Part shown: positions 1-64,000 of the stretch, in pieces
Layout: each line of letters begins with the position of its first letter
Position numbering within the stretch: the first letter of the stretch is position 1
Assembly: GCA_934045905.1 (NCBI GenBank)
Contig: OW203768.1
Coordinates: forward strand, 33,881,060-33,945,059
Source of the DNA: Leuctra nigra
Lineage: Eukaryota > Arthropoda > Insecta > Plecoptera > Leuctridae
Direction: 5' to 3'
Length of the DNA: 64,000 nt
Position numbers and translations under genes: made by a program
Notes under the pieces: generated by a model
What the model was told of the DNA's origin: nothing
The model's input: only the letters and a program-made list of their open reading frames with translations
Databases searched by the model: none

Positions 1-8
1 ACCGATAG

Positions 9-150
9 GCACCAGCACAAGTAGCGACGATAATACCGCTGCTTGTGCTGGTGCTGGTGCTGGTGCTGGTGCTGGTGCTGGTGCTGGTGCTGGTGCTTGT
101 GCTGGTGCTGGTGCTGGTGCTGGTGCTGGTGCTGGTGCTAGTGCTGGTGC
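9..150. repeat. (GGTGCT)n hexanucleotide microsatellite with hairpin
   Basis: Positions 42-150 are almost pure tandem GGTGCT with two interruptions. A 13-nt inverted copy of its start lies at 9-21 (GCACCAGCACAAG against CTTGTGCTGGTGC at 42-54), so the left end can form a hairpin. The Leu-Val ORF through it is a product of the repeat and is not a gene. Confidence 0.9.
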
Positions 151-589
151 CATGCGGTTGGATGAAAAACCTCTTGCGGGATGCAAATAAAATAGACATA
201 CCTATTACCTATTTAGAAAAAACGACGAGGATTTATACAATAGCTTCCTGTAGTTTGATTGCTGGTAAAACTCGGTAATTTTATTCTTCAGGGTCTAGAT
301 TCACGAAGGAGTATAGCGCTTTTACTTCCGAAAAAGCTTGTATGCAAAGCATTGATCGCACTTTTTCACCAATTGATCTTAAATTTTGCACATATGTATA
401 AGGACCAATTCTGATGTTTTAAAATTGAAATGTTTTTAAAAACTCCTGATTAGTTGAAAATCAGTATGGTCTTCAATGGCTGATCTAATTCAAATTTTGC
501 GTAGTTATTAAAAGCAACTGTATTTTTCTTTTTCAAATTTTAATACATTTTTACCTTCGGAATTATATGAAATTTAATTTTAAAAATGT

Positions 590-750
590 GGCAATTGATA
601 ACCCTCAGTTTGTATTTTATCTACCCATGACATTTGAGATCAATTGGTTAACGGATTTGGTCTCCAATCGTATCGGAAATTTCATAGTTTTGATTGACCG
701 GTTTTGTTGAATAACCGGTGCCTAATTAACAAGGCACGAAGCAAAAATGA
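590..750. repeat. dispersed repeat, copy 1 (pair of 5155-5312)
   Basis: The stretch containing GAGATCAATTGGTTAACGG and ending AACAAGGCACGAAGCAAAAAT recurs almost unchanged at 5155-5312, with small indels. In the second copy it forms one arm of a fold-back element, so this copy is probably a solo or truncated member of that family. No ORF. Confidence 0.7.
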
Positions 751-986
751 AATGTAAAAGTTCTACGTATATACAATCAGACTGATCATGTGAACATTAT
801 CAAATTTACATCCACGTATGAAACAATTCCTCTCTCTCAATTTGCTAAAATGGCCGAGCGCTTGCAGACCACGTACGACTCGAACTTAGGCTAAATGGAT
901 CTTTGAGCATCGACATTTCACGCAAATTGATCAACGATTGAATATCACAAGAATCAAGTTACATAAACGCTCGTGCCTTGAAATTT

Positions 987-1085
987 GTGGAAATTAGATG
1001 GCTCAACTCTGCCTCTCTCTGACCAATATAATTTTATTTTTTTATGGAGCAGAGAGAGATAGAGTCCAACCAACTAATTTCCACG
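987..1085. mobile_element. short fold-back MITE inside the SINE
   Basis: The arms begin GTGGAAATTAG and end CTAATTTCCAC. The inner arms share CTCTGCCTCTCTCTGA and GCAGAGAGAGATAGAG around an AT-rich loop. The same arm core (CTGCCTCTCTCTGACC...TATGGAGCAGAGAGAGA) forms the palindrome at 19106-19222, so this is a family. Confidence 0.7.
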
Positions 1086-1248
1086 CCTGTACTCCGCGAT
1101 CCCGAGTTCGATGCCAGCGACCGCTCTGTCTGACTGAGGCATTTCTTACTTTCCCTCAGTCGAGAGGTAAATGATGTGAAGGTTCCCTACAAATGTGCCA
1201 CGATCGCCTCCTGCCCACCGTCGTTACTACTCTTCATCACCATCTCCC

Positions 1249-1256
1249 AATCATCG

Positions 1257-1325
<69 letters not shown>
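1249..1325. repeat. (CAT)n microsatellite in SINE body
   Basis: About 25 consecutive CAT/ATC triplets grow out of the TCATCATCA found at the same place in other SINE copies. Poly-Ser (+) and poly-Asp (-) ORFs here are artefacts of the triplet. Confidence 0.95.
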
Positions 1326-1360
1326 GTAGCAGAACAGTACGACGTTAAACAGAGCTGAAA

Positions 1361-2040
1361 GAAAGATTCGAAGAAATCTATTTCCGTCAAAACAAACCTC
1401 TATGAGGAAAGTATTGTGTAATGGCAATCACGTAGAAAACTCACCTTCCATTACGTAATTGCGGTCTCGTTGTAAACAGGAATCCGTATGACATTCAAGA
1501 TACCAAGAAGTCAGTGATAATGTGACTTCATCATTTGTCAACATTCCAAATTACTTCTCAATCAAAACTAATTAATTCGTTTGCCACATTTCATGCATTA
1601 CATCGTAAATAAAACAATTTACATTCATGACGATTAATATGTTTATAAGAACGGTTTTTAGAAATAGTCCGAATGTTTCTATCCTATGGGATGAATTCTC
1701 ATAGACTGTTTTAAGAGTGGTTTCTGAACTTGATTGGTTAAGAAACAACCCTCTATGAATATTCTTTTGACGGTTCGCTTTTTTTCAAATAGCCGCCAAC
1801 GCATGGCCCACTAATGACGACTTTTGATCTGATCCCATCATCCATAAAGCAGGCTGTGACTTGAGACACCCGGTTGACAATGCAGGAATCAGACGATCGG
1901 GTGCCCATCGACGAGCTTTGATAAGAATTTTGAAATATGACAAGTTCTTGCTTTCTCTAGGTCTTAATAAAATATATTTTCAAGTATAGTAAGATAATTA
2001 GAGACTATAAATGACAAACATAATAAGTGATACATAATGT
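1361..2040. other. upstream flank of the knirps-family gene, no gene seen
   Basis: AT-rich sequence with no convincing ORF. It probably holds regulatory DNA and an upstream 5' UTR intron of the nuclear-receptor gene, but no TATA or initiator is clear enough to annotate. Confidence 0.4.
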
Positions 2041-2051
2041 GTGTTTTGCAG
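2041..2051 (+). promoter_or_regulatory. 3' splice acceptor abutting the start codon
   Basis: GTGTTTTGCAG lies immediately before the ATG at 2052 and fits a 3' splice site. This suggests a non-coding 5' exon further upstream, outside what can be identified here. The alternative ATG at 2037 would add five residues (MCVLQ) not expected in this family, so 2052 is preferred. Confidence 0.6.
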
Positions 2052-3961
2052 ATGAACCAGCTATGCCGGGTCTGCGGAGAGCCGGCTGCGGGGTTCCACT
2101 TCGGCGCTTTCACGTGCGAGGGTTGCAAGGTGACCATTCATCGCATGCTTACATTATTAACCAGTAGATTACATCTCTGCATTTGCTCTGCAGAATACGC
2201 TCTGCAGAAATTAAATCAAAATGTTCTCGTATTTTACGTTTATTGCCTTATTTCAGGCGTCAAAAATGAAAGTAGATCAATCAATTGCAATTTCACATGA
2301 CTTTAGAGTTAACTCAAAAGTTTTCACCGATACTTTTACCAAAAATTTGACTTTTTTGTTGATTCGATATTTCCATTTTACCGTAGTAAGAAAGAATTAT
2401 ATTGTATCATGGGTTAATAATTGAGGAACTGGTTATAAAATAATGTAATTCTTGCGACAAAGCTTTCAATTGCTTGAACTTTCTTCAATGTATCTTGAGA
2501 ATTTAATTTTTTCTGTTTTATCCCAACTGAACAGCTTGCCCAAGCGAGTGCTGGGTGAATTTGACAGTATTTGGGAAATCCGATCTTTACAGCCTGTTAA
2601 TATATCGAAAAATGATGTTCATTCCTTGGTTAATAACATATTATGTTCTTGAATTTCAATGCAGTGCTAAATGCAAACAATTGAAAATGCTTTGATCTTA
2701 AAACAGTGATTTCGTAGTTCGGCGAATTTTATTCCCCAATCATACCTCAGATTAGTAAAATATTTTGTGTCTGAAAGCAAACGATTTGTTGGGTTGAACC
2801 CTTTCAAGTTCTTACTATTAATGTGTTTGTACCACTGAATGCCTCATGAAGGCAGTTTGGCTTGTGCATATCAGGGAAGTTCCCTCATCGGCCTTATAAC
2901 ATTGTACTATGCACGGCAAGAGAAGGGCATAGAATCCATTCATTGTACAGGGCAATCGTGTTTTATAAGTTGTTAAGTTGTTAAAGGATAAATTTGAAGT
3001 AAGTCAATCGGATTGGTGATTGCTTTTGATTTAAGTGGTATTTGAGAACAATAATCCGTAAAAACATCGCAGAAATGAAGCATATGATGAGTAGGTATTC
3101 TTCGCCTTCTCTCGTGGTGCATGAAGTAATAATTCAGCTCATGTTGGTATGCCCGCACACAGCTACCGTTCAGAGAGCACAATTCAGTGAGTGCCTAGCC
3201 AAGAATACAGATCGATCCACACTGATTCGAATTAATTTAGTAAAAAAAATCATTAACACAATCTGAATGTATTCCAGTCGTTCTTCGGTCGCACCTACAA
3301 CAACCTGAGCTCGATCTCCGAGTGCAAGAACAACGGCTGCTGCGTGATCAACAAGAAGAACCGCACGTCCTGCAAGGCGTGTCGCTTGCGCAAGTGTCTC
3401 ATGGTGGGCATGTCGAAGAGCGGCTCGCGCTACGGCAGACGCAGCAACTGGTTCAAGATCCACTGTCTCCTCCAGGAGCAACAGCAGCAACACCAACAGT
3501 CTCATCAGCAACAGCAACAGAAGGTCAAAGAGTGGGACGGGTCGTTACAGTTCTATAAAGGACACGAAGACAATAATAATGTTCCTAATAAGACGGGGAT
3601 TCAGGCCGGACCTTCCTTCCAACAAGCCGCGGCGTTTTGGGCAGCCCGTTCATCCTTCATGTCTCATCCTATCCCCATGGCATTCCCGTTCCTACATCCC
3701 CCCTCGTTCCCACCGCCCCGGGGACTCCTCCTGCCCTTCGTGAACCCCGTTGTGCCTCCAGCGCCGTCGCCCTCGTCCTCGACGTCGTCCTCATCGCCGC
3801 CCCTCGTCCTCGACGATCGGGGACATCGGGACTTGGGCCCTGTTCAAGAGCAGCCCATAGACTTGTCGGTGAGAAAGAGAGTGGAGGTTGACGTCGACGA
3901 CGACGACGACGTCGGTACGCGACGCCCGCCGACGCCTTTAGATCTCACGACAAAGACATGA
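2052..3961 (+). CDS. kni-like: knirps-family nuclear receptor (NR0A; kni/knrl/eagle type)
   Basis: DNA-binding transcription factor without a ligand-binding domain; known members are mostly repressors in patterning, tracheal or neural fate. Exon 1 is 2052-2129 and exon 2 is 3278-3961, joined in phase 0 (donor AAG|GTGACC, acceptor TATTCCAG|TCG), giving 253 aa. Residues 5-61 hold two C4 zinc fingers (C5, C8, C22, C25; C42, C48, C58, C61) with P-box CEGCKS. Residues 71-93 are the conserved knirps extension ([19 protein letters not shown]). Residues 92-108 are Gln-rich, followed by a Pro-rich middle and an acidic VDVDDDDD run. Two C-terminal CtBP-type motifs are visible, PIDLS (219-223) and PLDLT (246-250). 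The intron splits the DBD right after CEGCK. The start MNQLC and the second-finger wording look closest to eagle from memory, but the paralogue is not resolved. The protein is short for the family. Confidence 0.93.
2130..3277 (+). other. intron 1 of the knirps-family gene
   Basis: 1,148 bp, AT-rich, GT...AG ends. It interrupts the DBD after residue 26. ORFs inside it are short and unsupported. Confidence 0.85.
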
Positions 3962-4397
3962 CGACGTCTCTCACTAATGACAAAGTGTTTTGAAATTGAT
4001 CTGGAATTTTTATCCACTGATTCATATCCGGTTTAATGATGCTCAACCGGTTTTTCGCGATCAATTTATGTGTTTCACACATTTGTTTGCGCGAGCGGAT
4101 TCTGTGATTAGCATTGAGAATTGCATTGGTTTGGAATTCAGATCATAAAATCTTCTTTTCTTTATCGTCGCAACTTTCTGTTACGTGTTTGATGATAGAT
4201 GAACCGTTGAACATAGAAAGTGACAAAGAGGAATGAAGAAGTAGATGGAATGTAATAGTGGTTTCAAATGGGATATGAATTGTAACACATCAAGATCAAG
4301 TTTAGTTATTTATTGAATTATTTATTTTAGTTTTGTTGTAATTGTTGTTTGTGTAAAGATATACGGCTATTTCTGTCGATGAGGTAAAGGAAAGACG

Positions 4398-4435
4398 AAT
4401 AAATGTTAAGTTGAGGAAATTGTGATCAAAATAAA
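4398..4435 (+). terminator. poly(A) signals of the knirps-family gene
   Basis: Two AATAAA hexamers (4398-4403 and 4430-4435) lie about 440-475 nt after the stop codon, a reasonable 3' UTR length. Cleavage probably occurs just before 4460. Confidence 0.55.
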
Positions 4436-4488
4436 ATCACCTGTATTATTCCATTTCCTTCCACTTTTCCATATTATGCATGTTGTAT

Positions 4489-4578
4489 GTACACCCCCCT
4501 CCAAGTGTTCCTACCGTTGTATACATTGTGCTCTCTTATGAGAAACAACACAGTACGAACACTTGGAGGTGGGTGTAC
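4489..4578. mobile_element. 90-bp palindromic MITE, copy 1
   Basis: 22-nt terminal arms (GTACACCC...CCAAGTGTTC and its complement) with one mismatch surround a loop of about 46 nt. A second copy with perfect arms and nearly the same loop lies at 61332-61416, 57 kb away. Confidence 0.8.
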
Positions 4579-4734
4579 CTTAGATTGAGTGTCGCAGTGT
4601 AGCTTTTGGGCACCATTTTGATGTGTAAATGCCGTACGGAGAAAACTTCAGAAATAAGCAAGACGTGAAGAATTAAAAACTGTGTGCTTTGAAAAGAAAA
4701 TTACAAACAAAATATTAAAGATGAACCCCGTGAT

Positions 4735-4850
4735 GGTGGCGCAGGGTTGTGGGGGGGGGGGGGGGTCTACTGAGTATTGGGTCTAGTCTTTCAATCAGAG
4801 ACACGGGCTCGATTCCGACTGCGTCTTTCATGTCCATCATTTTGCATGGG
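4735..4850 (+). mobile_element. degenerate tRNA-like SINE head with G15 tract
   Basis: TGGCGCAGGGTTG fits a pol III A box and CGGGCTCGATTCC fits a B box. A run of 15 G (4751-4765) sits just after the A box. No full tRNA cloverleaf can be drawn, so this is a SINE head or pseudo-tRNA. Confidence 0.45.
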
Positions 4851-4959
4851 TCTTGTCGTCAAAACGCATAGATCGTTCCTATACCTAAATTTTATATCAC
4901 ATTCAACCATGTTTAACAACGACGAGAAATAATCCGGGCAAAAATCTTAAGCTGGTGCA

Positions 4960-5312
4960 AGCGCTTTTTTATACGATTGGAGACATGATTTGAAATTTTA
5001 ATCATGATTAGATAAATTACAAACTTAGGGTTATCACTTGGTAAATTTTTAATTTTTTGCTTGGTTAATTAGTACCTAATATATTGGTTGATTTTGGATG
5101 AAATTTTTTATATTTTCTTGTCTCGCTAGGTACCGTATGAAATTAAAAATTTTCCAAGTGATAACCATAAGTTTGTCATGATTGTATCTTATCATGATTA
5201 AAATTTGAGATCAATTGGTTAACGGGTTTGGTCTCAAATCGTATCGGAACTTCATAGTTTTGCGCGGTTTTGTTGATACTAACCGGTGCCTTATTAACAA
5301 GGCACGAAGCAA
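4960..5312. mobile_element. fold-back element related to the repeat at 590-750
   Basis: Left arm about 4964-5055 (ATACGATTGGAGACATG, AATCATGATTAGAT, GGTTATCACTTGGTAAA) is the reverse complement of about 5130-5250 (CCAAGTGATAACC, ATCATGATTAAAATTTGA, CAAATCGTATCGG). No coding potential. Confidence 0.65.
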
Positions 5313-5327
5313 AAATAAGGTTGTGTC

Positions 5328-5640
5328 AAATTTTCCCAAAATACCAAAGTCTCCCCAAGGCTCATTATTTACTCCACTGTTATGCAACTTTGGGAGGTAG
5401 TTTTGATACCCATATTCTCGCGAAATTATTGAGAATATTTAAGAAATATTTAAAGAAAAAAAGTTAAATTTTTCACATACTTCATGAAAGAATACAAAAA
5501 AACTATTTTTGTTTGAAGTATTTCTTAAAATTTCTCAATTGTATTGCGAGAAAATGGGTATCAAAACTACCTCCCAAAGTTTCATAACTGTGGAGGGAAT
5601 AATGAGCCCTGGGGAGACTTTGGGATTTTGGGAAAATTTT
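5328..5640. mobile_element. 313-bp perfect-ended fold-back MITE
   Basis: Starts AAATTTTCCCAAAATACC and ends in its near-complement ATTTTGGGAAAATTTT. Arms are about 130 nt, including CTTTGGGAGGTAGTTTTGAT and its complement, with a loop of about 45 nt. It contains only short spurious ORFs on both strands. Confidence 0.85.
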
Positions 5641-5989
5641 ACGCAGCCGCTGTTTCTAATAGCGGTCCCCATGACTCTTATTTTAAAAGTCCAAAGCTCA
5701 ACCAACCACTCGAACTCACTTCTATTTGACTTTTTACAATGAAATATAGTAGCTATACAAACGCTTTTCTCCACAAAATGGATAAGAGCTAGTACTCTGT
5801 ATGCCAGTAACGCGACACCGCTTGACCCTGGGTGAAGCTATTGCGTAACACCCTGTGGACTGGCATTGGGCCCGTGTTTACAATAGGCCTCCGACTCCAA
5901 GTTTATGACCAGAGCGTCGAGGACTCCGTTAAGACGGCTGGATACATCGCGACATGGACGACGCATCAAGAATCATAAAGTATCATGAC

Positions 5990-6436
5990 ATGGGACGAAT
6001 GTATCGCGATAAGGGACGAATGTATCGCGATAAGGGACGAATGTATCGCGATAAGGGACGATGTATCGCGATATGGGACGATGTATCGCGATATGGGACG
6101 ATGTATCGCGATATGGGACGTTGTATCGCAATATGGGACGATGTATCGCGATATGGGGAAGTATCGCAATATGGGGAAGTATCGCGATATGGGGAGGGAA
6201 GTATCGCGATATGGGGAAGTATCGCGATATGGGGAAGTATCGCGATATGGGGAAGTATCGCGATATGGGGAGGGAAGTATCGCGATATGGAGAAGTATCG
6301 CGATAAGGGACGAAGTATCGCGATATGGGGAAGTATCGTGTTATGGGGAAGTATCGCGATATGGGGAAGTATCGCGATATGGGGAGGGAAGTATCGCGAT
6401 ATGGGGAAGTATCGCGATATGGGGAAGTATCGCGAT
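5990..6436. repeat. minisatellite of 18-21 bp units, each with palindrome TATCGCGATA
   Basis: Three unit types follow one another: GGGACGAATGTATCGCGATAA (21 bp), then GGGACGATGTATCGCGATAT (20 bp), then GGGGAAGTATCGCGATAT (18 bp, sometimes with an extra AGGG). By eye there are 19 exact TATCGCGATA sites and four variants. The core TCGCGA is also fully palindromic. Several frames are open on both strands only because the unit lacks stops. Confidence 0.95.
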
Positions 6437-6440
6437 TTTT

Positions 6441-6767
6441 AAGTTGATCGGTCAAACGGTTCTGGTTTAAATTTCAAAAAGCACATGAAATATTTTTTTA
6501 AATTTTAACCAATGGGACGATTTGGCTGAAAATTTGTAAAATAAGAGACAATGTTGGTCTTAATGACCATGCAAAATATAAGGTTGATCACATTTGTCGA
6601 AGACCATTTTCATTTTTCAGCCTATCAGGAGATGTTTATTTAAATTTTAACCAATTGATAGATTTCAAAAAAAAATTGGGGTCAGCAAACAGAGAAGGTT
6701 GTCTCTACATGTGTGCAAAATTTCAGGTCGATCAATGAAACGGTGCGATTTCTATTGCTCCATTTAG

Positions 6768-6799
<32 letters not shown>

Positions 6800-6852
6800 C
6801 AGAGGTCCATGTCAAAAGAGTCAAAAGGAGACGCTCGCTTCGCTCGCTCAAT
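6441..6852 (+). mobile_element. TE-A copy, 5'-truncated at the minisatellite
   Basis: Carries the TE-A subrepeats (TTTAAGTTGATCGGTCAA, AATTTTAACCAAT, TGCAAAATTTCAGGTCGATC), an A28 tract (6772-6799) and the 3' terminus AGAGGTCC...GACGCTCGCTTCGCTCGCTC. No complete ORF; autonomous class unknown. Confidence 0.7.
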
Positions 6853-7082
6853 TAACAAGGAATCGTTCAATCATAAAGGTTCAATCGATCAACTTAAAAC
6901 TTTGCGTGGTTATTGGGACCAATATTTTAGGAAGATTTTTTAGGAGATTTTCATACAAGTCTGTGACGAAATTCAAGAATTATTGGCTTTTAAGGACATT
7001 TTTGATAAACAGAATTTCGGTTCGAGGTATTGCGCGTATCAGTGCTCGCTCATCAACGCGTTACTCAGAGCATTTTCCTAGT
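6853..7082 (-). mobile_element. TE-A 5'-end fragment, reversed
   Basis: The reverse complement carries the 5' terminus (GAAAATGCTCTGAGTAACGC...GAGCGAGCAC). It abuts the preceding copy tail to head, and matches 12435-12640 in the forward copy. Confidence 0.6.
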
Positions 7083-7149
7083 ATTATACCACATCTTTTG
7101 ATAACTCTATAGACATGATACAACCTCTTCTTTATATAAAAATATTTTT

Positions 7150-7998
7150 AATTGAGCGAGCGAAGCGAGCGTCTCCTTTTGGCTCTTTTGGCACGGACCT
7201 CTGTTATATTTTTTTTCCCGCTATTAACCGATACACAGGTTGCACCGTTTCAGCGATCGATCTGAAATTTTGCACACATGTAAAACCAACCTTCTCTGTT
7301 TGCAGACCCTAATTTTTTTGAAATCCATTCATTGGTTAAAATTTAAATAAATATCTCCTGATAGGCTGAAAAATGAAAACGGTCTTCGATAATTCTGATC
7401 AAACTCATATTTTGGCTATACAGGTCAGAGTTTTTCTTCGATCGAGCTGAAATTTTGCACACATGTAAAGACAACCTTCTCTGTTTGCAGACCCTAATTT
7501 TTTTGAAATTCTTTCATTGGTTAAAATTTAAATTAACATCTCCTGATAGGTTGAAAAATGAAAATGGTCTTCGATAAATCTGATCAAACTCATATTTTGC
7601 ATGAGTCATACACCAATGACTCATGTTGTCATGACTCATGACTCATGGGTGCATGATCATGCACCAACATTGTCTCTTATTTTAAAAATTTGCATCCCAA
7701 TCAGTTAAGAACGTATGAACGTATTGACATTTTTAATATCTGTCAGAAATGAAGTATCGAAAGTAATGTTTTCCAGCGCCAATTGAATTGAATCTGATTT
7801 GCTACATTTACCAGGGTGCTTAGATACTATTTTCATGTTTCGATGAAAAGCATATACTTTTTTATTGATTGAGTGACCATGTTTCAATTAAATATGGATG
7901 TATATGTTTTCTTTGCGTTGTGTACGCATTTCCGGTTCGTAAATTTGCACGTACCCGTGCTCGCTCATCAACGCGTTACACTGAGCGTTTTCCTAGTA
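7150..7998 (-). mobile_element. TE-A copy, full length, minus strand
   Basis: Begins with the reversed 3' terminus (AATTGAGCGAGCGAAGCGAG) and ends with the reversed 5' terminus (CACTGAGCGTTTTCCTAGTA). It contains two tandem internal subrepeats (around 7255-7400 and 7440-7600) and an unusual TGACTCA cluster at 7602-7645 missing from the other copies. Confidence 0.7.
7602..7645. promoter_or_regulatory. cluster of four AP-1-type TGA(C/G)TCA sites
   Basis: TGAGTCA at 7602 and TGACTCA at 7617, 7632 and 7639, the last two directly adjacent. The core matches the bZIP (Jun/Fos type) consensus. The cluster lies inside a TE-A copy and probably arose by local duplication. No adjacent gene is known to use it. 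Confidence 0.35.
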
Positions 7999-8166
7999 AC
8001 TATAATACCACGAGAAAAGGAAATTAAAAGCCACACAAAAGGCTCCATTTCTCGGGGCAAATATTAGGTTTTACAGCTTTTTAAATCTCAAAAGTGAACT
8101 TATCAAGACAAAAGAATCCCAGCCAATTTGCTTGTACGTGTACCTAAATTTAAAGTGAACTTTTAA

Positions 8167-9184
8167 ACTAGGAAAACGCTCAGTGTAACGCGTTGATGAG
8201 CGAGCACAGAACATGCAACATCCCCATAGTAACGATGCACGACACGGCAGAAGACGATTTTCTCTGCAATTTTTCAATCTCCATAATACACTGGATGAAT
8301 AACAGATCCATTGTGTCGTGAAGTCTTACCTACATACCTTCTCCAGAAATCTCTTGTGACATCCCATACTAAACTCGTAAAATTACAATTAATACTTGAC
8401 TGATTGGGCTTACAATGTGTAAAATTTAATATTAAGTTGGTCTTGATCACCATGCAAAATTTGAACTTAATGTGAACATTTTTATTGTCGACCAATCAGA
8501 AGACATTATTTAAACTTAAACCAATTAGAGTATTTGGCCTTCGTACTGCATCCGATTTTATGCGCTAGCTCAAAAGTGCTTTCATTTTACTGTACATTGT
8601 GGATAGCTTGGCTGCTCTACAGGCCTTGCCTTGGAACAGAAGCTTAAAGAAGGCAGGGATGACAATTTAGTATACATTTTTCAAGATTATGGAATAAAAT
8701 TACCTTAAAATTACAAAACTTTTGAAAATGACGACAGATTATACTGAAAATTGGCAAAAATACCTAAAATGTTGGTACCAATGACCACGCGAAGTTTTAA
8801 GTTGATCGTTCAATCGGTTCTAGTTTAAATGTCAAAAATCACATGAAAAATGGTTTTAAATTTGAGCCAATAGGAGAATTTGGCTGAAACTTTTTATGAT
8901 TGGGTACAATGTTGGTTGCAATGTTTTTGCCAAATTTCAAATTGATTGATGCAACCAATCGAAAGATAATTTTTTTTAAATTTGAACCAATCACGGGAGC
9001 CCGTTCAAAAACGATCCCAGGGACCGCATAGAGTACGTTAGTATGTGTACAAAATTTCAGATCGATTGCTTGAGCGGTTTGACCTGGGCTGTGACCACAA
9101 AAAAAACAAAAAAAAACAAAAAAAAAAAACACACAGAGAAAGTGCCATAAGAGTACCGTGGTGACGCTCGCTACCCTCGCTCAA
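8167..9184 (+). mobile_element. TE-A copy, full length (empty TTAA site)
   Basis: About 1.0 kb, from ACTAGGAAAACGCTCAGTG to the 3' terminus GACGCTCGCTACCCTCGCTC, preceded by an A-rich tract. Near-identical to 16839-18325 but without the 483-bp insertion found there. The corresponding uninterrupted TTAA is at 8389-8392. Confidence 0.75.
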
Positions 9185-9244
9185 TAATTGTTCCAAATAA
9201 TTGAGCTATATTGGTGTAAGTATTCTAGGTGTACATCGTGGTAC

Positions 9245-9720
9245 ACAGAAAGAGTTGCCACCCAGCAAACACACGACTGTCAGTTTTATGCTGGACCTGT
9301 ATCATAACGACGACGGAGTGTCGGCAACGGCGATGAAGCGTCGCATGTAGATACCGATTTGATGCCGGCCCACTACTGACTAGCGGATATATCAGCCCTC
9401 GGACAGTGTTCTGCTATCGGGCCAGTGCCGCACTGGCTGACACTATTCAGATATATCCGCGTGTGACACAATGTCGGTGTCGGGCCGGTGTCTTTTGCCA
9501 GACACTATTCAGATATGTCCGCGAGGTGTCACCATGTCGGTGTCGGGCCGGTGTCTACTGGCGGACACTCTGCGGATATGTCGGCACGGTGTCCACATTG
9601 TGCCGGGCCGATGTCGCCGGGAGCGCGCGTGTTTCGAACATGTTTTTCACGTACCGTCGCATCGCCGTCAGACTGATGCCGGCCCGACACTCGTTGGACA
9701 CAAATATGACACTCTCAATT
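9245..9720. repeat. GC-rich element with about 63-bp tandem units
   Basis: Three degenerate units from about 9439 repeat GACACTATTCAGATAT, GTCCGCG, ATGTCGGTGTCGGGCCGG. Flanks carry TGCCGGCCC and TGACACTC, also seen at 11700-11940. High GC contrasts with the surroundings. Overlapping ORFs in three frames suggest repeat, not gene. Confidence 0.6.
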
Positions 9721-10169
9721 TGCCAACACAAACCATGGCGGCCTATAGCATTTTCATGCATCATTTAAAAGAATTTAATAGTGAAACAAAAATCAAGAAA
9801 TATGCCTCATATTGCAACGAAACAGTCTGATTTTGCAAAATAGAGTAGATTTTGTATTTCTAATACATTTTATAACTTTTGATTGAAGTTTTACCCATTC
9901 ATATTTGTTTTAAATCAGTTTAAAATTCGTTGTATCCGCACGATGCTGGCCCAGTGCAAAACCGACACAAAAAGGACATCAAGAATCAATTATCTTTTAA
10001 TTGCACTATTCAGCACATCAATTATCAAGGTGAAGCTATATAAATATAAAGATTATTTCATATAGTTTATTAAACATCAACAGTTATTTTAGAAAATCGC
10101 ACAATGAAATTTAAATTAATTGTTTTGTGTTAGTTATTTCAAAATAAAACGAATCGTTCGTGTCTTTTC

Positions 10170-10357
10170 GGTTCGGCCTTCGGGAGCTCGGTTTCGTGAT
10201 GTTGTGGGGTGAAGGTGAGGGAGGGAGGTCATCATTAAAGCAGTCCAACGATTTTTATCTTGACTACAAGTTTGATTTTTGACGCTACACTACAAGAAGC
10301 AAAGATACAACTGCTAATCAACTGCTACCCACCAGAAGACTATTGTTAATTGCAGGG
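10170..10357 (+). other. possible non-coding 5' exon
   Basis: A moderately GC-rich stretch (TTCGGTTCGGCCTTCGGGAG) is followed by CAGG|GTAAGT, a strong 5' splice donor. All three frames meet stops or an unproductive join, so it could only be untranslated. It would suit a small gene ending in the candidate exon at 11260-11351. Speculative. Confidence 0.2.
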
Positions 10358-10768
10358 TAAGTACCAATTTCTTAACATGTAATGCAATAATGTAACTGTG
10401 TCTCTAAATGAACTAACAGCATGTAAAAAGGTCCCGCATTAGGTACGCGTCCCTCCACTCACAGTTCTCTCTCTTTCCAAATAAATTAAGTTGTTTGCAG
10501 CAGATTCTGTACAAGAGGGTAGTATAATTACATTACGGAAACATACAAATAATTTTAGTTGTACAGATCTCCATATTTAAAGGTATTAATATGTTAATTC
10601 AATTTTGTTCTACCCAATTTTAATAACATTTTAATTTAATACCATTCAAATTATGTAACATCTTAGGAATTAAAAACCGGACAATAATTCTACGTCTCTT
10701 AAAAATAAAGTATTAGTAAGCATATTTCAACATATAATTTCAAGCATATTATTTCAAGCATATTTCAA

Positions 10769-10785
10769 CCCCCCCCCCCCCCCCC
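10769..10785. repeat. C17 homopolymer
   Basis: Uninterrupted C17 followed by CCG-rich flank. One of eight C or G tracts of 14 nt or more in this window. Confidence 0.95.
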
Positions 10786-11259
10786 TCCCGTCATCGTGTC
10801 CTTGCTTGTCTATAGAGGATGGGAGCGGGGGAAGGGTAGGGGGAGTTGTTTGCTTCCCTCCAAGGTTGCCTTGACCATTGACAATAGAAAGGGATAGAGT
10901 ACCTGCGCTTAAAAATCGATGTATCAAATTATCAATAATTGAGAAATTAATGTGCAGTGCACGATCACCTAGATTTAAGGACAATTAATGTATTCGTTTT
11001 TTATTTTTGAAAATAGATCAACTATTACCAAGTTAAATGAGAAGTAAAATGTCACACTTACGTTCACTTATTTTTATGAACAACGAATGAATGTTTTATG
11101 TACGATGATTAATTTAAAAACTATCAACACGGGGGGCATTGGGGGAAAGAAAGTATTTTAAGTTGTGATTATCTTGATTGTTGGTAGTTTAAGTGTTCGT
11201 TCATCATCAAGACAAGTTTTCAATTTTTATTTATTGTATGAAAATTGTTTGTGTTTTAG

Positions 11260-11351
11260 TTGCTGCTCTGCGAAATAAGATCCTACACAACTGTATGAAG
11301 AAAGATGATGTCTACGGCTGGTGCCTTGGCTGCGAAACGCATCAGACTTGA
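11260..11351 (+). CDS. candidate terminal exon of an unrecognised small gene
   Basis: TTTGTGTTTTAG at 11248-11259 is a good 3' splice site. After it one frame (two bases completing a codon, phase 1) reads about 29 residues with the cysteine-containing tail HNCMKKDDVYGWCLGCETHQ and a stop at 11349-11351. AATAAA follows at 11395. The other two frames stop at once or soon. An unspliced reading from the internal ATG would give 18 aa. No family recognised. The upstream coding exon is not identified. Confidence 0.3.
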
Positions 11352-11528
11352 ATTTACGTTCGTAATTTTTGTATATTTGTGTCAATTCTAAAACAATAAA
11401 TAAATTATTCGTTTAAATCAAAATTAATTATTTCCTCCCTTCGTTTCCCTGAAATAATAATTTAAAAAATTAATCAATTAATTAATTACCAATAAATAAT
11501 CAAATTATTATGAATATTTGGTAGTAAC

Positions 11529-11546
11529 GGGGGGGGGGGGGGGGGG
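11529..11546. repeat. G18 homopolymer
   Basis: Uninterrupted G18, followed by AGGGGGCGGG. Borders the GC-rich repeat at 11575. Confidence 0.95.
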
Positions 11547-11574
11547 AGGGGGCGGGATTCAATGCAGGAATGGT

Positions 11575-11990
11575 ATCCGCATTGTATCCTATATGTAACG
11601 GAATGGTGTCCAAAATGTAACAGAATGGCGTCCGATATGTATCAGGATGGCGTCCGAAAGATATCAGAATTATGTCCGCAATGTGTCAGAATTGTGTTCG
11701 AAACGTATCGTTTTGATGCCGGGCCAGTGTAGTACGCGCATCTAGTCTTTTAGTGAGTGTCATATTCGTGACGGAATGGACGCGGATATGTGACTGCTTG
11801 GTGTCCGCTGTCCGATAACAAATAGGAGGCGGCCCGGCGGACACAATTTTGCCGGGCCAGTGCCAACGTGCGTCACCGGACCGGCGCCGTTGGTAGGCAT
11901 CGGCCCGGTACAAATCTGACACTCTGTGTTTGCTGAGCAAAGTAAAGCCACCGCCGCTACATGTGCTGACATCTAGCGGTGGGGCGCTAA
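11575..11990. repeat. GC-rich element related to 9245-9720
   Basis: Starts with about five degenerate 28-31-bp units (AATGGTGTCC, AATGGCGTCCGATATGTATC). It continues into a GC-rich part with TGCCGGGCCAGTG twice and CTGACACTCTGTGTTTGCTG, the complement of which appears at 9258-9285. Probably a second copy of one non-autonomous element. It ends where a TE-A copy begins. Confidence 0.55.
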
Positions 11991-12004
11991 CCCTAATAAA
12001 ATAG

Positions 12005-12434
12005 ACTAGGAAAACGCTCAGTGTAACGCGTTGATAAGCGAGCACGGGTACGTGCAAATTCTCGAACCGGAAATGCGTACACAACGCACAGAAAACATAT
12101 ACATCCATATGGAATTGATTATGATATCAACTTAAAAGTGTATGCTTTTCATCGAAACTTTAAAATAGCATCTAAGCACCTGGTTCATAAAGCAAATCAG
12201 AATCAATTTTCAATTGGCACTGGAAAACATTCATTTCGATACTTCATTACTGACAGATATTAAAAATGTAAATAACTTCATACGTTCTTAACTGATTGGG
12301 ATGAAATTTTGTAAAATAAGAGACAATATTGGTCTTAATGATCATGCAAAATATGAGTTTGATCAGAATTATCGAAGACCGTTTTCATTTTTCAGCCTAT
12401 CAGGAGATATTTATTTAAATTTTAACCAATGAAT
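12005..12434 (+). mobile_element. TE-A copy, 3'-truncated
   Basis: Starts ACTAGGAAAACGCTCAGTG and is the same subfamily as the minus-strand copy at 7150-7998 (shared ATATACATCCATAT region). It is cut at AACCAATGA, where the next copy begins. Confidence 0.65.
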
Positions 12435-13330
12435 CTGAGTAACGCGTTGATGAGCGAGCACGGATACGCGCAACACCTCGAACCGAAATTCTGTCTATCG
12501 AAAATGTCATTAAAAGCCAATAATTCTAAAATTTCGCCACAGATTTGTATAGAAATCTCAAAACATTCCTAAAATATTGGTCCAAATAACCATGCAAAGC
12601 TTTAAGTTGATCAATTGAACCTTTATGATTGAACTGTTCCGTGTTAATTTTCAAAAATCACAGGATCTCCTTCAAAAAATATACCTGAGACCACTCATAT
12701 GATATAAGTGTGTCTACACAATATCAGATCGACTGTTGAACGGTCATTATCAGTTTCATTTGCGTTTGAAAGTTTCTGCTCTAACTACCTTGCCTTGAAC
12801 TGAAGAGTCGAAGTCGCCGTGAATTTGACAGCCAACACGCTAATAGTCCGTAAAATGTCAATAACGTTTGGATTTAAACACAGATTAGTATGAAAATTGT
12901 CAAAAATGCAGATAATGTTGGACCCAACCATCATGCGAAGTTATAAGTTGATCGTTCAATCGGTTATAGTTTAAATTTCTAAAAACACATGAAAGATGGT
13001 TTTAAATTTTAACCAATGGGAGGATTTGGCTGAAACTTTGTTTGATTGGGTACAATGTTGGGGGTAATGACTTGTCAAAATTTCAATTTGATCAAAACAA
13101 CCAATCGAAAGTTAATTTTTTTTAAATTTGAACCAATCAATGGATTTCAAAAAAATTAGGGTCTGCAACAATCAGAAATGTTACGTACATGTGTGCAAAA
13201 TTTCAGCTCGATCGAAGAAAAACTCTGACCTGTATATCGTCAGTAACAGAAAAAAAAAAAAACAAACAAAAAAAAAAACAGAGGTCCGTGCCAAAAGAGC
13301 CAAATGGAGACGCTCGCTTCGCTCGCTCAA
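12435..13330 (+). mobile_element. TE-A copy, nearly full length
   Basis: Starts at GAGTAACGCGTTGATGAGCG and ends with interrupted A tracts, AGAGGTCCGTGCC and CGCTCGCTTCGCTCGCTC. Internal blocks match 16839-18325 and 6441-6852. No long ORF. Confidence 0.65.
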
Positions 13331-13344
13331 TTATTACCTATTAG

Positions 13345-15345
13345 GAAATGCATGACTTTATTAAAAACTCTAATTCAAAATAACAACATATTTGTTGGTA
13401 ACACACTATTTTCACACTAAAAAGTGTATCTACTACATTTTCATTCATAAATGTATAATAATTTGGAGCCTTTTTGTGAAATTGAATGTCAGTACAAGTT
13501 TTGGCGGGAAAACGCCACGCCGGCAGCGTCTTTCCATACCCTAATCGAGCCCAACTCAATACAACTGTTTAGAGACTAAAGAACTGAACTAAATATTTTC
13601 TAGTAATTCAAATTATGTTATGTCGTCCTTCAAATGACATCCTACTGTAAATTCTTAGTACCTTAGGTATAGTTACCTAAGCACCTTAACACCTGGTACC
13701 TGTTTTGTAACACAAAAACACTTATTAGCAACCATCTTAAATTGGTATATTGGACCTACAATAAACCTAGCTGACAATATTAGAGAATCTATTCTGATCA
13801 AAACATTCGTTGGTATTAATGCGAAGTTCAAAAGTAGATGGTACTTTTGCGTAGGCAGCTATGGGGTTGACCTGAAATATTGGTCATAATTTAATTTTCA
13901 TGATAATTATAATTATTGATTAAACCCAACCACTTCTGCTCATTTTGTTTCGCCTTGCTTATAATCAAATGCATTTTTGTCTCGTGTCCGAATTTTGTTA
14001 CCCAGAAATTTCTATCTCCTTATAAAGTGCTTAAATCTACTTTCCGAACAATGTTCTTTATTTTCAAACTGTCAACATTTACGAGAGTAAAACCTCCAAT
14101 ATTGCGGAGACACCTCACTTAGCTGCTTTATTATGAATGGGAGTGTTAGAATGTTTGGTTATACTAAAATTATAGATTCGGCGTTAAATGCGAGTAAAAT
14201 GCAAATTTTCAAATCAATGAGTTGGGCTCGATTAGGGTATGGAAAGACGCATCCCGGCAGCGTATTTCCAAAGTATACCCAGCCCCAGCACACCGTCGAC
14301 TGATTGGTGTGTCTTGGCACAGACATTGTATCAAGCCGAAGGCTATACAATGTCTATGGTCTTGGTCACGAGGTCAATAGTTGAATGATCACCTCGGTTG
14401 CGAAACTGAAAGTTATCTGTCAGAACATCTCAACCCATTACTGTCAAAGAGAATTAAGTTAAGTTATCCACGGAGGAAACGAATAAAATACGAATTCAAG
14501 TGCATATTTCAGTGTTTATAATGACCTGAGAATTGTCTCTCTCAGTAGCCCACTAGCATTCCATAGAAGACTAACTGAAAAGTTTGACACTTTATAACCT
14601 CACAAACGTCAGTGTCGGTTCTCACCACACTTTCAGTGACAGATATTTACTATTTTGCAAATCGCGGTGTGAATAATCTTAGCACGTCATGTAGATGAGT
14701 GAGTCAATCAAATCGTATCAGAGTAATGAATTTGGTCACAAGGTCGACGTTTTTTCGCACCAATCAACAGTTTGCAGCTTACTCCGAACATCTGAAGACA
14801 GCGCCAAGATTTCTACGATAGTAGTTGGTAATAGGGATAGGAATAGGATAGTAATACGATATCGTTAGGATTGTAGGACTTAATGGCAATTGTCACCAAG
14901 TCATCCATGTGGACAGACATCAATGAAAGAATTTTCTCTCATTATATTTCTAAGATTTTTTTCTTAGTGCGTGGGTTGAGATGTTTTGACAGATATCTTT
15001 CAGTTACGCAACCCCAGATGATCATTCAATCATAGTCCACGTGACCAAACCACATCAATCAGGGGACGGTGCGCTGGGGCTGGGTATACTTTGGAAATAC
15101 GCATCCCGGCAAGTGATGTCATTAAATTATCAACCAACAATGATGTTGCTATGGTTACAATAAAATATGACATCACTCTCCGGGATGGCGTTTCCCGCCG
15201 AAATTTACACTGTTCTTCAATTTCAAATTTATGAATGAAAATTTACACTTTTTAGTGTGAAAATAGTGCGATTTACCAACAAATACGTTGTTATTTTGAA
15301 ACAAGCGCATTAAAATCATTGCATATTCCCTCTCTGCTCGGTCCG
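13345..15345. mobile_element. about 2-kb fold-back element with nested inverted repeat
   Basis: The outer left arm (13345-13555, including CACACTAAAAAGTGTA and GGCGGGAAAACGCCA) is the complement of 15130-15345 (TGGCGTTTCCCGCC, TTTAGTGTGAAAATAGTG). The inner arms 14262-14447 and 14966-15110 pair through TATACCCAGCCCCAGC, GAAAGTTATCTGTCAGAAC and complements. A third segment (14220-14245, CTCGATTAGGGTATGGAAAG) is complementary to 13530-13555. No transposase ORF. Confidence 0.65.
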
Positions 15346-15589
15346 CTTTGATTGTATTCCGGCCTCTTAATCTCCCGATCTAGACTGGTTCTGCTGATGG
15401 TACGTGTGAATATGCTACGCAAGAGATGCTGTGTCAATACGGCCCGAGATCCCGGATCTTCTTCATCTGTGTGTGCGAGAGAGATGGCGATACACCTGCG
15501 TCAACTCCACGCGGGAAGCTGGGTCCTGAGAGATGTGCAACACCCTCGTGTCGTGTCAGGGGTTCTGTTCACCACTATATAACATTTAG

Positions 15590-16327
15590 GTACATGCAAG
15601 CGCGTATCCAGGATTAAACCTCGGGGGGGGGGGGGGACATTACTAATATTTTGAAAAATCACAGTGGAAAACAAGGGGTTCGGGGGCGCGGCCCCCGAGA
15701 AAAATTTGGATCAAGGTCATTCATTTATTGAATTTTTGAATCAAATTTCACATAAAGCGCGTTTCGCGTTTTGCGTTTTCGCGTTTTTTTATTGACCAAT
15801 CAAAACCCCCGAAAATTTCGCCGCATGCGTTTTATTTTTAAGCCGCCTTATTTCGATTGTAGGAGGTGTTTTCAGTGCCACGCGTGGCGAAAATGACGTC
15901 ACGACCTAGCAGCTAATCACGTGCGACTTAGTGTTAATTGCTTACCTGTGCATATTATTCCATCTAATCAACATCCAAATTGTTAATAACAATAATAATA
16001 AATTTATATCAACATTCTGTTTTCGACGGCCTCTTCTAGGCGTTATAAAAAAAGACAAAACGCGAAAACGCAAAACGCGAAACGCGCTTTATGTGAAACC
16101 GGTTTATAGCTATTTTTGAAAATTATAAATTACAAAATATCCCAAAATTGGAAAATTTTTGGGATTTTAACTCAATCTTAACCATTTGGGAACGATTTTT
16201 ACATGATCTGTCTATTTATAAATATTTATTTTTTCACATATTTTGCTTATTTTCTTATATGAAACCCTATTTCAGGGGAGGGGCATGGCCCCCTCGCCCC
16301 GCCCCTGAATACGCCATGGGTACATGA
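15590..16327. mobile_element. DNA-transposon-like element with CGTATCCAGG-type ends
   Basis: Outer ends TACATGCAAGCGCGTATCCAGG and CCTGAATACGCCATGGGTACA are imperfect inverted repeats, next to G-rich/C-rich tracts (G14 at 15623-15636; CCCCGCCCC at 16296). Inside, a very regular pair of arms (15746-15790 and 16045-16098) reads AAGCGCGTTTCGCGTTTTGC and complement. About 250 bp lies between the arms. Non-autonomous. Confidence 0.6.
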
Positions 16328-16329
16328 GC

Positions 16330-16830
16330 TAGGATTAGGAACCGGAACCCTTAATTGTGTGAATAATTGAACTGGAACCGTTTAACCGATCAACATATTT
16401 GCATGTTCATCGGGACCAAAATTTTAGGCGTTTTAGTAAATTTTAGATTATTGTCGTTAACTTCAAATGCTATTGAGATTTTGTGGACATTTTATGCGTG
16501 TGTGAAAATATTTGACCCATTTCTTGAAGGAAATGCAATGTGAGATCTTATCACTTCTTCTTGAACGGTTCCATAAGGGTCTTTAAATAATTTATTTCGT
16601 GAAAATTTTACTTCGTTATCATCGCATTTTCAAATGATCAAGTTTGAATTAAGAGTTTTTCAAAGACATATTTTTTGGCAATCAAATTACTGTGCGTGTA
16701 ATTTTCCAAAAAGTCGATTACAACAATAAGTAACTGTCTAGCCTGAATTGTAAGGAACCGATTGGAACCCAAATGGAACCGGAACCGAAATTAATTTGGG
16801 TTCTAGTCCCTGAAAACCCCATTTTGTGTA
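16330..16830. mobile_element. diverged TE-A-like fragment
   Basis: AACTGGAACCGTTTAACCGAT and CATGTTCATCGGGACCAAAA resemble TE-A subrepeats and the remnant at 29490-29750. Heavily decayed, no ORF. Confidence 0.4.
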
Positions 16831-16838
16831 TACAGTAC

Positions 16839-18325
16839 ACTAGGAAAACGCTCAGTGTAACGCGTTGATGAGCGAGCACAGAACATGCAACATCCCCATA
16901 GTAACGATGCACGACACGGCACAAGACGATTTTCTCTGCAATTTTTCAATCTCCATAATACTCTGGATGAATAACAGATCCATTGTGTCGTGAAGTCTTA
17001 CCTACATAACTTCTCCAGAAATCTCTTGTGACATCCCATTCTAAACTCGTAAGATTACAATTAAGGAGGGATCTCCGAATTGCACTTATGTATAGAAATC
17101 GTTCAAATTTCGCACATAAATAGATTTTTATGTTCTGCATCATAAAATGGCAAGAAAAATTGGTCGACGTGAACTAATTTTCGAGATATATAGCTTCAAA
17201 GTTACAGTTTTTTTCTCAGTTTAACATTGCGACCATACGGAAAAAGTCATGCTGATATTTTTAAAAGCGTATTTGGCTGCTTTCCCACCTATAGAATTTT
17301 TGTAAAAACTTCTATAGCGTGTATCAGATGCAATATTTTATTATAACATTTTTAAATGTATACCTTCGTGTACGTTTTACCGAGCTATGAGGGTTTTACT
17401 GATTTATTTTTACGTTTTTCTATCTGAAAAGTGCGATTTTACATGTAAAATTGTGTTGCCATGGTAACACGGCTTTCTAGAAATTCAAAATTATTTGCAA
17501 ATTTGTAGAAATTTCCAGAAGACCGTGATTATATCACTCATCCCTCCTTAATACTTGACTGATTGGGCTTACAATATGTAAAATTTAATATTAAGTTGGT
17601 CTTGATCACCATGCAAAATGAACTTAATGTGAACATTTTTATTGTCGACCAATCAGAAGACATTATTTAAACTTAAACCAATTAGAGGATTTGGCCTTCG
17701 TACTGCATCCGATTTTATGCGCTAGCTCAAAAATGCTTTCATTTTACTGTACATTGTGGATAGCTTGGCTGCTCTACAGGCCTTGCCTTGGAACAGAAGC
17801 TTTTAGAAGGCAGGGATGACAATTTAGTATACATTTTTCAAGATTATGGAATAAAATGACCTTAAAATGACAAAACTTTTGAAAATAACGACAGATTAGA
17901 CTGAAAATTGGCAAAAATACCTAAAATGTTCGTACCAATGACCACGCGAAGTTTTAAGTTGATCGGTCAATCTGTTCTAGTTTAAATGTCAAAAATCACA
18001 TGAAAAATGGTTTTAAATTTGAACCAATAGGAGGATTTGGCTGAAATTTTGTATGATTGGGTAAAATGTTAGTGGTAATGACTTGTCAAAATTTCAAATT
18101 GATCAAACAAACCAATCGAAAGATATTTTTTTTTAAATTTGAACCAATCACGGGAGCCCATTCAAAAACGATCCCAGTGACCGCATAGAGTACGTTAGTA
18201 TGTGTACAAAATTTCAGATCGATTGCTTGAGCGGTTAGACCTGGGCTGTGACCACAAAAAAAAAAACAAAACACACAGAGAAAGTGCCATAAGAGTACCG
18301 TGGTGACGCTCGCTACGCTCGCTCA
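16839..18325 (+). mobile_element. TE-A copy, full length, carrying a nested insertion
   Basis: About 1.0 kb of TE-A closely matching 8167-9184 base by base for long stretches, split at a TTAA by a 483-bp element (17065-17547). Ends with A-rich tract, ACACACAGAGAAAGTGCC and ACGCTCGCTACGCTCGCTC. Confidence 0.8.
17065..17547. mobile_element. 483-bp TTAA-target element (piggyBac-like MITE)
   Basis: Flanked by TTAA on both sides (17061-17064 and 17548-17551), with 8-bp inverted ends GGAGGGAT...ATCCCTCC allowing for a short spacer. The sister TE-A copy has a single TTAA at 8389-8392, so insertion with TTAA duplication is directly visible. Internal sequence (GTGAACTAATTTTCGAGATAT) resembles 25595-25640. 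No ORF, so non-autonomous. Superfamily inferred from the TTAA target. Confidence 0.8.
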
Positions 18326-18480
18326 ACCACGAGAAGAATATTGATCAATAATTGAAGATTATAATATTACGATTAACATTACCATAATAACGGATGCATT
18401 TTTGTCTTGATACTTTCAAGTTGAATTTTGTCAAGAAATACTAACACACTTTTGGATGTTTGTTTGCATATTGTTGGGTA

Positions 18481-18518
18481 CATATGCACATATGCACATA
18501 TGCACATATGCACATATG
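18481..18518. repeat. (CATATGCA)n microsatellite
   Basis: Nearly five tandem CATATGCA octamers, each containing the palindrome CATATG. Confidence 0.9.
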
Positions 18519-18569
18519 AACAAAATCGTTTCACCAATTGTGCATGCTTTTAAAAATGATGTAACGCTC

Positions 18570-18815
18570 TGAACTTGTATTCCGGAGGCCCGGGTTCGAT
18601 TCCCGCGGCCGTCCTTCCTGACTGAGGTTTTTTCGTGGTTTTCCCTCAGTCGACAGGCAAATGCTGGGAAGGTACCCTACTAATAGGCCACGACGGCCTC
18701 CTTCCCACGTTCCATCCTTACCTACTCTTCACCATCATCTCCCAATCATCATCATAATCATTCATCCGTCGCCATTAGCCTCGCTGCAGAACAGTGCGAC
18801 GTTAAACCCCAATTA
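18570..18815 (+). mobile_element. tRNA-derived SINE, best-preserved copy
   Basis: Part of the tRNA-like head (GTAACGCTCTGAACTTG) and a good B box (GGGTTCGATTCCC at about 18594) are followed by CTGACTGAGG, CCCTCAGTCGACAGG, AATGCTGGGAAGGTACCC, CATCTCCCAATCATCATC and the tail GTGCGACGTTAAACCCC with a short A run. It serves as reference for the copies at 848, 27405, 29160 and 61095. Confidence 0.85.
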
Positions 18816-19105
18816 AAAAAAAATGATGTCATCATCCAATGTATACATTCTATCATTCTAAAGCTAACTAACGCATCATCTAACTCTATAGCAGGTGAGT
18901 TCTGATTTCATTGATTATAACAAGGATTGATTGTCAAGGACCATCAGCCACTGCGTTTTGTTCAAATTCCGTTTTTATTTGGTTGAGTGTACCTTAGCAT
19001 AATACTTTTTAGTGAATTCGTCGAAATGAAAGATCGCGAATGAAATGAATGAAAACCACTTGCACAATGATGCATCATCATGACGAATGACAGAGCTGTG
19101 CAGAT

Positions 19106-19222
19106 GTACACTGGCGGCAATATGATCCTTGCATTCTGCCTCTCTCTGACCCATATCATAAACATGTTTTGATATGGAGCAGAGAGAGACAGAATGCAAG
19201 GATCATATTGCCGCCACTGTAC
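19106..19222. mobile_element. 117-bp palindromic MITE
   Basis: 52-nt arms (GTACACTGGCGGCAATATG...CTCTCTCTGACCCATATCA) with about five mismatches close on a loop of about 12 nt. Same inner arm core as the MITE at 987-1085. Confidence 0.85.
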
Positions 19223-19377
19223 TCAGGTCTCTTAAAGCTGGAGCTACAATTAGCCAACCGACGTCTGGTTCTTGCACTTGGCAACCATGTACACTTCTTA
19301 ACATATGACTTCTGTGTCCACTCGAACATGTCATGCGCTCATGTCCAGCAGTCATACGAGTACATTCGAATCAGATT

Positions 19378-19560
19378 TCACAGCTCGCGGTGCATCAGTG
19401 CATCAGAGGTAGACGGCCGGGAGTCAATTGCTATGGAGCTTGAGGTGAGCTCATAACCAATATTTGCAGGGTCATTGTGAAAGTAACCGTATTTGTTGAC
19501 TTTTGTCAAATGGCAATCGATAGAGCTTGATTACATCATTCCAAAAATATTATGCACTAA
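19378..19560 (+). repeat. dispersed repeat family, copy 1
   Basis: Shares TCAGAGGTAGACGGCC-, CTTGAGGTGAGCTCATA-, GTATTTGTTGAC- and TGATTACATCATTCCAAAA-type blocks with 22600-22760 (+) and, reversed, 24712-24810. Probably an ancient non-autonomous element. Confidence 0.5.
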
Positions 19561-21350
19561 AATCCTTGGATTTACAGGGTCACTATTCTAGAACTTTAAA
19601 ATTCCAAATTCTGATGGAATTAAATTTCATGCAATGCATATACTTATAGCTGTGACCGGATTCTATCAGAAGGGAATTTGGAAAATAACACGAGGGATCC
19701 AGTTTTGTTTATGAAAATGTGTGTATGGTGGCTTAAACTTATTAGCGTCCCCAAACACTAATCAGGACACGGAGTAACAATTCAGAAACATAATTCGCTT
19801 ATAATTCCTTAAAATCCTCCTCAAGATAAAACTTTTAAACTCTTTTTAAAAATCTCCGTTCCAAAAGATGCAAATTTCCCTCGACTTGGTTAGGCTCCAG
19901 TGATTAAGTCTCCATTAACGTGATTTATGCCATTTCATTGGCGTACCTCAGACAACATCTGTATAATTTTCGCTAACCATAATAATTAAGTTGAAATCAA
20001 AGTAAGTGTACCAAAATGTGTGTGTCAAAGGTGATGTATTATTTCCGACAAGGGTTGAAGTAGAAATATTGTTACTCTATAGACTGGATGATTACTCACG
20101 ACTTCTCTGCCGAAATATGATTTAATTGCAGGTGATTCGTGATGATTGGATTATCTGCTGATGGCCTTGTTAGTAGAGCTTGTTAGATCGAGACTGATGC
20201 AATTACTGCCCAGCAATATGCAGTTCATGCAAACATTTGCAAGATGAGATGACGAACTTGAGACCAGCTGTACCATAAGAGGAATATGGAGATATAGAAA
20301 ATACCACAAATAAATACCTGATAAATTGGGTTTATGGTTACTTCCAGCGAAGCTGTGTGGAGGAAAAATTATAAAAGTCTAAATTCCCTGAATATTTAAA
20401 CGCGATTTTTGTACTTTTACCTTATTGTTAAACAAACAGATCTCTCGAAAAATTAAACACTTCTCGTGTCTTTATAGTTTCTGAGATTAATTGAGGTGTC
20501 TCCCCATTAATGGCGGCTAGAAAAATCGGGTAATTTTTAAGTTAAATGAAGATCTTGTTTTTGGTATCAAGGGATTTGAACAAAATCTTTTTGGTAGACA
20601 GATAAAGTTCGTTCACGATAAGAATTTCACTGACGTTTTAGTCGATCACGTCGTTCATTGGTCAGTCACTTGAACACTGCCCTGTCTATGGCAAGACTTT
20701 CTTCTTTGTATTATTGAAATTGTATAAATTATGTCAAATACACTATTTTTATTATTAGAAAATATTAGAAAAATTCAATCAAATTGATTTATTTCCATCT
20801 ACAGTCGTATTATACATAGTTTTGGATTATTCTATTGATATTTTCATATGTAGGTATACAATTGTTCATTTGACCACAGTAGTATCTACACGGCCGCCAT
20901 TACGGCTTGCAATTCTAATCGTGAATGAACTTTAACAGGATTTAAAATACCAACATGTATAATTTTTTTGAAGCTAGAAACCAAATTTGAAATGATTTTC
21001 CCATGCCTCTTTTGTTGAAATTTTTCATGCTCTGATTAGAAACATTTAAACTTCATTATAAGACGGCAGTTGCAAGATACAATGATTCTTTATTACTTCA
21101 ATATTGCTAAATGATTGTAAAAAATTATAAATTATAAAAAAAAATCAATATCGATCGGGTGAAAACCTCAAAGACTGTAGACAACTTAGAAAATAAAACT
21201 CAAGAATTTACAAGAAATGAGCCCTTTGTGCAGTAGATGTCACTTCTCGAGCGCAACCCCTCGAAGCAGAAAGAATTATTTAACTTGATCCAATAATTCT
21301 TCATCTTATCTTCTCATAGAATAACTTCAAACAGGAGGTTGTATCAATAT
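19561..21350. other. AT-rich stretch without recognisable features
   Basis: No ORF of note, no tandem repeat and no clear transposon end seen. Confidence 0.5.
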
Positions 21351-22255
21351 AGAACTCGATGCATCTAATGAAATCAGTGTAATGATCTAGATTGTAGAAT
21401 GTATTTCTCAGTCTAAAGCATAATGCTGATAGTCCCTTACAACTATTGGAGGTCCCGACCTTACCCTTCCCACCACCTAAGCATCTAATGAAATCAGTGT
21501 AATGATCTAGATTGTAGAATGTATTTCTTAGTCTAAAGCATAATGCTGATAGTCCCTTGCAACTATTGGAGGTCCCGACCTTACCCTTCCCACCACCTAA
21601 GCATCTAATGAAATCAGTGTAATGATCTAGATTGTAGAATGTATTTCTCAGTCTAAAGCATAATGCTGTTAGTCCCTTGCAACTATTGGAGGTCCCGACC
21701 TTACCCTTCCCACCACCTAAGCATCTAATGAAATCAGTGTAATGATCTAGATTGTAGAATGTATTTCTCAGTCTAAAGCATAATGCTGATAGTCCCTTGC
21801 AACTATTGGAGGTCCCGACCTTACCCTTCCCACCACCTAAGCATCTAATGAAATCAGTGTAATGATCTAGATTGTAGAATGTATTTCTCAGTCTAAAGCA
21901 TAATGCTGTTAGTCCCTTGCAACTATTGGAGGTCCCGACCTTACCCTTCCCACCACCTAAGCATCTAATGAAATCAGTGTAATGATCTAGATTGTAGAAT
22001 GTATTTCTCAGTCTAAAGCATAATGCTGATAGTCCCTTGCAACTATTGGAGGTCCCGACCTTACCCTTCCCACCACCTAAGCATCTAATGAAATCAGTGT
22101 AATGATCTAGATTGTAGAATGTATTTCTCAGTCTAAAGCATAATGCTGATAGTCCCTTGCAACTATTGGAGGTCACGACCTTACCCTTCCCACCACCTAA
22201 CCTATCGTCATCACTCGCAATCTTTAAACCACGATTAAAACAATTTGTTAAACAA
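21301..22255 (-). pseudogene. open frame through the 120-bp satellite, origin unrecognised
   Basis: On the minus strand one frame reads from about 22255 (NCLTNCFNRGLKIASDDDR) through seven 40-residue units to a unique tail (EFYIDTTSCLKLFYEKIR, stop at about 21301). The first in-frame Met is at 22176. It may be a captured fragment of a coding sequence amplified in frame, or chance. No family recognised, no start or splice context supports expression. Confidence 0.2.
21361..22200. repeat. seven-copy 120-bp tandem satellite
   Basis: Seven units of exactly 120 bp starting GCATCTAATGAAATCAGTG and ending TTCCCACCACCTAA, differing at only a few positions. Units 3 and 5 share GCTGTT where the others have GCTGAT, hinting at a 240-bp sub-period. 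Because 120 is divisible by 3, the minus strand stays open for 291 codons (40-residue unit with LDHYTDFIRCLGGGKGKVGT). Confidence 0.95.
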
Positions 22256-22599
22256 TTTGTCTCATTTTGCTGACTGACAAGTAATTAATTCCAACTCCTG
22301 AATATCTACCTTTCTCATGTTTTGACCAAAACGACCGCAACAAAAAAGAAAACATATTTTTTCCTCTCAAAGAAGGCGAATTGCAGACGGATCCTGTGTT
22401 GGTTGAATCCAGTCTGTTGCTAAATAATAAGTAATGGATCCACTGAATCCACATGTCTTGTCTGAAATCACCTAACTTGTAGGTTTATCAACAGGTCACA
22501 ACGTTTAAATTATTAACTTAATTTGTGTGGATGCGGAGGAATGGCGTAATGCAGGCGGCATATCAAGTTAACTTGTTTCCATATAAAATATCGCCACCT

Positions 22600-22760
22600 C
22601 AGAAGTACAAAGCCAGAAGTCCTTTGCAATTATCTTGAGGTGAGCTCATACACTAGTATTTCTTTGTTATGATAACATGAGTCGTGAAAATACTTCAATA
22701 TAACTGTATTTGTTGACATAAATCAATAGTGATAGTGCGTGATTACATCATTCCAAAAGT
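22600..22760 (+). repeat. dispersed repeat family, copy 2
   Basis: CTTGAGGTGAGCTCATACAC, CTGTATTTGTTGACATAAATC and GATTACATCATTCCAAAAGT match 19378-19560. Confidence 0.5.
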
Positions 22761-22980
22761 GTGCAAAGAAAATGGACTTCCGACCTTCTACCTCTGAGGC
22801 ACTTCATTTATACAAGCTTACTTTTTCAACCTAATCTAGGTATCTCTATCAAGAGAATAACTAATATGTATACAATTCATGACATTGACAATAAAATATT
22901 ATGCTTGTTGAAATCGATTGCATTGCTCACCACATATTCTTCTTGGCAACATTCTCCCCAAGCGATGTCTAAAACCGATA

Positions 22981-22997
22981 CCCCCCCCCCCCCCCCC
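22981..22997. repeat. C17 homopolymer
   Basis: Uninterrupted C17 followed by TCCACCTGG. Confidence 0.95.
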
Positions 22998-23929
22998 TCC
23001 ACCTGGTAATTAATATCATCTCACATATCCACGAGATCGCTACACCAGGACAAAGAATAACCCATGTCCCGGGTTCGACTCAGTTGGAAGTGCAGGCGCT
23101 ACATGTCTTCAATCCTGGGATAGTATTACAATCATTATTTGTAAAGGATGAAATCAACTTTTAAGAAAGGAACTAAAAAAGAAAAAAAATTGGGAGAGAG
23201 TCTGATACCATTAAGTCCAAAATAGGCCAAAATAATGGGAAAAATATGAGAATATGTTATTTTTTATTTTAGGATTCCAAAAACATATGTTTGTTTCAGT
23301 TAAATCGCAAAAAATGAATGAAGAGGTTAAAATTTGAAGATATTTTACTAAATTGGAAAAAAAGTTTAATCTTTTGATCTTTATGAGGAGCAAATTGTTA
23401 TATTTGCTCAACTTTTCACAGCGTTCTGAAACCGAAAAATAATCAGAGACTTTTTTAAAACGATGGTTTTTAAAACGAACGTTCCACAATAAACTAACAG
23501 GTTGTAATTTTCTATATTTTTGAAGTTTCGTTTTCAAAGAAATATACGTTCAAGAAATGAAATCATTCCACATTTACAAATTACAATTATTTTTAATTGT
23601 AAAAATTAATTAATTTAAAAAATATCCCTTATTTGAAAACGATAATTTAATATAAATAGTGTGTAAATCCAAATCATAATGCATAATTTGAAAGCTCAAA
23701 TTATCTCAAATACAAGGTTCGAAATCGTAAAACGTTCAATAGGAAATGATATCCCATTTAAAGTAATGTCAGACATTTGGTCATAAAGATTGTTGAAAAT
23801 AGATTGAACTTGTAATTCCGCAAGCTCCTTCCAATGACACCTCATACCACATGATTCATGCCAGCAACTGTCACACATACTCGCACGCACTCTGTAGGCG
23901 TCTAGTAATCTCTAACTAATAGCCGCGGC

Positions 23930-24110
23930 AGTGCAATGTTGAAATGACGTCACGGTAGACACGGTCTCTCGGATCGCAATACAAGCTCACTGGATTGTGA
24001 TCATTTGTCTTTGGGACGACTCGGAGTTTATGAGGACGACGCGTCGATGTTCGACCCGGAGTTTGGTTCGTGTTTTGACTCTCGTTGTCCCGGATGAAAG
24101 TATGGTTAAT
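23930..24110. promoter_or_regulatory. CpG-rich stretch with CRE-like site
   Basis: More CpG-rich than the flanks, with AATGACGTCACGG (ATF/CREB-type palindrome TGACGTCA at about 23946) and GACGACGCGTCGATGTTCGA. It might be a promoter or 5' exon of the repeat gene (a GTATGG donor-like site follows CCCGGATGAAA at about 24101), but no reading-phase match to the 28787 exon was found. Confidence 0.25.
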
Positions 24111-24711
24111 GGCTCATCACCGCGTAGATTTTGTTTTTGATAAAATATTACATCACAGATTTGTATGTTCGATGTATGTTATGTTATTTTTGAAAGGTAT
24201 ATTTTGAGTGTGTAAATTATTTTTACAGGTTTGTGCCATGGTTTGGTATGTAGTGGTTATTCCAACACAACATATTGAAAAATAAAACATATGTCGTGTT
24301 CACAATTTGTGAAATACTAGTAAAGATGCTATTGGAAGAGCACGTACCTGGTAGCATAATTTAATGCATTATTTGTCAGGCTCTTTTAGAAAATAAATAA
24401 GTATCAGAATGATCATACTTATAAACTGCGAAAAACCGACATTTATATACATTTTGTACCTGTACTAGGTACCTAATTACACAGACGTGTCGTTTTGTGC
24501 AATTTATAACACAATATTAGCACAATATTAACACAATTTGTAGATTTGTTACATTGTCAAGTACATTGCGACATTCAGCATATTGTATTATTATTCATCG
24601 GTAAACGAAGAGGTTGAGCTTTTCAAATTAGACTTTGACAGCTTAAAGGTTAATGTAAGTGGTGTGAGTGGTGATGTAGTGGTGATCAACAATGGCATCG
24701 CTTAACATATC

Positions 24712-24810
24712 TGTACGTACCTCAGAAGTAGAAGGCCGCAAGTCCATGTTCTCGATTTAGAGTTTCGCTCTTTTGGAATGATGTAATCGCCATTTGACTG
24801 ACGCCAACAA
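24712..24810 (-). repeat. dispersed repeat family, copy 3 (reversed)
   Basis: TTTTGGAATGATGTAATCGC and CCAACAAACACAG are complements of the ends of copies 1 and 2, and GTACCTCAGAAGTAGAAGGC repeats their start. Confidence 0.4.
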
Positions 24811-24995
24811 ACACAGATAAATTGAGTATTATTCTCTTACACAATTCCATGACCGCATTACCAAATATGATTGGATGAAGGAAAAATTACTTGTTTTGAA
24901 ATTGTTTTGACACTAAGAAATCGTCTACAAATTTGTGTGTGTTTATTTCAACACAACAAATGTCGATTTCTGACCAGTACAAAATTTGTGTCGTC

Positions 24996-26054
24996 TTAAG
25001 GGGGGATGCCCGAAATGTCGTCTCCTATAGATATCTCTATCAATATTCTTATTTAAGAGTCTACGATACTTGATGAAATCAATGTTTTGTGAAGCACAAA
25101 AAGGCGGCCCCTACTTTTTTCTAAACGGCTTTACCGATTGTCTTCAAATTTTCACAGATTATAGATAAATAGTAGATCTGTGTCTCTAGTGGCCCCAAAG
25201 TTTAATTTTTTGTTTAGTTATTTCAGGGTAGAGGTGCCAAAAAGACTCATATATTGCCCATGTTAGCACTTCCTCAAAACGAGAAAAAACATTTTTTATT
25301 ATTTTTTTCGATCACTAGAGACACATATTTACTCTTTATCTCTATGCTGTTAAATTTTGAAAACAATCGGTCAAGCCGTTAAGAAAAAAGTAGGGGCCGC
25401 CTTTTTATGTTTTTTTTGTGGTTTTCAATATTTGAATTAAAATAACTTACTTCACAGCAGAAATTACTTCACAGCGTACAACTCAGAGCTAATGCATTTT
25501 CATACATTTCTAGGATTTGTACATCGGAATCGAAATTTTCTGCGAGTCCTGTCAACTCTTAATAGATAATTCCCTTGTGCACCATATAAACGCAAGAAAA
25601 AGTGGGCAAGTTGAACTAATTTCGAAGATATATCATTTTATAAATTTGAGTTAGCCCTATCTTTAACATGGCATGTTGAAAAAACACGGTAATTTTCCTA
25701 GTAAATATTAGATTTAAACTATTTGCCGCCTATAGATTTTTTCCAAAAACTAATATTATGTGCATTAGGCATTAAGGTATTTATTAAGATTTTTATACAA
25801 ACACCTACCTGTTCGTTTTTAAATGTTAGACGCCAAATTCTCAATAATTTTCCTATACCTCCTGTGTTAAAATTCCCTCATATTCTGAAGACATCAAATT
25901 GAAAAGTAAATATAAGTCGAGAGTTGCAAGTAACAAGATATTTGATGAAACTTTTACATACAAATATAGTTGAAATGTTGAAAAAATTTATAAAAATTGT
26001 TAATTTCAACAAAAAATATGTTCGGGTATCTCTACTTGGGCATCCCTCCCTAAA
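24996..26054. mobile_element. TTAA-type element, about 1.05 kb, with inner hairpin
   Basis: Ends TTAAGGGGGGATGCCC and GGGCATCCCTCCCTAA form an inverted repeat like the 17065-17547 element, and the interior shares GTTGAACTAATTTCGAAGATAT. Inner arms 25088-25190 and 25308-25410 (AAGGCGGCCCCTACTTTTTT and complement) form a large hairpin. The right TTAA is degraded to CTAA. The outer flanks (24908-24935 and 26060-26088, AAATCGTCTACAAA and complement) are also inverted, so it may have inserted into another fold-back. No ORF. Confidence 0.65.
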
Positions 26055-26964
26055 TTAAAACATTTTTGTAGACGATTTCTTAGAGTGTACATGACATCGG
26101 ATAAAATATAAAATATTCTGTTTCTTTATCATTGAGATGTCATATTTCACTGCAATGTTTTTCTTATGGAAGTAAAAAGACCTCACATGAGATGTCACGT
26201 AAAAGTGTTTACAGAATAGGACATTTTGACCCGAGAAAACTATAGCCCAAGAAATTATAACTCCACTTGACGTCCATGAAATTAGTTCCAGTAGTATTTA
26301 GCAAACGCAGGAAGCCAGTCTGATTGTTTTTGCAGCGTAGATTTACATATTTACTAGTACTATATTATGAAATCTGTTGAAATTAATCTAACCCCCTCCA
26401 GTAACGCTAACATAAGTTGTCGCTTAATTTTAACTGCCTCTTTAGAGATTGTTTTTAAGCCAGAGACAGTTCACTTAAATTTATTAACACCTAAGTTGCT
26501 AATAAGATTGTGAACACTATTCAACTGATTAAATGTTTTACAAATTGGGCATTAGTGTGACAGTGAGTTAAATCATTTCTTCTAGTTTTAATCTTCTTAA
26601 ATACTGCTGCAAATCAACTACTGCCCAGCAGACGTGCCAATAATATTGCGAATTCAAGACACAAAGGACACTTCTAAGATGGACGACCCGGACCGTATGA
26701 CTATAACAGAGTGGTTATATCTTTGGCTCTGAAGTCTTCGGAAAATATATCTCTACCTCAGTGGTGGAGGCCCCGATGTCAATTCATATTCAACTTTTTA
26801 AACAAAATTTACACTTTATGGGGTGTGGGGGTCATGCCTCCCCTTTGTCACGCAGGGCATTTTATGTTTATTCGACACTTTGTAATGAATTTCTGACGAT
26901 TTTCGTTTATAAAATACAATACGTAAATCTTCACAAAACACCTGACATCCAGGTGGGCAAGCAA
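26055..26964. other. AT-rich stretch without recognisable genes
   Basis: No supported ORF or transposon end. The only notable structure is the C27 run at its right edge. Confidence 0.45.
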
Positions 26965-26991
26965 CCCCCCCCCCCCCCCCCCCCCCCCCCC
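26965..26991. repeat. C27 homopolymer (longest in window)
   Basis: Uninterrupted C27 followed by GCAGAAACGTGAAC. Confidence 0.95.
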
Positions 26992-27019
26992 GCAGAAACG
27001 TGAACTTCCACGTTGTCGA

Positions 27020-27240
27020 ATAATGCTGCATCCTGCGCTAGTGCATCTAGTCACGTGGTGCACATGCGCAGAGAGCGGCGTGATGTTACACGGCCGCATT
27101 GATTCGGTAGCATCGGGTCACCGCGCAGGTCAGCGCGAGGTCAAACACTTGCTCATCCCTGCGCGTCTGCGCACTACACGACCCGGTGTCACGTCACGAG
27201 GCCGGGTTACATAGTGCGCCGAGGCAGTGTTACATCGTGG
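27020..27240. promoter_or_regulatory. CpG-rich island, possible promoter of the repeat gene
   Basis: GC- and CpG-dense (CACATGCGCAGAGAGCGGCG, CACCGCGCAGGTCAGCGCG) in AT-rich DNA, with a CACGTG E-box at about 27051 and a TCACGTCACGAG motif. No frame looks coding. It lies about 1.5 kb before the candidate first exon at 28787. No core promoter element is clear. Confidence 0.25.
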
Positions 27241-27404
27241 TCACGAGAATACTTATTCAACTCCGTGTATGAAGATGATAAGGAGATGATGGTGAAAGAG
27301 CTAAGGCATGGACGGTGGGAAGAAGGCGGTCGTGATATATTGGTATCGGAAACCTTCCCAGCACTTGACTCTATGAACCACGATACATTCGCTATGAGGA
27401 ATAA

Positions 27405-27640
27405 GGGATAAAAACCCGGAGTTTCAGGTTCGATTCCCATGACGTTCCTTCTTGACATGTTCTTCGTTCTGTTCCTGTCTATAAGGCAAACTGAGAAGGC
27501 TTCCTAACAATAGGTCACGCCCGCCTTCTTCCCACCGTCCATCCCTTATCTCTTTCACCATCATCTCCCAATCATCATCACAATCATCTTTCCGTCGCCA
27601 TTAACCTAGCTGCAGAACAGTGCGACGTTCAGCACAAACT
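27405..27640 (+). mobile_element. tRNA-derived SINE
   Basis: B box CAGGTTCGATTCCC, then TTCCTTCTTGACATG, AAGGCAAACTGAGAAGGC, CATCTCCCAATCATCATC and GAACAGTGCGACGTTCAGC, clearly the family at 18570 but more diverged. Confidence 0.75.
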
Positions 27641-28654
27641 TAAATACCTACTAGGAAACTATGCAATATGAAATTTATTTTACACAATTTGATCCATGAC
27701 TATTTTAATGTGCCCAGTGTAATTTGGTCTGAAGTAATGTGCTTGAGCAAACGGGGGAAATGATGAAGTGTGACATTGGTCAGGTCGGAAATGATGAAGT
27801 GTGACATTGGTCAGGTCCATAATAGCCTCATTTGTCATCGAAATGAGGATGGTTTTAGATTTCCAGACGTTGTCTTTGTGACTCGGGACACACTTGTGGA
27901 ATTCGGTGACGGTTTGAATAACTTGTACGTGTTTGTGGCTTCCTTGCGGTATATTGTGTCAATACGTGCGTGCTTTAACTGCGTGATATCTCCACATGCG
28001 TATTCACTTCTTCAGATTCACGAGCATGGAGGAAACAGATCCAGAGGCCCTCCCACCTCCTCTTCACCTCCCTAAAACCCGCCGTGCTGCATTTCTTCTA
28101 AGTATATTATGAAATAAATTACACATTTGTCGACTTTCTGGAGAATTCCAGGAGCTCAGATTTTGTGAAAATTGAGTTAGAAGCGTCATTAAATCCATAA
28201 TAATCGATTTTATCATCTGGCAAAGCGCTAATTAATGATTGAATTGAAAAGCTCACAAACTAAAATGGTGAGGTTTCACTTAACTAAGTAACAAAAACCG
28301 AACAAAGTGTTTGATTGAGAAGGATAGGATAGAAGTCTGAACTTCCTACGACAAATGAAAGAAAATTAAAAATATTCACGGGTGGGGGATTGTATTTGAA
28401 AAAACGGTGATATTTATAAATCAATTTACTCATACCGATGTGACAATATCGATACAGTTTTGTAAGAAAATCGATATTTCGATATTATATAAACAAACCC
28501 AAAAAGAGACCAAACCAAAGAGAAGAACCAATTAGCAATTACCAAAGCAGAACGACGTGAGTGAAGTCGAAAGAAAGGAACAAGTACTGTGCTGATGGTT
28601 GTCGATGCGCAAACGTCCAGTGCGCAACCGTACCAACGCTAAAGAAATAAATGT

Positions 28655-28725
28655 TCCTAACGCGTGGTGTAACGCGTTGATTAGCGAGTACCGGTACGTG
28701 CAACACTTCGAATCAAAATTACCTA
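28655..28725 (+). mobile_element. TE-A 5'-terminus remnant
   Basis: TGTAACGCGTTGATTAGCGAG and CGGTACGTGCAACACTTCGAA match the TE-A 5' end. It lies about 60 bp upstream of the candidate coding exon. Confidence 0.55.
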
Positions 28726-28786
28726 AAACACTGCAATAATCCACTCAAATAATAAAAAGAATGAATGCAATCTTCTAACTTACTTT

Positions 28787-29075
28787 ATGATGAAACTAAT
28801 GATTGGACCAGCTATTGTCACTTGGATCCTGGCAACCAACGCCTCCACCTCGACGATGACATCAAGCGGCGTGTTCGCGAAGTCCAGGGTTCGTACCCCG
28901 GCCGCCATGTCCGACGTGTGTCCTCCGCCCCCGCCGCCGTCGGCACTGCAGTCCAACATGGCCGCCCATGCCACAGGCCCGTGTGAATGCAAGGGACAGG
29001 AAGTGAAGCCAATGGTCGTACGTCAGCAGTGCATGGTCGAACTGCAAGCTAGCAAGATGAATCACAAAGCTCAAG
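28787..29075 (+). CDS. candidate exon 1 of the repeat gene (putative signal peptide)
   Basis: Predicted start MMKLMIGPAIVTWILATNAS resembles a signal peptide, followed by a Ser/Thr/Pro-rich part and CECKGQEVKPMVVRQQCMVE. The exon ends CTCAAG|GTAACG, a good donor, one base into a codon (phase 1), which matches the array acceptors (G + AT = Asp). Its GC-rich composition agrees with exons 2 and 3. Caveats: 28857-28906 resembles a SINE tRNA-like head (AGGGTTCGTACCCCGG), and a SINE body fragment follows at 29160. The true exon might instead begin after CGGCACTGCAG at 28951, using ATG 28958 (AACATGG). In that case there is no signal peptide. No homologue recognised. Confidence 0.42.
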
Positions 29076-29159
29076 GTAACGTCAAGAATATTGTTGGGGA
29101 CAGAAATATTATGAGTTATGCCATCCAAGGAATCTTGTTCTCTAGATTTTTATTTATTT

Positions 29160-29212
29160 TTCCCGGTCGAGTGGCAAATGCTGGGATGGTTCCCAAATAA
29201 TACGTCACCACC
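29160..29212 (+). mobile_element. SINE body fragment
   Basis: CCCGGTCGAGTGGCAAATGC and TGGGATGGTTCCCAAATAAT match the SINE body (CCCTCAGTCGACAGGCAAAT, TGGGAAGGTACCC). It is separated from a possible head at 28857-28906 by the exon core. Confidence 0.55.
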
Positions 29213-29428
29213 GTACACTCCTGGACACGGAAAATGGTCCGCAGTCAATATTCACTCGACTCCTAGGCTAGTATTTATTATTTATTTAAAGTAATTTTTC
29301 GGCCCTAAATTAACACTAGCCATCCGGTCTTTGTGCCAAAAAATTACATTAAAATAAATGTTAAATACTAGTCGTAGTGTCACTTGAACATTGACCGTGG
29401 ACCAATTTCAGTGTCCAGGAGTGTACGT
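29212..29428. mobile_element. 217-bp fold-back MITE
   Basis: Left arm CGTACACTCCTGGACACGG...AATGGTCCGCAGTCAAT at 29212-29258 pairs with 29377-29428 (ATTGACCGTGGACCAATTTC, GTGTCCAGGAGTGTACG). Confidence 0.7.
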
Positions 29429-29434
29429 CTTCTT

Positions 29435-29448
29435 CCCCCCCCCCCCCC
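29435..29448. repeat. C14 homopolymer
   Basis: Uninterrupted C14 directly after the fold-back MITE. Confidence 0.95.
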
Positions 29449-29489
29449 TATTTATACTCCTCCATCGACATCGACATCGTCGTCATACC

Positions 29490-29750
29490 CAACCGATCTG
29501 AAATTGTGCACACACACTAATGCAATCGAAGCGGTCCCGTGTGTTTTTCAACAGGACCTTCTGATGTTTTTCAAATTAAAACTGGAGCCGTTTGACCGAT
29601 CAGCCTCACATGTTGCATGGTCAACAGGACCAACATTTTGGGTGTTATTGTCAATTTTCAGACCAATCTGTTGTTACCTTCAAAAGCTTTTGATATTTTA
29701 CGGCCATTTTAGATTATTATGGCCGGCGCGTCAACGACGAGGTTATATTG
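29490..29750 (+). mobile_element. TE-A-like remnant
   Basis: CCGATCTGAAATTGTGCACAC, GAGCCGTTTGACCGATCAGC and GCATGGTCAACAGGACCAAC match TE-A subrepeats. Strongly diverged. Confidence 0.5.
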
Positions 29751-29779
29751 CGCACATTAATTTTAACTTATAACTTTGT

Positions 29780-32530
29780 TGATCATAAGTGGAGGGCATG
29801 GGAGGGGTTGACCTAACGGGCCCGATCCGGAAGAGTCTGAACCTTGTGGGGAAGCCAGTTCAGAATGGTGACTATGATGGGGACAGACCGGGGGGGGCTT
29901 TGGGTTGTTGGGATCCGGTGGGATCCGATTTCAGGGGTATCACCATCTCGAGGGGGGAGGCCGGCTTATAGGGGCCCGCTATTTGGAGAGGGCATGGGAC
30001 TAAGTCGACTCTGGACTGCACTTAGTTGGGACCAACTCGTAATGTGAGGCGATCCCTTAAGGGGAAGGATCGGCTGACTGCTCCCAGAGAATCAGCTCTA
30101 ATTGCTATTGTGGGCGGGGTTTTTAAAGGTAAATAAGGCGGGATCAGATTTGGCGACGAATTTGTTGTCATTACTGTGATTGGTCTAGCTGGGAACAATG
30201 TTTGATATGAATGTTTTCTTCCGACTTTAATTCCCATGCAAAAAATGTAAACAGAAGTGAGATCGGATACCCCGAGTATTGTTGTTATGATCGCTGGGTC
30301 CAGACTGGTTACCAACTCAAATGACATAATTGGCATCACTTTCACAACACGAACAAAATCATCGAGGATCAAGAATAATCACACGCAATAAAGTGTTCAA
30401 CACTTATCTAATAGATTCAAAGATTGCAAATCCTTTTATTGATTTTTATTCCAACCATTATAACGGCGATATATGACACTGATCTTATTTCACCACCTGA
30501 GAGTATAATGCCATTGGAAAAATTTGTTTACGAATAGGTATAGGTAGTCTCATTTCTCTCTGGGTTCTTTACTAAGAGAATAATATTATCGCAATCAGAG
30601 CAAGAAAATCATTTTGGTTTTTGTGCATGTGGTTCTTGTAATAGAACGTAGACACTGTCTACTGTCTACTTCTTGTAAGTAGAGAGTAGAAAATACGAAA
30701 AATAATGAAATAAAGTAATAAAAATACACACGAATATTTCCAGCCTTTTCTCCGGACTATATAAGTGGTATGTTGTGAAATTTATAAATCAATGAATTAG
30801 GTAACACGATGTTGAAATTTTGAAATAATATCATATATTATTTCATTGCTCAAAACTAGTAGAAAAAAATCAACAAAAAGTCACACACTTTATATTTTAT
30901 ATTTTGAAACCTTTGACACCTACATCGATTTTTTTTTAAATGGAATGGTTGGAGTAATGATAACGGTCAATACAACAATTAAATAATTATTCGCCGTTTG
31001 TCTGACAAATCATTGCTATCGGTGACCTAAACCTGTGTTCGGGATTAACGTGTGAAATAACACGTACAATGTATAATTATCATTCAGTTGCTATGATACA
31101 CATTGCAACCAAAAATATTTCTTTACCTGTATAACATACAGTTTTCAGTTATAAATAATAAAATAGTGCATACATTAGGGACACACATTGATGTGCTCTT
31201 AGCGAGCGTCGAAATTCATCTGTTATTCTGCACTAATAATTGTAGACGGGAAACCTGTTCGACATTGTTGTCACAATGAGAATAAATACACATCGTGACA
31301 TAACCTTGCCGAGATTGACTCAAGAATAAAAGATAGCCCGAGATGCTACTATTTACAGTGAATTATTATGGATGCTTAGAGAAGTGTTGCCGATTTCAAC
31401 AGTTATTCAATTAGCAAAAATCAATTAGCAATTAGCAAATTATCAAAAAAACATAAATATTCAAATTAAAATTAAAAAAATAGCATAAAAAATAATATTA
31501 AGTGAGTCTTTTTTAATACAACAGCGAATTTTCTTATGATAAATTAAATTGTTGGGAAGATTTGAACATGGCTGTTTTGAATATCAACATTCTATGTTTC
31601 TGAAAATGTTCACTTACATTTTATCAACTTACAATGAAAATTTAATTTTAGGCCATTTCCAATCATTTTAGACGGTATACACTTTATGATAGATAGATTT
31701 TTATAAATTAGGTAAGATGATTTAGACAACTCTGAGGTCCGTCTGTCTCCAGTCGTCGTTGATTGTGTAAATGCCGGGGAAACTGATGATTATTGTTGAC
31801 ATACAAACTCTCGCTATCAGTGCACTATTTATATTTCCATGCTGTCTCTAAGGACCCTCCCATCATCCCCTTCCACACCGTTACTGGAACTCCCAGAATG
31901 TTTACTTGCAACTTCAGTCGGTTTCAGTGCCCCTGGTTTTATGCAAAACTCATAACATTGATGGTGTGAGAAAGCAAATTGTGCCTCTACCGATCAAGTT
32001 AGAAAAAAAGTTTCAAGAGCAAAGTTGCTTGAAATTAAATCTAGTTTAAGCGTTGTTGAACCAATTTTTTAAATTATTAGTTTTATTTTCTCAATAATTA
32101 CGCAACATATAACTACTTATAACTTTAAGGTGATTAAAAATGTCAAATAAGTGGTCAACGCTGCATAATCTGCAATTCATTCTCCACAACTTTGTCGCTT
32201 TAACATCTAGTCTATCTTCAACGAGACGGGACGATAACTGCTTTCCAGCCGAGGTCCTCATTCAGAGGCTCTTCCTTCCCCTTAAGCCCCACCACCGTTG
32301 GTGAGGGTTTTACGACAAAAAATAAAAGAAAGGGGCTGATTTTGTCGAAACTTACCAAATTGATTGAAATAAAGTTCAAATTTAAATAATTTCCCGGGGC
32401 TATATGCCCCGGACCTGCATTTGCAAAATCTATTACCATTTTGTGGACATTGGTAATTTATGTTTCCCAAAAATAACATATCTGCGATTCAAAATTGCAC
32501 CAAATCATATGACCTTGAACTAAAACTTTT
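29780..32530. other. intron 1 interior: G-rich patch then long AT-rich stretch
   Basis: 29790-30160 is unusually G-rich (GACCGGGGGGGGCTTTGGG) with short ORFs on both strands and no recognised protein. 30160-32530 is AT-rich with nothing identifiable apart from a short GC-rich patch at 32220-32410. In the gene model, 29076-32718 is intron 1. Confidence 0.4.
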
Positions 32531-32655
32531 GGAGGCTGCGCCCCATTAACACCCCTGTTTCCGCTCGTCATTTTTCAAATGATAAAGAATACCCCCCCCC
32601 CCCCCCCCCCCACCATCATTTCGAAATGTCATCCATCCTGCGTACGCCCTTGATA
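32530..32655. mobile_element. transposon end abutting the array (C20 tract)
   Basis: TGGAGGCTGCGCCCC, a C20 run (32592-32611) and CATCCTGCGTACGCCCTTG resemble the right end of the element at 15590-16327 (GGGCGTA(C/T)NCAGGAT reversed). The end lies only about 60 bp before the first array acceptor. Confidence 0.45.
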
Positions 32656-32705
32656 GGCGGCATTATCATTTTTCGCTTATGGAACGTCAACCGGCCCTGA
32701 ATCAA

Positions 32706-35700
32706 CTGCTTGTTCCAGATGCTCCCTGCTCCCGTGTCGCCTCTCCCGATGCGTGCGACAGCGTGCCACTGGAGTGCGTGCTTCTTGTTCCAGATGCTCC
32801 CTGCTCCCGTGTCGCCTCTCCCGATGCGTGCGACAGCGAGCCACTGGAGTGCGTGCTTCTTGTTCCAGATGCTCCCTGCTCCCGTGTCGCCTCTCCCGAT
32901 GCGTGCGACAGCGTGCCACTAGAGTGCGTGCTTCTTGTTCCAGATGCTCCCTGCTCCCGTGTCGCCTCTCCCGATGCGTGCGACAGCGTGCCACTGGAGT
33001 GCGTGCTTCTTGTTCCAGATGCTCCCTGCTCCCGTGTCGCCTCTACCGATGCGTGCGACAGCGTGCCACTGGAGTGCGTGCTTCTTGTTCCAGATGCTCC
33101 CTGCTCCCGTGTCGCCTCTCCCGATGCGTGCGACAGCGTGCCACTGGAGTGCGTGCTTATTGTTCCAGATGCTCCCTGCTCCCGTGTCGCCTCTCCCGAT
33201 GCGTGCGACAGCGTGCCACTGGAGTGCGTGCTTCTTGTTCCAGATGCTCCCTGCTCCCGTGTCGCCTCTCCCGATGCGTGCGACAGCGTGCCACTGGAGT
33301 GCGTGCTTCTTGTTCCAGATGCTCCCTGCTCCCGTGTCGCCTCTCCCGATGCGTGCGACAGCGTGCCACTGGAGTGCGTGCTTCTTGTTCCAGATGCTCC
33401 CTGCTCCCGTGTCGCCTCTCCCGATGCGTGCGACAGCGTGCCACTGGAGTGCGTGCTTCTTGTTCCAGATGCTCCCTGCTCCCGTGACGCCTCTCCCGAT
33501 GCGTGCGACAGCGTGCCACTGGAGTGCGTGCTTCTTGTTCCAGATGCTCCCTGCTCCCGTGTCGCCTCTCCCGATGCGTGCGACAGCGTGCCCCTGGAGT
33601 GCGTGTTTCTTGTTCCAGATGCTCCCTGCTCCCGTATCGCCTCTCCCGATGCGTGCGACAGCGTGCCACTGGAGTGCGTGCTTCTTGTTCCAGATGCTCC
33701 CTGCTCCCGTGTCGCCTCTCCCGATGCGTGCGACAGCGTGCCACTGGAGTGCGTGCTTCTTGTTCCAGATGCTCCCTGCTCCCGTGTCGCCTCTCCCGAT
33801 GCGTGCGACAGCGTGTCACTGGAGTGCGGGCTTCTTGTTCCAGATGCTCCCTGCTCCCGTGTCGCCTCTCCCGATGCGTGCGACAGCGTGCCACTGGAGT
33901 GCGTGCTTCTTGTTCCAGATGCTCCCTGCTCCCGTGTCGCCTCTCCCGATGCGTGCGACAGCGTGCCACTGGAGTGCGTGCTTCTTGTTCCAGATGCTCC
34001 CTGCTCCCGTGTCGCCTCTCCCGATGCGTGCGACAGCGTGCCACTGGAGTGCGTGCTTCTTGTTCCAGATGCTCCCTGCTCCCGTGTCGCCTCTCCCGAT
34101 GCGTGCGACAGCGTGCCCCTGGAGTGCGTGCTTCTTGTTCCAGATGCTCCCTGCTCCCGTGTCGCCTCTTTCGATGCGTGCGACAGCGTGCCACTGGAGT
34201 GCGTGCTTCTTGTTCCAGATGCTCCCTGCTCCCGTGTCGCCTCTCCCGATGCGTGCGACAGCGTGCCACTGGAGTGCGTGCTTCTTGTTCCAGATGCTCC
34301 CTGCTCCCGTGTCGCCTCTCCCGATGCGTGCGACAGCGTGCCACTGGAGTGCGTGCTTCTTGTTCCAGATGCTCCCTGCTCCCGTGTCGCCTCTCCCGAT
34401 GCGTGCGACAGCGTGCCACTGGAGTGCGTGCTTCTTGTTCCAGATGCTCCCTGCTCCCGTGTCGCCTCTCCCGATGCGTGCGACAGCGTGCCACGGGAGT
34501 GCGTGCTTCTTGTTCCAGATGCTCCCTGCTCCCGTGTCGCCACTCCCGATGCGTGCGACAGCGTGCCACGGGAGTGCGTGCTTCTTGTTCCAGGTGCTCC
34601 CTGCTCCCGTGTCGCCTCTCCCGATGCGTGCGACAGCGTGCCACTGGAGTGCGTGCTTCTTGTTCCAGGTGCTCCCTGCTCCCGTGTCGCCTCTCCCGAT
34701 GCGTGCGACAGCGTGCCACTGGAGTGCGTGCTTCTTGTTCCAGATGCTCCTTGCTCCCGTGTCGCCTCTTCCGATGCGTGCGACAGCGTGCCACTGGAGT
34801 GCGTGCTTCTTGTTCCAGATGCTCCCTGCTCCCGTGTCGCCTCTCCCGATGCGTGCGACAGCGTGCCACTGGAGTGCGTGCTTCTTGTTCCAGATGCTCC
34901 CTGCTCCCGTGTCGCCTCTCCCGATGCGTGCGACAGCGTGCCACTGGAGTGCGTGCTTCTTGTTCCAGATGCTCCCTGCTCCCGTGTCGCCTCTCCCGAT
35001 ACGTGCGACAGCGTGCCACTGGAGTGCGTGCTTCTTGTTCCAGATGCTCCCTGCTCCCGTGTCGCCTCTCCCGATGCGTGCGACAGCGTGCCACGGGAGT
35101 GCGTGCTTCTTGTTCCAGATGCTCCCTGCTCCCGTGTCGCCTCTTCCGATGCGTGCGACAGCGTGCCACTGGAGTGCGTGCTTCTTGTTCCAGATGCTCC
35201 CTGCTCCCGTGTCGCCTCTCCCGATGCGTGCGACAGCGTGCCACTGGAGTGCGTGCTTCTTGTTCCAGATGCTCCCTGCTCCCGTGTCGCCTCTCCCGAT
35301 GCGTGCGACAGCGTGCCACTGGAGTGCGTGCTTCTTGTTCCAGATGCTCCCTGCTCCCGTGTCGCCTCTCCCGATGCGTGCGACAGCGTGCCACTGGAGG
35401 GCGGGCTTCTTGTTCCAGATGCTCCCTGCTCCCGTGTCGCCTCTCCCGATGCGTGCGACAGCGTGCCACTGGAGTGCGTGCTTCTTGTTCCAGATGCTCC
35501 CTGCTCCCGTGTCGCCTCTCCTGATGCTTGCGACAGCGTGCCACTGGAGTGCGTGCTTCTTGTTCCAGATGCTCCCTGCTCCCGTGTCGCCTCTCCCGAT
35601 GCGTGCGACAGCGTGCCACTGGAGGGCGGGCTTCTTGTTCCAGATGCTCCCTGCTCCCGTGTCGCCTCTCCCGATGCGTGCGACAGCGTGCCACTGGAGT

Positions 35701-38700
35701 GCGTGCTTCTTGTTCCAGATGCTCCCTGCTCCCGTGTCGCCTCTCCCGATGCGTGCGACAGCGTGCCACTGGAGTGCGTGCTTCTTGTTCCAGATGCTCC
35801 CTGCTCCCGTGTCGCCTCTCCCGATGCGTGCGACAGCGTGCCACTGGAGTGCGTGCTTCTTGTTCCAGATGCTCCCTGCTCCCGTGTCGCCTCTCCCGAT
35901 GCGTGCGACAGCGTGCCACTGGAGTGCGTGCTTCTTGTTCCAGATGCTCCCTGCTCCCGTGTCGCCTCTCCCGATGCGTGCGACAGCGTGCCACTGGAGT
36001 GCGTGCTTCTTGTTCCAGATGCTCCCTGCTCCCGTGTCGCCTCTCCCGATGCGTGCGACAGCGTGCCCCTGGATTGCGTGCTTCTTGTTCCAGATGCTCC
36101 CTGCTCCCGTGTCGCCTCTCCCGATGCGTGCGACAGCGTGCCACTGGAGTGCGTGCTTCTTGTTCCAGATGCTCCCTGCTCCCGTGTCGCCTCTCCCGAT
36201 GCGTGCGACAGCGTGCCACTGGAGTGCGTGCTTCTTGTTCCAGATGCTCCCTGCTCCCGTGTCGCCTCTCCCGATGCGTGCGACAGCGTGCCACTGGAGG
36301 GCGGGCTTCTTGTTCCAGATGCTCCCTGCTCCCGTGTCGCCTCTCCCGATGCGTGCGACAGCGTGCCACTGGAGTGCGTGCTTCTTGTTCCAGATGCTCC
36401 CTGCTCCCGTGTCGCCTCTCCCGATGCGTGCGACAGCGTGCCACTGGAGTGCGTGCTTCTTGTTCCAGATGCTCCCTGCTCCCGTGTCGCCTCTCCCGAT
36501 GCGTGCGACAGCGTGCCACTGGAGTGCGTGCTTCTTGTTCCAGATGCTCCCTGCTCCCGTGTCGCCTCTCCCGATGCGTGCGACAGCGTGCCACTGGAGT
36601 GCGTGCTTCTTGTTCCAGATGCTCCCTGCTCCCGTGTCGCCTCTCCCGATACGTGCGACAGCGTGCCACTGGAGTGCGTGCTTCTTGTTCCAGATGCTCC
36701 CTGCTCCCGTGTCGCCTCTCCCGATGCGTGCGACAGCGTGCCACTGGAGTGCGTGCTTCTTGTTCCAGATGCTCCCTGCTCCCGTGTCGCCTCTCCCGAT
36801 GCGTGCGACAGCGTGCCACTGGAGTGCGTGCTTCTTGTTCCAGATGCTCCCTGCTCCCGTGTCGCCTCTCCCGATAAGTGCGACAGCGTGCCACTGGAGT
36901 GCGTGCTTCTTGTTCCAGATGCTCCCTGCTCCCGTGTCGCCTCTCCCGATGCGTGCGACAGCGAGCCACTGGAGTGCGTGCTTCTTGTTCCAGATGCTCC
37001 CTGCTCCCGTGTCGCCTCTCCCGATGCGTGCGACAGCGTGCCACTAGAGTGCGTGCTTCTTGTTCCAGATGCTCCCTGCTCCCGTGTCGCCTCTCCCGAT
37101 GCGTGCGACAGCGTGCCACTGGAGTGCGTGCTTCTTGTTCCAGATGCTCCCTGCTCCCGTGTCGCCTCTCCCGATGCGTGCGACAGCGTGCCACTGGAGT
37201 GCGTGCTTCTTGTTCCAAATGCTCCCTGCTCCCGTGTCGCCTCTCCCGATGCGTGCGACAGCGTGCCACTGGAGTGCGTGCTTCTTGTTCCAGATGCTCC
37301 CTGCTCCCGTGTCGCCTCTCCCGATGCGTGCGACAGCGTGCCACTGGAGTGCGTGCTTCTTGTTCCAGATGCTCCCTGCTCCCGTGTCGCCTCTCCCGAT
37401 GCGTGCGACAGCGTGCCACTGGAGTGCGGGCTTCTTATTCCAGATGCTCCCTGCTCCCGTGTCGCCTCTCCCGATGCGTGCGACAGCGTGCCACTGGAGT
37501 GCGTGCTTCTTGTTCCAGATGCTCCCTGCTCCCGTGTCGCCTCTCCCGATGCGTGCGACAGCGTGCCACTAGAGTGCGTGCTTCTTGTTCCAGATGCTCC
37601 CTGCTCCCGTGTCGCCTCTCCCGATGCGTGCGACAGCGTGCCACTGGAGTGCGTGCTTCTTGTTCCAGATGCTCCCTGCTCCCGTGTCGCCTCTCCCGAT
37701 GCGTGCGACAGCGAGCCACTGGAGTGCGTGCTTCTTGTTCCAGATGCTCCCTGCTCCCGTGTCGCCTCTACCGATGCGTGCGACAGCGTGCCACTGGAGT
37801 GCGTGCTTCTTGTTCCAGATGCTCCCTGCTCCCGTGTCGCCTCTCCCGATGCGTGCGACAGCGTGCCACTGGAGTGCGTGCTTCTTGTTCCAGATGCTCC
37901 CTGCTCCCGTGTCGCCTCTCCCGATGCGTGCGACAGCGTGCCACTGGAGTGCGTGCTTCTTGTTCCAGATGCTCCCTGCTCCCGTGTCGCCTCTCCCGAT
38001 GCGTGCGACAGCGTGCCACTGGAGTGCGTGCTTCTTGTTCCAGATGCTCCCTGCTCCCGTGTCACCTCTCCCGATGCGTGCGACAGCGTGCCACTGGAGT
38101 GCGTGCTTCTTGTTCCAGATGCTCCCTGCTCCCGTGTCGCCTCTCCCGATGCGTGCGACAGCGTGCCACTGGAGTGCGTGCTTCTTGTTCCAGATGCTCC
38201 CTGCTCCCGTGCCGCCTCTCCCGATGCGTGCGACAGCGTGCCACTGGAGTGCGTGCTTCTTGTTCCAGATGCTCCCTGCTCCCGTGTCGCCTCTCCCGAT
38301 GCGTGCGACAGCGTGCCACTGGAGTGCGTGCTTCTTGTTCCAGATGCTCCCTGCTCCCGTGTCGCCTCTCCCGATGCGTGCGACAGCGTGCCACTGGAGT
38401 GCGTGGGTGTTCCAGATGCTCCCTGCTCCCGTGTCGCCTCTCCCGATACGTGCGACAGCGTGCCACTAGAGTGCGTGCTTCTTGTTCCAGATGCTCCCTG
38501 CTCCCGTGTCGCCTCTCCCGATGCGTGCGACAGCGTGCCACTGGAGTGCGTGCTTCTTGTTCCAGATGCTCCCTGCTCCCGTGTCGCCTCTCCCGATGCG
38601 TGCGACAGCGTGCCACTGGAGTGCGTGCTTCTTGTTCCAGATGCTCCCTGCTCCCGTGTCGCCTCTCCCGATGCGTGCGACAGCGTGCCACTGGAGTGCG

Positions 38701-41700
38701 TGCTTCTTGTTCCAGATGCTCCCTGCTCCCGTGTCGCCTCTCCCGATGCGTGCGACAGCGTGCCACTGGAGTGCGTGCTTCTTGTTCCAGATGCTCCCTG
38801 CTCCCGTGTCGCCTCTCCCGATGCGTGCGACAGCGTGCCACTGGAGTGCGTGCTTCTTGTTCCAGATGCTCCCTGCTCCCGTGTCGCCTCTCCCGATGCG
38901 TGCGACAGCGTGCCACTGGAGTGCGTGGGTGTTCCAGATGCTCCCTGCTCCCGTGTCGCCTCTCCCGATACGTGCGACAGCGTGCCACTAGAGTGCGTGC
39001 TTCATGTTCCAGATGCTCCCTGCTCCCGTGTCGCCTCTCCCGATGCGTGCGACAGCGTGCCACTGGAGTGCGTGCTTCTTGTTCCAGATGCTCCCTGCTC
39101 CCGTGTCGCCTCTCCCGATGCGTGCGACAGCGTGCCACTGGAGTGCGTGCTTCTTGTTCCAGATGCTCCCTGCTCCCGTGTCGCCTCTCCCGATGCGTGC
39201 GACAGCGTGCCACTGGAGTGCGTGCTTCTTGTTCCAGATGCTCCCTGCTCCCGTGTCGCCTCTCCCGATGCGTGCGACAGCGTGCCACTGGAGTGCGTGC
39301 TTCTTGTTCCAGATGCTCCCTGCTCCCGTGTCGCCTCTCCCGATGCGTGCGACAGCGTGCCACTGGAGTGCGTGCTTCTTGTTCCAGATGCTCCCTGCTC
39401 CCGTGTCGCCTCTCCCGATGCGTGCGACAGCGTGCCACGGGAGTGCGTGCTTCTTGTTCCAGATGCTCCCTGCTCCCGTGTCGCCTCTCCCGATGCGTGC
39501 GACAGCGTGCCACTGGAGTGCGTGCTTCTTGTTCCAGATGCTCCCTGCTCCCGTGTCGCCTCTCCCGATGCGTGCGACAGCGTGCCACTGGAGTGCGTGC
39601 TTCTTGTTCCAGATGCTCCCTGCTCCCGTGTCGCCTCTCCCGATGCGTGCGACAGCGTGCCACTGGAGTGCGTGCTTCTTGTTCCAGATGCTCCCTGCTC
39701 CCGTGTCGCCTCTCCCGATGCGTGCGACAGCGTGCCACTGGAGTGCGTGCTTCTTGTTCCAGTAGCTCCCTGCTCCCGTGTCGCCTCTCCCGATGCGTGC
39801 GACAGCGTGCCACTGGAGTGCGTGCTTCTTGTTCCAGATGCTCCCTGCTCCCGTGTCGCCTCTCCCGATGCGTGCGACAGCGTGCCACTGGAGTGCGTGC
39901 TTCTTGTTCCAGATGCTCCCTGCTCCCGTGTCGCCTCTCCCGATGCGTGCGACAGCGTGCCACTGGAGTGCGTGCTTCTTGTTCCAGATGCTCCCTGCTC
40001 CCGTGTCGCCTCTCCCGATGCGTGCGACAGCGTGCCACTGGAGTGCGTGCTTCTTGTTCCAGATGCTCCCTGCTCCCGTGTCGCCTCTCCCGATGCGTGC
40101 GACAGCGTGCCACTGGAGTGCGTGCTTCTTGTTCCAGATGCTCCCTGCTCCCGTGTCGCCTCTCCCGATGCGTGCGACAGCGTGCCACGGGAGTGCGTGC
40201 TTCTTGTTCCAGATGCTCCCTGCTCCCGTGTCGCCTCTCCCGATGCGTGCGACAGCGTGCCACTGGAGTGCGTGCTTCTTGTTCCAGATGCTCCCTGCTC
40301 CCGTGTCGCCTCTCCCGATGCGTGCGACAGCGTGCCACTGGAGTGCGTGCTTCTTGTTCCAGATGCTCCCTGCTCCCGTGTCGCCTCTCCCGATGCGTGC
40401 GACAGCGTGCCACTGGAGTGCGTGCTTCTTGTTCCAGATGCTCCCTGCTCCCGTGTCGCCTCTCCCGATGCGTGCGACAGCGTGTCACTGGAGTGCGGGC
40501 TTCTTGTTCCAGATGCTCCCTGCTCCCGTGTCGCCTCTCCCGATGCGTGCGACAGCGTGCCACTGGAGTGCGTGCTTCTTGTTCCAGATGCTCCCTGCTC
40601 CCGTGTCGCCTCTCCCGATGCGTGCGACAGCGTGCCACTGGAGTGCGTGCTTCTTGTTCCAGATGCTCCCTGCTCCCGTGTCGCCTCTCCCGATGCGTGC
40701 GACAGCGTGCCACTGGAGTGCGTGCTTCTTGTTCCAGATGCTCCCTGCTCCCGTGTCGCCTCTCCCGATGCGTGCGACAGCGTGCCCCTGGAGTGCGTGC
40801 TTCTTGTTCCAGATGCTCCCTGCTCCCGTGTCGCCTCTTTCGATGCGTGCGACAGCGTGCCACTGGAGTGCGTGCTTCTTGTTCCAGATGCTCCCTGCTC
40901 CCGTGTCGCCTCTCCCGATGCGTGCGACAGCGTGCCACTGGAGTGCGTGCTTCTTGTTCCAGATGCTCCCTGCTCCCGTGTCGCCTCTCCCGATGCGTGC
41001 GACAGCGTGCCACTGGAGTGCGTGCTTCTTGTTCCAGATGCTCCCTGCTCCCGTGTCGCCTCTCCCGATGCGTGCGACAGCGTGCCACTGGAGTGCGTGC
41101 TTCTTGTTCCAGATGCTCCCTGCTCCCGTGTCGCCTCTCCCGATGCGTGCGACAGCGTGCCACGGGAGTGCGTGCTTCTTGTTCCAGATGCTCCCTGCTC
41201 CCGTGTCGCCACTCCCGATGCGTGCGACAGCGTGCCACGGGAGTGCGTGCTTCTTGTTCCAGGTGCTCCCTGCTCCCGTGTCGCCTCTCCCGATGCGTGC
41301 GACAGCGTGCCACTGGAGTGCGTGCTTCTTGTTCCAGGTGCTCCCTGCTCCCGTGTCGCCTCTCCCGATGCGTGCGACAGCGTGCCACTGGAGTGCGTGC
41401 TTCTTGTTCCAGATGCTCCTTGCTCCCGTGTCGCCTCTTCCGATGCGTGCGACAGCGTGCCACTGGAGTGCGTGCTTCTTGTTCCAGATGCTCCCTGCTC
41501 CCGTGTCGCCTCTCCCGATGCGTGCGACAGCGTGCCACTGGAGTGCGTGCTTCTTGTTCCAGATGCTCCCTGCTCCCGTGTCGCCTCTCCCGATGCGTGC
41601 GACAGCGTGCCACTGGAGTGCGTGCTTCTTGTTCCAGATGCTCCCTGCTCCCGTGTCGCCTCTCCCGATACGTGCGACAGCGTGCCACTGGAGTGCGTGC

Positions 41701-44700
41701 TTCTTGTTCCAGATGCTCCCTGCTCCCGTGTCGCCTCTCCCGATGCGTGCGACAGCGTGCCACGGGAGTGCGTGCTTCTTGTTCCAGATGCTCCCTGCTC
41801 CCGTGTCGCCTCTTCCGATGCGTGCGACAGCGTGCCACTGGAGTGCGTGCTTCTTGTTCCAGATGCTCCCTGCTCCCGTGTCGCCTCTCCCGATGCGTGC
41901 GACAGCGTGCCACTGGAGTGCGTGCTTCTTGTTCCAGATGCTCCCTGCTCCCGTGTCGCCTCTCCCGATGCGTGCGACAGCGTGCCACTGGAGTGCGTGC
42001 TTCTTGTTCCAGATGCTCCCTGCTCCCGTGTCGCCTCTCCCGATGCGTGCGACAGCGTGCCACTGGAGGGCGGGCTTCTTGTTCCAGATGCTCCCTGCTC
42101 CCGTGTCGCCTCTCCCGATGCGTGCGACAGCGTGCCACTGGAGTGCGTGCTTCTTGTTCCAGATGCTCCCTGCTCCCGTGTCGCCTCTCCTGATGCTTGC
42201 GACAGCGTGCCACTGGAGTGCGTGCTTCTTGTTCCAGATGCTCCCTGCTCCCGTGTCGCCTCTCCCGATGCGTGCGACAGCGTGCCACTGGAGGGCGGGC
42301 TTCTTGTTCCAGATGCTCCCTGCTCCCGTGTCGCCTCTCCCGATGCGTGCGACAGCGTGCCACTGGAGTGCGTGCTTCTTGTTCCAGATGCTCCCTGCTC
42401 CCGTGTCGCCTCTCCCGATGCGTGCGACAGCGTGCCACTGGAGTGCGTGCTTCTTGTTCCAGATGCTCCCTGCTCCCGTGTCGCCTCTCCCGATGCGTGC
42501 GACAGCGTGCCACTGGAGTGCGTGCTTCTTGTTCCAGATGCTCCCTGCTCCCGTGTCGCCTCTCCCGATGCGTGCGACAGCGTGCCACTGGAGTGCGTGC
42601 TTCTTGTTCCAGATGCTCCCTGCTCCCGTGTCGCCTCTCCCGATGCGTGCGACAGCGTGCCACTGGAGTGCGTGCTTCTTGTTCCAGATGCTCCCTGCTC
42701 CCGTGTCGCCTCTCCCGATGCGTGCGACAGCGTGCCCCTGGATTGCGTGCTTCTTGTTCCAGATGCTCCCTGCTCCCGTGTCGCCTCTCCCGATGCGTGC
42801 GACAGCGTGCCACTGGAGTGCGTGCTTCTTGTTCCAGATGCTCCCTGCTCCCGTGTCGCCTCTCCCGATGCGTGCGACAGCGTGCCACTGGAGTGCGTGC
42901 TTCTTGTTCCAGATGCTCCCTGCTCCCGTGTCGCCTCTCCCGATGCGTGCGACAGCGTGCCACTGGAGGGCGGGCTTCTTGTTCCAGATGCTCCCTGCTC
43001 CCGTGTCGCCTCTCCCGATGCGTGCGACAGCGTGCCACTGGAGTGCGTGCTTCTTGTTCCAGATGCTCCCTGCTCCCGTGTCGCCTCTCCCGATGCGTGC
43101 GACAGCGTGCCACTGGAGTGCGTGCTTCTTGTTCCAGATGCTCCCTGCTCCCGTGTCGCCTCTCCCGATGCGTGCGACAGCGTGCCACTGGAGTGCGTGC
43201 TTCTTGTTCCAGATGCTCCCTGCTCCCGTGTCGCCTCTCCCGATGCGTGCGACAGCGTGCCACTGGAGTGCGTGCTTCTTGTTCCAGATGCTCCCTGCTC
43301 CCGTGTCGCCTCTCCCGATACGTGCGACAGCGTGCCACTGGAGTGCGTGCTTCTTGTTCCAGATGCTCCCTGCTCCCGTGTCGCCTCTCCCGATGCGTGC
43401 GACAGCGTGCCACTGGAGTGCGTGCTTCTTGTTCCAGATGCTCCCTGCTCCCGTGTCGCCTCTCCCGATGCGTGCGACAGCGTGCCACTGGAGTGCGTGC
43501 TTCTTGTTCCAGATGCTCCCTGCTCCCGTGTCGCCTCTCCCGATAAGTGCGACAGCGTGCCACTGGAGTGCGTGCTTCTTGTTCCAGATGCTCCCTGCTC
43601 CCGTGTCGCCTCTCCCGATGCGTGCGACAGCGAGCCACTGGAGTGCGTGCTTCTTGTTCCAGATGCTCCCTGCTCCCGTGTCGCCTCTCCCGATGCGTGC
43701 GACAGCGTGCCACTAGAGTGCGTGCTTCTTGTTCCAGATGCTCCCTGCTCCCGTGTCGCCTCTCCCGATGCGTGCGACAGCGTGCCACTGGAGTGCGTGC
43801 TTCTTGTTCCAGATGCTCCCTGCTCCCGTGTCGCCTCTCCCGATGCGTGCGACAGCGTGCCACTGGAGTGCGTGCTTCTTGTTCCAAATGCTCCCTGCTC
43901 CCGTGTCGCCTCTCCCGATGCGTGCGACAGCGTGCCACTGGAGTGCGTGCTTCTTGTTCCAGATGCTCCCTGCTCCCGTGTCGCCTCTCCCGATGCGTGC
44001 GACAGCGTGCCACTGGAGTGCGTGCTTCTTGTTCCAGATGCTCCCTGCTCCCGTGTCGCCTCTCCCGATGCGTGCGACAGCGTGCCACTGGAGTGCGGGC
44101 TTCTTATTCCAGATGCTCCCTGCTCCCGTGTCGCCTCTCCCGATGCGTGCGACAGCGTGCCACTGGAGTGCGTGCTTCTTGTTCCAGATGCTCCCTGCTC
44201 CCGTGTCGCCTCTCCCGATGCGTGCGACAGCGTGCCACTAGAGTGCGTGCTTCTTGTTCCAGATGCTCCCTGCTCCCGTGTCGCCTCTCCCGATGCGTGC
44301 GACAGCGTGCCACTGGAGTGCGTGCTTCTTGTTCCAGATGCTCCCTGCTCCCGTGTCGCCTCTCCCGATGCGTGCGACAGCGAGCCACTGGAGTGCGTGC
44401 TTCTTGTTCCAGATGCTCCCTGCTCCCGTGTCGCCTCTACCGATGCGTGCGACAGCGTGCCACTGGAGTGCGTGCTTCTTGTTCCAGATGCTCCCTGCTC
44501 CCGTGTCGCCTCTCCCGATGCGTGCGACAGCGTGCCACTGGAGTGCGTGCTTCTTGTTCCAGATGCTCCCTGCTCCCGTGTCGCCTCTCCCGATGCGTGC
44601 GACAGCGTGCCACTGGAGTGCGTGCTTCTTGTTCCAGATGCTCCCTGCTCCCGTGTCGCCTCTCCCGATGCGTGCGACAGCGTGCCACTGGAGTGCGTGC

Positions 44701-47700
44701 TTCTTGTTCCAGATGCTCCCTGCTCCCGTGTCACCTCTCCCGATGCGTGCGACAGCGTGCCACTGGAGTGCGTGCTTCTTGTTCCAGATGCTCCCTGCTC
44801 CCGTGTCGCCTCTCCCGATGCGTGCGACAGCGTGCCACTGGAGTGCGTGCTTCTTGTTCCAGATGCTCCCTGCTCCCGTGCCGCCTCTCCCGATGCGTGC
44901 GACAGCGTGCCACTGGAGTGCGTGCTTCTTGTTCCAGATGCTCCCTGCTCCCGTGTCGCCTCTCCCGATGCGTGCGACAGCGTGCCACTGGAGTGCGTGC
45001 TTCTTGTTCCAGATGCTCCCTGCTCCCGTGTCGCCTCTCCCGATGCGTGCGACAGCGTGCCACTGGAGTGCGTGGGTGTTCCAGATGCTCCCTGCTCCCG
45101 TGTCGCCTCTCCCGATACGTGCGACAGCGTGCCACTAGAGTGCGTGCTTCTTGTTCCAGATGCTCCCTGCTCCCGTGTCGCCTCTCCCGATGCGTGCGAC
45201 AGCGTGCCACTGGAGTGCGTGCTTCTTGTTCCAGATGCTCCCTGCTCCCGTGTCGCCTCTCCCGATGCGTGCGACAGCGTGCCACTGGAGTGCGTGCTTC
45301 TTGTTCCAGATGCTCCCTGCTCCCGTGTCGCCTCTCCCGATGCGTGCGACAGCGTGCCACTGGAGTGCGTGCTTCTTGTTCCAGATGCTCCCTGCTCCCG
45401 TGTCGCCTCTCCCGATGCGTGCGACAGCGTGCCACTGGAGTGCGTGCTTCTTGTTCCAGATGCTCCCTGCTCCCGTGTCGCCTCTCCCGATGCGTGCGAC
45501 AGCGTGCCACTGGAGTGCGTGCTTCTTGTTCCAGATGCTCCCTGCTCCCGTGTCGCCTCTCCCGATGCGTGCGACAGCGTGCCACTGGAGTGCGTGGGTG
45601 TTCCAGATGCTCCCTGCTCCCGTGTCGCCTCTCCCGATACGTGCGACAGCGTGCCACTAGAGTGCGTGCTTCATGTTCCAGATGCTCCCTGCTCCCGTGT
45701 CGCCTCTCCCGATGCGTGCGACAGCGTGCCACTGGAGTGCGTGCTTCTTGTTCCAGATGCTCCCTGCTCCCGTGTCGCCTCTCCCGATGCGTGCGACAGC
45801 GTGCCACTGGAGTGCGTGCTTCTTGTTCCAGATGCTCCCTGCTCCCGTGTCGCCTCTCCCGATGCGTGCGACAGCGTGCCACTGGAGTGCGTGCTTCTTG
45901 TTCCAGATGCTCCCTGCTCCCGTGTCGCCTCTCCCGATGCGTGCGACAGCGTGCCACTGGAGTGCGTGCTTCTTGTTCCAGATGCTCCCTGCTCCCGTGT
46001 CGCCTCTCCCGATGCGTGCGACAGCGTGCCACTGGAGTGCGTGCTTCTTGTTCCAGATGCTCCCTGCTCCCGTGTCGCCTCTCCCGATGCGTGCGACAGC
46101 GTGCCACGGGAGTGCGTGCTTCTTGTTCCAGATGCTCCCTGCTCCCGTGTCGCCTCTCCCGATGCGTGCGACAGCGTGCCACTGGAGTGCGTGCTTCTTG
46201 TTCCAGATGCTCCCTGCTCCCGTGTCGCCTCTCCCGATGCGTGCGACAGCGTGCCACTGGAGTGCGTGCTTCTTGTTCCAGATGCTCCCTGCTCCCGTGT
46301 CGCCTCTCCCGATGCGTGCGACAGCGTGCCACTGGAGTGCGTGCTTCTTGTTCCAGATGCTCCCTGCTCCCGTGTCGCCTCTCCCGATGCGTGCGACAGC
46401 GTGCCACTGGAGTGCGTGCTTCTTGTTCCAGTAGCTCCCTGCTCCCGTGTCGCCTCTCCCGATGCGTGCGACAGCGTGCCACTGGAGTGCGTGCTTCTTG
46501 TTCCAGATGCTCCCTGCTCCCGTGTCGCCTCTCCCGATGCGTGCGACAGCGTGCCACTGGAGTGCGTGCTTCTTGTTCCAGATGCTCCCTGCTCCCGTGT
46601 CGCCTCTCCCGATGCGTGCGACAGCGTACCCCTGGAGTGCGTGCTTCTTGTTCCAGATGCTCCCTGCCCCCGTGTCGCTTCTCCCGATGCGTGCGACAGC
46701 GTGCCACTGGAGTGCGTGCTTCTTGTTCCAGATGCTCCCTGCTCCCGTGTCGCCTCTCCCGATGCGTGCGACAGCGTGCCACTGGAGTGCGTGCTTCTTG
46801 TTCCAGATGCTCCCTGCTCCCGTGTCGCCTCTCCCGATGCGTGCGACAGCGTGCCACTGGAGTGCGTGCTTCTTGTTCCAGGTGCTCCCTGCTCCCGTGT
46901 CGCCTCTCCCGATGCGTGCGACAGCGTGCCACTGGAGTGCGTGCTTCTTGTTCCAGATGCTCCCTGCTCCCGTGTCGCCTCTCCCGATGCGTGCGACAGC
47001 GTGCCACTGGAGTGCGTGCTTCTTGTTCCAGATGCTCCCTGCTCCCGTGTCGCCTCTCCCGATGCGTGCGACAGCGAGCCACTGGAGTGCGTGCTTCTTG
47101 TTCCAGATGCTCCCTGCTCCCGTGTCGCCTCTACCGATGCGTGCGACAGCGTGCCACTGGAGTGCGTGCTTCTTGTTCCAGATGCTCCCTGCTCCCGTGT
47201 CGCCTCTCCCGATGCGTGCGACAGCGTGCCACTGGAGTGCGTGCTTCTTGTTCCAGATGCTCCCTGCTCCCGTGTCGCCTCTCCCGATGCGTGCGACAGC
47301 GTGCCACTGGAGTGCGTGCTTCTTGTTCCAGATGCTCCCTGCTCCCGTGTCGCCTCTCCCGATGCGTGCGACAGCGTGCCACTGGAGTGCGTGCTTCTTG
47401 TTCCAGATGCTCCCTGCTCCCGTGTCGCCTCTCCCGATGCGTGCGACAGCGTGCCACTGGAGTGCGTGCTTCTTGTTCCAGATGCTCCCTGCTCCCGTGT
47501 CACCTCTCCCGATGCGTGCGACAGCGTGCCACTGGAGTGCGTGCTTCTTGTTCCAGATGCTCCCTGCTCCCGTGTCGCCTCTCCCGATGCGTGCGACAGC
47601 GTGCCACTGGAGTGCGTGCTTCTTGTTCCAGATGCTCCCTGCTCCCGTGCCGCCTCTCCCGATGCGTGCGACAGCGTGCCACTGGAGTGCGTGCTTCTTG

Positions 47701-50700
47701 TTCCAGATGCTCCCTGCTCCCGTGTCGCCTCTCCCGATGCGTGCGACAGCGTGCCACTGGAGTGCGTGCTTCTTGTTCCAGATGCTCCCTGCTCCCGTGT
47801 CGCCTCTCCCGATGCGTGCGACAGCGTGCCACTGGAGTGCGTGGGTGTTCCAGATGCTCCCTGCTCCCGTGTCGCCTCTCCCGATACGTGCGACAGCGTG
47901 CCACTAGAGTGCGTGCTTCTTGTTCCAGATGCTCCCTGCTCCCGTGTCGCCTCTCCCGATGCGTGCGACAGCGTGCCACTGGAGTGCGTGCTTCTTGTTC
48001 CAGATGCTCCCTGCTCCCGTGTCGCCTCTCCCGATGCGTGCGACAGCGTGCCACTGGAGTGCGTGCTTCTTGTTCCAGATGCTCCCTGCTCCCGTGTCGC
48101 CTCTCCCGATGCGTGCGACAGCGTGCCACTGGAGTGCGTGCTTCTTGTTCCAGATGCTCCCTGCTCCCGTGTCGCCTCTCCCGATGCGTGCGACAGCGTG
48201 CCACTGGAGTGCGTGCTTCTTGTTCCAGATGCTCCCTGCTCCCGTGTCGCCTCTCCCGATGCGTGCGACAGCGTGCCACTGGAGTGCGTGCTTCTTGTTC
48301 CAGATGCTCCCTGCTCCCGTGTCGCCTCTCCCGATGCGTGCGACAGCGTGCCACTGGAGTGCGTGGGTGTTCCAGATGCTCCCTGCTCCCGTGTCGCCTC
48401 TCCCGATACGTGCGACAGCGTGCCACTAGAGTGCGTGCTTCATGTTCCAGATGCTCCCTGCTCCCGTGTCGCCTCTCCCGATGCGTGCGACAGCGTGCCA
48501 CTGGAGTGCGTGCTTCTTGTTCCAGATGCTCCCTGCTCCCGTGTCGCCTCTCCCGATGCGTGCGACAGCGTGCCACTGGAGTGCGTGCTTCTTGTTCCAG
48601 ATGCTCCCTGCTCCCGTGTCGCCTCTCCCGATGCGTGCGACAGCGTGCCACTGGAGTGCGTGCTTCTTGTTCCAGATGCTCCCTGCTCCCGTGTCGCCTC
48701 TCCCGATGCGTGCGACAGCGTGCCACTGGAGTGCGTGCTTCTTGTTCCAGATGCTCCCTGCTCCCGTGTCGCCTCTCCCGATGCGTGCGACAGCGTGCCA
48801 CTGGAGTGCGTGCTTCTTGTTCCAGATGCTCCCTGCTCCCGTGTCGCCTCTCCCGATGCGTGCGACAGCGTGCCACGGGAGTGCGTGCTTCTTGTTCCAG
48901 ATGCTCCCTGCTCCCGTGTCGCCTCTCCCGATGCGTGCGACAGCGTGCCACTGGAGTGCGTGCTTCTTGTTCCAGATGCTCCCTGCTCCCGTGTCGCCTC
49001 TCCCGATGCGTGCGACAGCGTGCCACTGGAGTGCGTGCTTCTTGTTCCAGATGCTCCCTGCTCCCGTGTCGCCTCTCCCGATGCGTGCGACAGCGTGCCA
49101 CTGGAGTGCGTGCTTCTTGTTCCAGATGCTCCCTGCTCCCGTGTCGCCTCTCCCGATGCGTGCGACAGCGTGCCACTGGAGTGCGTGCTTCTTGTTCCAG
49201 TAGCTCCCTGCTCCCGTGTCGCCTCTCCCGATGCGTGCGACAGCGTGCCACTGGAGTGCGTGCTTCTTGTTCCAGATGCTCCCTGCTCCCGTGTCGCCTC
49301 TCCCGATGCGTGCGACAGCGTGCCACTGGAGTGCGTGCTTCTTGTTCCAGATGCTCCCTGCTCCCGTGTCGCCTCTCCCGATGCGTGCGACAGCGTACCC
49401 CTGGAGTGCGTGCTTCTTGTTCCAGATGCTCCCTGCCCCCGTGTCGCTTCTCCCGATGCGTGCGACAGCGTGCCACTGGAGTGCGTGCTTCTTGTTCCAG
49501 ATGCTCCCTGCTCCCGTGTCGCCTCTCCCGATGCGTGCGACAGCGTGCCACTGGAGTGCGTGCTTCTTGTTCCAGATGCTCCCTGCTCCCGTGTCGCCTC
49601 TCCCGATGCGTGCGACAGCGTGCCACTGGAGTGCGTGCTTCTTGTTCCAGGTGCTCCCTGCTCCCGTGTCGCCTCTCCCGATGCGTGCGACAGCGTGCCA
49701 CTGGAGTGCGTGCTTCTTGTTCCAGATGCTCCCTGCTCCCGTGTCGCCTCTCCCGATGCGTGCGACAGCGTGCCACTGGAGTGCGTGCTTCTTGTTCCAG
49801 ATGCTCCCTGCTCCCGTGTCGCCTCTCCCGATGCGTGCGACAGCGTGCCACTGGAGTGCGTGCTTCTTGTTCCAGATGCTCCCTGCTCCCGTGTCGCCTC
49901 TCCCGATGCGTGCGACAGCGTGCCACTGGAGTGCGTGCTTCTTGTTCCAGATGCTCCCTGCTCCCGTGTCGCCTCTCCCGATGCGTGCGACAGCGTGCCA
50001 CTGGAGTGCGTGCTTCTTGTTCCAGATGCTCCCTGCTCCCGTGTCGCCTCTCCCGATGCGTGCGACAGCGTGCCACTGGAGTGCGTGCTTCTTGTTCCAG
50101 ATGCTCCCTGCTCCCGTGTCGCCTCTCCCGATGCGTGCGACAGCGTGCCACTGGAGTGCGTGGGTGTTCCAGATGCTCCCTGCTCCCGTGTCGCCTCTCC
50201 CGATACGTGCGACAGCGTGCCACTAGAGTGCGTGCTTCTTGTTCCAGATGCTCCCTGCTCCCGTGTCGCCTCTCCCGATGCGTGCGACAGCGTGCCACTG
50301 GAGTGCGTGCTTCTTGTTCCAGATGCTCCCTGCTCCCGTGTCGCCTCTCCCGATGCGTGCGACAGCGTGCCACTGGAGTGCGTGCTTCTTGTTCCAGATG
50401 CTCCCTGCTCCCGTGTCGCCTCTCCCGATGCGTGCGACAGCGTGCCACTGGAGTGCGTGCTTCTTGTTCCAGATGCTCCCTGCTCCCGTGTCGCCTCTCC
50501 CGATGCGTGCGACAGCGTGCCACTGGAGTGCGTGCTTCTTGTTCCAGATGCTCCCTGCTCCCGTGTCGCCTCTCCCGATGCGTGCGACAGCGTGCCACTG
50601 GAGTGCGTGCTTCTTGTTCCAGATGCTCCCTGCTCCCGTGTCGCCTCTCCCGATGCGTGCGACAGCGTGCCACTGGAGTGCGTGCTTCTTGTTCCAGATG

Positions 50701-53700
50701 CTCCCTGCTCCCGTGTCGCCTCTCCCGATGCGTGCGACAGCGTGCCACTGGAGGGCGGGCTTCTTGTTCCAGATGCTCCCTGCTCCCGTGTCGCCTCTCC
50801 CGATGCGTGCGACAGCGTGCCACTAGAATGCGTGCTTCTTGTTCCAGATGCTCCCTGCTCCCGTGTCGCCTCTCCCGATGCGTGCGACAGCGTGCCACTG
50901 GAGTGCGTGCTTCTTGTTCCAGATGCTCCCTGCTCCCGTGTCGCCTCTCCCGATGCGTGCGACAGCGTGCCACTGGAGTGCGTGCTTCTTGTTCCAGATG
51001 CTCCCTGCTCCCGTGTCGCCTCTCCCGATGCGTGCGACAGCGTGCCACTGGAGTGCGTGCTTCTTGTTCCAGATGCTCCCTGCTCCCGTGTCGCCTCTCC
51101 CGATGCGTGCGACAGCGTGCCACTGGAGTGCGTGCTTCTTGTTCCAGATGCTCCCTGCTCCCGTGTCGCCTCTCCCGATGCGTGCGACAGCGTGCCCCTG
51201 GAGTGCGTGCTTCTTGTTCCAGATGCTCCCTGCTCCCGTGTCGCCTCTCCCGATGCGTGCGACAGCGTGCCACTGGAGTGCGTGCTTCTTGTTCCAGATG
51301 CTCCCTGCTCCCGTGTCGCCTCTCCCGATGCGTGCGACAGCGTGCCACTGGAGTGCGTGCTTCTTGTTCCAGATGCTCCCTGCTCCCGTGTCGCCTCTCC
51401 CGATGCGTGCGACAGCGTGCCACTGGAGTGCGTGCTTCTTGTTCCAGATGCTCCCTGCTCCCGTGTCGCCTCTCCCGATGCGTGCGACAGCGTGCCACTG
51501 GAGTGCGTGCTTCTTGTTCCAGATGCTCCCTGCTCCCGTGTCGCCTCTCCCGATGCGTGCGACAGCGTGCCACTGGAGTGCGTGCTTCTTGTTCCAGATG
51601 CTCCCTGCTCCCGTGTCGCCTCTCCCGATGCGTGCGACAGCGTGCCACTGGAGTGCGTGCTTCTTGTTCCAGATGCTCCCTGCTCCCGTGTCGCCTCTCC
51701 CGATGCGTGCGACAGCGTGCCACTGGAGTGGGTGCTTATTGTTCCAGATGCTCCCTGCTCCCGTGTCGCCTCTCCCGATGCGTGCGACAGCGTGCCACTG
51801 GAGTGCGTGCTTCTTGTTCCAGTAGCTCCCTGCTCCCGTGTCGCCTCTCCCGATGCGTGCGACAGCGTGCCACTGGAGGGCGGGCTTCTTGTTCTAGATG
51901 CTCCCTGCTCCCGTGTCGCCTCTCCCGATGCGTGCGACAGCGTGTCACTGGAGTGCGGGCTTCTTGTTCCAGATGCTCCCTGCTCCCGTGTCGCCTCTCC
52001 CGATGCGTGCGACAGCGTGCCACTGGAGTGCGTGCTTCTTGTTCCAGATGCTCCCTGCTCCCGTGTCGCCTCTTCCGATGCGTGCGACAGCGTGCCACTG
52101 GAGTGCGTGCTTCTTGTTCCAGATGCTCCCTGCTCCCGTGTCGCCTCTCCCGATGCGTGCGACAGCGTGCCACTGGAGTGCGTGCTTCTTGTTCCAGATG
52201 CTCCCTGCTCCCGTGTCGCCTCTCCCGATGCGTGCGACAGCGTGCCACTGGAGTGCGTGCTTCTTGTTCCAGATGCTCCCTGCTCCCGTGTCGCCTCTCC
52301 CGATGCGTGCGACAGCGTGCCACTGGAGTGCGTGCTTTTTGTTCCAGATGCTCCTTGCTCCCGTGTCGCCCCTCCCGATGCGTGCGACAGCGTGCCACTG
52401 GAGTGCGTGCTTCTTGTTCCAGATGCTCCCTGCTCCCGTGTCGCCTCTCCCGATGCGTGCGACAGCGTGCCACTGGAGTGCGTGCTTCTTGTTCCAGATG
52501 CTCCCTGCTCCCGTGTCGCCTCTCCCGATGCGTGCGACAGCGTGCCACTGGAGTGCGTGCTTCTTGTTCCAGATGCTCCCTGCTCCCGTGTCGCCTCTCC
52601 CGATGCGTGCGACAGCGTGCCACTGGAGTGCGTGCTTCTTGTTCCAGATGCTCCCTGCTCCCGTGTCGCCTCTCCCGATGCGTGCGACAGCGTGCCACTG
52701 GAGTGCGTGCTTCTTGTTCTAGATGCTCCCTGCTCCCGTGTCGCCTCTCCCGATGCGTGCGACAGCGTGCCCCTGGAGTGCGTGCTTCTTGTTCCAGATG
52801 CTCCCTGCTCCCGTGTCGCCTCTCCCGATGCGTGCGACAGCGTGCCACTGGAGTGCGTGCTCCTTGTTCCAGATGCTTCCTGCTCCCGTGTCGCCTCTCC
52901 CGATGCGTGCGACAGCGTGCCACTGGAGTGCGTGCTTCTTGTTCCAGATGCTCCCTGCTCCCGTGTCGCCTCTCCCGATGCGTGCGACAGCGTGCCACTG
53001 GAGTGCGTGCTTCTTGTTCCAGATGCTCCCTGCTCCCGTGTCGCCTCTCCCGATGCGTGCGACAGCGTGCCACTGGAGTGCGTGCTTCTTGTTCCAGATG
53101 CTCCCTGCTCCCGTGTCGCCTCTCCCGATGCGTGCGACAGCGTGCCACTGGAGTGCGTGCTTCTTGTTCCAGATGCTCCCTGCTCCCGTGTCGCCTCTCC
53201 CGATACGTGCGACAGCGTGCCACTGGAGTGCGTGCTTCTTGTTCCAGATGCTCCCTGCTCCCGTGTCGCCTCTCCCGATGCGTGCGACAGCGTGCCACGG
53301 GAGTGCGTGCTTCTTGTTCCAGATGCTCCCTGCTCCCGTGTCGCCTCTTTCGATGCGTGCGACAGCGTGCCACTGGAGTGCGTGCTTCTTGTTCCAGATG
53401 CTCCCTGCTCCCGTGTCGCCTCTCCCGATGCGTGCGACAGCGTGCCACTGGAGTGCGTGCTTCTTGTTCCAGATGCTCCCTGCTCCCGTGTCGCCTCTCC
53501 CGATGCGTGCGACAGCGTGCCACTGGAGTGCGTGCTTCTTGTTCCAGATGCTCCCTGCTCCCGTGTCGCCTCTCCCGATGCGTGCGACAGCGTGCCACTG
53601 GAGGGCGGGCTTCTTGTTCCAGATGCTCCCTGCTCCCGTGTCGCCTCTCCCGATGCGTGCGACAGCGTGCCACTGGAGTGCGTGCTTCTTGTTCCAGATG

Positions 53701-54584
53701 CTCCCTGCTCCCGTGTCGCCTCTCCCGATGCGTGCGACAGCGTGCCACTGGAGTGCGTGCTTCTTGTTCCAGATGCTCCCTGCTCCCGTGTCGCCTCTCC
53801 CGATGCGTGCGACAGCGTGCCACTGGAGTGCGTGCTTCTTGTTCCAGATGCTCCCTGCTCCCGTGTCGCCTCTCCCGATGCGTGCGACAGCGTGCCACTG
53901 GAGTGCGTGCTTCTTGTTCCAGATGCTCCCTGCTCCCGTGTCGCCTCTCCCGATGCGTGCGACAGCGTGCCACTGGAGTGCGTGCTTCTTGTTCCAGATG
54001 CTCCCTGCTCCCGTGTCGCCTCTCCCGATGCGTGCGACAGCGTGCCACTGGAGTGCGTGCTTCTTGTTCCAGATGCTCCCTGCTCCCGTGTCGCCTCTCC
54101 CGATACGTGCGACAGCGTGCCACTGGAGTGCGTGCTTCTTGTTCCAGATGCTCCCTGCTCCCGTGTCGCCTCTCCCGATGCGTGCGACAGCGTGCCACTG
54201 GAGTGCGTGCTTCTTGTTCCAGATGCTCCCTGCTCCCGTGTCGCCTCTCCCGATGCGTGCGACAGCGTGCCCCTGGAGTGCGTGCTTCTTGTTCCAGTAG
54301 CTCCCTGCTCCCGTGTCGCCTCTCCCGATGCGTGCGACAGCGTGCCACTGGAGTGCGTGCTTCTTGTTCCAGATGCTCCCTGCTCCCGTGTCGCCTCTCC
54401 CGATGCGTGCGACAGCGTGCCCCTGGAGTGCGTGCTTCTTGTTCCAGATGCTCCCTGCTCCCGTGTCGCCTCTCCCGATGCGTGCGACAGCGTGCCACTG
54501 GAGTGCGTGCTTCTTGTTCCAGATGCTCCCTGCTCCCGTGTCGCCTCTCCCGATGCGTGCGACAGCGTGCCACTGGAGTGCGTG
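32706..54584 (+). repeat. 21.9-kb array of 292 units of 75 bp
   Basis: Unit: ATGCTCCCTGCTCCCGTGTC, GCCTCTCCCGATGCGTGCGA, CAGCGTGCCACTGGAGTGCG, TGCTTCTTGTTCCAG. The distance from the first to the last unit acceptor (32719 to 54523) is 21,804 bp, exactly 291 x 75 minus 7 x 3. This agrees with seven visible 72-bp variants (GTGGGTGTTCCAG in place of GTGCTTCTTGTTCCAG, near 38405, 38930, 45074, 45595, 47844, 48364 and 50162) and no other indel. About seven CpG per unit, roughly 65% GC. Private variants recur at 6,669-bp spacing (33.7-39.8 kb against 40.4-46.5 kb) and 2,769-bp spacing (44.7-47.4 against 47.5-50.2 kb), showing block duplications. Confidence 0.98.
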
Positions 54585-54721
54585 TTCCGAGCACGCTACC
54601 CGCACATGACGCACATCCGCAAGACGATCTCGCCATATGACGTCGATGACGTCGATGTGTGTCGTCGCTATCTGACGTCATATCGCGATGAGATGTGTCG
54701 GCCAGCGGCTCTTGCCACCAG
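32719..54721 (+). CDS. candidate exon 2 of the repeat gene: amplified acceptor and exon start
   Basis: One frame is open without a stop from ATG 32679 to 54746, the longest of several open frames. Each 25-residue unit reads DAPCSRVASPDACDSVPLEC plus VLLVP (three Cys, acidic). After the last unit comes a unique 46-residue tail (RARYPHMTHIRKTISPYDVD, then VCRRYLTSYRDEMCRP) and then CCACCAG|GTATAAG, a strong donor in phase 2. Every unit ends CTTCTTGTTCCAG|AT, an acceptor in phase 1, so exon 2 may begin at any of them: 22,003 nt from the first, 199 nt from the last (54523). The residues LLVP probably translate former intron end. Substitutions look neutral. Coding is best supported for the last unit plus tail. 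No homologue recognised; secretion is inferred only from exon 1. Confidence 0.45.
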
Positions 54722-55064
54722 GTATAAGACTCAAACCAGAAAGTAACTGAAACTAACTAAATGTAGGATTCATACGTAACATTGTAATATGTAATTATCT
54801 CTTTATTTATAGCCAATGCTATTTTACAGTCAAGTTTACGAAAATAATGAGTAGTATACACATTCTAAGACGGATGGGTAGTGAGTTTGACCTTTAAGAG
54901 TTTAATCGATTTTTATCAATATCTTTTACCAATGTAATTGTAAACAAAACAAGTCTTTGTTCGAGTATTCAGAACAGTTCAATTAAAATAATTCCATAGC
55001 TTGTAATGGTTATTAGATTTATACTTTGTCCTACAGACGTTTAGTGCCCGAAAATTAGTAAAAT

Positions 55065-55122
55065 TTTTATTTATTTATTATTTTATTATTTATTATTTAT
55101 TTATTTATTATTTATTGATTGA
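55065..55122 (-). repeat. A/T-only tail of the LINE
   Basis: On the minus strand this is AATAAATAA-type repeat, at the expected 3' end of the element about 100 nt after its stop codon. Confidence 0.75.
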
Positions 55123-55219
55123 TACAACTTTGACTAATGCTACTATACATGTTTCAATTATTAATAATAGTCAATGTTCTTAAGTGCACTTATTCGTCGG
55201 TTGTTGTAGTTTTATAAGT

Positions 55220-58108
55220 TCATGTCGGAATAATGGACTTCATCCTCTTCCTCAATTCTTTATTGTTCTGGGGAAGTGGCTCCACGACGCTGGCAGGCAG
55301 GTTGTTCCACAATCTGATCCCATGCGCTGCGAGAGAGAACTTGCCAGTGTCTGTTCGCGGCTGCAACAGACGAATTTTCTCGGTGTGGTCTCCTCTCGCG
55401 GTGTAATTCGGTCTCTGCAGTAGCTCACCTAGCTCCTCCCAAGCCTCTTCATGGCAGTAAGCCCTGTATATAGCGATAGCTCTGGATGCGTCTCGCCGGT
55501 CTTCCAGAGACTCCCACTTCAGTGATTTTATGAGTTCAGTGGGGCCAGGAGAGTTTCCGAATGAACTCTCAACATACCGTGCAGCCCTCCTCTGTACCAT
55601 ATCCAGCTGGTGTTTATTCACCATGGTATATGGACTCCACACACTGGCACAATATTCCATCTGTGGACGAACAAGGGTGAGATATGCCAGTTCCTTTGCC
55701 TTCTTTGCTGCACCTTTGAGGTTCCTCATGACGAACTGCAGTGATTTGGATGCCTTCTTTGAAGTTACATCAATGTGGTTATTCCACTTCAGGTCATCAG
55801 ACAGCCACACTCCAAGGTACTTAGCATCCTTTGTGGGATCAATTGGTAGGTTCCCAAGCTGGTACTGGTACTGTATCCGTGTTTTCCTAGTGCTGAATGA
55901 CATCTTGATGGTCTTATCGATGTTGATTCGCATCTGATTCAGGTCCACCCACTTGGCTAGTTCTTCGAGGTCTTCCTGGAGCTGCCCGCAGTCATTGGTG
56001 TTGTTGACAGTCCTGTAGATTATACAGTCGTCTGCGAACAGCCGCAATTTGGAGTGCAAGATACACTGTGGAAGATCGTTCATAAAGATCAAGAAGAGGA
56101 GTGGACCGAGAACACTTCCCTGGGGTACTCCTGATGTCACTGTAATTGGCAGGGAGATTTCTCCTTCAATCCTTACTACTTGCTTTCTGTTATTTAGAAA
56201 GCTCCATATCCACTTAATGACCTCCTTGTTAAGATTTAGTTGGGATATCTTTTCCATAAGGAGGTCATGTGGCACTAAATCAAATGCTTTGGCAAAATCT
56301 ATTAGGATGGCATCAACTTGCTTTGCTCTGAAGTCCACTTCTTGAACTAGGTCTTGTGTAAGACCCACGAGACTAGCCTCACAAGAGTAGTGAGGTCGGA
56401 AGCCAAATTGACTTCTTGTGAAGAATTGAGTTTCGTCTAGGATTTGCCTGATTTGTTTTTCAATTATCTTCTCAAGTATTTTACATGGAATACAAGTTAG
56501 ACTTATAGGCCTATAGTTGGAAACGGAGCTCTTACTACCACCCTTGTGTATTGGCGAGACAATTGCCATTGTCCAATCGGTGGGTAGGGTGCTTTCTTCT
56601 ATCGATTGTGAAAAAATTATATGTAGATAGTCTAGTCCTGCCGATCCTGCAGTTTTTAGTAGATCTCCTGTGATACCGTCTGGACCAGCAGTAGTTCCAG
56701 GTTTTAGATTTTTAATAACATCCCATATTCCATGAGTACTAATCACCAGGGGATTCAAATTATCTCCAACAATGGAAGGAGCTCTATGGTTCTTCGTTGA
56801 GAAAACATTTCCATAAAAGTCGTTGAGAGCGTTGGCTTTGTCTAGATTTGTTGTTAGTATCTTATTGTTCAGTTTTATTGCTGGTATCGATCTTGAGCTG
56901 CATTTTTTGCTATTGATGTAGCTGTAAAACCTCTTCCAATTCGTTCTTGGGGCTCCATCTTCCATCAATAAGTTAGCCATATATTTGTCATAGCAGAATC
57001 TCTTGGCTTCAATCAACTTGTTTGAAAGGGTCTTGAAACGTGCCTTGTCAGCATGGGACCGCTTGCGATGTGAGTAGGCTCTCTGAACTTCTTTCTTCAG
57101 ATGTTTCACTTTATCATTATAGTAGATGGGATCACTGTTCTTCTTAATTACTCTGTGCGGAATGAACTTGTCTCTTGCTTGCATGATGATTTTCTTAAAC
57201 GACTCCCATTTTTCATTTATCGTAATATTATCTGATTTCCAAGCAAGAAAATTGCATCTCAGGAACTCTCCAAGGCCACGTCGGTCAGCTTTCTTGTACT
57301 GCCATGATGTTAAGGGCTCCATCTTGGGAATCGTGTGCAATGGGGTGAGTTCAAGGATGACTGCGTCGTGGTCACTAATACCTGGGACAACTTCTGTGTC
57401 CCACCATATTTCAGGTGGTTGAACAAGGATAACATCCAGAATATTAGAACTTCCATCTGTTTTGGTCCTCGTGCCCTCCTTAACAGTTTGTATAATATTA
57501 AAATTACTTTGCAATGAATTTACAAGTAACTGCGCATGATTTTGCCCACTTGGGTTATCACTGTCCCACTCAACATCAGGGAGGTTTAGATCTCCTCCTA
57601 TGACTGTGTGAGCCGTCGAGTCAGTGTTGCACTTTAAGTCTAATAGAGTTGTATGAAGTTCCTCCATCAAGGTATAGTCATTCCTGTTGGGATTATAAGC
57701 ACCAATCACCTGAACTTTTATATTGTCCTGTAGAATAACTGTCACACAGAGTAGTTCAGCTGTAGCACTTGATGAATTAATGTGGGCTGAGAGTTCCTTT
57801 TTCACACATATGGCTATTCCACCACCCCGGCTCCCTCTATCCCGTCTGAATACTTGATACTCTGATACAGGAAATATTTCGTTGTCATGATGATCTGGCG
57901 TTAGCCAGGTTTCTGTACCTATGACAATATCAGGCATATGAAGTTCTATAAGATCTTGAAACAGAAGTTGTTTATTATTCAAACTTCTACAATTAACCAG
58001 CAGTACTTTGAAGCGTCTGGTCGTTCCATGTTCTTTGCTTCTCATGATGGTGGAGTCTCCCTCGTCCTCTCGCGAAAAAACCGCCGGACCATTACACCTG
58101 CTGGCCAT
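55220..58108 (-). CDS. LINE ORF2: endonuclease-reverse transcriptase, apparently intact
   Basis: 962 aa, uninterrupted. It nicks target DNA and copies the element RNA by target-primed reverse transcription. Apurinic-type endonuclease motifs: GTETWL (64-69), GGDLNLP (171-177) and SDHDAV (245-250). RT motifs: NYRPISL (531-537), DFAKAFD (604-610), GVPQGSVLGP (660-669) and FADD (691-694). The C-terminal part has the usual W..Y/R-rich thumb region and no RNase H is evident. The architecture fits the jockey/CR1 group. The first ~20 residues overlap the end of the ORF1 fragment in another frame, so the true start may be Met22. It lies antisense in intron 2 of the candidate repeat gene. Confidence 0.92.
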   Translation of the reverse strand: MASRCNGPAVFSREDEGDSTIMRSKEHGTTRRFKVLLVNCRSLNNKQLLFQDLIELHMPDIVIGTETWLTPDHHDNEIFPVSEYQVFRRDRGSRGGGIAICVKKELSAHINSSSATAELLCVTVILQDNIKVQVIGAYNPNRNDYTLMEELHTTLLDLKCNTDSTAHTVIGGDLNLPDVEWDSDNPSGQNHAQLLVNSLQSNFNIIQTVKEGTRTKTDGSSNILDVILVQPPEIWWDTEVVPGISDHDAVILELTPLHTIPKMEPLTSWQYKKADRRGLGEFLRCNFLAWKSDNITINEKWESFKKIIMQARDKFIPHRVIKKNSDPIYYNDKVKHLKKEVQRAYSHRKRSHADKARFKTLSNKLIEAKRFCYDKYMANLLMEDGAPRTNWKRFYSYINSKKCSSRSIPAIKLNNKILTTNLDKANALNDFYGNVFSTKNHRAPSIVGDNLNPLVISTHGIWDVIKNLKPGTTAGPDGITGDLLKTAGSAGLDYLHIIFSQSIEESTLPTDWTMAIVSPIHKGGSKSSVSNYRPISLTCIPCKILEKIIEKQIRQILDETQFFTRSQFGFRPHYSCEASLVGLTQDLVQEVDFRAKQVDAILIDFAKAFDLVPHDLLMEKISQLNLNKEVIKWIWSFLNNRKQVVRIEGEISLPITVTSGVPQGSVLGPLLFLIFMNDLPQCILHSKLRLFADDCIIYRTVNNTNDCGQLQEDLEELAKWVDLNQMRINIDKTIKMSFSTRKTRIQYQYQLGNLPIDPTKDAKYLGVWLSDDLKWNNHIDVTSKKASKSLQFVMRNLKGAAKKAKELAYLTLVRPQMEYCASVWSPYTMVNKHQLDMVQRRAARYVESSFGNSPGPTELIKSLKWESLEDRRDASRAIAIYRAYCHEEAWEELGELLQRPNYTARGDHTEKIRLLQPRTDTGKFSLAAHGIRLWNNLPASVVEPLPQNNKELRKRMKSIIPT

Positions 58109-58263
58109 GAGGCTGGATCATTCATGCTGGCTAGGAGTATGTGGTTTGCCGTGACTTTGAAGGAATTGAATGATTCACTTCTGTTTTGCAGCTGCTCACA
58201 CTCAAACTCGTTACTTTTGTACTTCTTCACTAAGTACTCCTTCACTCCTACTCCTTATGGCAC
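58042..58263 (-). pseudogene. LINE ORF1, C-terminal fragment (5'-truncated)
   Basis: The minus strand reads KEYLVKKYKSNEFECEQL and then a tail with SFKVTANHILLASMNDPASW and PAGVMVRRFF, the kind of ending seen in LINE ORF1 proteins before the ORF2 start. It overlaps ORF2 in a different frame. No upstream ORF1 sequence (coiled coil, zinc knuckle) is found, so the element is 5'-truncated near 58300. Confidence 0.65.
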
Positions 58264-58314
58264 TAAGCATCTGTTGGACAAAATAAAACTAATAACTTAT
58301 TCCAAACTATGAAA

Positions 58315-59340
58315 TTATTTTCATTGAACTGTTCTAAAAACCTCTTCAAGGCCACGCTCTCTACTCAGCCCTCTTAAACGTTTGATCCTTGATTCATCTA
58401 AAGTTTAAAGTCAATTCATGCGGAATGGAAGGGTTTAGGCCATATGGCTACGTTACGTCAAAATTATTATTATTATTACACGTGTTGTTTTACATTTATT
58501 GAAAATCGTTTGCACTATTTTTGTAGTGAATACTTAATATTGTAAATTCAAATTTGATAATTGACATATTATTTTAATTCAAAATGGTTTTAGGATTACT
58601 TCACCTAAACGATTGTCTTGGACTAGACTCCACTACTAACCACTATGTAACTCCTATACGTAGTACGACTTTTTCTCACTAGAGGAGCGCTGTCAATGGA
58701 GCTGGAATTTAGTACCAATTTAACTCCCTGGGGTTATACTGTCGTGCATGTACATAATGCTTATTATTATTACTGTCTCTTAGAACCATGATAATACCAT
58801 GTTTGAACTTACTTATGTTTATGTGTAAATTGGAATTTGTGCAATTACATCATAAAGTTCACTTGGTAACACAACACCTAATATACACCTCATAAAGTTA
58901 TACTTCTTTATGAAATAGCCCCTAGCGTGGGGTGTTGAAAGGAAGTATGGGAGATGTGCAAATATATACTCAAATTAAATCGAAACGATTTATTACAATC
59001 CCTGCATAATTAAATATAATATCACTAGTAATTATCAATTCAATTAAAATCTGGATATTCAATACAGTCCACTCTACTTCTTTATGATAAAATAAAATAA
59101 AATTAAACTATACTTTTTGTTATACATAGGTACAAAAATGCAGTTGTTGTTGGTATATGTAGTAAAGTTATTTTATAGAAGTTATGTGAATGGCAACATA
59201 TCGTGTAAAAGCTGTACCTATACTTCACAGTTCACTGAATTTCAAATTATGACTGTACACATTTGTAAAAAGAGAAGTTCACGATTTTCCAAGAGTCAAA
59301 TTCGAAAAATTAAAGTTTAGAGGGTGATCCTATACCCCTT
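58315..59340. other. AT-rich stretch, nothing recognised
   Basis: Between the truncated LINE end and candidate exon 3 there is no supported gene or clear repeat. Confidence 0.5.
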
Positions 59341-59387
59341 ATTTTGTGGCAGAGAATTTGAGTTCTAAATGGCTTTCTGTCTACCAG

Positions 59388-59646
59388 ATCTGATTACGAT
59401 TACGCCCGCTACTTGCGCCAGCGCGCTGCTGCCGGACAAGAGCGTCTGGGTACTCGTTGTGCCTCGCGTCCCGAGGGTCCCTGCCGTCCCGACCCTGGCG
59501 TCGGCGGCCCGCCCGCCTCCCGCCGTCACTGCGCCGTCCTCCAGGCGTCGCCCGTCCGCCCGGCGCAGGACATCGTCGACGCCATGCGGGACAGAGACAA
59601 GTGCCACCTCCACGACGGCGTTGGTCTCGGCAGGCGGGTCAGATAG
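59388..59646 (+). CDS. candidate exon 3 (last) of the repeat gene
   Basis: Acceptor GGCTTTCTGTCTACCAG at 59371-59387. Joined to exon 2 in phase 2, it reads R, then SDYDYARYLRQRAAAGQERL and a Cys/Pro/Arg-rich stretch (TRCASRPEGPCRPDPGVGG, HCAVLQASPVRPAQDIVDAM, RDRDKCHLHDGV) to TAG 59644-59646, 85 residues. GC-rich in an AT-rich setting, like exons 1 and 2. AATAAA lies 66 nt downstream. Overlapping frames also lack early stops, which is common in GC-rich DNA, but only this frame fits the splice phase. With exon 1 and the last array unit the protein would be 248 aa with at least a dozen Cys. No family recognised. Confidence 0.48.
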
Positions 59647-59711
59647 ATGCCCCTGGAAGACGTCTGATGAAATTTGTAGTCGTTTCGGTATAAAAGCGGT
59701 TATTATGTGAA

Positions 59712-59717
59712 AATAAA
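59712..59717 (+). terminator. poly(A) signal after exon 3
   Basis: AATAAA within GTGAAAATAAAACCC, 66 nt after the predicted stop, consistent with a short 3' UTR. Confidence 0.45.
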
Positions 59718-59719
59718 AC

Positions 59720-60560
59720 CCAGTGCTACTTCATTCTCCTACTCGGATCAAAGTTTTCAATCTAGACTATAAAATAAATTGAAACATAGCTAGAGAAAAA
59801 CTTAGTGAAAAGAACAATTAAAGTACACGGAATGAAAACATTATTTTGATTGAAGCATTTCGGTTAAAACTTATTGTAATTAAATTAAGCTTACCTATAT
59901 TTTCAATCATAATTCAAAAAAAATATCTGTGTAATCCAATCATTACCATTCCAACCATGTATTTGAACAACTAGTAAAAATATTCAGAAGTCTACACGAT
60001 CTTACAAATTGTCATTTGTACACACGAAACAAATACTACTTGCTGCAAAAGTTTCAAATGGCACACATAAACTGCATAAACTGCAGACACCAAAACAACA
60101 CAAAACCTCTCAAATTTAAAACCAGCTTAGGCCGGCATTTCGTTCAATTTTGCTTCAATTACATGCATATTTTACAGTGCAGAATGTAGATTATTCCATT
60201 TGTTAATCTGGTTTAAGATACAACTTTCAAGATATGTATTGGTATAGGACAAATGTGGTGATTTCATGTGGTATCTTGCGTTGAACTCTACATGTTATTC
60301 ATATGGCGATATATTATATTCTTCCATGTATTCTTATTTTATTCCCTCAAATCAATATTCTAAATACATCTTTAGAACGAACACGAGAGAAAAGGACAAA
60401 TATTAAAAAGTATTAAAATATTTTCTCATTTGCAGACAAAATGGTGAACCATTCAACGTTAGTGGACTTCACGGTGTATTTCACATTTTAGAAAACTAAA
60501 ATTGTTTCAAAAATGGAGTATTGTCTAAGAGTACCCGTACGTTACAATCGTAATTCATGT
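59720..60560. other. AT-rich stretch, nothing recognised
   Basis: No ORF of note and no repeat ends visible. Confidence 0.5.
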
Positions 60561-60572
60561 ATTTGTTCATAG

Positions 60573-60790
60573 TTTGTAATTCCGAGGACAAGGCGATCAG
60601 TGCAGTGAAATGTAACCGTCTATGTTCAGGTCGACATAATTGTGACCGCTATTTAATAACACCTGTAGGGGATAACAAGCATCGCCAGGTCTGCACATTG
60701 AATGTCCAGAGTAATTACATTATACAGGAATGTATTGATGATAGGAAGCTATTGCATATTAATGAAACAATAAAGCGACATTTTAACTAG
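60573..60790 (+). CDS. candidate cysteine-rich terminal exon, gene unknown
   Basis: After the acceptor-like TATTTGTTCATAG (60560-60572) a frame starting with two bases of a codon (phase 1) reads about 71 residues: CNSEDKAISAVKCNRLCSGR, HNCDRY..., QVCTLNVQSNYIIQEC and a stop at 60788-60790. Six Cys and balanced composition suggest part of a secreted protein. The phase matches the exon 1 donor at 29075 (G + TT gives Val), so it could be an alternative last exon of the repeat gene, or belong to another gene. It cannot follow exon 2, because that join hits a stop at once. Read unspliced from 60557 it would be 77 aa. Confidence 0.4.
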
Positions 60791-61094
60791 ATTATTGCTC
60801 CAAATAGTAGGTTATAACTATGTTTTTCTTTTAATGAACTGGTTTCCGCATTCCACTTTGTGTAAAATTAAATGATAAGTTAATTCCACATTTTTAATGC
60901 AACGTTCTTTGTAATTATGGGTAGGGGTAAACATTGAAGTGTAGACAGATTTTCAGTATAAGAAAACGTTATAAATGATTTTTCTTAACAGGTGACGATT
61001 TATTGTCAAAATTTTAAAATTAATCTTAAACAAAATTCACGGAAACGGAAAACGTAAAACGCCAAAACGGTCTGTGTAGCCAGCTTACGTTCGA

Positions 61095-61290
61095 GTTCAG
61101 AGGAAACTTTCCTGACGGAAGATGGTGAGTTTAGCAGGGCAGTGGTGACGGTTTGTTCCGATGAGTTGGGTGAACTTAGGAGGAAGGTTCCTATTATCAA
61201 GACCTTCTTCCACCGTCCATCATCCCCTATCATGAGCATAATCATTCGTCGGTCGCCATTGGCCTATAGTTGCAGAACAAACACCAACTA
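61095..61290 (+). mobile_element. SINE remnant
   Basis: AGGAAGGTTCCTATTATCAAG, CTTCTTCCACCGTCCATCATC, CATAATCATTCGTCGGTCGCC and TAGTTGCAGAACA match the SINE body. The head and tail are lost. Confidence 0.6.
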
Positions 61291-61331
61291 TTAGATATTA
61301 CCCACACAACCTTTTTGAGACCCTATAACAT

Positions 61332-61416
61332 GTACACCCACCTCCAAGTGTTCCTACAGTTTTATACATTGTGCTCTTATGAGAAACACAGTACGAACAC
61401 TTGGAGGTGGGTGTAC
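61332..61416. mobile_element. 85-bp palindromic MITE, copy 2
   Basis: Perfect 22-nt arms starting GTACACCCACCTCC and a loop close to that of the 4489-4578 copy (TTATACATTGTGCTCTTATG). Confidence 0.85.
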
Positions 61417-61619
61417 TAAACGCTGAGTTTGATACAAAAAGGTGTTTGACCACGTTTAGTAGAGGTAGTTACTACACTCTAAAAACTGGAAATCAAAAGT
61501 GTGTTGAAAACAACACAGAAATAACACAATCGTTTTGTTAAATGGTGAGCACACGGTTTCTGTGTAAGATTAACACAGTCTGAATTGTGTTGATTTACTC
61601 ATTTTAACCGTGTCATTAA

Positions 61620-61790
61620 TAACACAGATATTCTGTGTTGTTCTGTCCTTAGCATACCTAGGTACCCTGACACAAAGGCAATTGTCTTTTCTAGGGTATA
61701 CACACTGCAATTGTAATATATGTGTAACTTTACAACAATAAAAAATCTTGAATCTTGAATCTTGAATCTTGAATCTTGAATCTTGAATTG
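61620..61790 (+). mobile_element. LINE 3'-end remnant with (ATCTTGA)n tail
   Basis: Sequence ending TGTAACTTTACAACAATAAAA is followed by six near-perfect TCTTGAA heptamers (61745-61789). A heptamer tail after an AATAAA-like end is typical of some LINE 3' ends. Flanked by short TGTGTT/AACACA motifs (61470-61640 and 61890-61935) that may belong to a separate palindromic element. Confidence 0.5.
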
Positions 61791-62257
61791 AGTCGCCAGC
61801 TTGACACACGACTGTGTAAAAACTATAACACGTAATTGTGTTCTCCAAAATGAATGATGACACATTTCTGTATAAACTTAATTAATTATTAACACGAAAG
61901 GGTGTTGAATTTACGACACAAAAAAGTGTTAATTGCGTAAAATTATTTTATTAAATATTAAATCAATTATTTTAAAATTGTACATTGATGGGCCCAATTA
62001 GTATAATTAATCATCAATACAAAATGTTAATATGTTCATTTAGACACTTTGTTATATCACATTTCATTTATTAAGCACACACGCTTGTTTTAGCACACAT
62101 CTTTACACTGAAACACCGAATTTAAATCAAATCTTCAGTCTTCAGAAGGCAAACAAATGAAAGACTCAAGAAAGCGTTTTACCAAGACACAGTCGGCTCG
62201 CGTAAGCTCTCTTCAAATTTTGATCAAGGGCAGAAAACTGCAGCTGATACCTCCCTA

Positions 62258-62523
62258 TCTGCAGGGCGATTGTATAACTTTCTTAGCCGAGATAATGGAT
62301 CGTTATCTATACCAATTGACGAAAGTACACTATTAATATCATTGTTAACCATTTGAATTGTGCAAAAGCTACGAGGATATGAAATATAATCACATTATTT
62401 ATCTCAGGAAGTCGACTTTAAGCACTTTGAATTGCTTTACCTTCTGATAGGCTAAATTACTTTCATCAATTGGTATAGATAACGATCCATTATCTCGGCT
62501 AAGAAGTTATACAATCGCACTTC
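62258..62523. mobile_element. 266-bp fold-back MITE
   Basis: 68-nt arms (GCGATTGTATAACTT, TTAGCCGAGATAATGGATCG, TTATCTATACCAATTGA and complements) differ at only a few positions and enclose an AT-rich centre. Confidence 0.85.
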
Positions 62524-64000
62524 AGAAAAGAAAATTAAACCAAACAATGAAAGGAATGTTACCGAAGAGTGCGACGTTTACTAGGTTTGATATAAAAATG
62601 CATTACGTATAGGTATATAATTAACTTACCAGATTAAAATTTACCATCATCCTTTACTATAATACGCTTAAAAGAGAAGAACGTCGTCCCAGTAGCAACG
62701 TGGCTGAAAATTTGGTTCTTTATACAAATCTTTAATTTTCCACCGATCGTGGTGAAACTTGCCAGTAATGTATATAATTACGTGATTTGATTTATAGTAA
62801 CACTTTCACGACATTCTGTGCAGTATTTACTTAGTTATTCGTGAAAATCATCGCTTTTTCTGATGTCTTAATTTTAAACGTCAATTTCAACTGTGCAGTG
62901 AAAATAAATTTTGGTAGGCAGTGAAACTATGTAACTTGCAAAAATCAACTTGAACAATATTTGGCCATGGAATCATCTGTCAAGCGAAAGGAAATAAAAA
63001 TAAGCTCACTGCCCCTAAGATATGCGCTACCGAGAAGAGTACAAATCCATGACCTATCTATGCCCAACGTCCGATACGCGTTTCCTCGGAGGCAATGATT
63101 TTCTTCTTGGTGTTGATTTCAGGCAAACTTTACCTGCATTACAAGGCGGCCACCGAACTACGTACCTACCATAGTGGAACATACCATTATTGCCGACTAT
63201 GGCGAAACTTCAATTCGCTCCGCCTCAACGTCAACATGCGAGTGAGAGAAGGAGAAGATAATTTTATGCTATTCCTTCTCAATGTTAGAAATGGAGAAGT
63301 TCTTAACAATTATCACCTCGATAAAGAAACAATTGAAGTTTGATGCTGTTTATGGAGAGGCAATATCTGTCGATCAGATTGCTACTGTCAATATGACTAT
63401 GTAATTCTATACCCTACAAATGTTGACTCTCTTTCCATCAACGTGCAATGGATTCAGCTAACTTTACATTGAAAAAACAAAATTCTACTTGCTTTCGCAT
63501 AGTCGAACAATTTTGCATGCGCTTTCAACTCGAGAATAGGCACCCAGGATGCAGTTACACTTTCCGAATTTGGCCTACCATTTATGCTCAGCAGGAGGCA
63601 ATATCCTATCCAATTATCTTTCGCAATGACCATCAACAGCTCACAAGGACAAACTTTTTCCCGAGTCGGTTTATTCCTAAAAATGTGTTCTCACATAGTC
63701 AACTCTATGGTCGGGGACAAGCTAAGTTGAACCCGCGCTAGCATGGGTCGGCCTTTACCTGGCAATGCTAAACAGGGTTCAAATTAGCCTGTACCCGACC
63801 TAACGCAGCATTATCCAGAGCCCGCAATTTCCAGTCAGTCTTCATAGAAGTCATTGATAGAGAACTACAAAGAAAATTGGCACAATCGACCGATGCAATT
63901 TTTACGGAAACATTGTGTATCATGAAATTCCGTTATAGGCACCGAGAGTTCGCCACGAGTGAGAGAAATTAGCAACTTTTGTGGGAAGATCGTCAACTGT
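62524..64000. other. unrecognised region with short ORFs
   Basis: Short + strand ORFs at 63095-63343 (MIFFLVLISGKLYLHYKAAT...) and 63448-63741 (MDSANFTLKKQNSTCFRIVE...) have no recognised homology. A DFLLGVDF string in another frame near 63092 faintly resembles a retroelement protease end, but the frame closes within about 30 codons. Probably decayed repeat; no gene is called. Confidence 0.3.

Follow-up and report, generated by a model that had tools for sequence, protein, structure and literature searches.

The array at 32706-54584 (+) of the 64,000-nt stretch of Leuctra nigra DNA analyzed here (contig OW203768.1; the window) is interpreted as a duplicated splice boundary, resembling the mirages of amphioxus, that is now read for the most part as a single giant exon of coding sequence starting at its first acceptor. 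The probability of this reading was put at about 0.45. The array would form part of a probable three-exon gene predicted from the sequence at 28787-59646, the elements of which are as follows.

28486..28491, plus strand: TATA-like box upstream of exon 1 (pattern match only; another match at 28415)
28787..29075, plus strand: predicted exon 1 with ATG start and donor CAAG/GTAACG in phase 1 (GC, donor score)
29076..32718, plus strand: predicted intron 1, assuming splicing to the first acceptor; branch-like CTTAT at 32676-32680 (its A lies 39 nt before that acceptor)
32706..54584, plus strand: array of 292 units (62 nt of exon start preceded by 13 nt of intron end), reading in frame as DAPCSRVASPDACDSVPLECVLLVP (TRF, segmentation, edges)
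32719..54721, plus strand: predicted exon 2, first-acceptor version, 22,003 nt (open frame, phase)
54523..54721, plus strand: predicted exon 2, last-acceptor version, 199 nt (phase)
54585..54721, plus strand: unique exon tail of about 46 residues with donor CCAG/GTATAAG in phase 2 (GC, donor score)
54722..59387, plus strand: predicted intron 2, which contains a non-LTR retrotransposon in antisense orientation (domain matches)
55220..58117, minus strand: unbroken 965-aa endonuclease and reverse transcriptase open frame of the non-LTR retrotransposon in predicted intron 2 (PF00078, 4.5e-36; PF14529, 1.7e-14)
59388..59646, plus strand: predicted last exon with TAG end, AATAAA at 59712 (GC, acceptor score)

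The gene model fits the base composition, splice site scores, and phase. The GC content of exon 1 is 0.58 versus 0.40 and 0.37 in its flanks, that of the unique tail of exon 2 is 0.58 versus 0.28 downstream, and that of the last exon is 0.70 versus 0.30 and 0.29, with flanks of the predicted exons ranging overall from 0.28 to 0.44. When scored with hand-entered matrices, the exon 1 donor was in the top 1.6% of the 2,372 GTs outside the array, the exon 2 donor (final exon base 54721, GT from 54722) was weak at the top 5.8%, and the last-exon acceptor was in the top 1.2% of the 2,024 AGs outside the array. With the same matrices, the first acceptor and the common unit acceptor were placed in the top 1.5% and 0.9% of these AGs, consistent with the preliminary description, in which the units were considered to carry credible 3' splice sites. 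The matching phases proposed there for the donors at 29075 and 54721 and the acceptor at 59388 were also found, and the three exons join in frame with a stop at the end. Both predicted lengths were reproduced. Spliced to the first acceptor, the coding sequence amounts to 22,551 nt, a multiple of 3, and would encode 7,516 aa before its single, terminal stop; spliced to the last, it amounts to 747 nt and would encode 248 aa plus stop. A single plus-strand frame is open from 32586 to 54746. The start of exon 1, MMKLMIGPAIVTWILATNA, is hydrophobic and resembles a signal peptide by eye, and the predicted long product contains 1173 Pro, 895 Ser, 876 Cys, and 34 Thr among its 7,516 residues.

The array itself is far beyond chance. 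TRF returned 32709-54584 with a period of 75, 292.0 copies, 98% matches, and 0% indels, while segmentation gave 292 head-to-tail units over about 21.9 kb, comprising 284 units of 75 nt, 7 of 72 nt, and a final partial unit from 54522 that diverges from the repeat after 63 nt. The roughly 292-fold amplification of an acceptor and exon start in one phase, as originally described, is borne out by this count and by a plus-strand frame that is open throughout. Forty unit sequence types were distinguished, the partial last one included, the commonest accounting for 178 of the 292 units. The sole indel type is the change of CTTCTT to GGT in seven units (−3 nt, frame kept), and the acceptor following this 72-nt variant scores 4.7 compared with 9.1 for the common unit acceptor. 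In six units with CCAGGTGCTC, an A-to-G variant creates CAG/GT right at the acceptor, so that a weak donor-like site is present there in addition to the acceptor. AG is present at the unit boundary in 290 of the 292 units, mostly after the same pyrimidine run. The two exceptions, at 37218 and 43887, are separated by 6,669 bp and belong to a block that is duplicated exactly, so that they count as one variant, in keeping with the earlier observation of a single AG-destroying change.

This exact block is 6,322 bp long and is repeated at a shift of 6,669 bp (33637-39958 and 40306-46627). Further exact runs inside the array comprise one of 2,637 bp, displaced by 2,769, and one of 2,188 bp, displaced by 9,438. 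Since such duplicates are of kilobase scale, the independent unit histories must be far fewer than 292, and the array is either young or in part an assembly product. The 6,322-bp duplicate would likewise stem from a block duplication of very recent date or from misassembly, and the copy number of 292 is uncertain because 6.3 kb of the array is exactly duplicated, whether recently or by misassembly.

The duplicated piece was deduced from the edges of the array. At the left edge, the intron end included in the unit is 13 nt long, CT[G/T]CTTGTTCCAG, and 12 of these 13 nt are identical to the unique left flank; the flank beyond this stretch is unrelated to the unit. At the right edge, the sequence departs from the unit after GAGTGCGTG and runs straight into the unique exon. 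These matches indicate that the duplicated piece, 75 nt long, combines 13 nt from the end of the intron with 62 nt of exon and excludes the region where a branch point would be expected. Tandem duplication of an intron end with about 61 nt of exon had been suggested previously; the array edges fit such an origin, with the exon part corrected to 62 nt and the intron part now set at 13 nt. We infer the following order of events. A 75-bp piece comprising the last 13 nt of intron 1 (the pyrimidine run and AG) and the first 62 nt of exon 2, without a branch-like motif, would have been tandemly duplicated with no frame break and would then have grown to about 292 copies, partly by kilobase block duplications. 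The 75-nt size and the stop-free 13-nt piece would allow the copies to be read through as VLLVPD.

Branch-like motifs bear on which acceptor may be used. The motif yTnAy occurs 15 to 60 nt upstream of only 3 of the 290 acceptors, namely the first (CTTAT, with its A 39 nt upstream) and two copies of one variant, and the looser TNA motif occurs in the same interval for 12 of the 290. Neither motif was found 15 to 60 nt upstream of the last acceptor. The yTnAy motif at the first acceptor suggests that this site is favored. The branch-point consensus in animals is loose, and yTnAy, which is common in AT-rich DNA, precedes 1,280 of 2,023 control AGs outside the array. Shuffling of the unit interior gave no yTnAy in 74% of shuffles; its absence from the GC-rich unit therefore shows no selection and bears only on which site may work.

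In the proposed mechanism, the branch point was left behind in the unique intron, and exon 1 is most likely joined to the first AG. With splicing at this site, every later AG would lie within the exon, and translation would turn the former end of the intron into (V)LLVP(D). The gene product would be a secreted, cysteine-containing protein of about 7,500 residues, with a 25-residue repeat, three cysteines per unit, and short unique ends. The array, its frame, the phases, the GC islands, and the scarcity of branch-like motifs within the array are observed, and the exon boundaries, the use of the first acceptor, translation, and secretion are inferred. In favor of this reading, the frame is open across all 292 units, which advance in steps of 75 or 72 nt with no stop and no frameshift; the predicted exons coincide with GC islands and join in phase to a stop; and, apart from the first acceptor, yTnAy is near only 2 of the other 289, both copies of one variant.

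The array was further analyzed for signs of selection. The 39 distinct substitutions comprise 30 nonsynonymous and 9 synonymous changes versus spectrum-matched expectations of 26.6 and 12.0 (P for ≥9 synonymous, 0.92), so that among these few events, with low power, no selection on the encoded repeat is visible. Codon selection was discarded as proof, and the substitutions look neutral. The number of stops in the array frame is 0 versus 0.44 expected, which makes the open frame unremarkable, and the unit consensus is free of stops in all six frames. Over the whole array, 3 to 20 stops interrupt every one of the other five frames, and coding on the minus strand or in another frame was rejected. 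Conservation of the AG was similarly rejected as proof of splice use, as the boundary AG sustained 1 event versus a mean of 1.04 per dinucleotide for the 39 substitutions. The splice tract (unit positions 62 to 75) sustained 8 events versus 7.3 expected; with so few events, neither figure supports selection on the splice sites.

The zero frameshifts were compared with other repeats of the window, for which 30 alignments gave 61 frameshifting gaps to 397 mismatches. This ratio predicts about 6 frameshifts in the array, whereas none was seen (P for zero, 0.0025 with all 30 control alignments, which overlap and of which three within one short satellite, 5978-6436, give 30 of 66 gaps). In the ten youngest control alignments, of at least 92% identity, there were 82 mismatches and 2 gaps, from which at most about 1 frameshift is predicted (P for zero, about 0.4; six of the ten lie within one other array). 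The outcome depends on the control set, and frame conservation gives weak support for a read frame.

The searches for relatives were negative within their scope. The single-unit protein of 247 aa had no homologue at an E of ≤1 among 1,015 candidates scored, and the last 24 units with the tail had none among 380 candidates scored, scoring being limited to proteins of 0.55 to 1.75 times the query length with shared exact 5-residue words. As hemipteran proteins are present in the searched protein database, these negatives carry meaning. No Pfam family was matched by the last-acceptor protein or by four units at an E of up to 1, the PDB gave only two chance-level matches (E of 0.55 and 0.58), and Rfam gave nothing across the window at gathering scores. 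The structure predicted from the single sequence of the last five units and tail (166 aa) had a pLDDT of 45 and was unusable.

Several other features were observed in the window. An AT-rich short repeat at 55066-55120 may be the 3' tail of the non-LTR retrotransposon in intron 2. Two exons of a knirps-type nuclear receptor are at 2052-2129 and 3278-3961 (+), with zf-C4 in the second, and the best three matches of the pair are planthopper and leafhopper knirps-like proteins (Laodelphax, Macrosteles, and Nilaparvata), which by themselves would point to a hemipteran. A second tandem array at 21361-22200 (7 copies of 120 bp, 98% matches) lies inside a 327-codon minus-strand open frame with Pfam matches only below curated cutoffs. 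The short satellite at 5978-6436 has the unit GTATCGCGATATGGGGAA with higher-order periods of 40 and 76 bp, and a perfect AATCTTG heptamer repeat of 6.4 copies is present at 61744-61788.

The chief rival reading is that the array is intronic, with the last acceptor (54522) used, a 199-nt exon 2, a 248-aa protein, and the other copies being silent duplicates. The last-acceptor product is in phase, the substitutions look neutral, and exon definition would favor an exon of 199 nt rather than one of 22 kb flanked by long introns. The amphioxus precedent points the same way, as the "authentic genic sections" of BflGb6 are reported to join transcripts, the duplicates are named apart from them, and mirages are reported not to disturb splicing (PMC3087553, PMC3902484); that the genic copy is the one adjoining the exon body is our own reading. 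Against an intronic array, the last acceptor has neither yTnAy nor TNA 15 to 60 nt upstream, and such an array need not have kept 75/72-nt steps or an open frame, although these latter arguments are weak here. As the branch-motif argument and the exon-definition and amphioxus arguments pull in opposite directions, the giant exon was preferred at somewhat under even odds, and the intronic array was retained as the foremost, less probable alternative.

It is less likely that this is not a working gene at present but a young minisatellite in a decayed or untranscribed locus with exons matched by chance, or an array inflated by misassembly. The lack of any homologue or domain in the above searches, the neutral substitutions, and the exact internal duplicates of 6,322 bp and 2,637 bp would all fit such a locus. 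The GC islands with splice-like edges and matching phases would not, and on the window background a given frame would stay open for 288 nt with a probability of only 0.017 and for 258 nt with one of 0.022, values that apply to exons picked after the fact. Slightly less likely again is the use of many acceptors to give proteins differing by 25-residue steps. The retention of AG in 290 of 292 units, the single phase, and the mostly good acceptor scores are consistent with this, and human boundary repeats are reported to be able to give alternative splicing (PMC2812944). These points of presence, phase, and score are, however, the only positive evidence, and free use of all of the approximately 290 acceptors, as originally proposed, was judged to be weakly supported. 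The unit has only 13 nt of intron end, yTnAy accompanies 3 of 290 acceptors, the AGs and splice tract show no preservation (1 event versus a mean of 1.04 and 8 versus 7.3 expected), and duplicates in amphioxus are reported not to disturb splicing. The further idea that splicing draws on the 290 in-phase acceptors to different extents and yields secreted proteins that form a ladder with 25-residue steps, copy number and ladder changing fast between individuals, was considered the most doubtful.

Among known systems, the closest likeness is to the amphioxus mirages, described as tandemly duplicated splice boundaries (PMC3087553, PMC3902484). In BflGb6, the repeats comprise an intron's 3' end together with the 5' part of the exon that follows; similar repeats are present in PGBD5, and the duplicated boundaries are reported not to disturb splicing (PMC3087553, PMC3902484). 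The array resembles BflGb6 in that its repeats would span a splice boundary, from the 3' end of an intron into the 5' part of an exon. The left edge, phase, and GC content agree on this, the intron-exon boundary itself being predicted. As in mirages, so far as described, many units keep a splice signal (here AG in 290 of 292 units), with homogenized units and unstable number. The array differs in scale, as BflGb6 is given 6 and 3 units of 150 to 160 bp in two haplotypes, compared with 292 of 75/72 bp, and in that the insect array is in one phase with an unbroken frame whereas the extra amphioxus copies, by the same accounts, leave splicing undisturbed. A boundary duplication of the mirage type is the favored analogy, and the array would seem to be an extreme instance of a known phenomenon.

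Other systems share parts of this layout. Human internal tandem repeats at exon-intron boundaries also cross the boundary and are kept in the exon or spliced out, and for 66% of intron changes a repeat-retaining transcript is also seen, but they average four 30-bp units and lie in segmental duplications (PMC2812944). Among the mucins, MUC2 exon 30 measures 8,793 bp and carries 98 repeats of 69 nt, two of which differ by ±3 bp, and MUC6 exon 31 includes a 12,294-bp sequence with 24 repeat units (PMC6269512). The very large internal exon, predicted here, and the short in-frame repeats are mucin-like, MUC2 units being 69 nt. The mucin repeats are described as Pro/Thr/Ser rich, whereas the predicted product here, with 1173 Pro and 895 Ser, has only 34 Thr and as many as 876 Cys in 7,516 residues and is not of that composition. 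VWD or SEA domains, given as a mucin feature (PMC1552070), were not found by Pfam (E up to 1) in the last-acceptor protein or in four units. The Balbiani ring genes of Chironomus, described as approximately 40 kb long with four introns and approximately 35 kb of repeats (PMC4192438), are likewise insect genes with a giant central tandem-repeat block, coding there and predicted to be coding here, and unique ends. Their gene layout differs in its four introns, and the likeness is one of layout, with no sequence relation claimed. As in a giant tandem-repeat exon of the mucin or Balbiani ring layout, the repeat frame is kept here through the whole predicted exon.

In the open-licence literature, no array of this size and no mirage turned giant coding exon was seen among the matches listed, as judged from titles and the starts of abstracts. 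What is unusual here is the array size, the single phase, and the possible conversion of a mirage to a giant coding exon. If the array is translated, intron sequence would have become a repeated protein segment, a route to giant repeat proteins. The array would also be a natural test of how the spliceosome chooses among near-identical 3' splice sites, with a branch-like motif close to the first copy and an exon-definition partner only beside the last. The duplicated splice boundaries of the literature, as far as the sources extend, have a handful of units, compared with nearly three hundred here, all in one phase.
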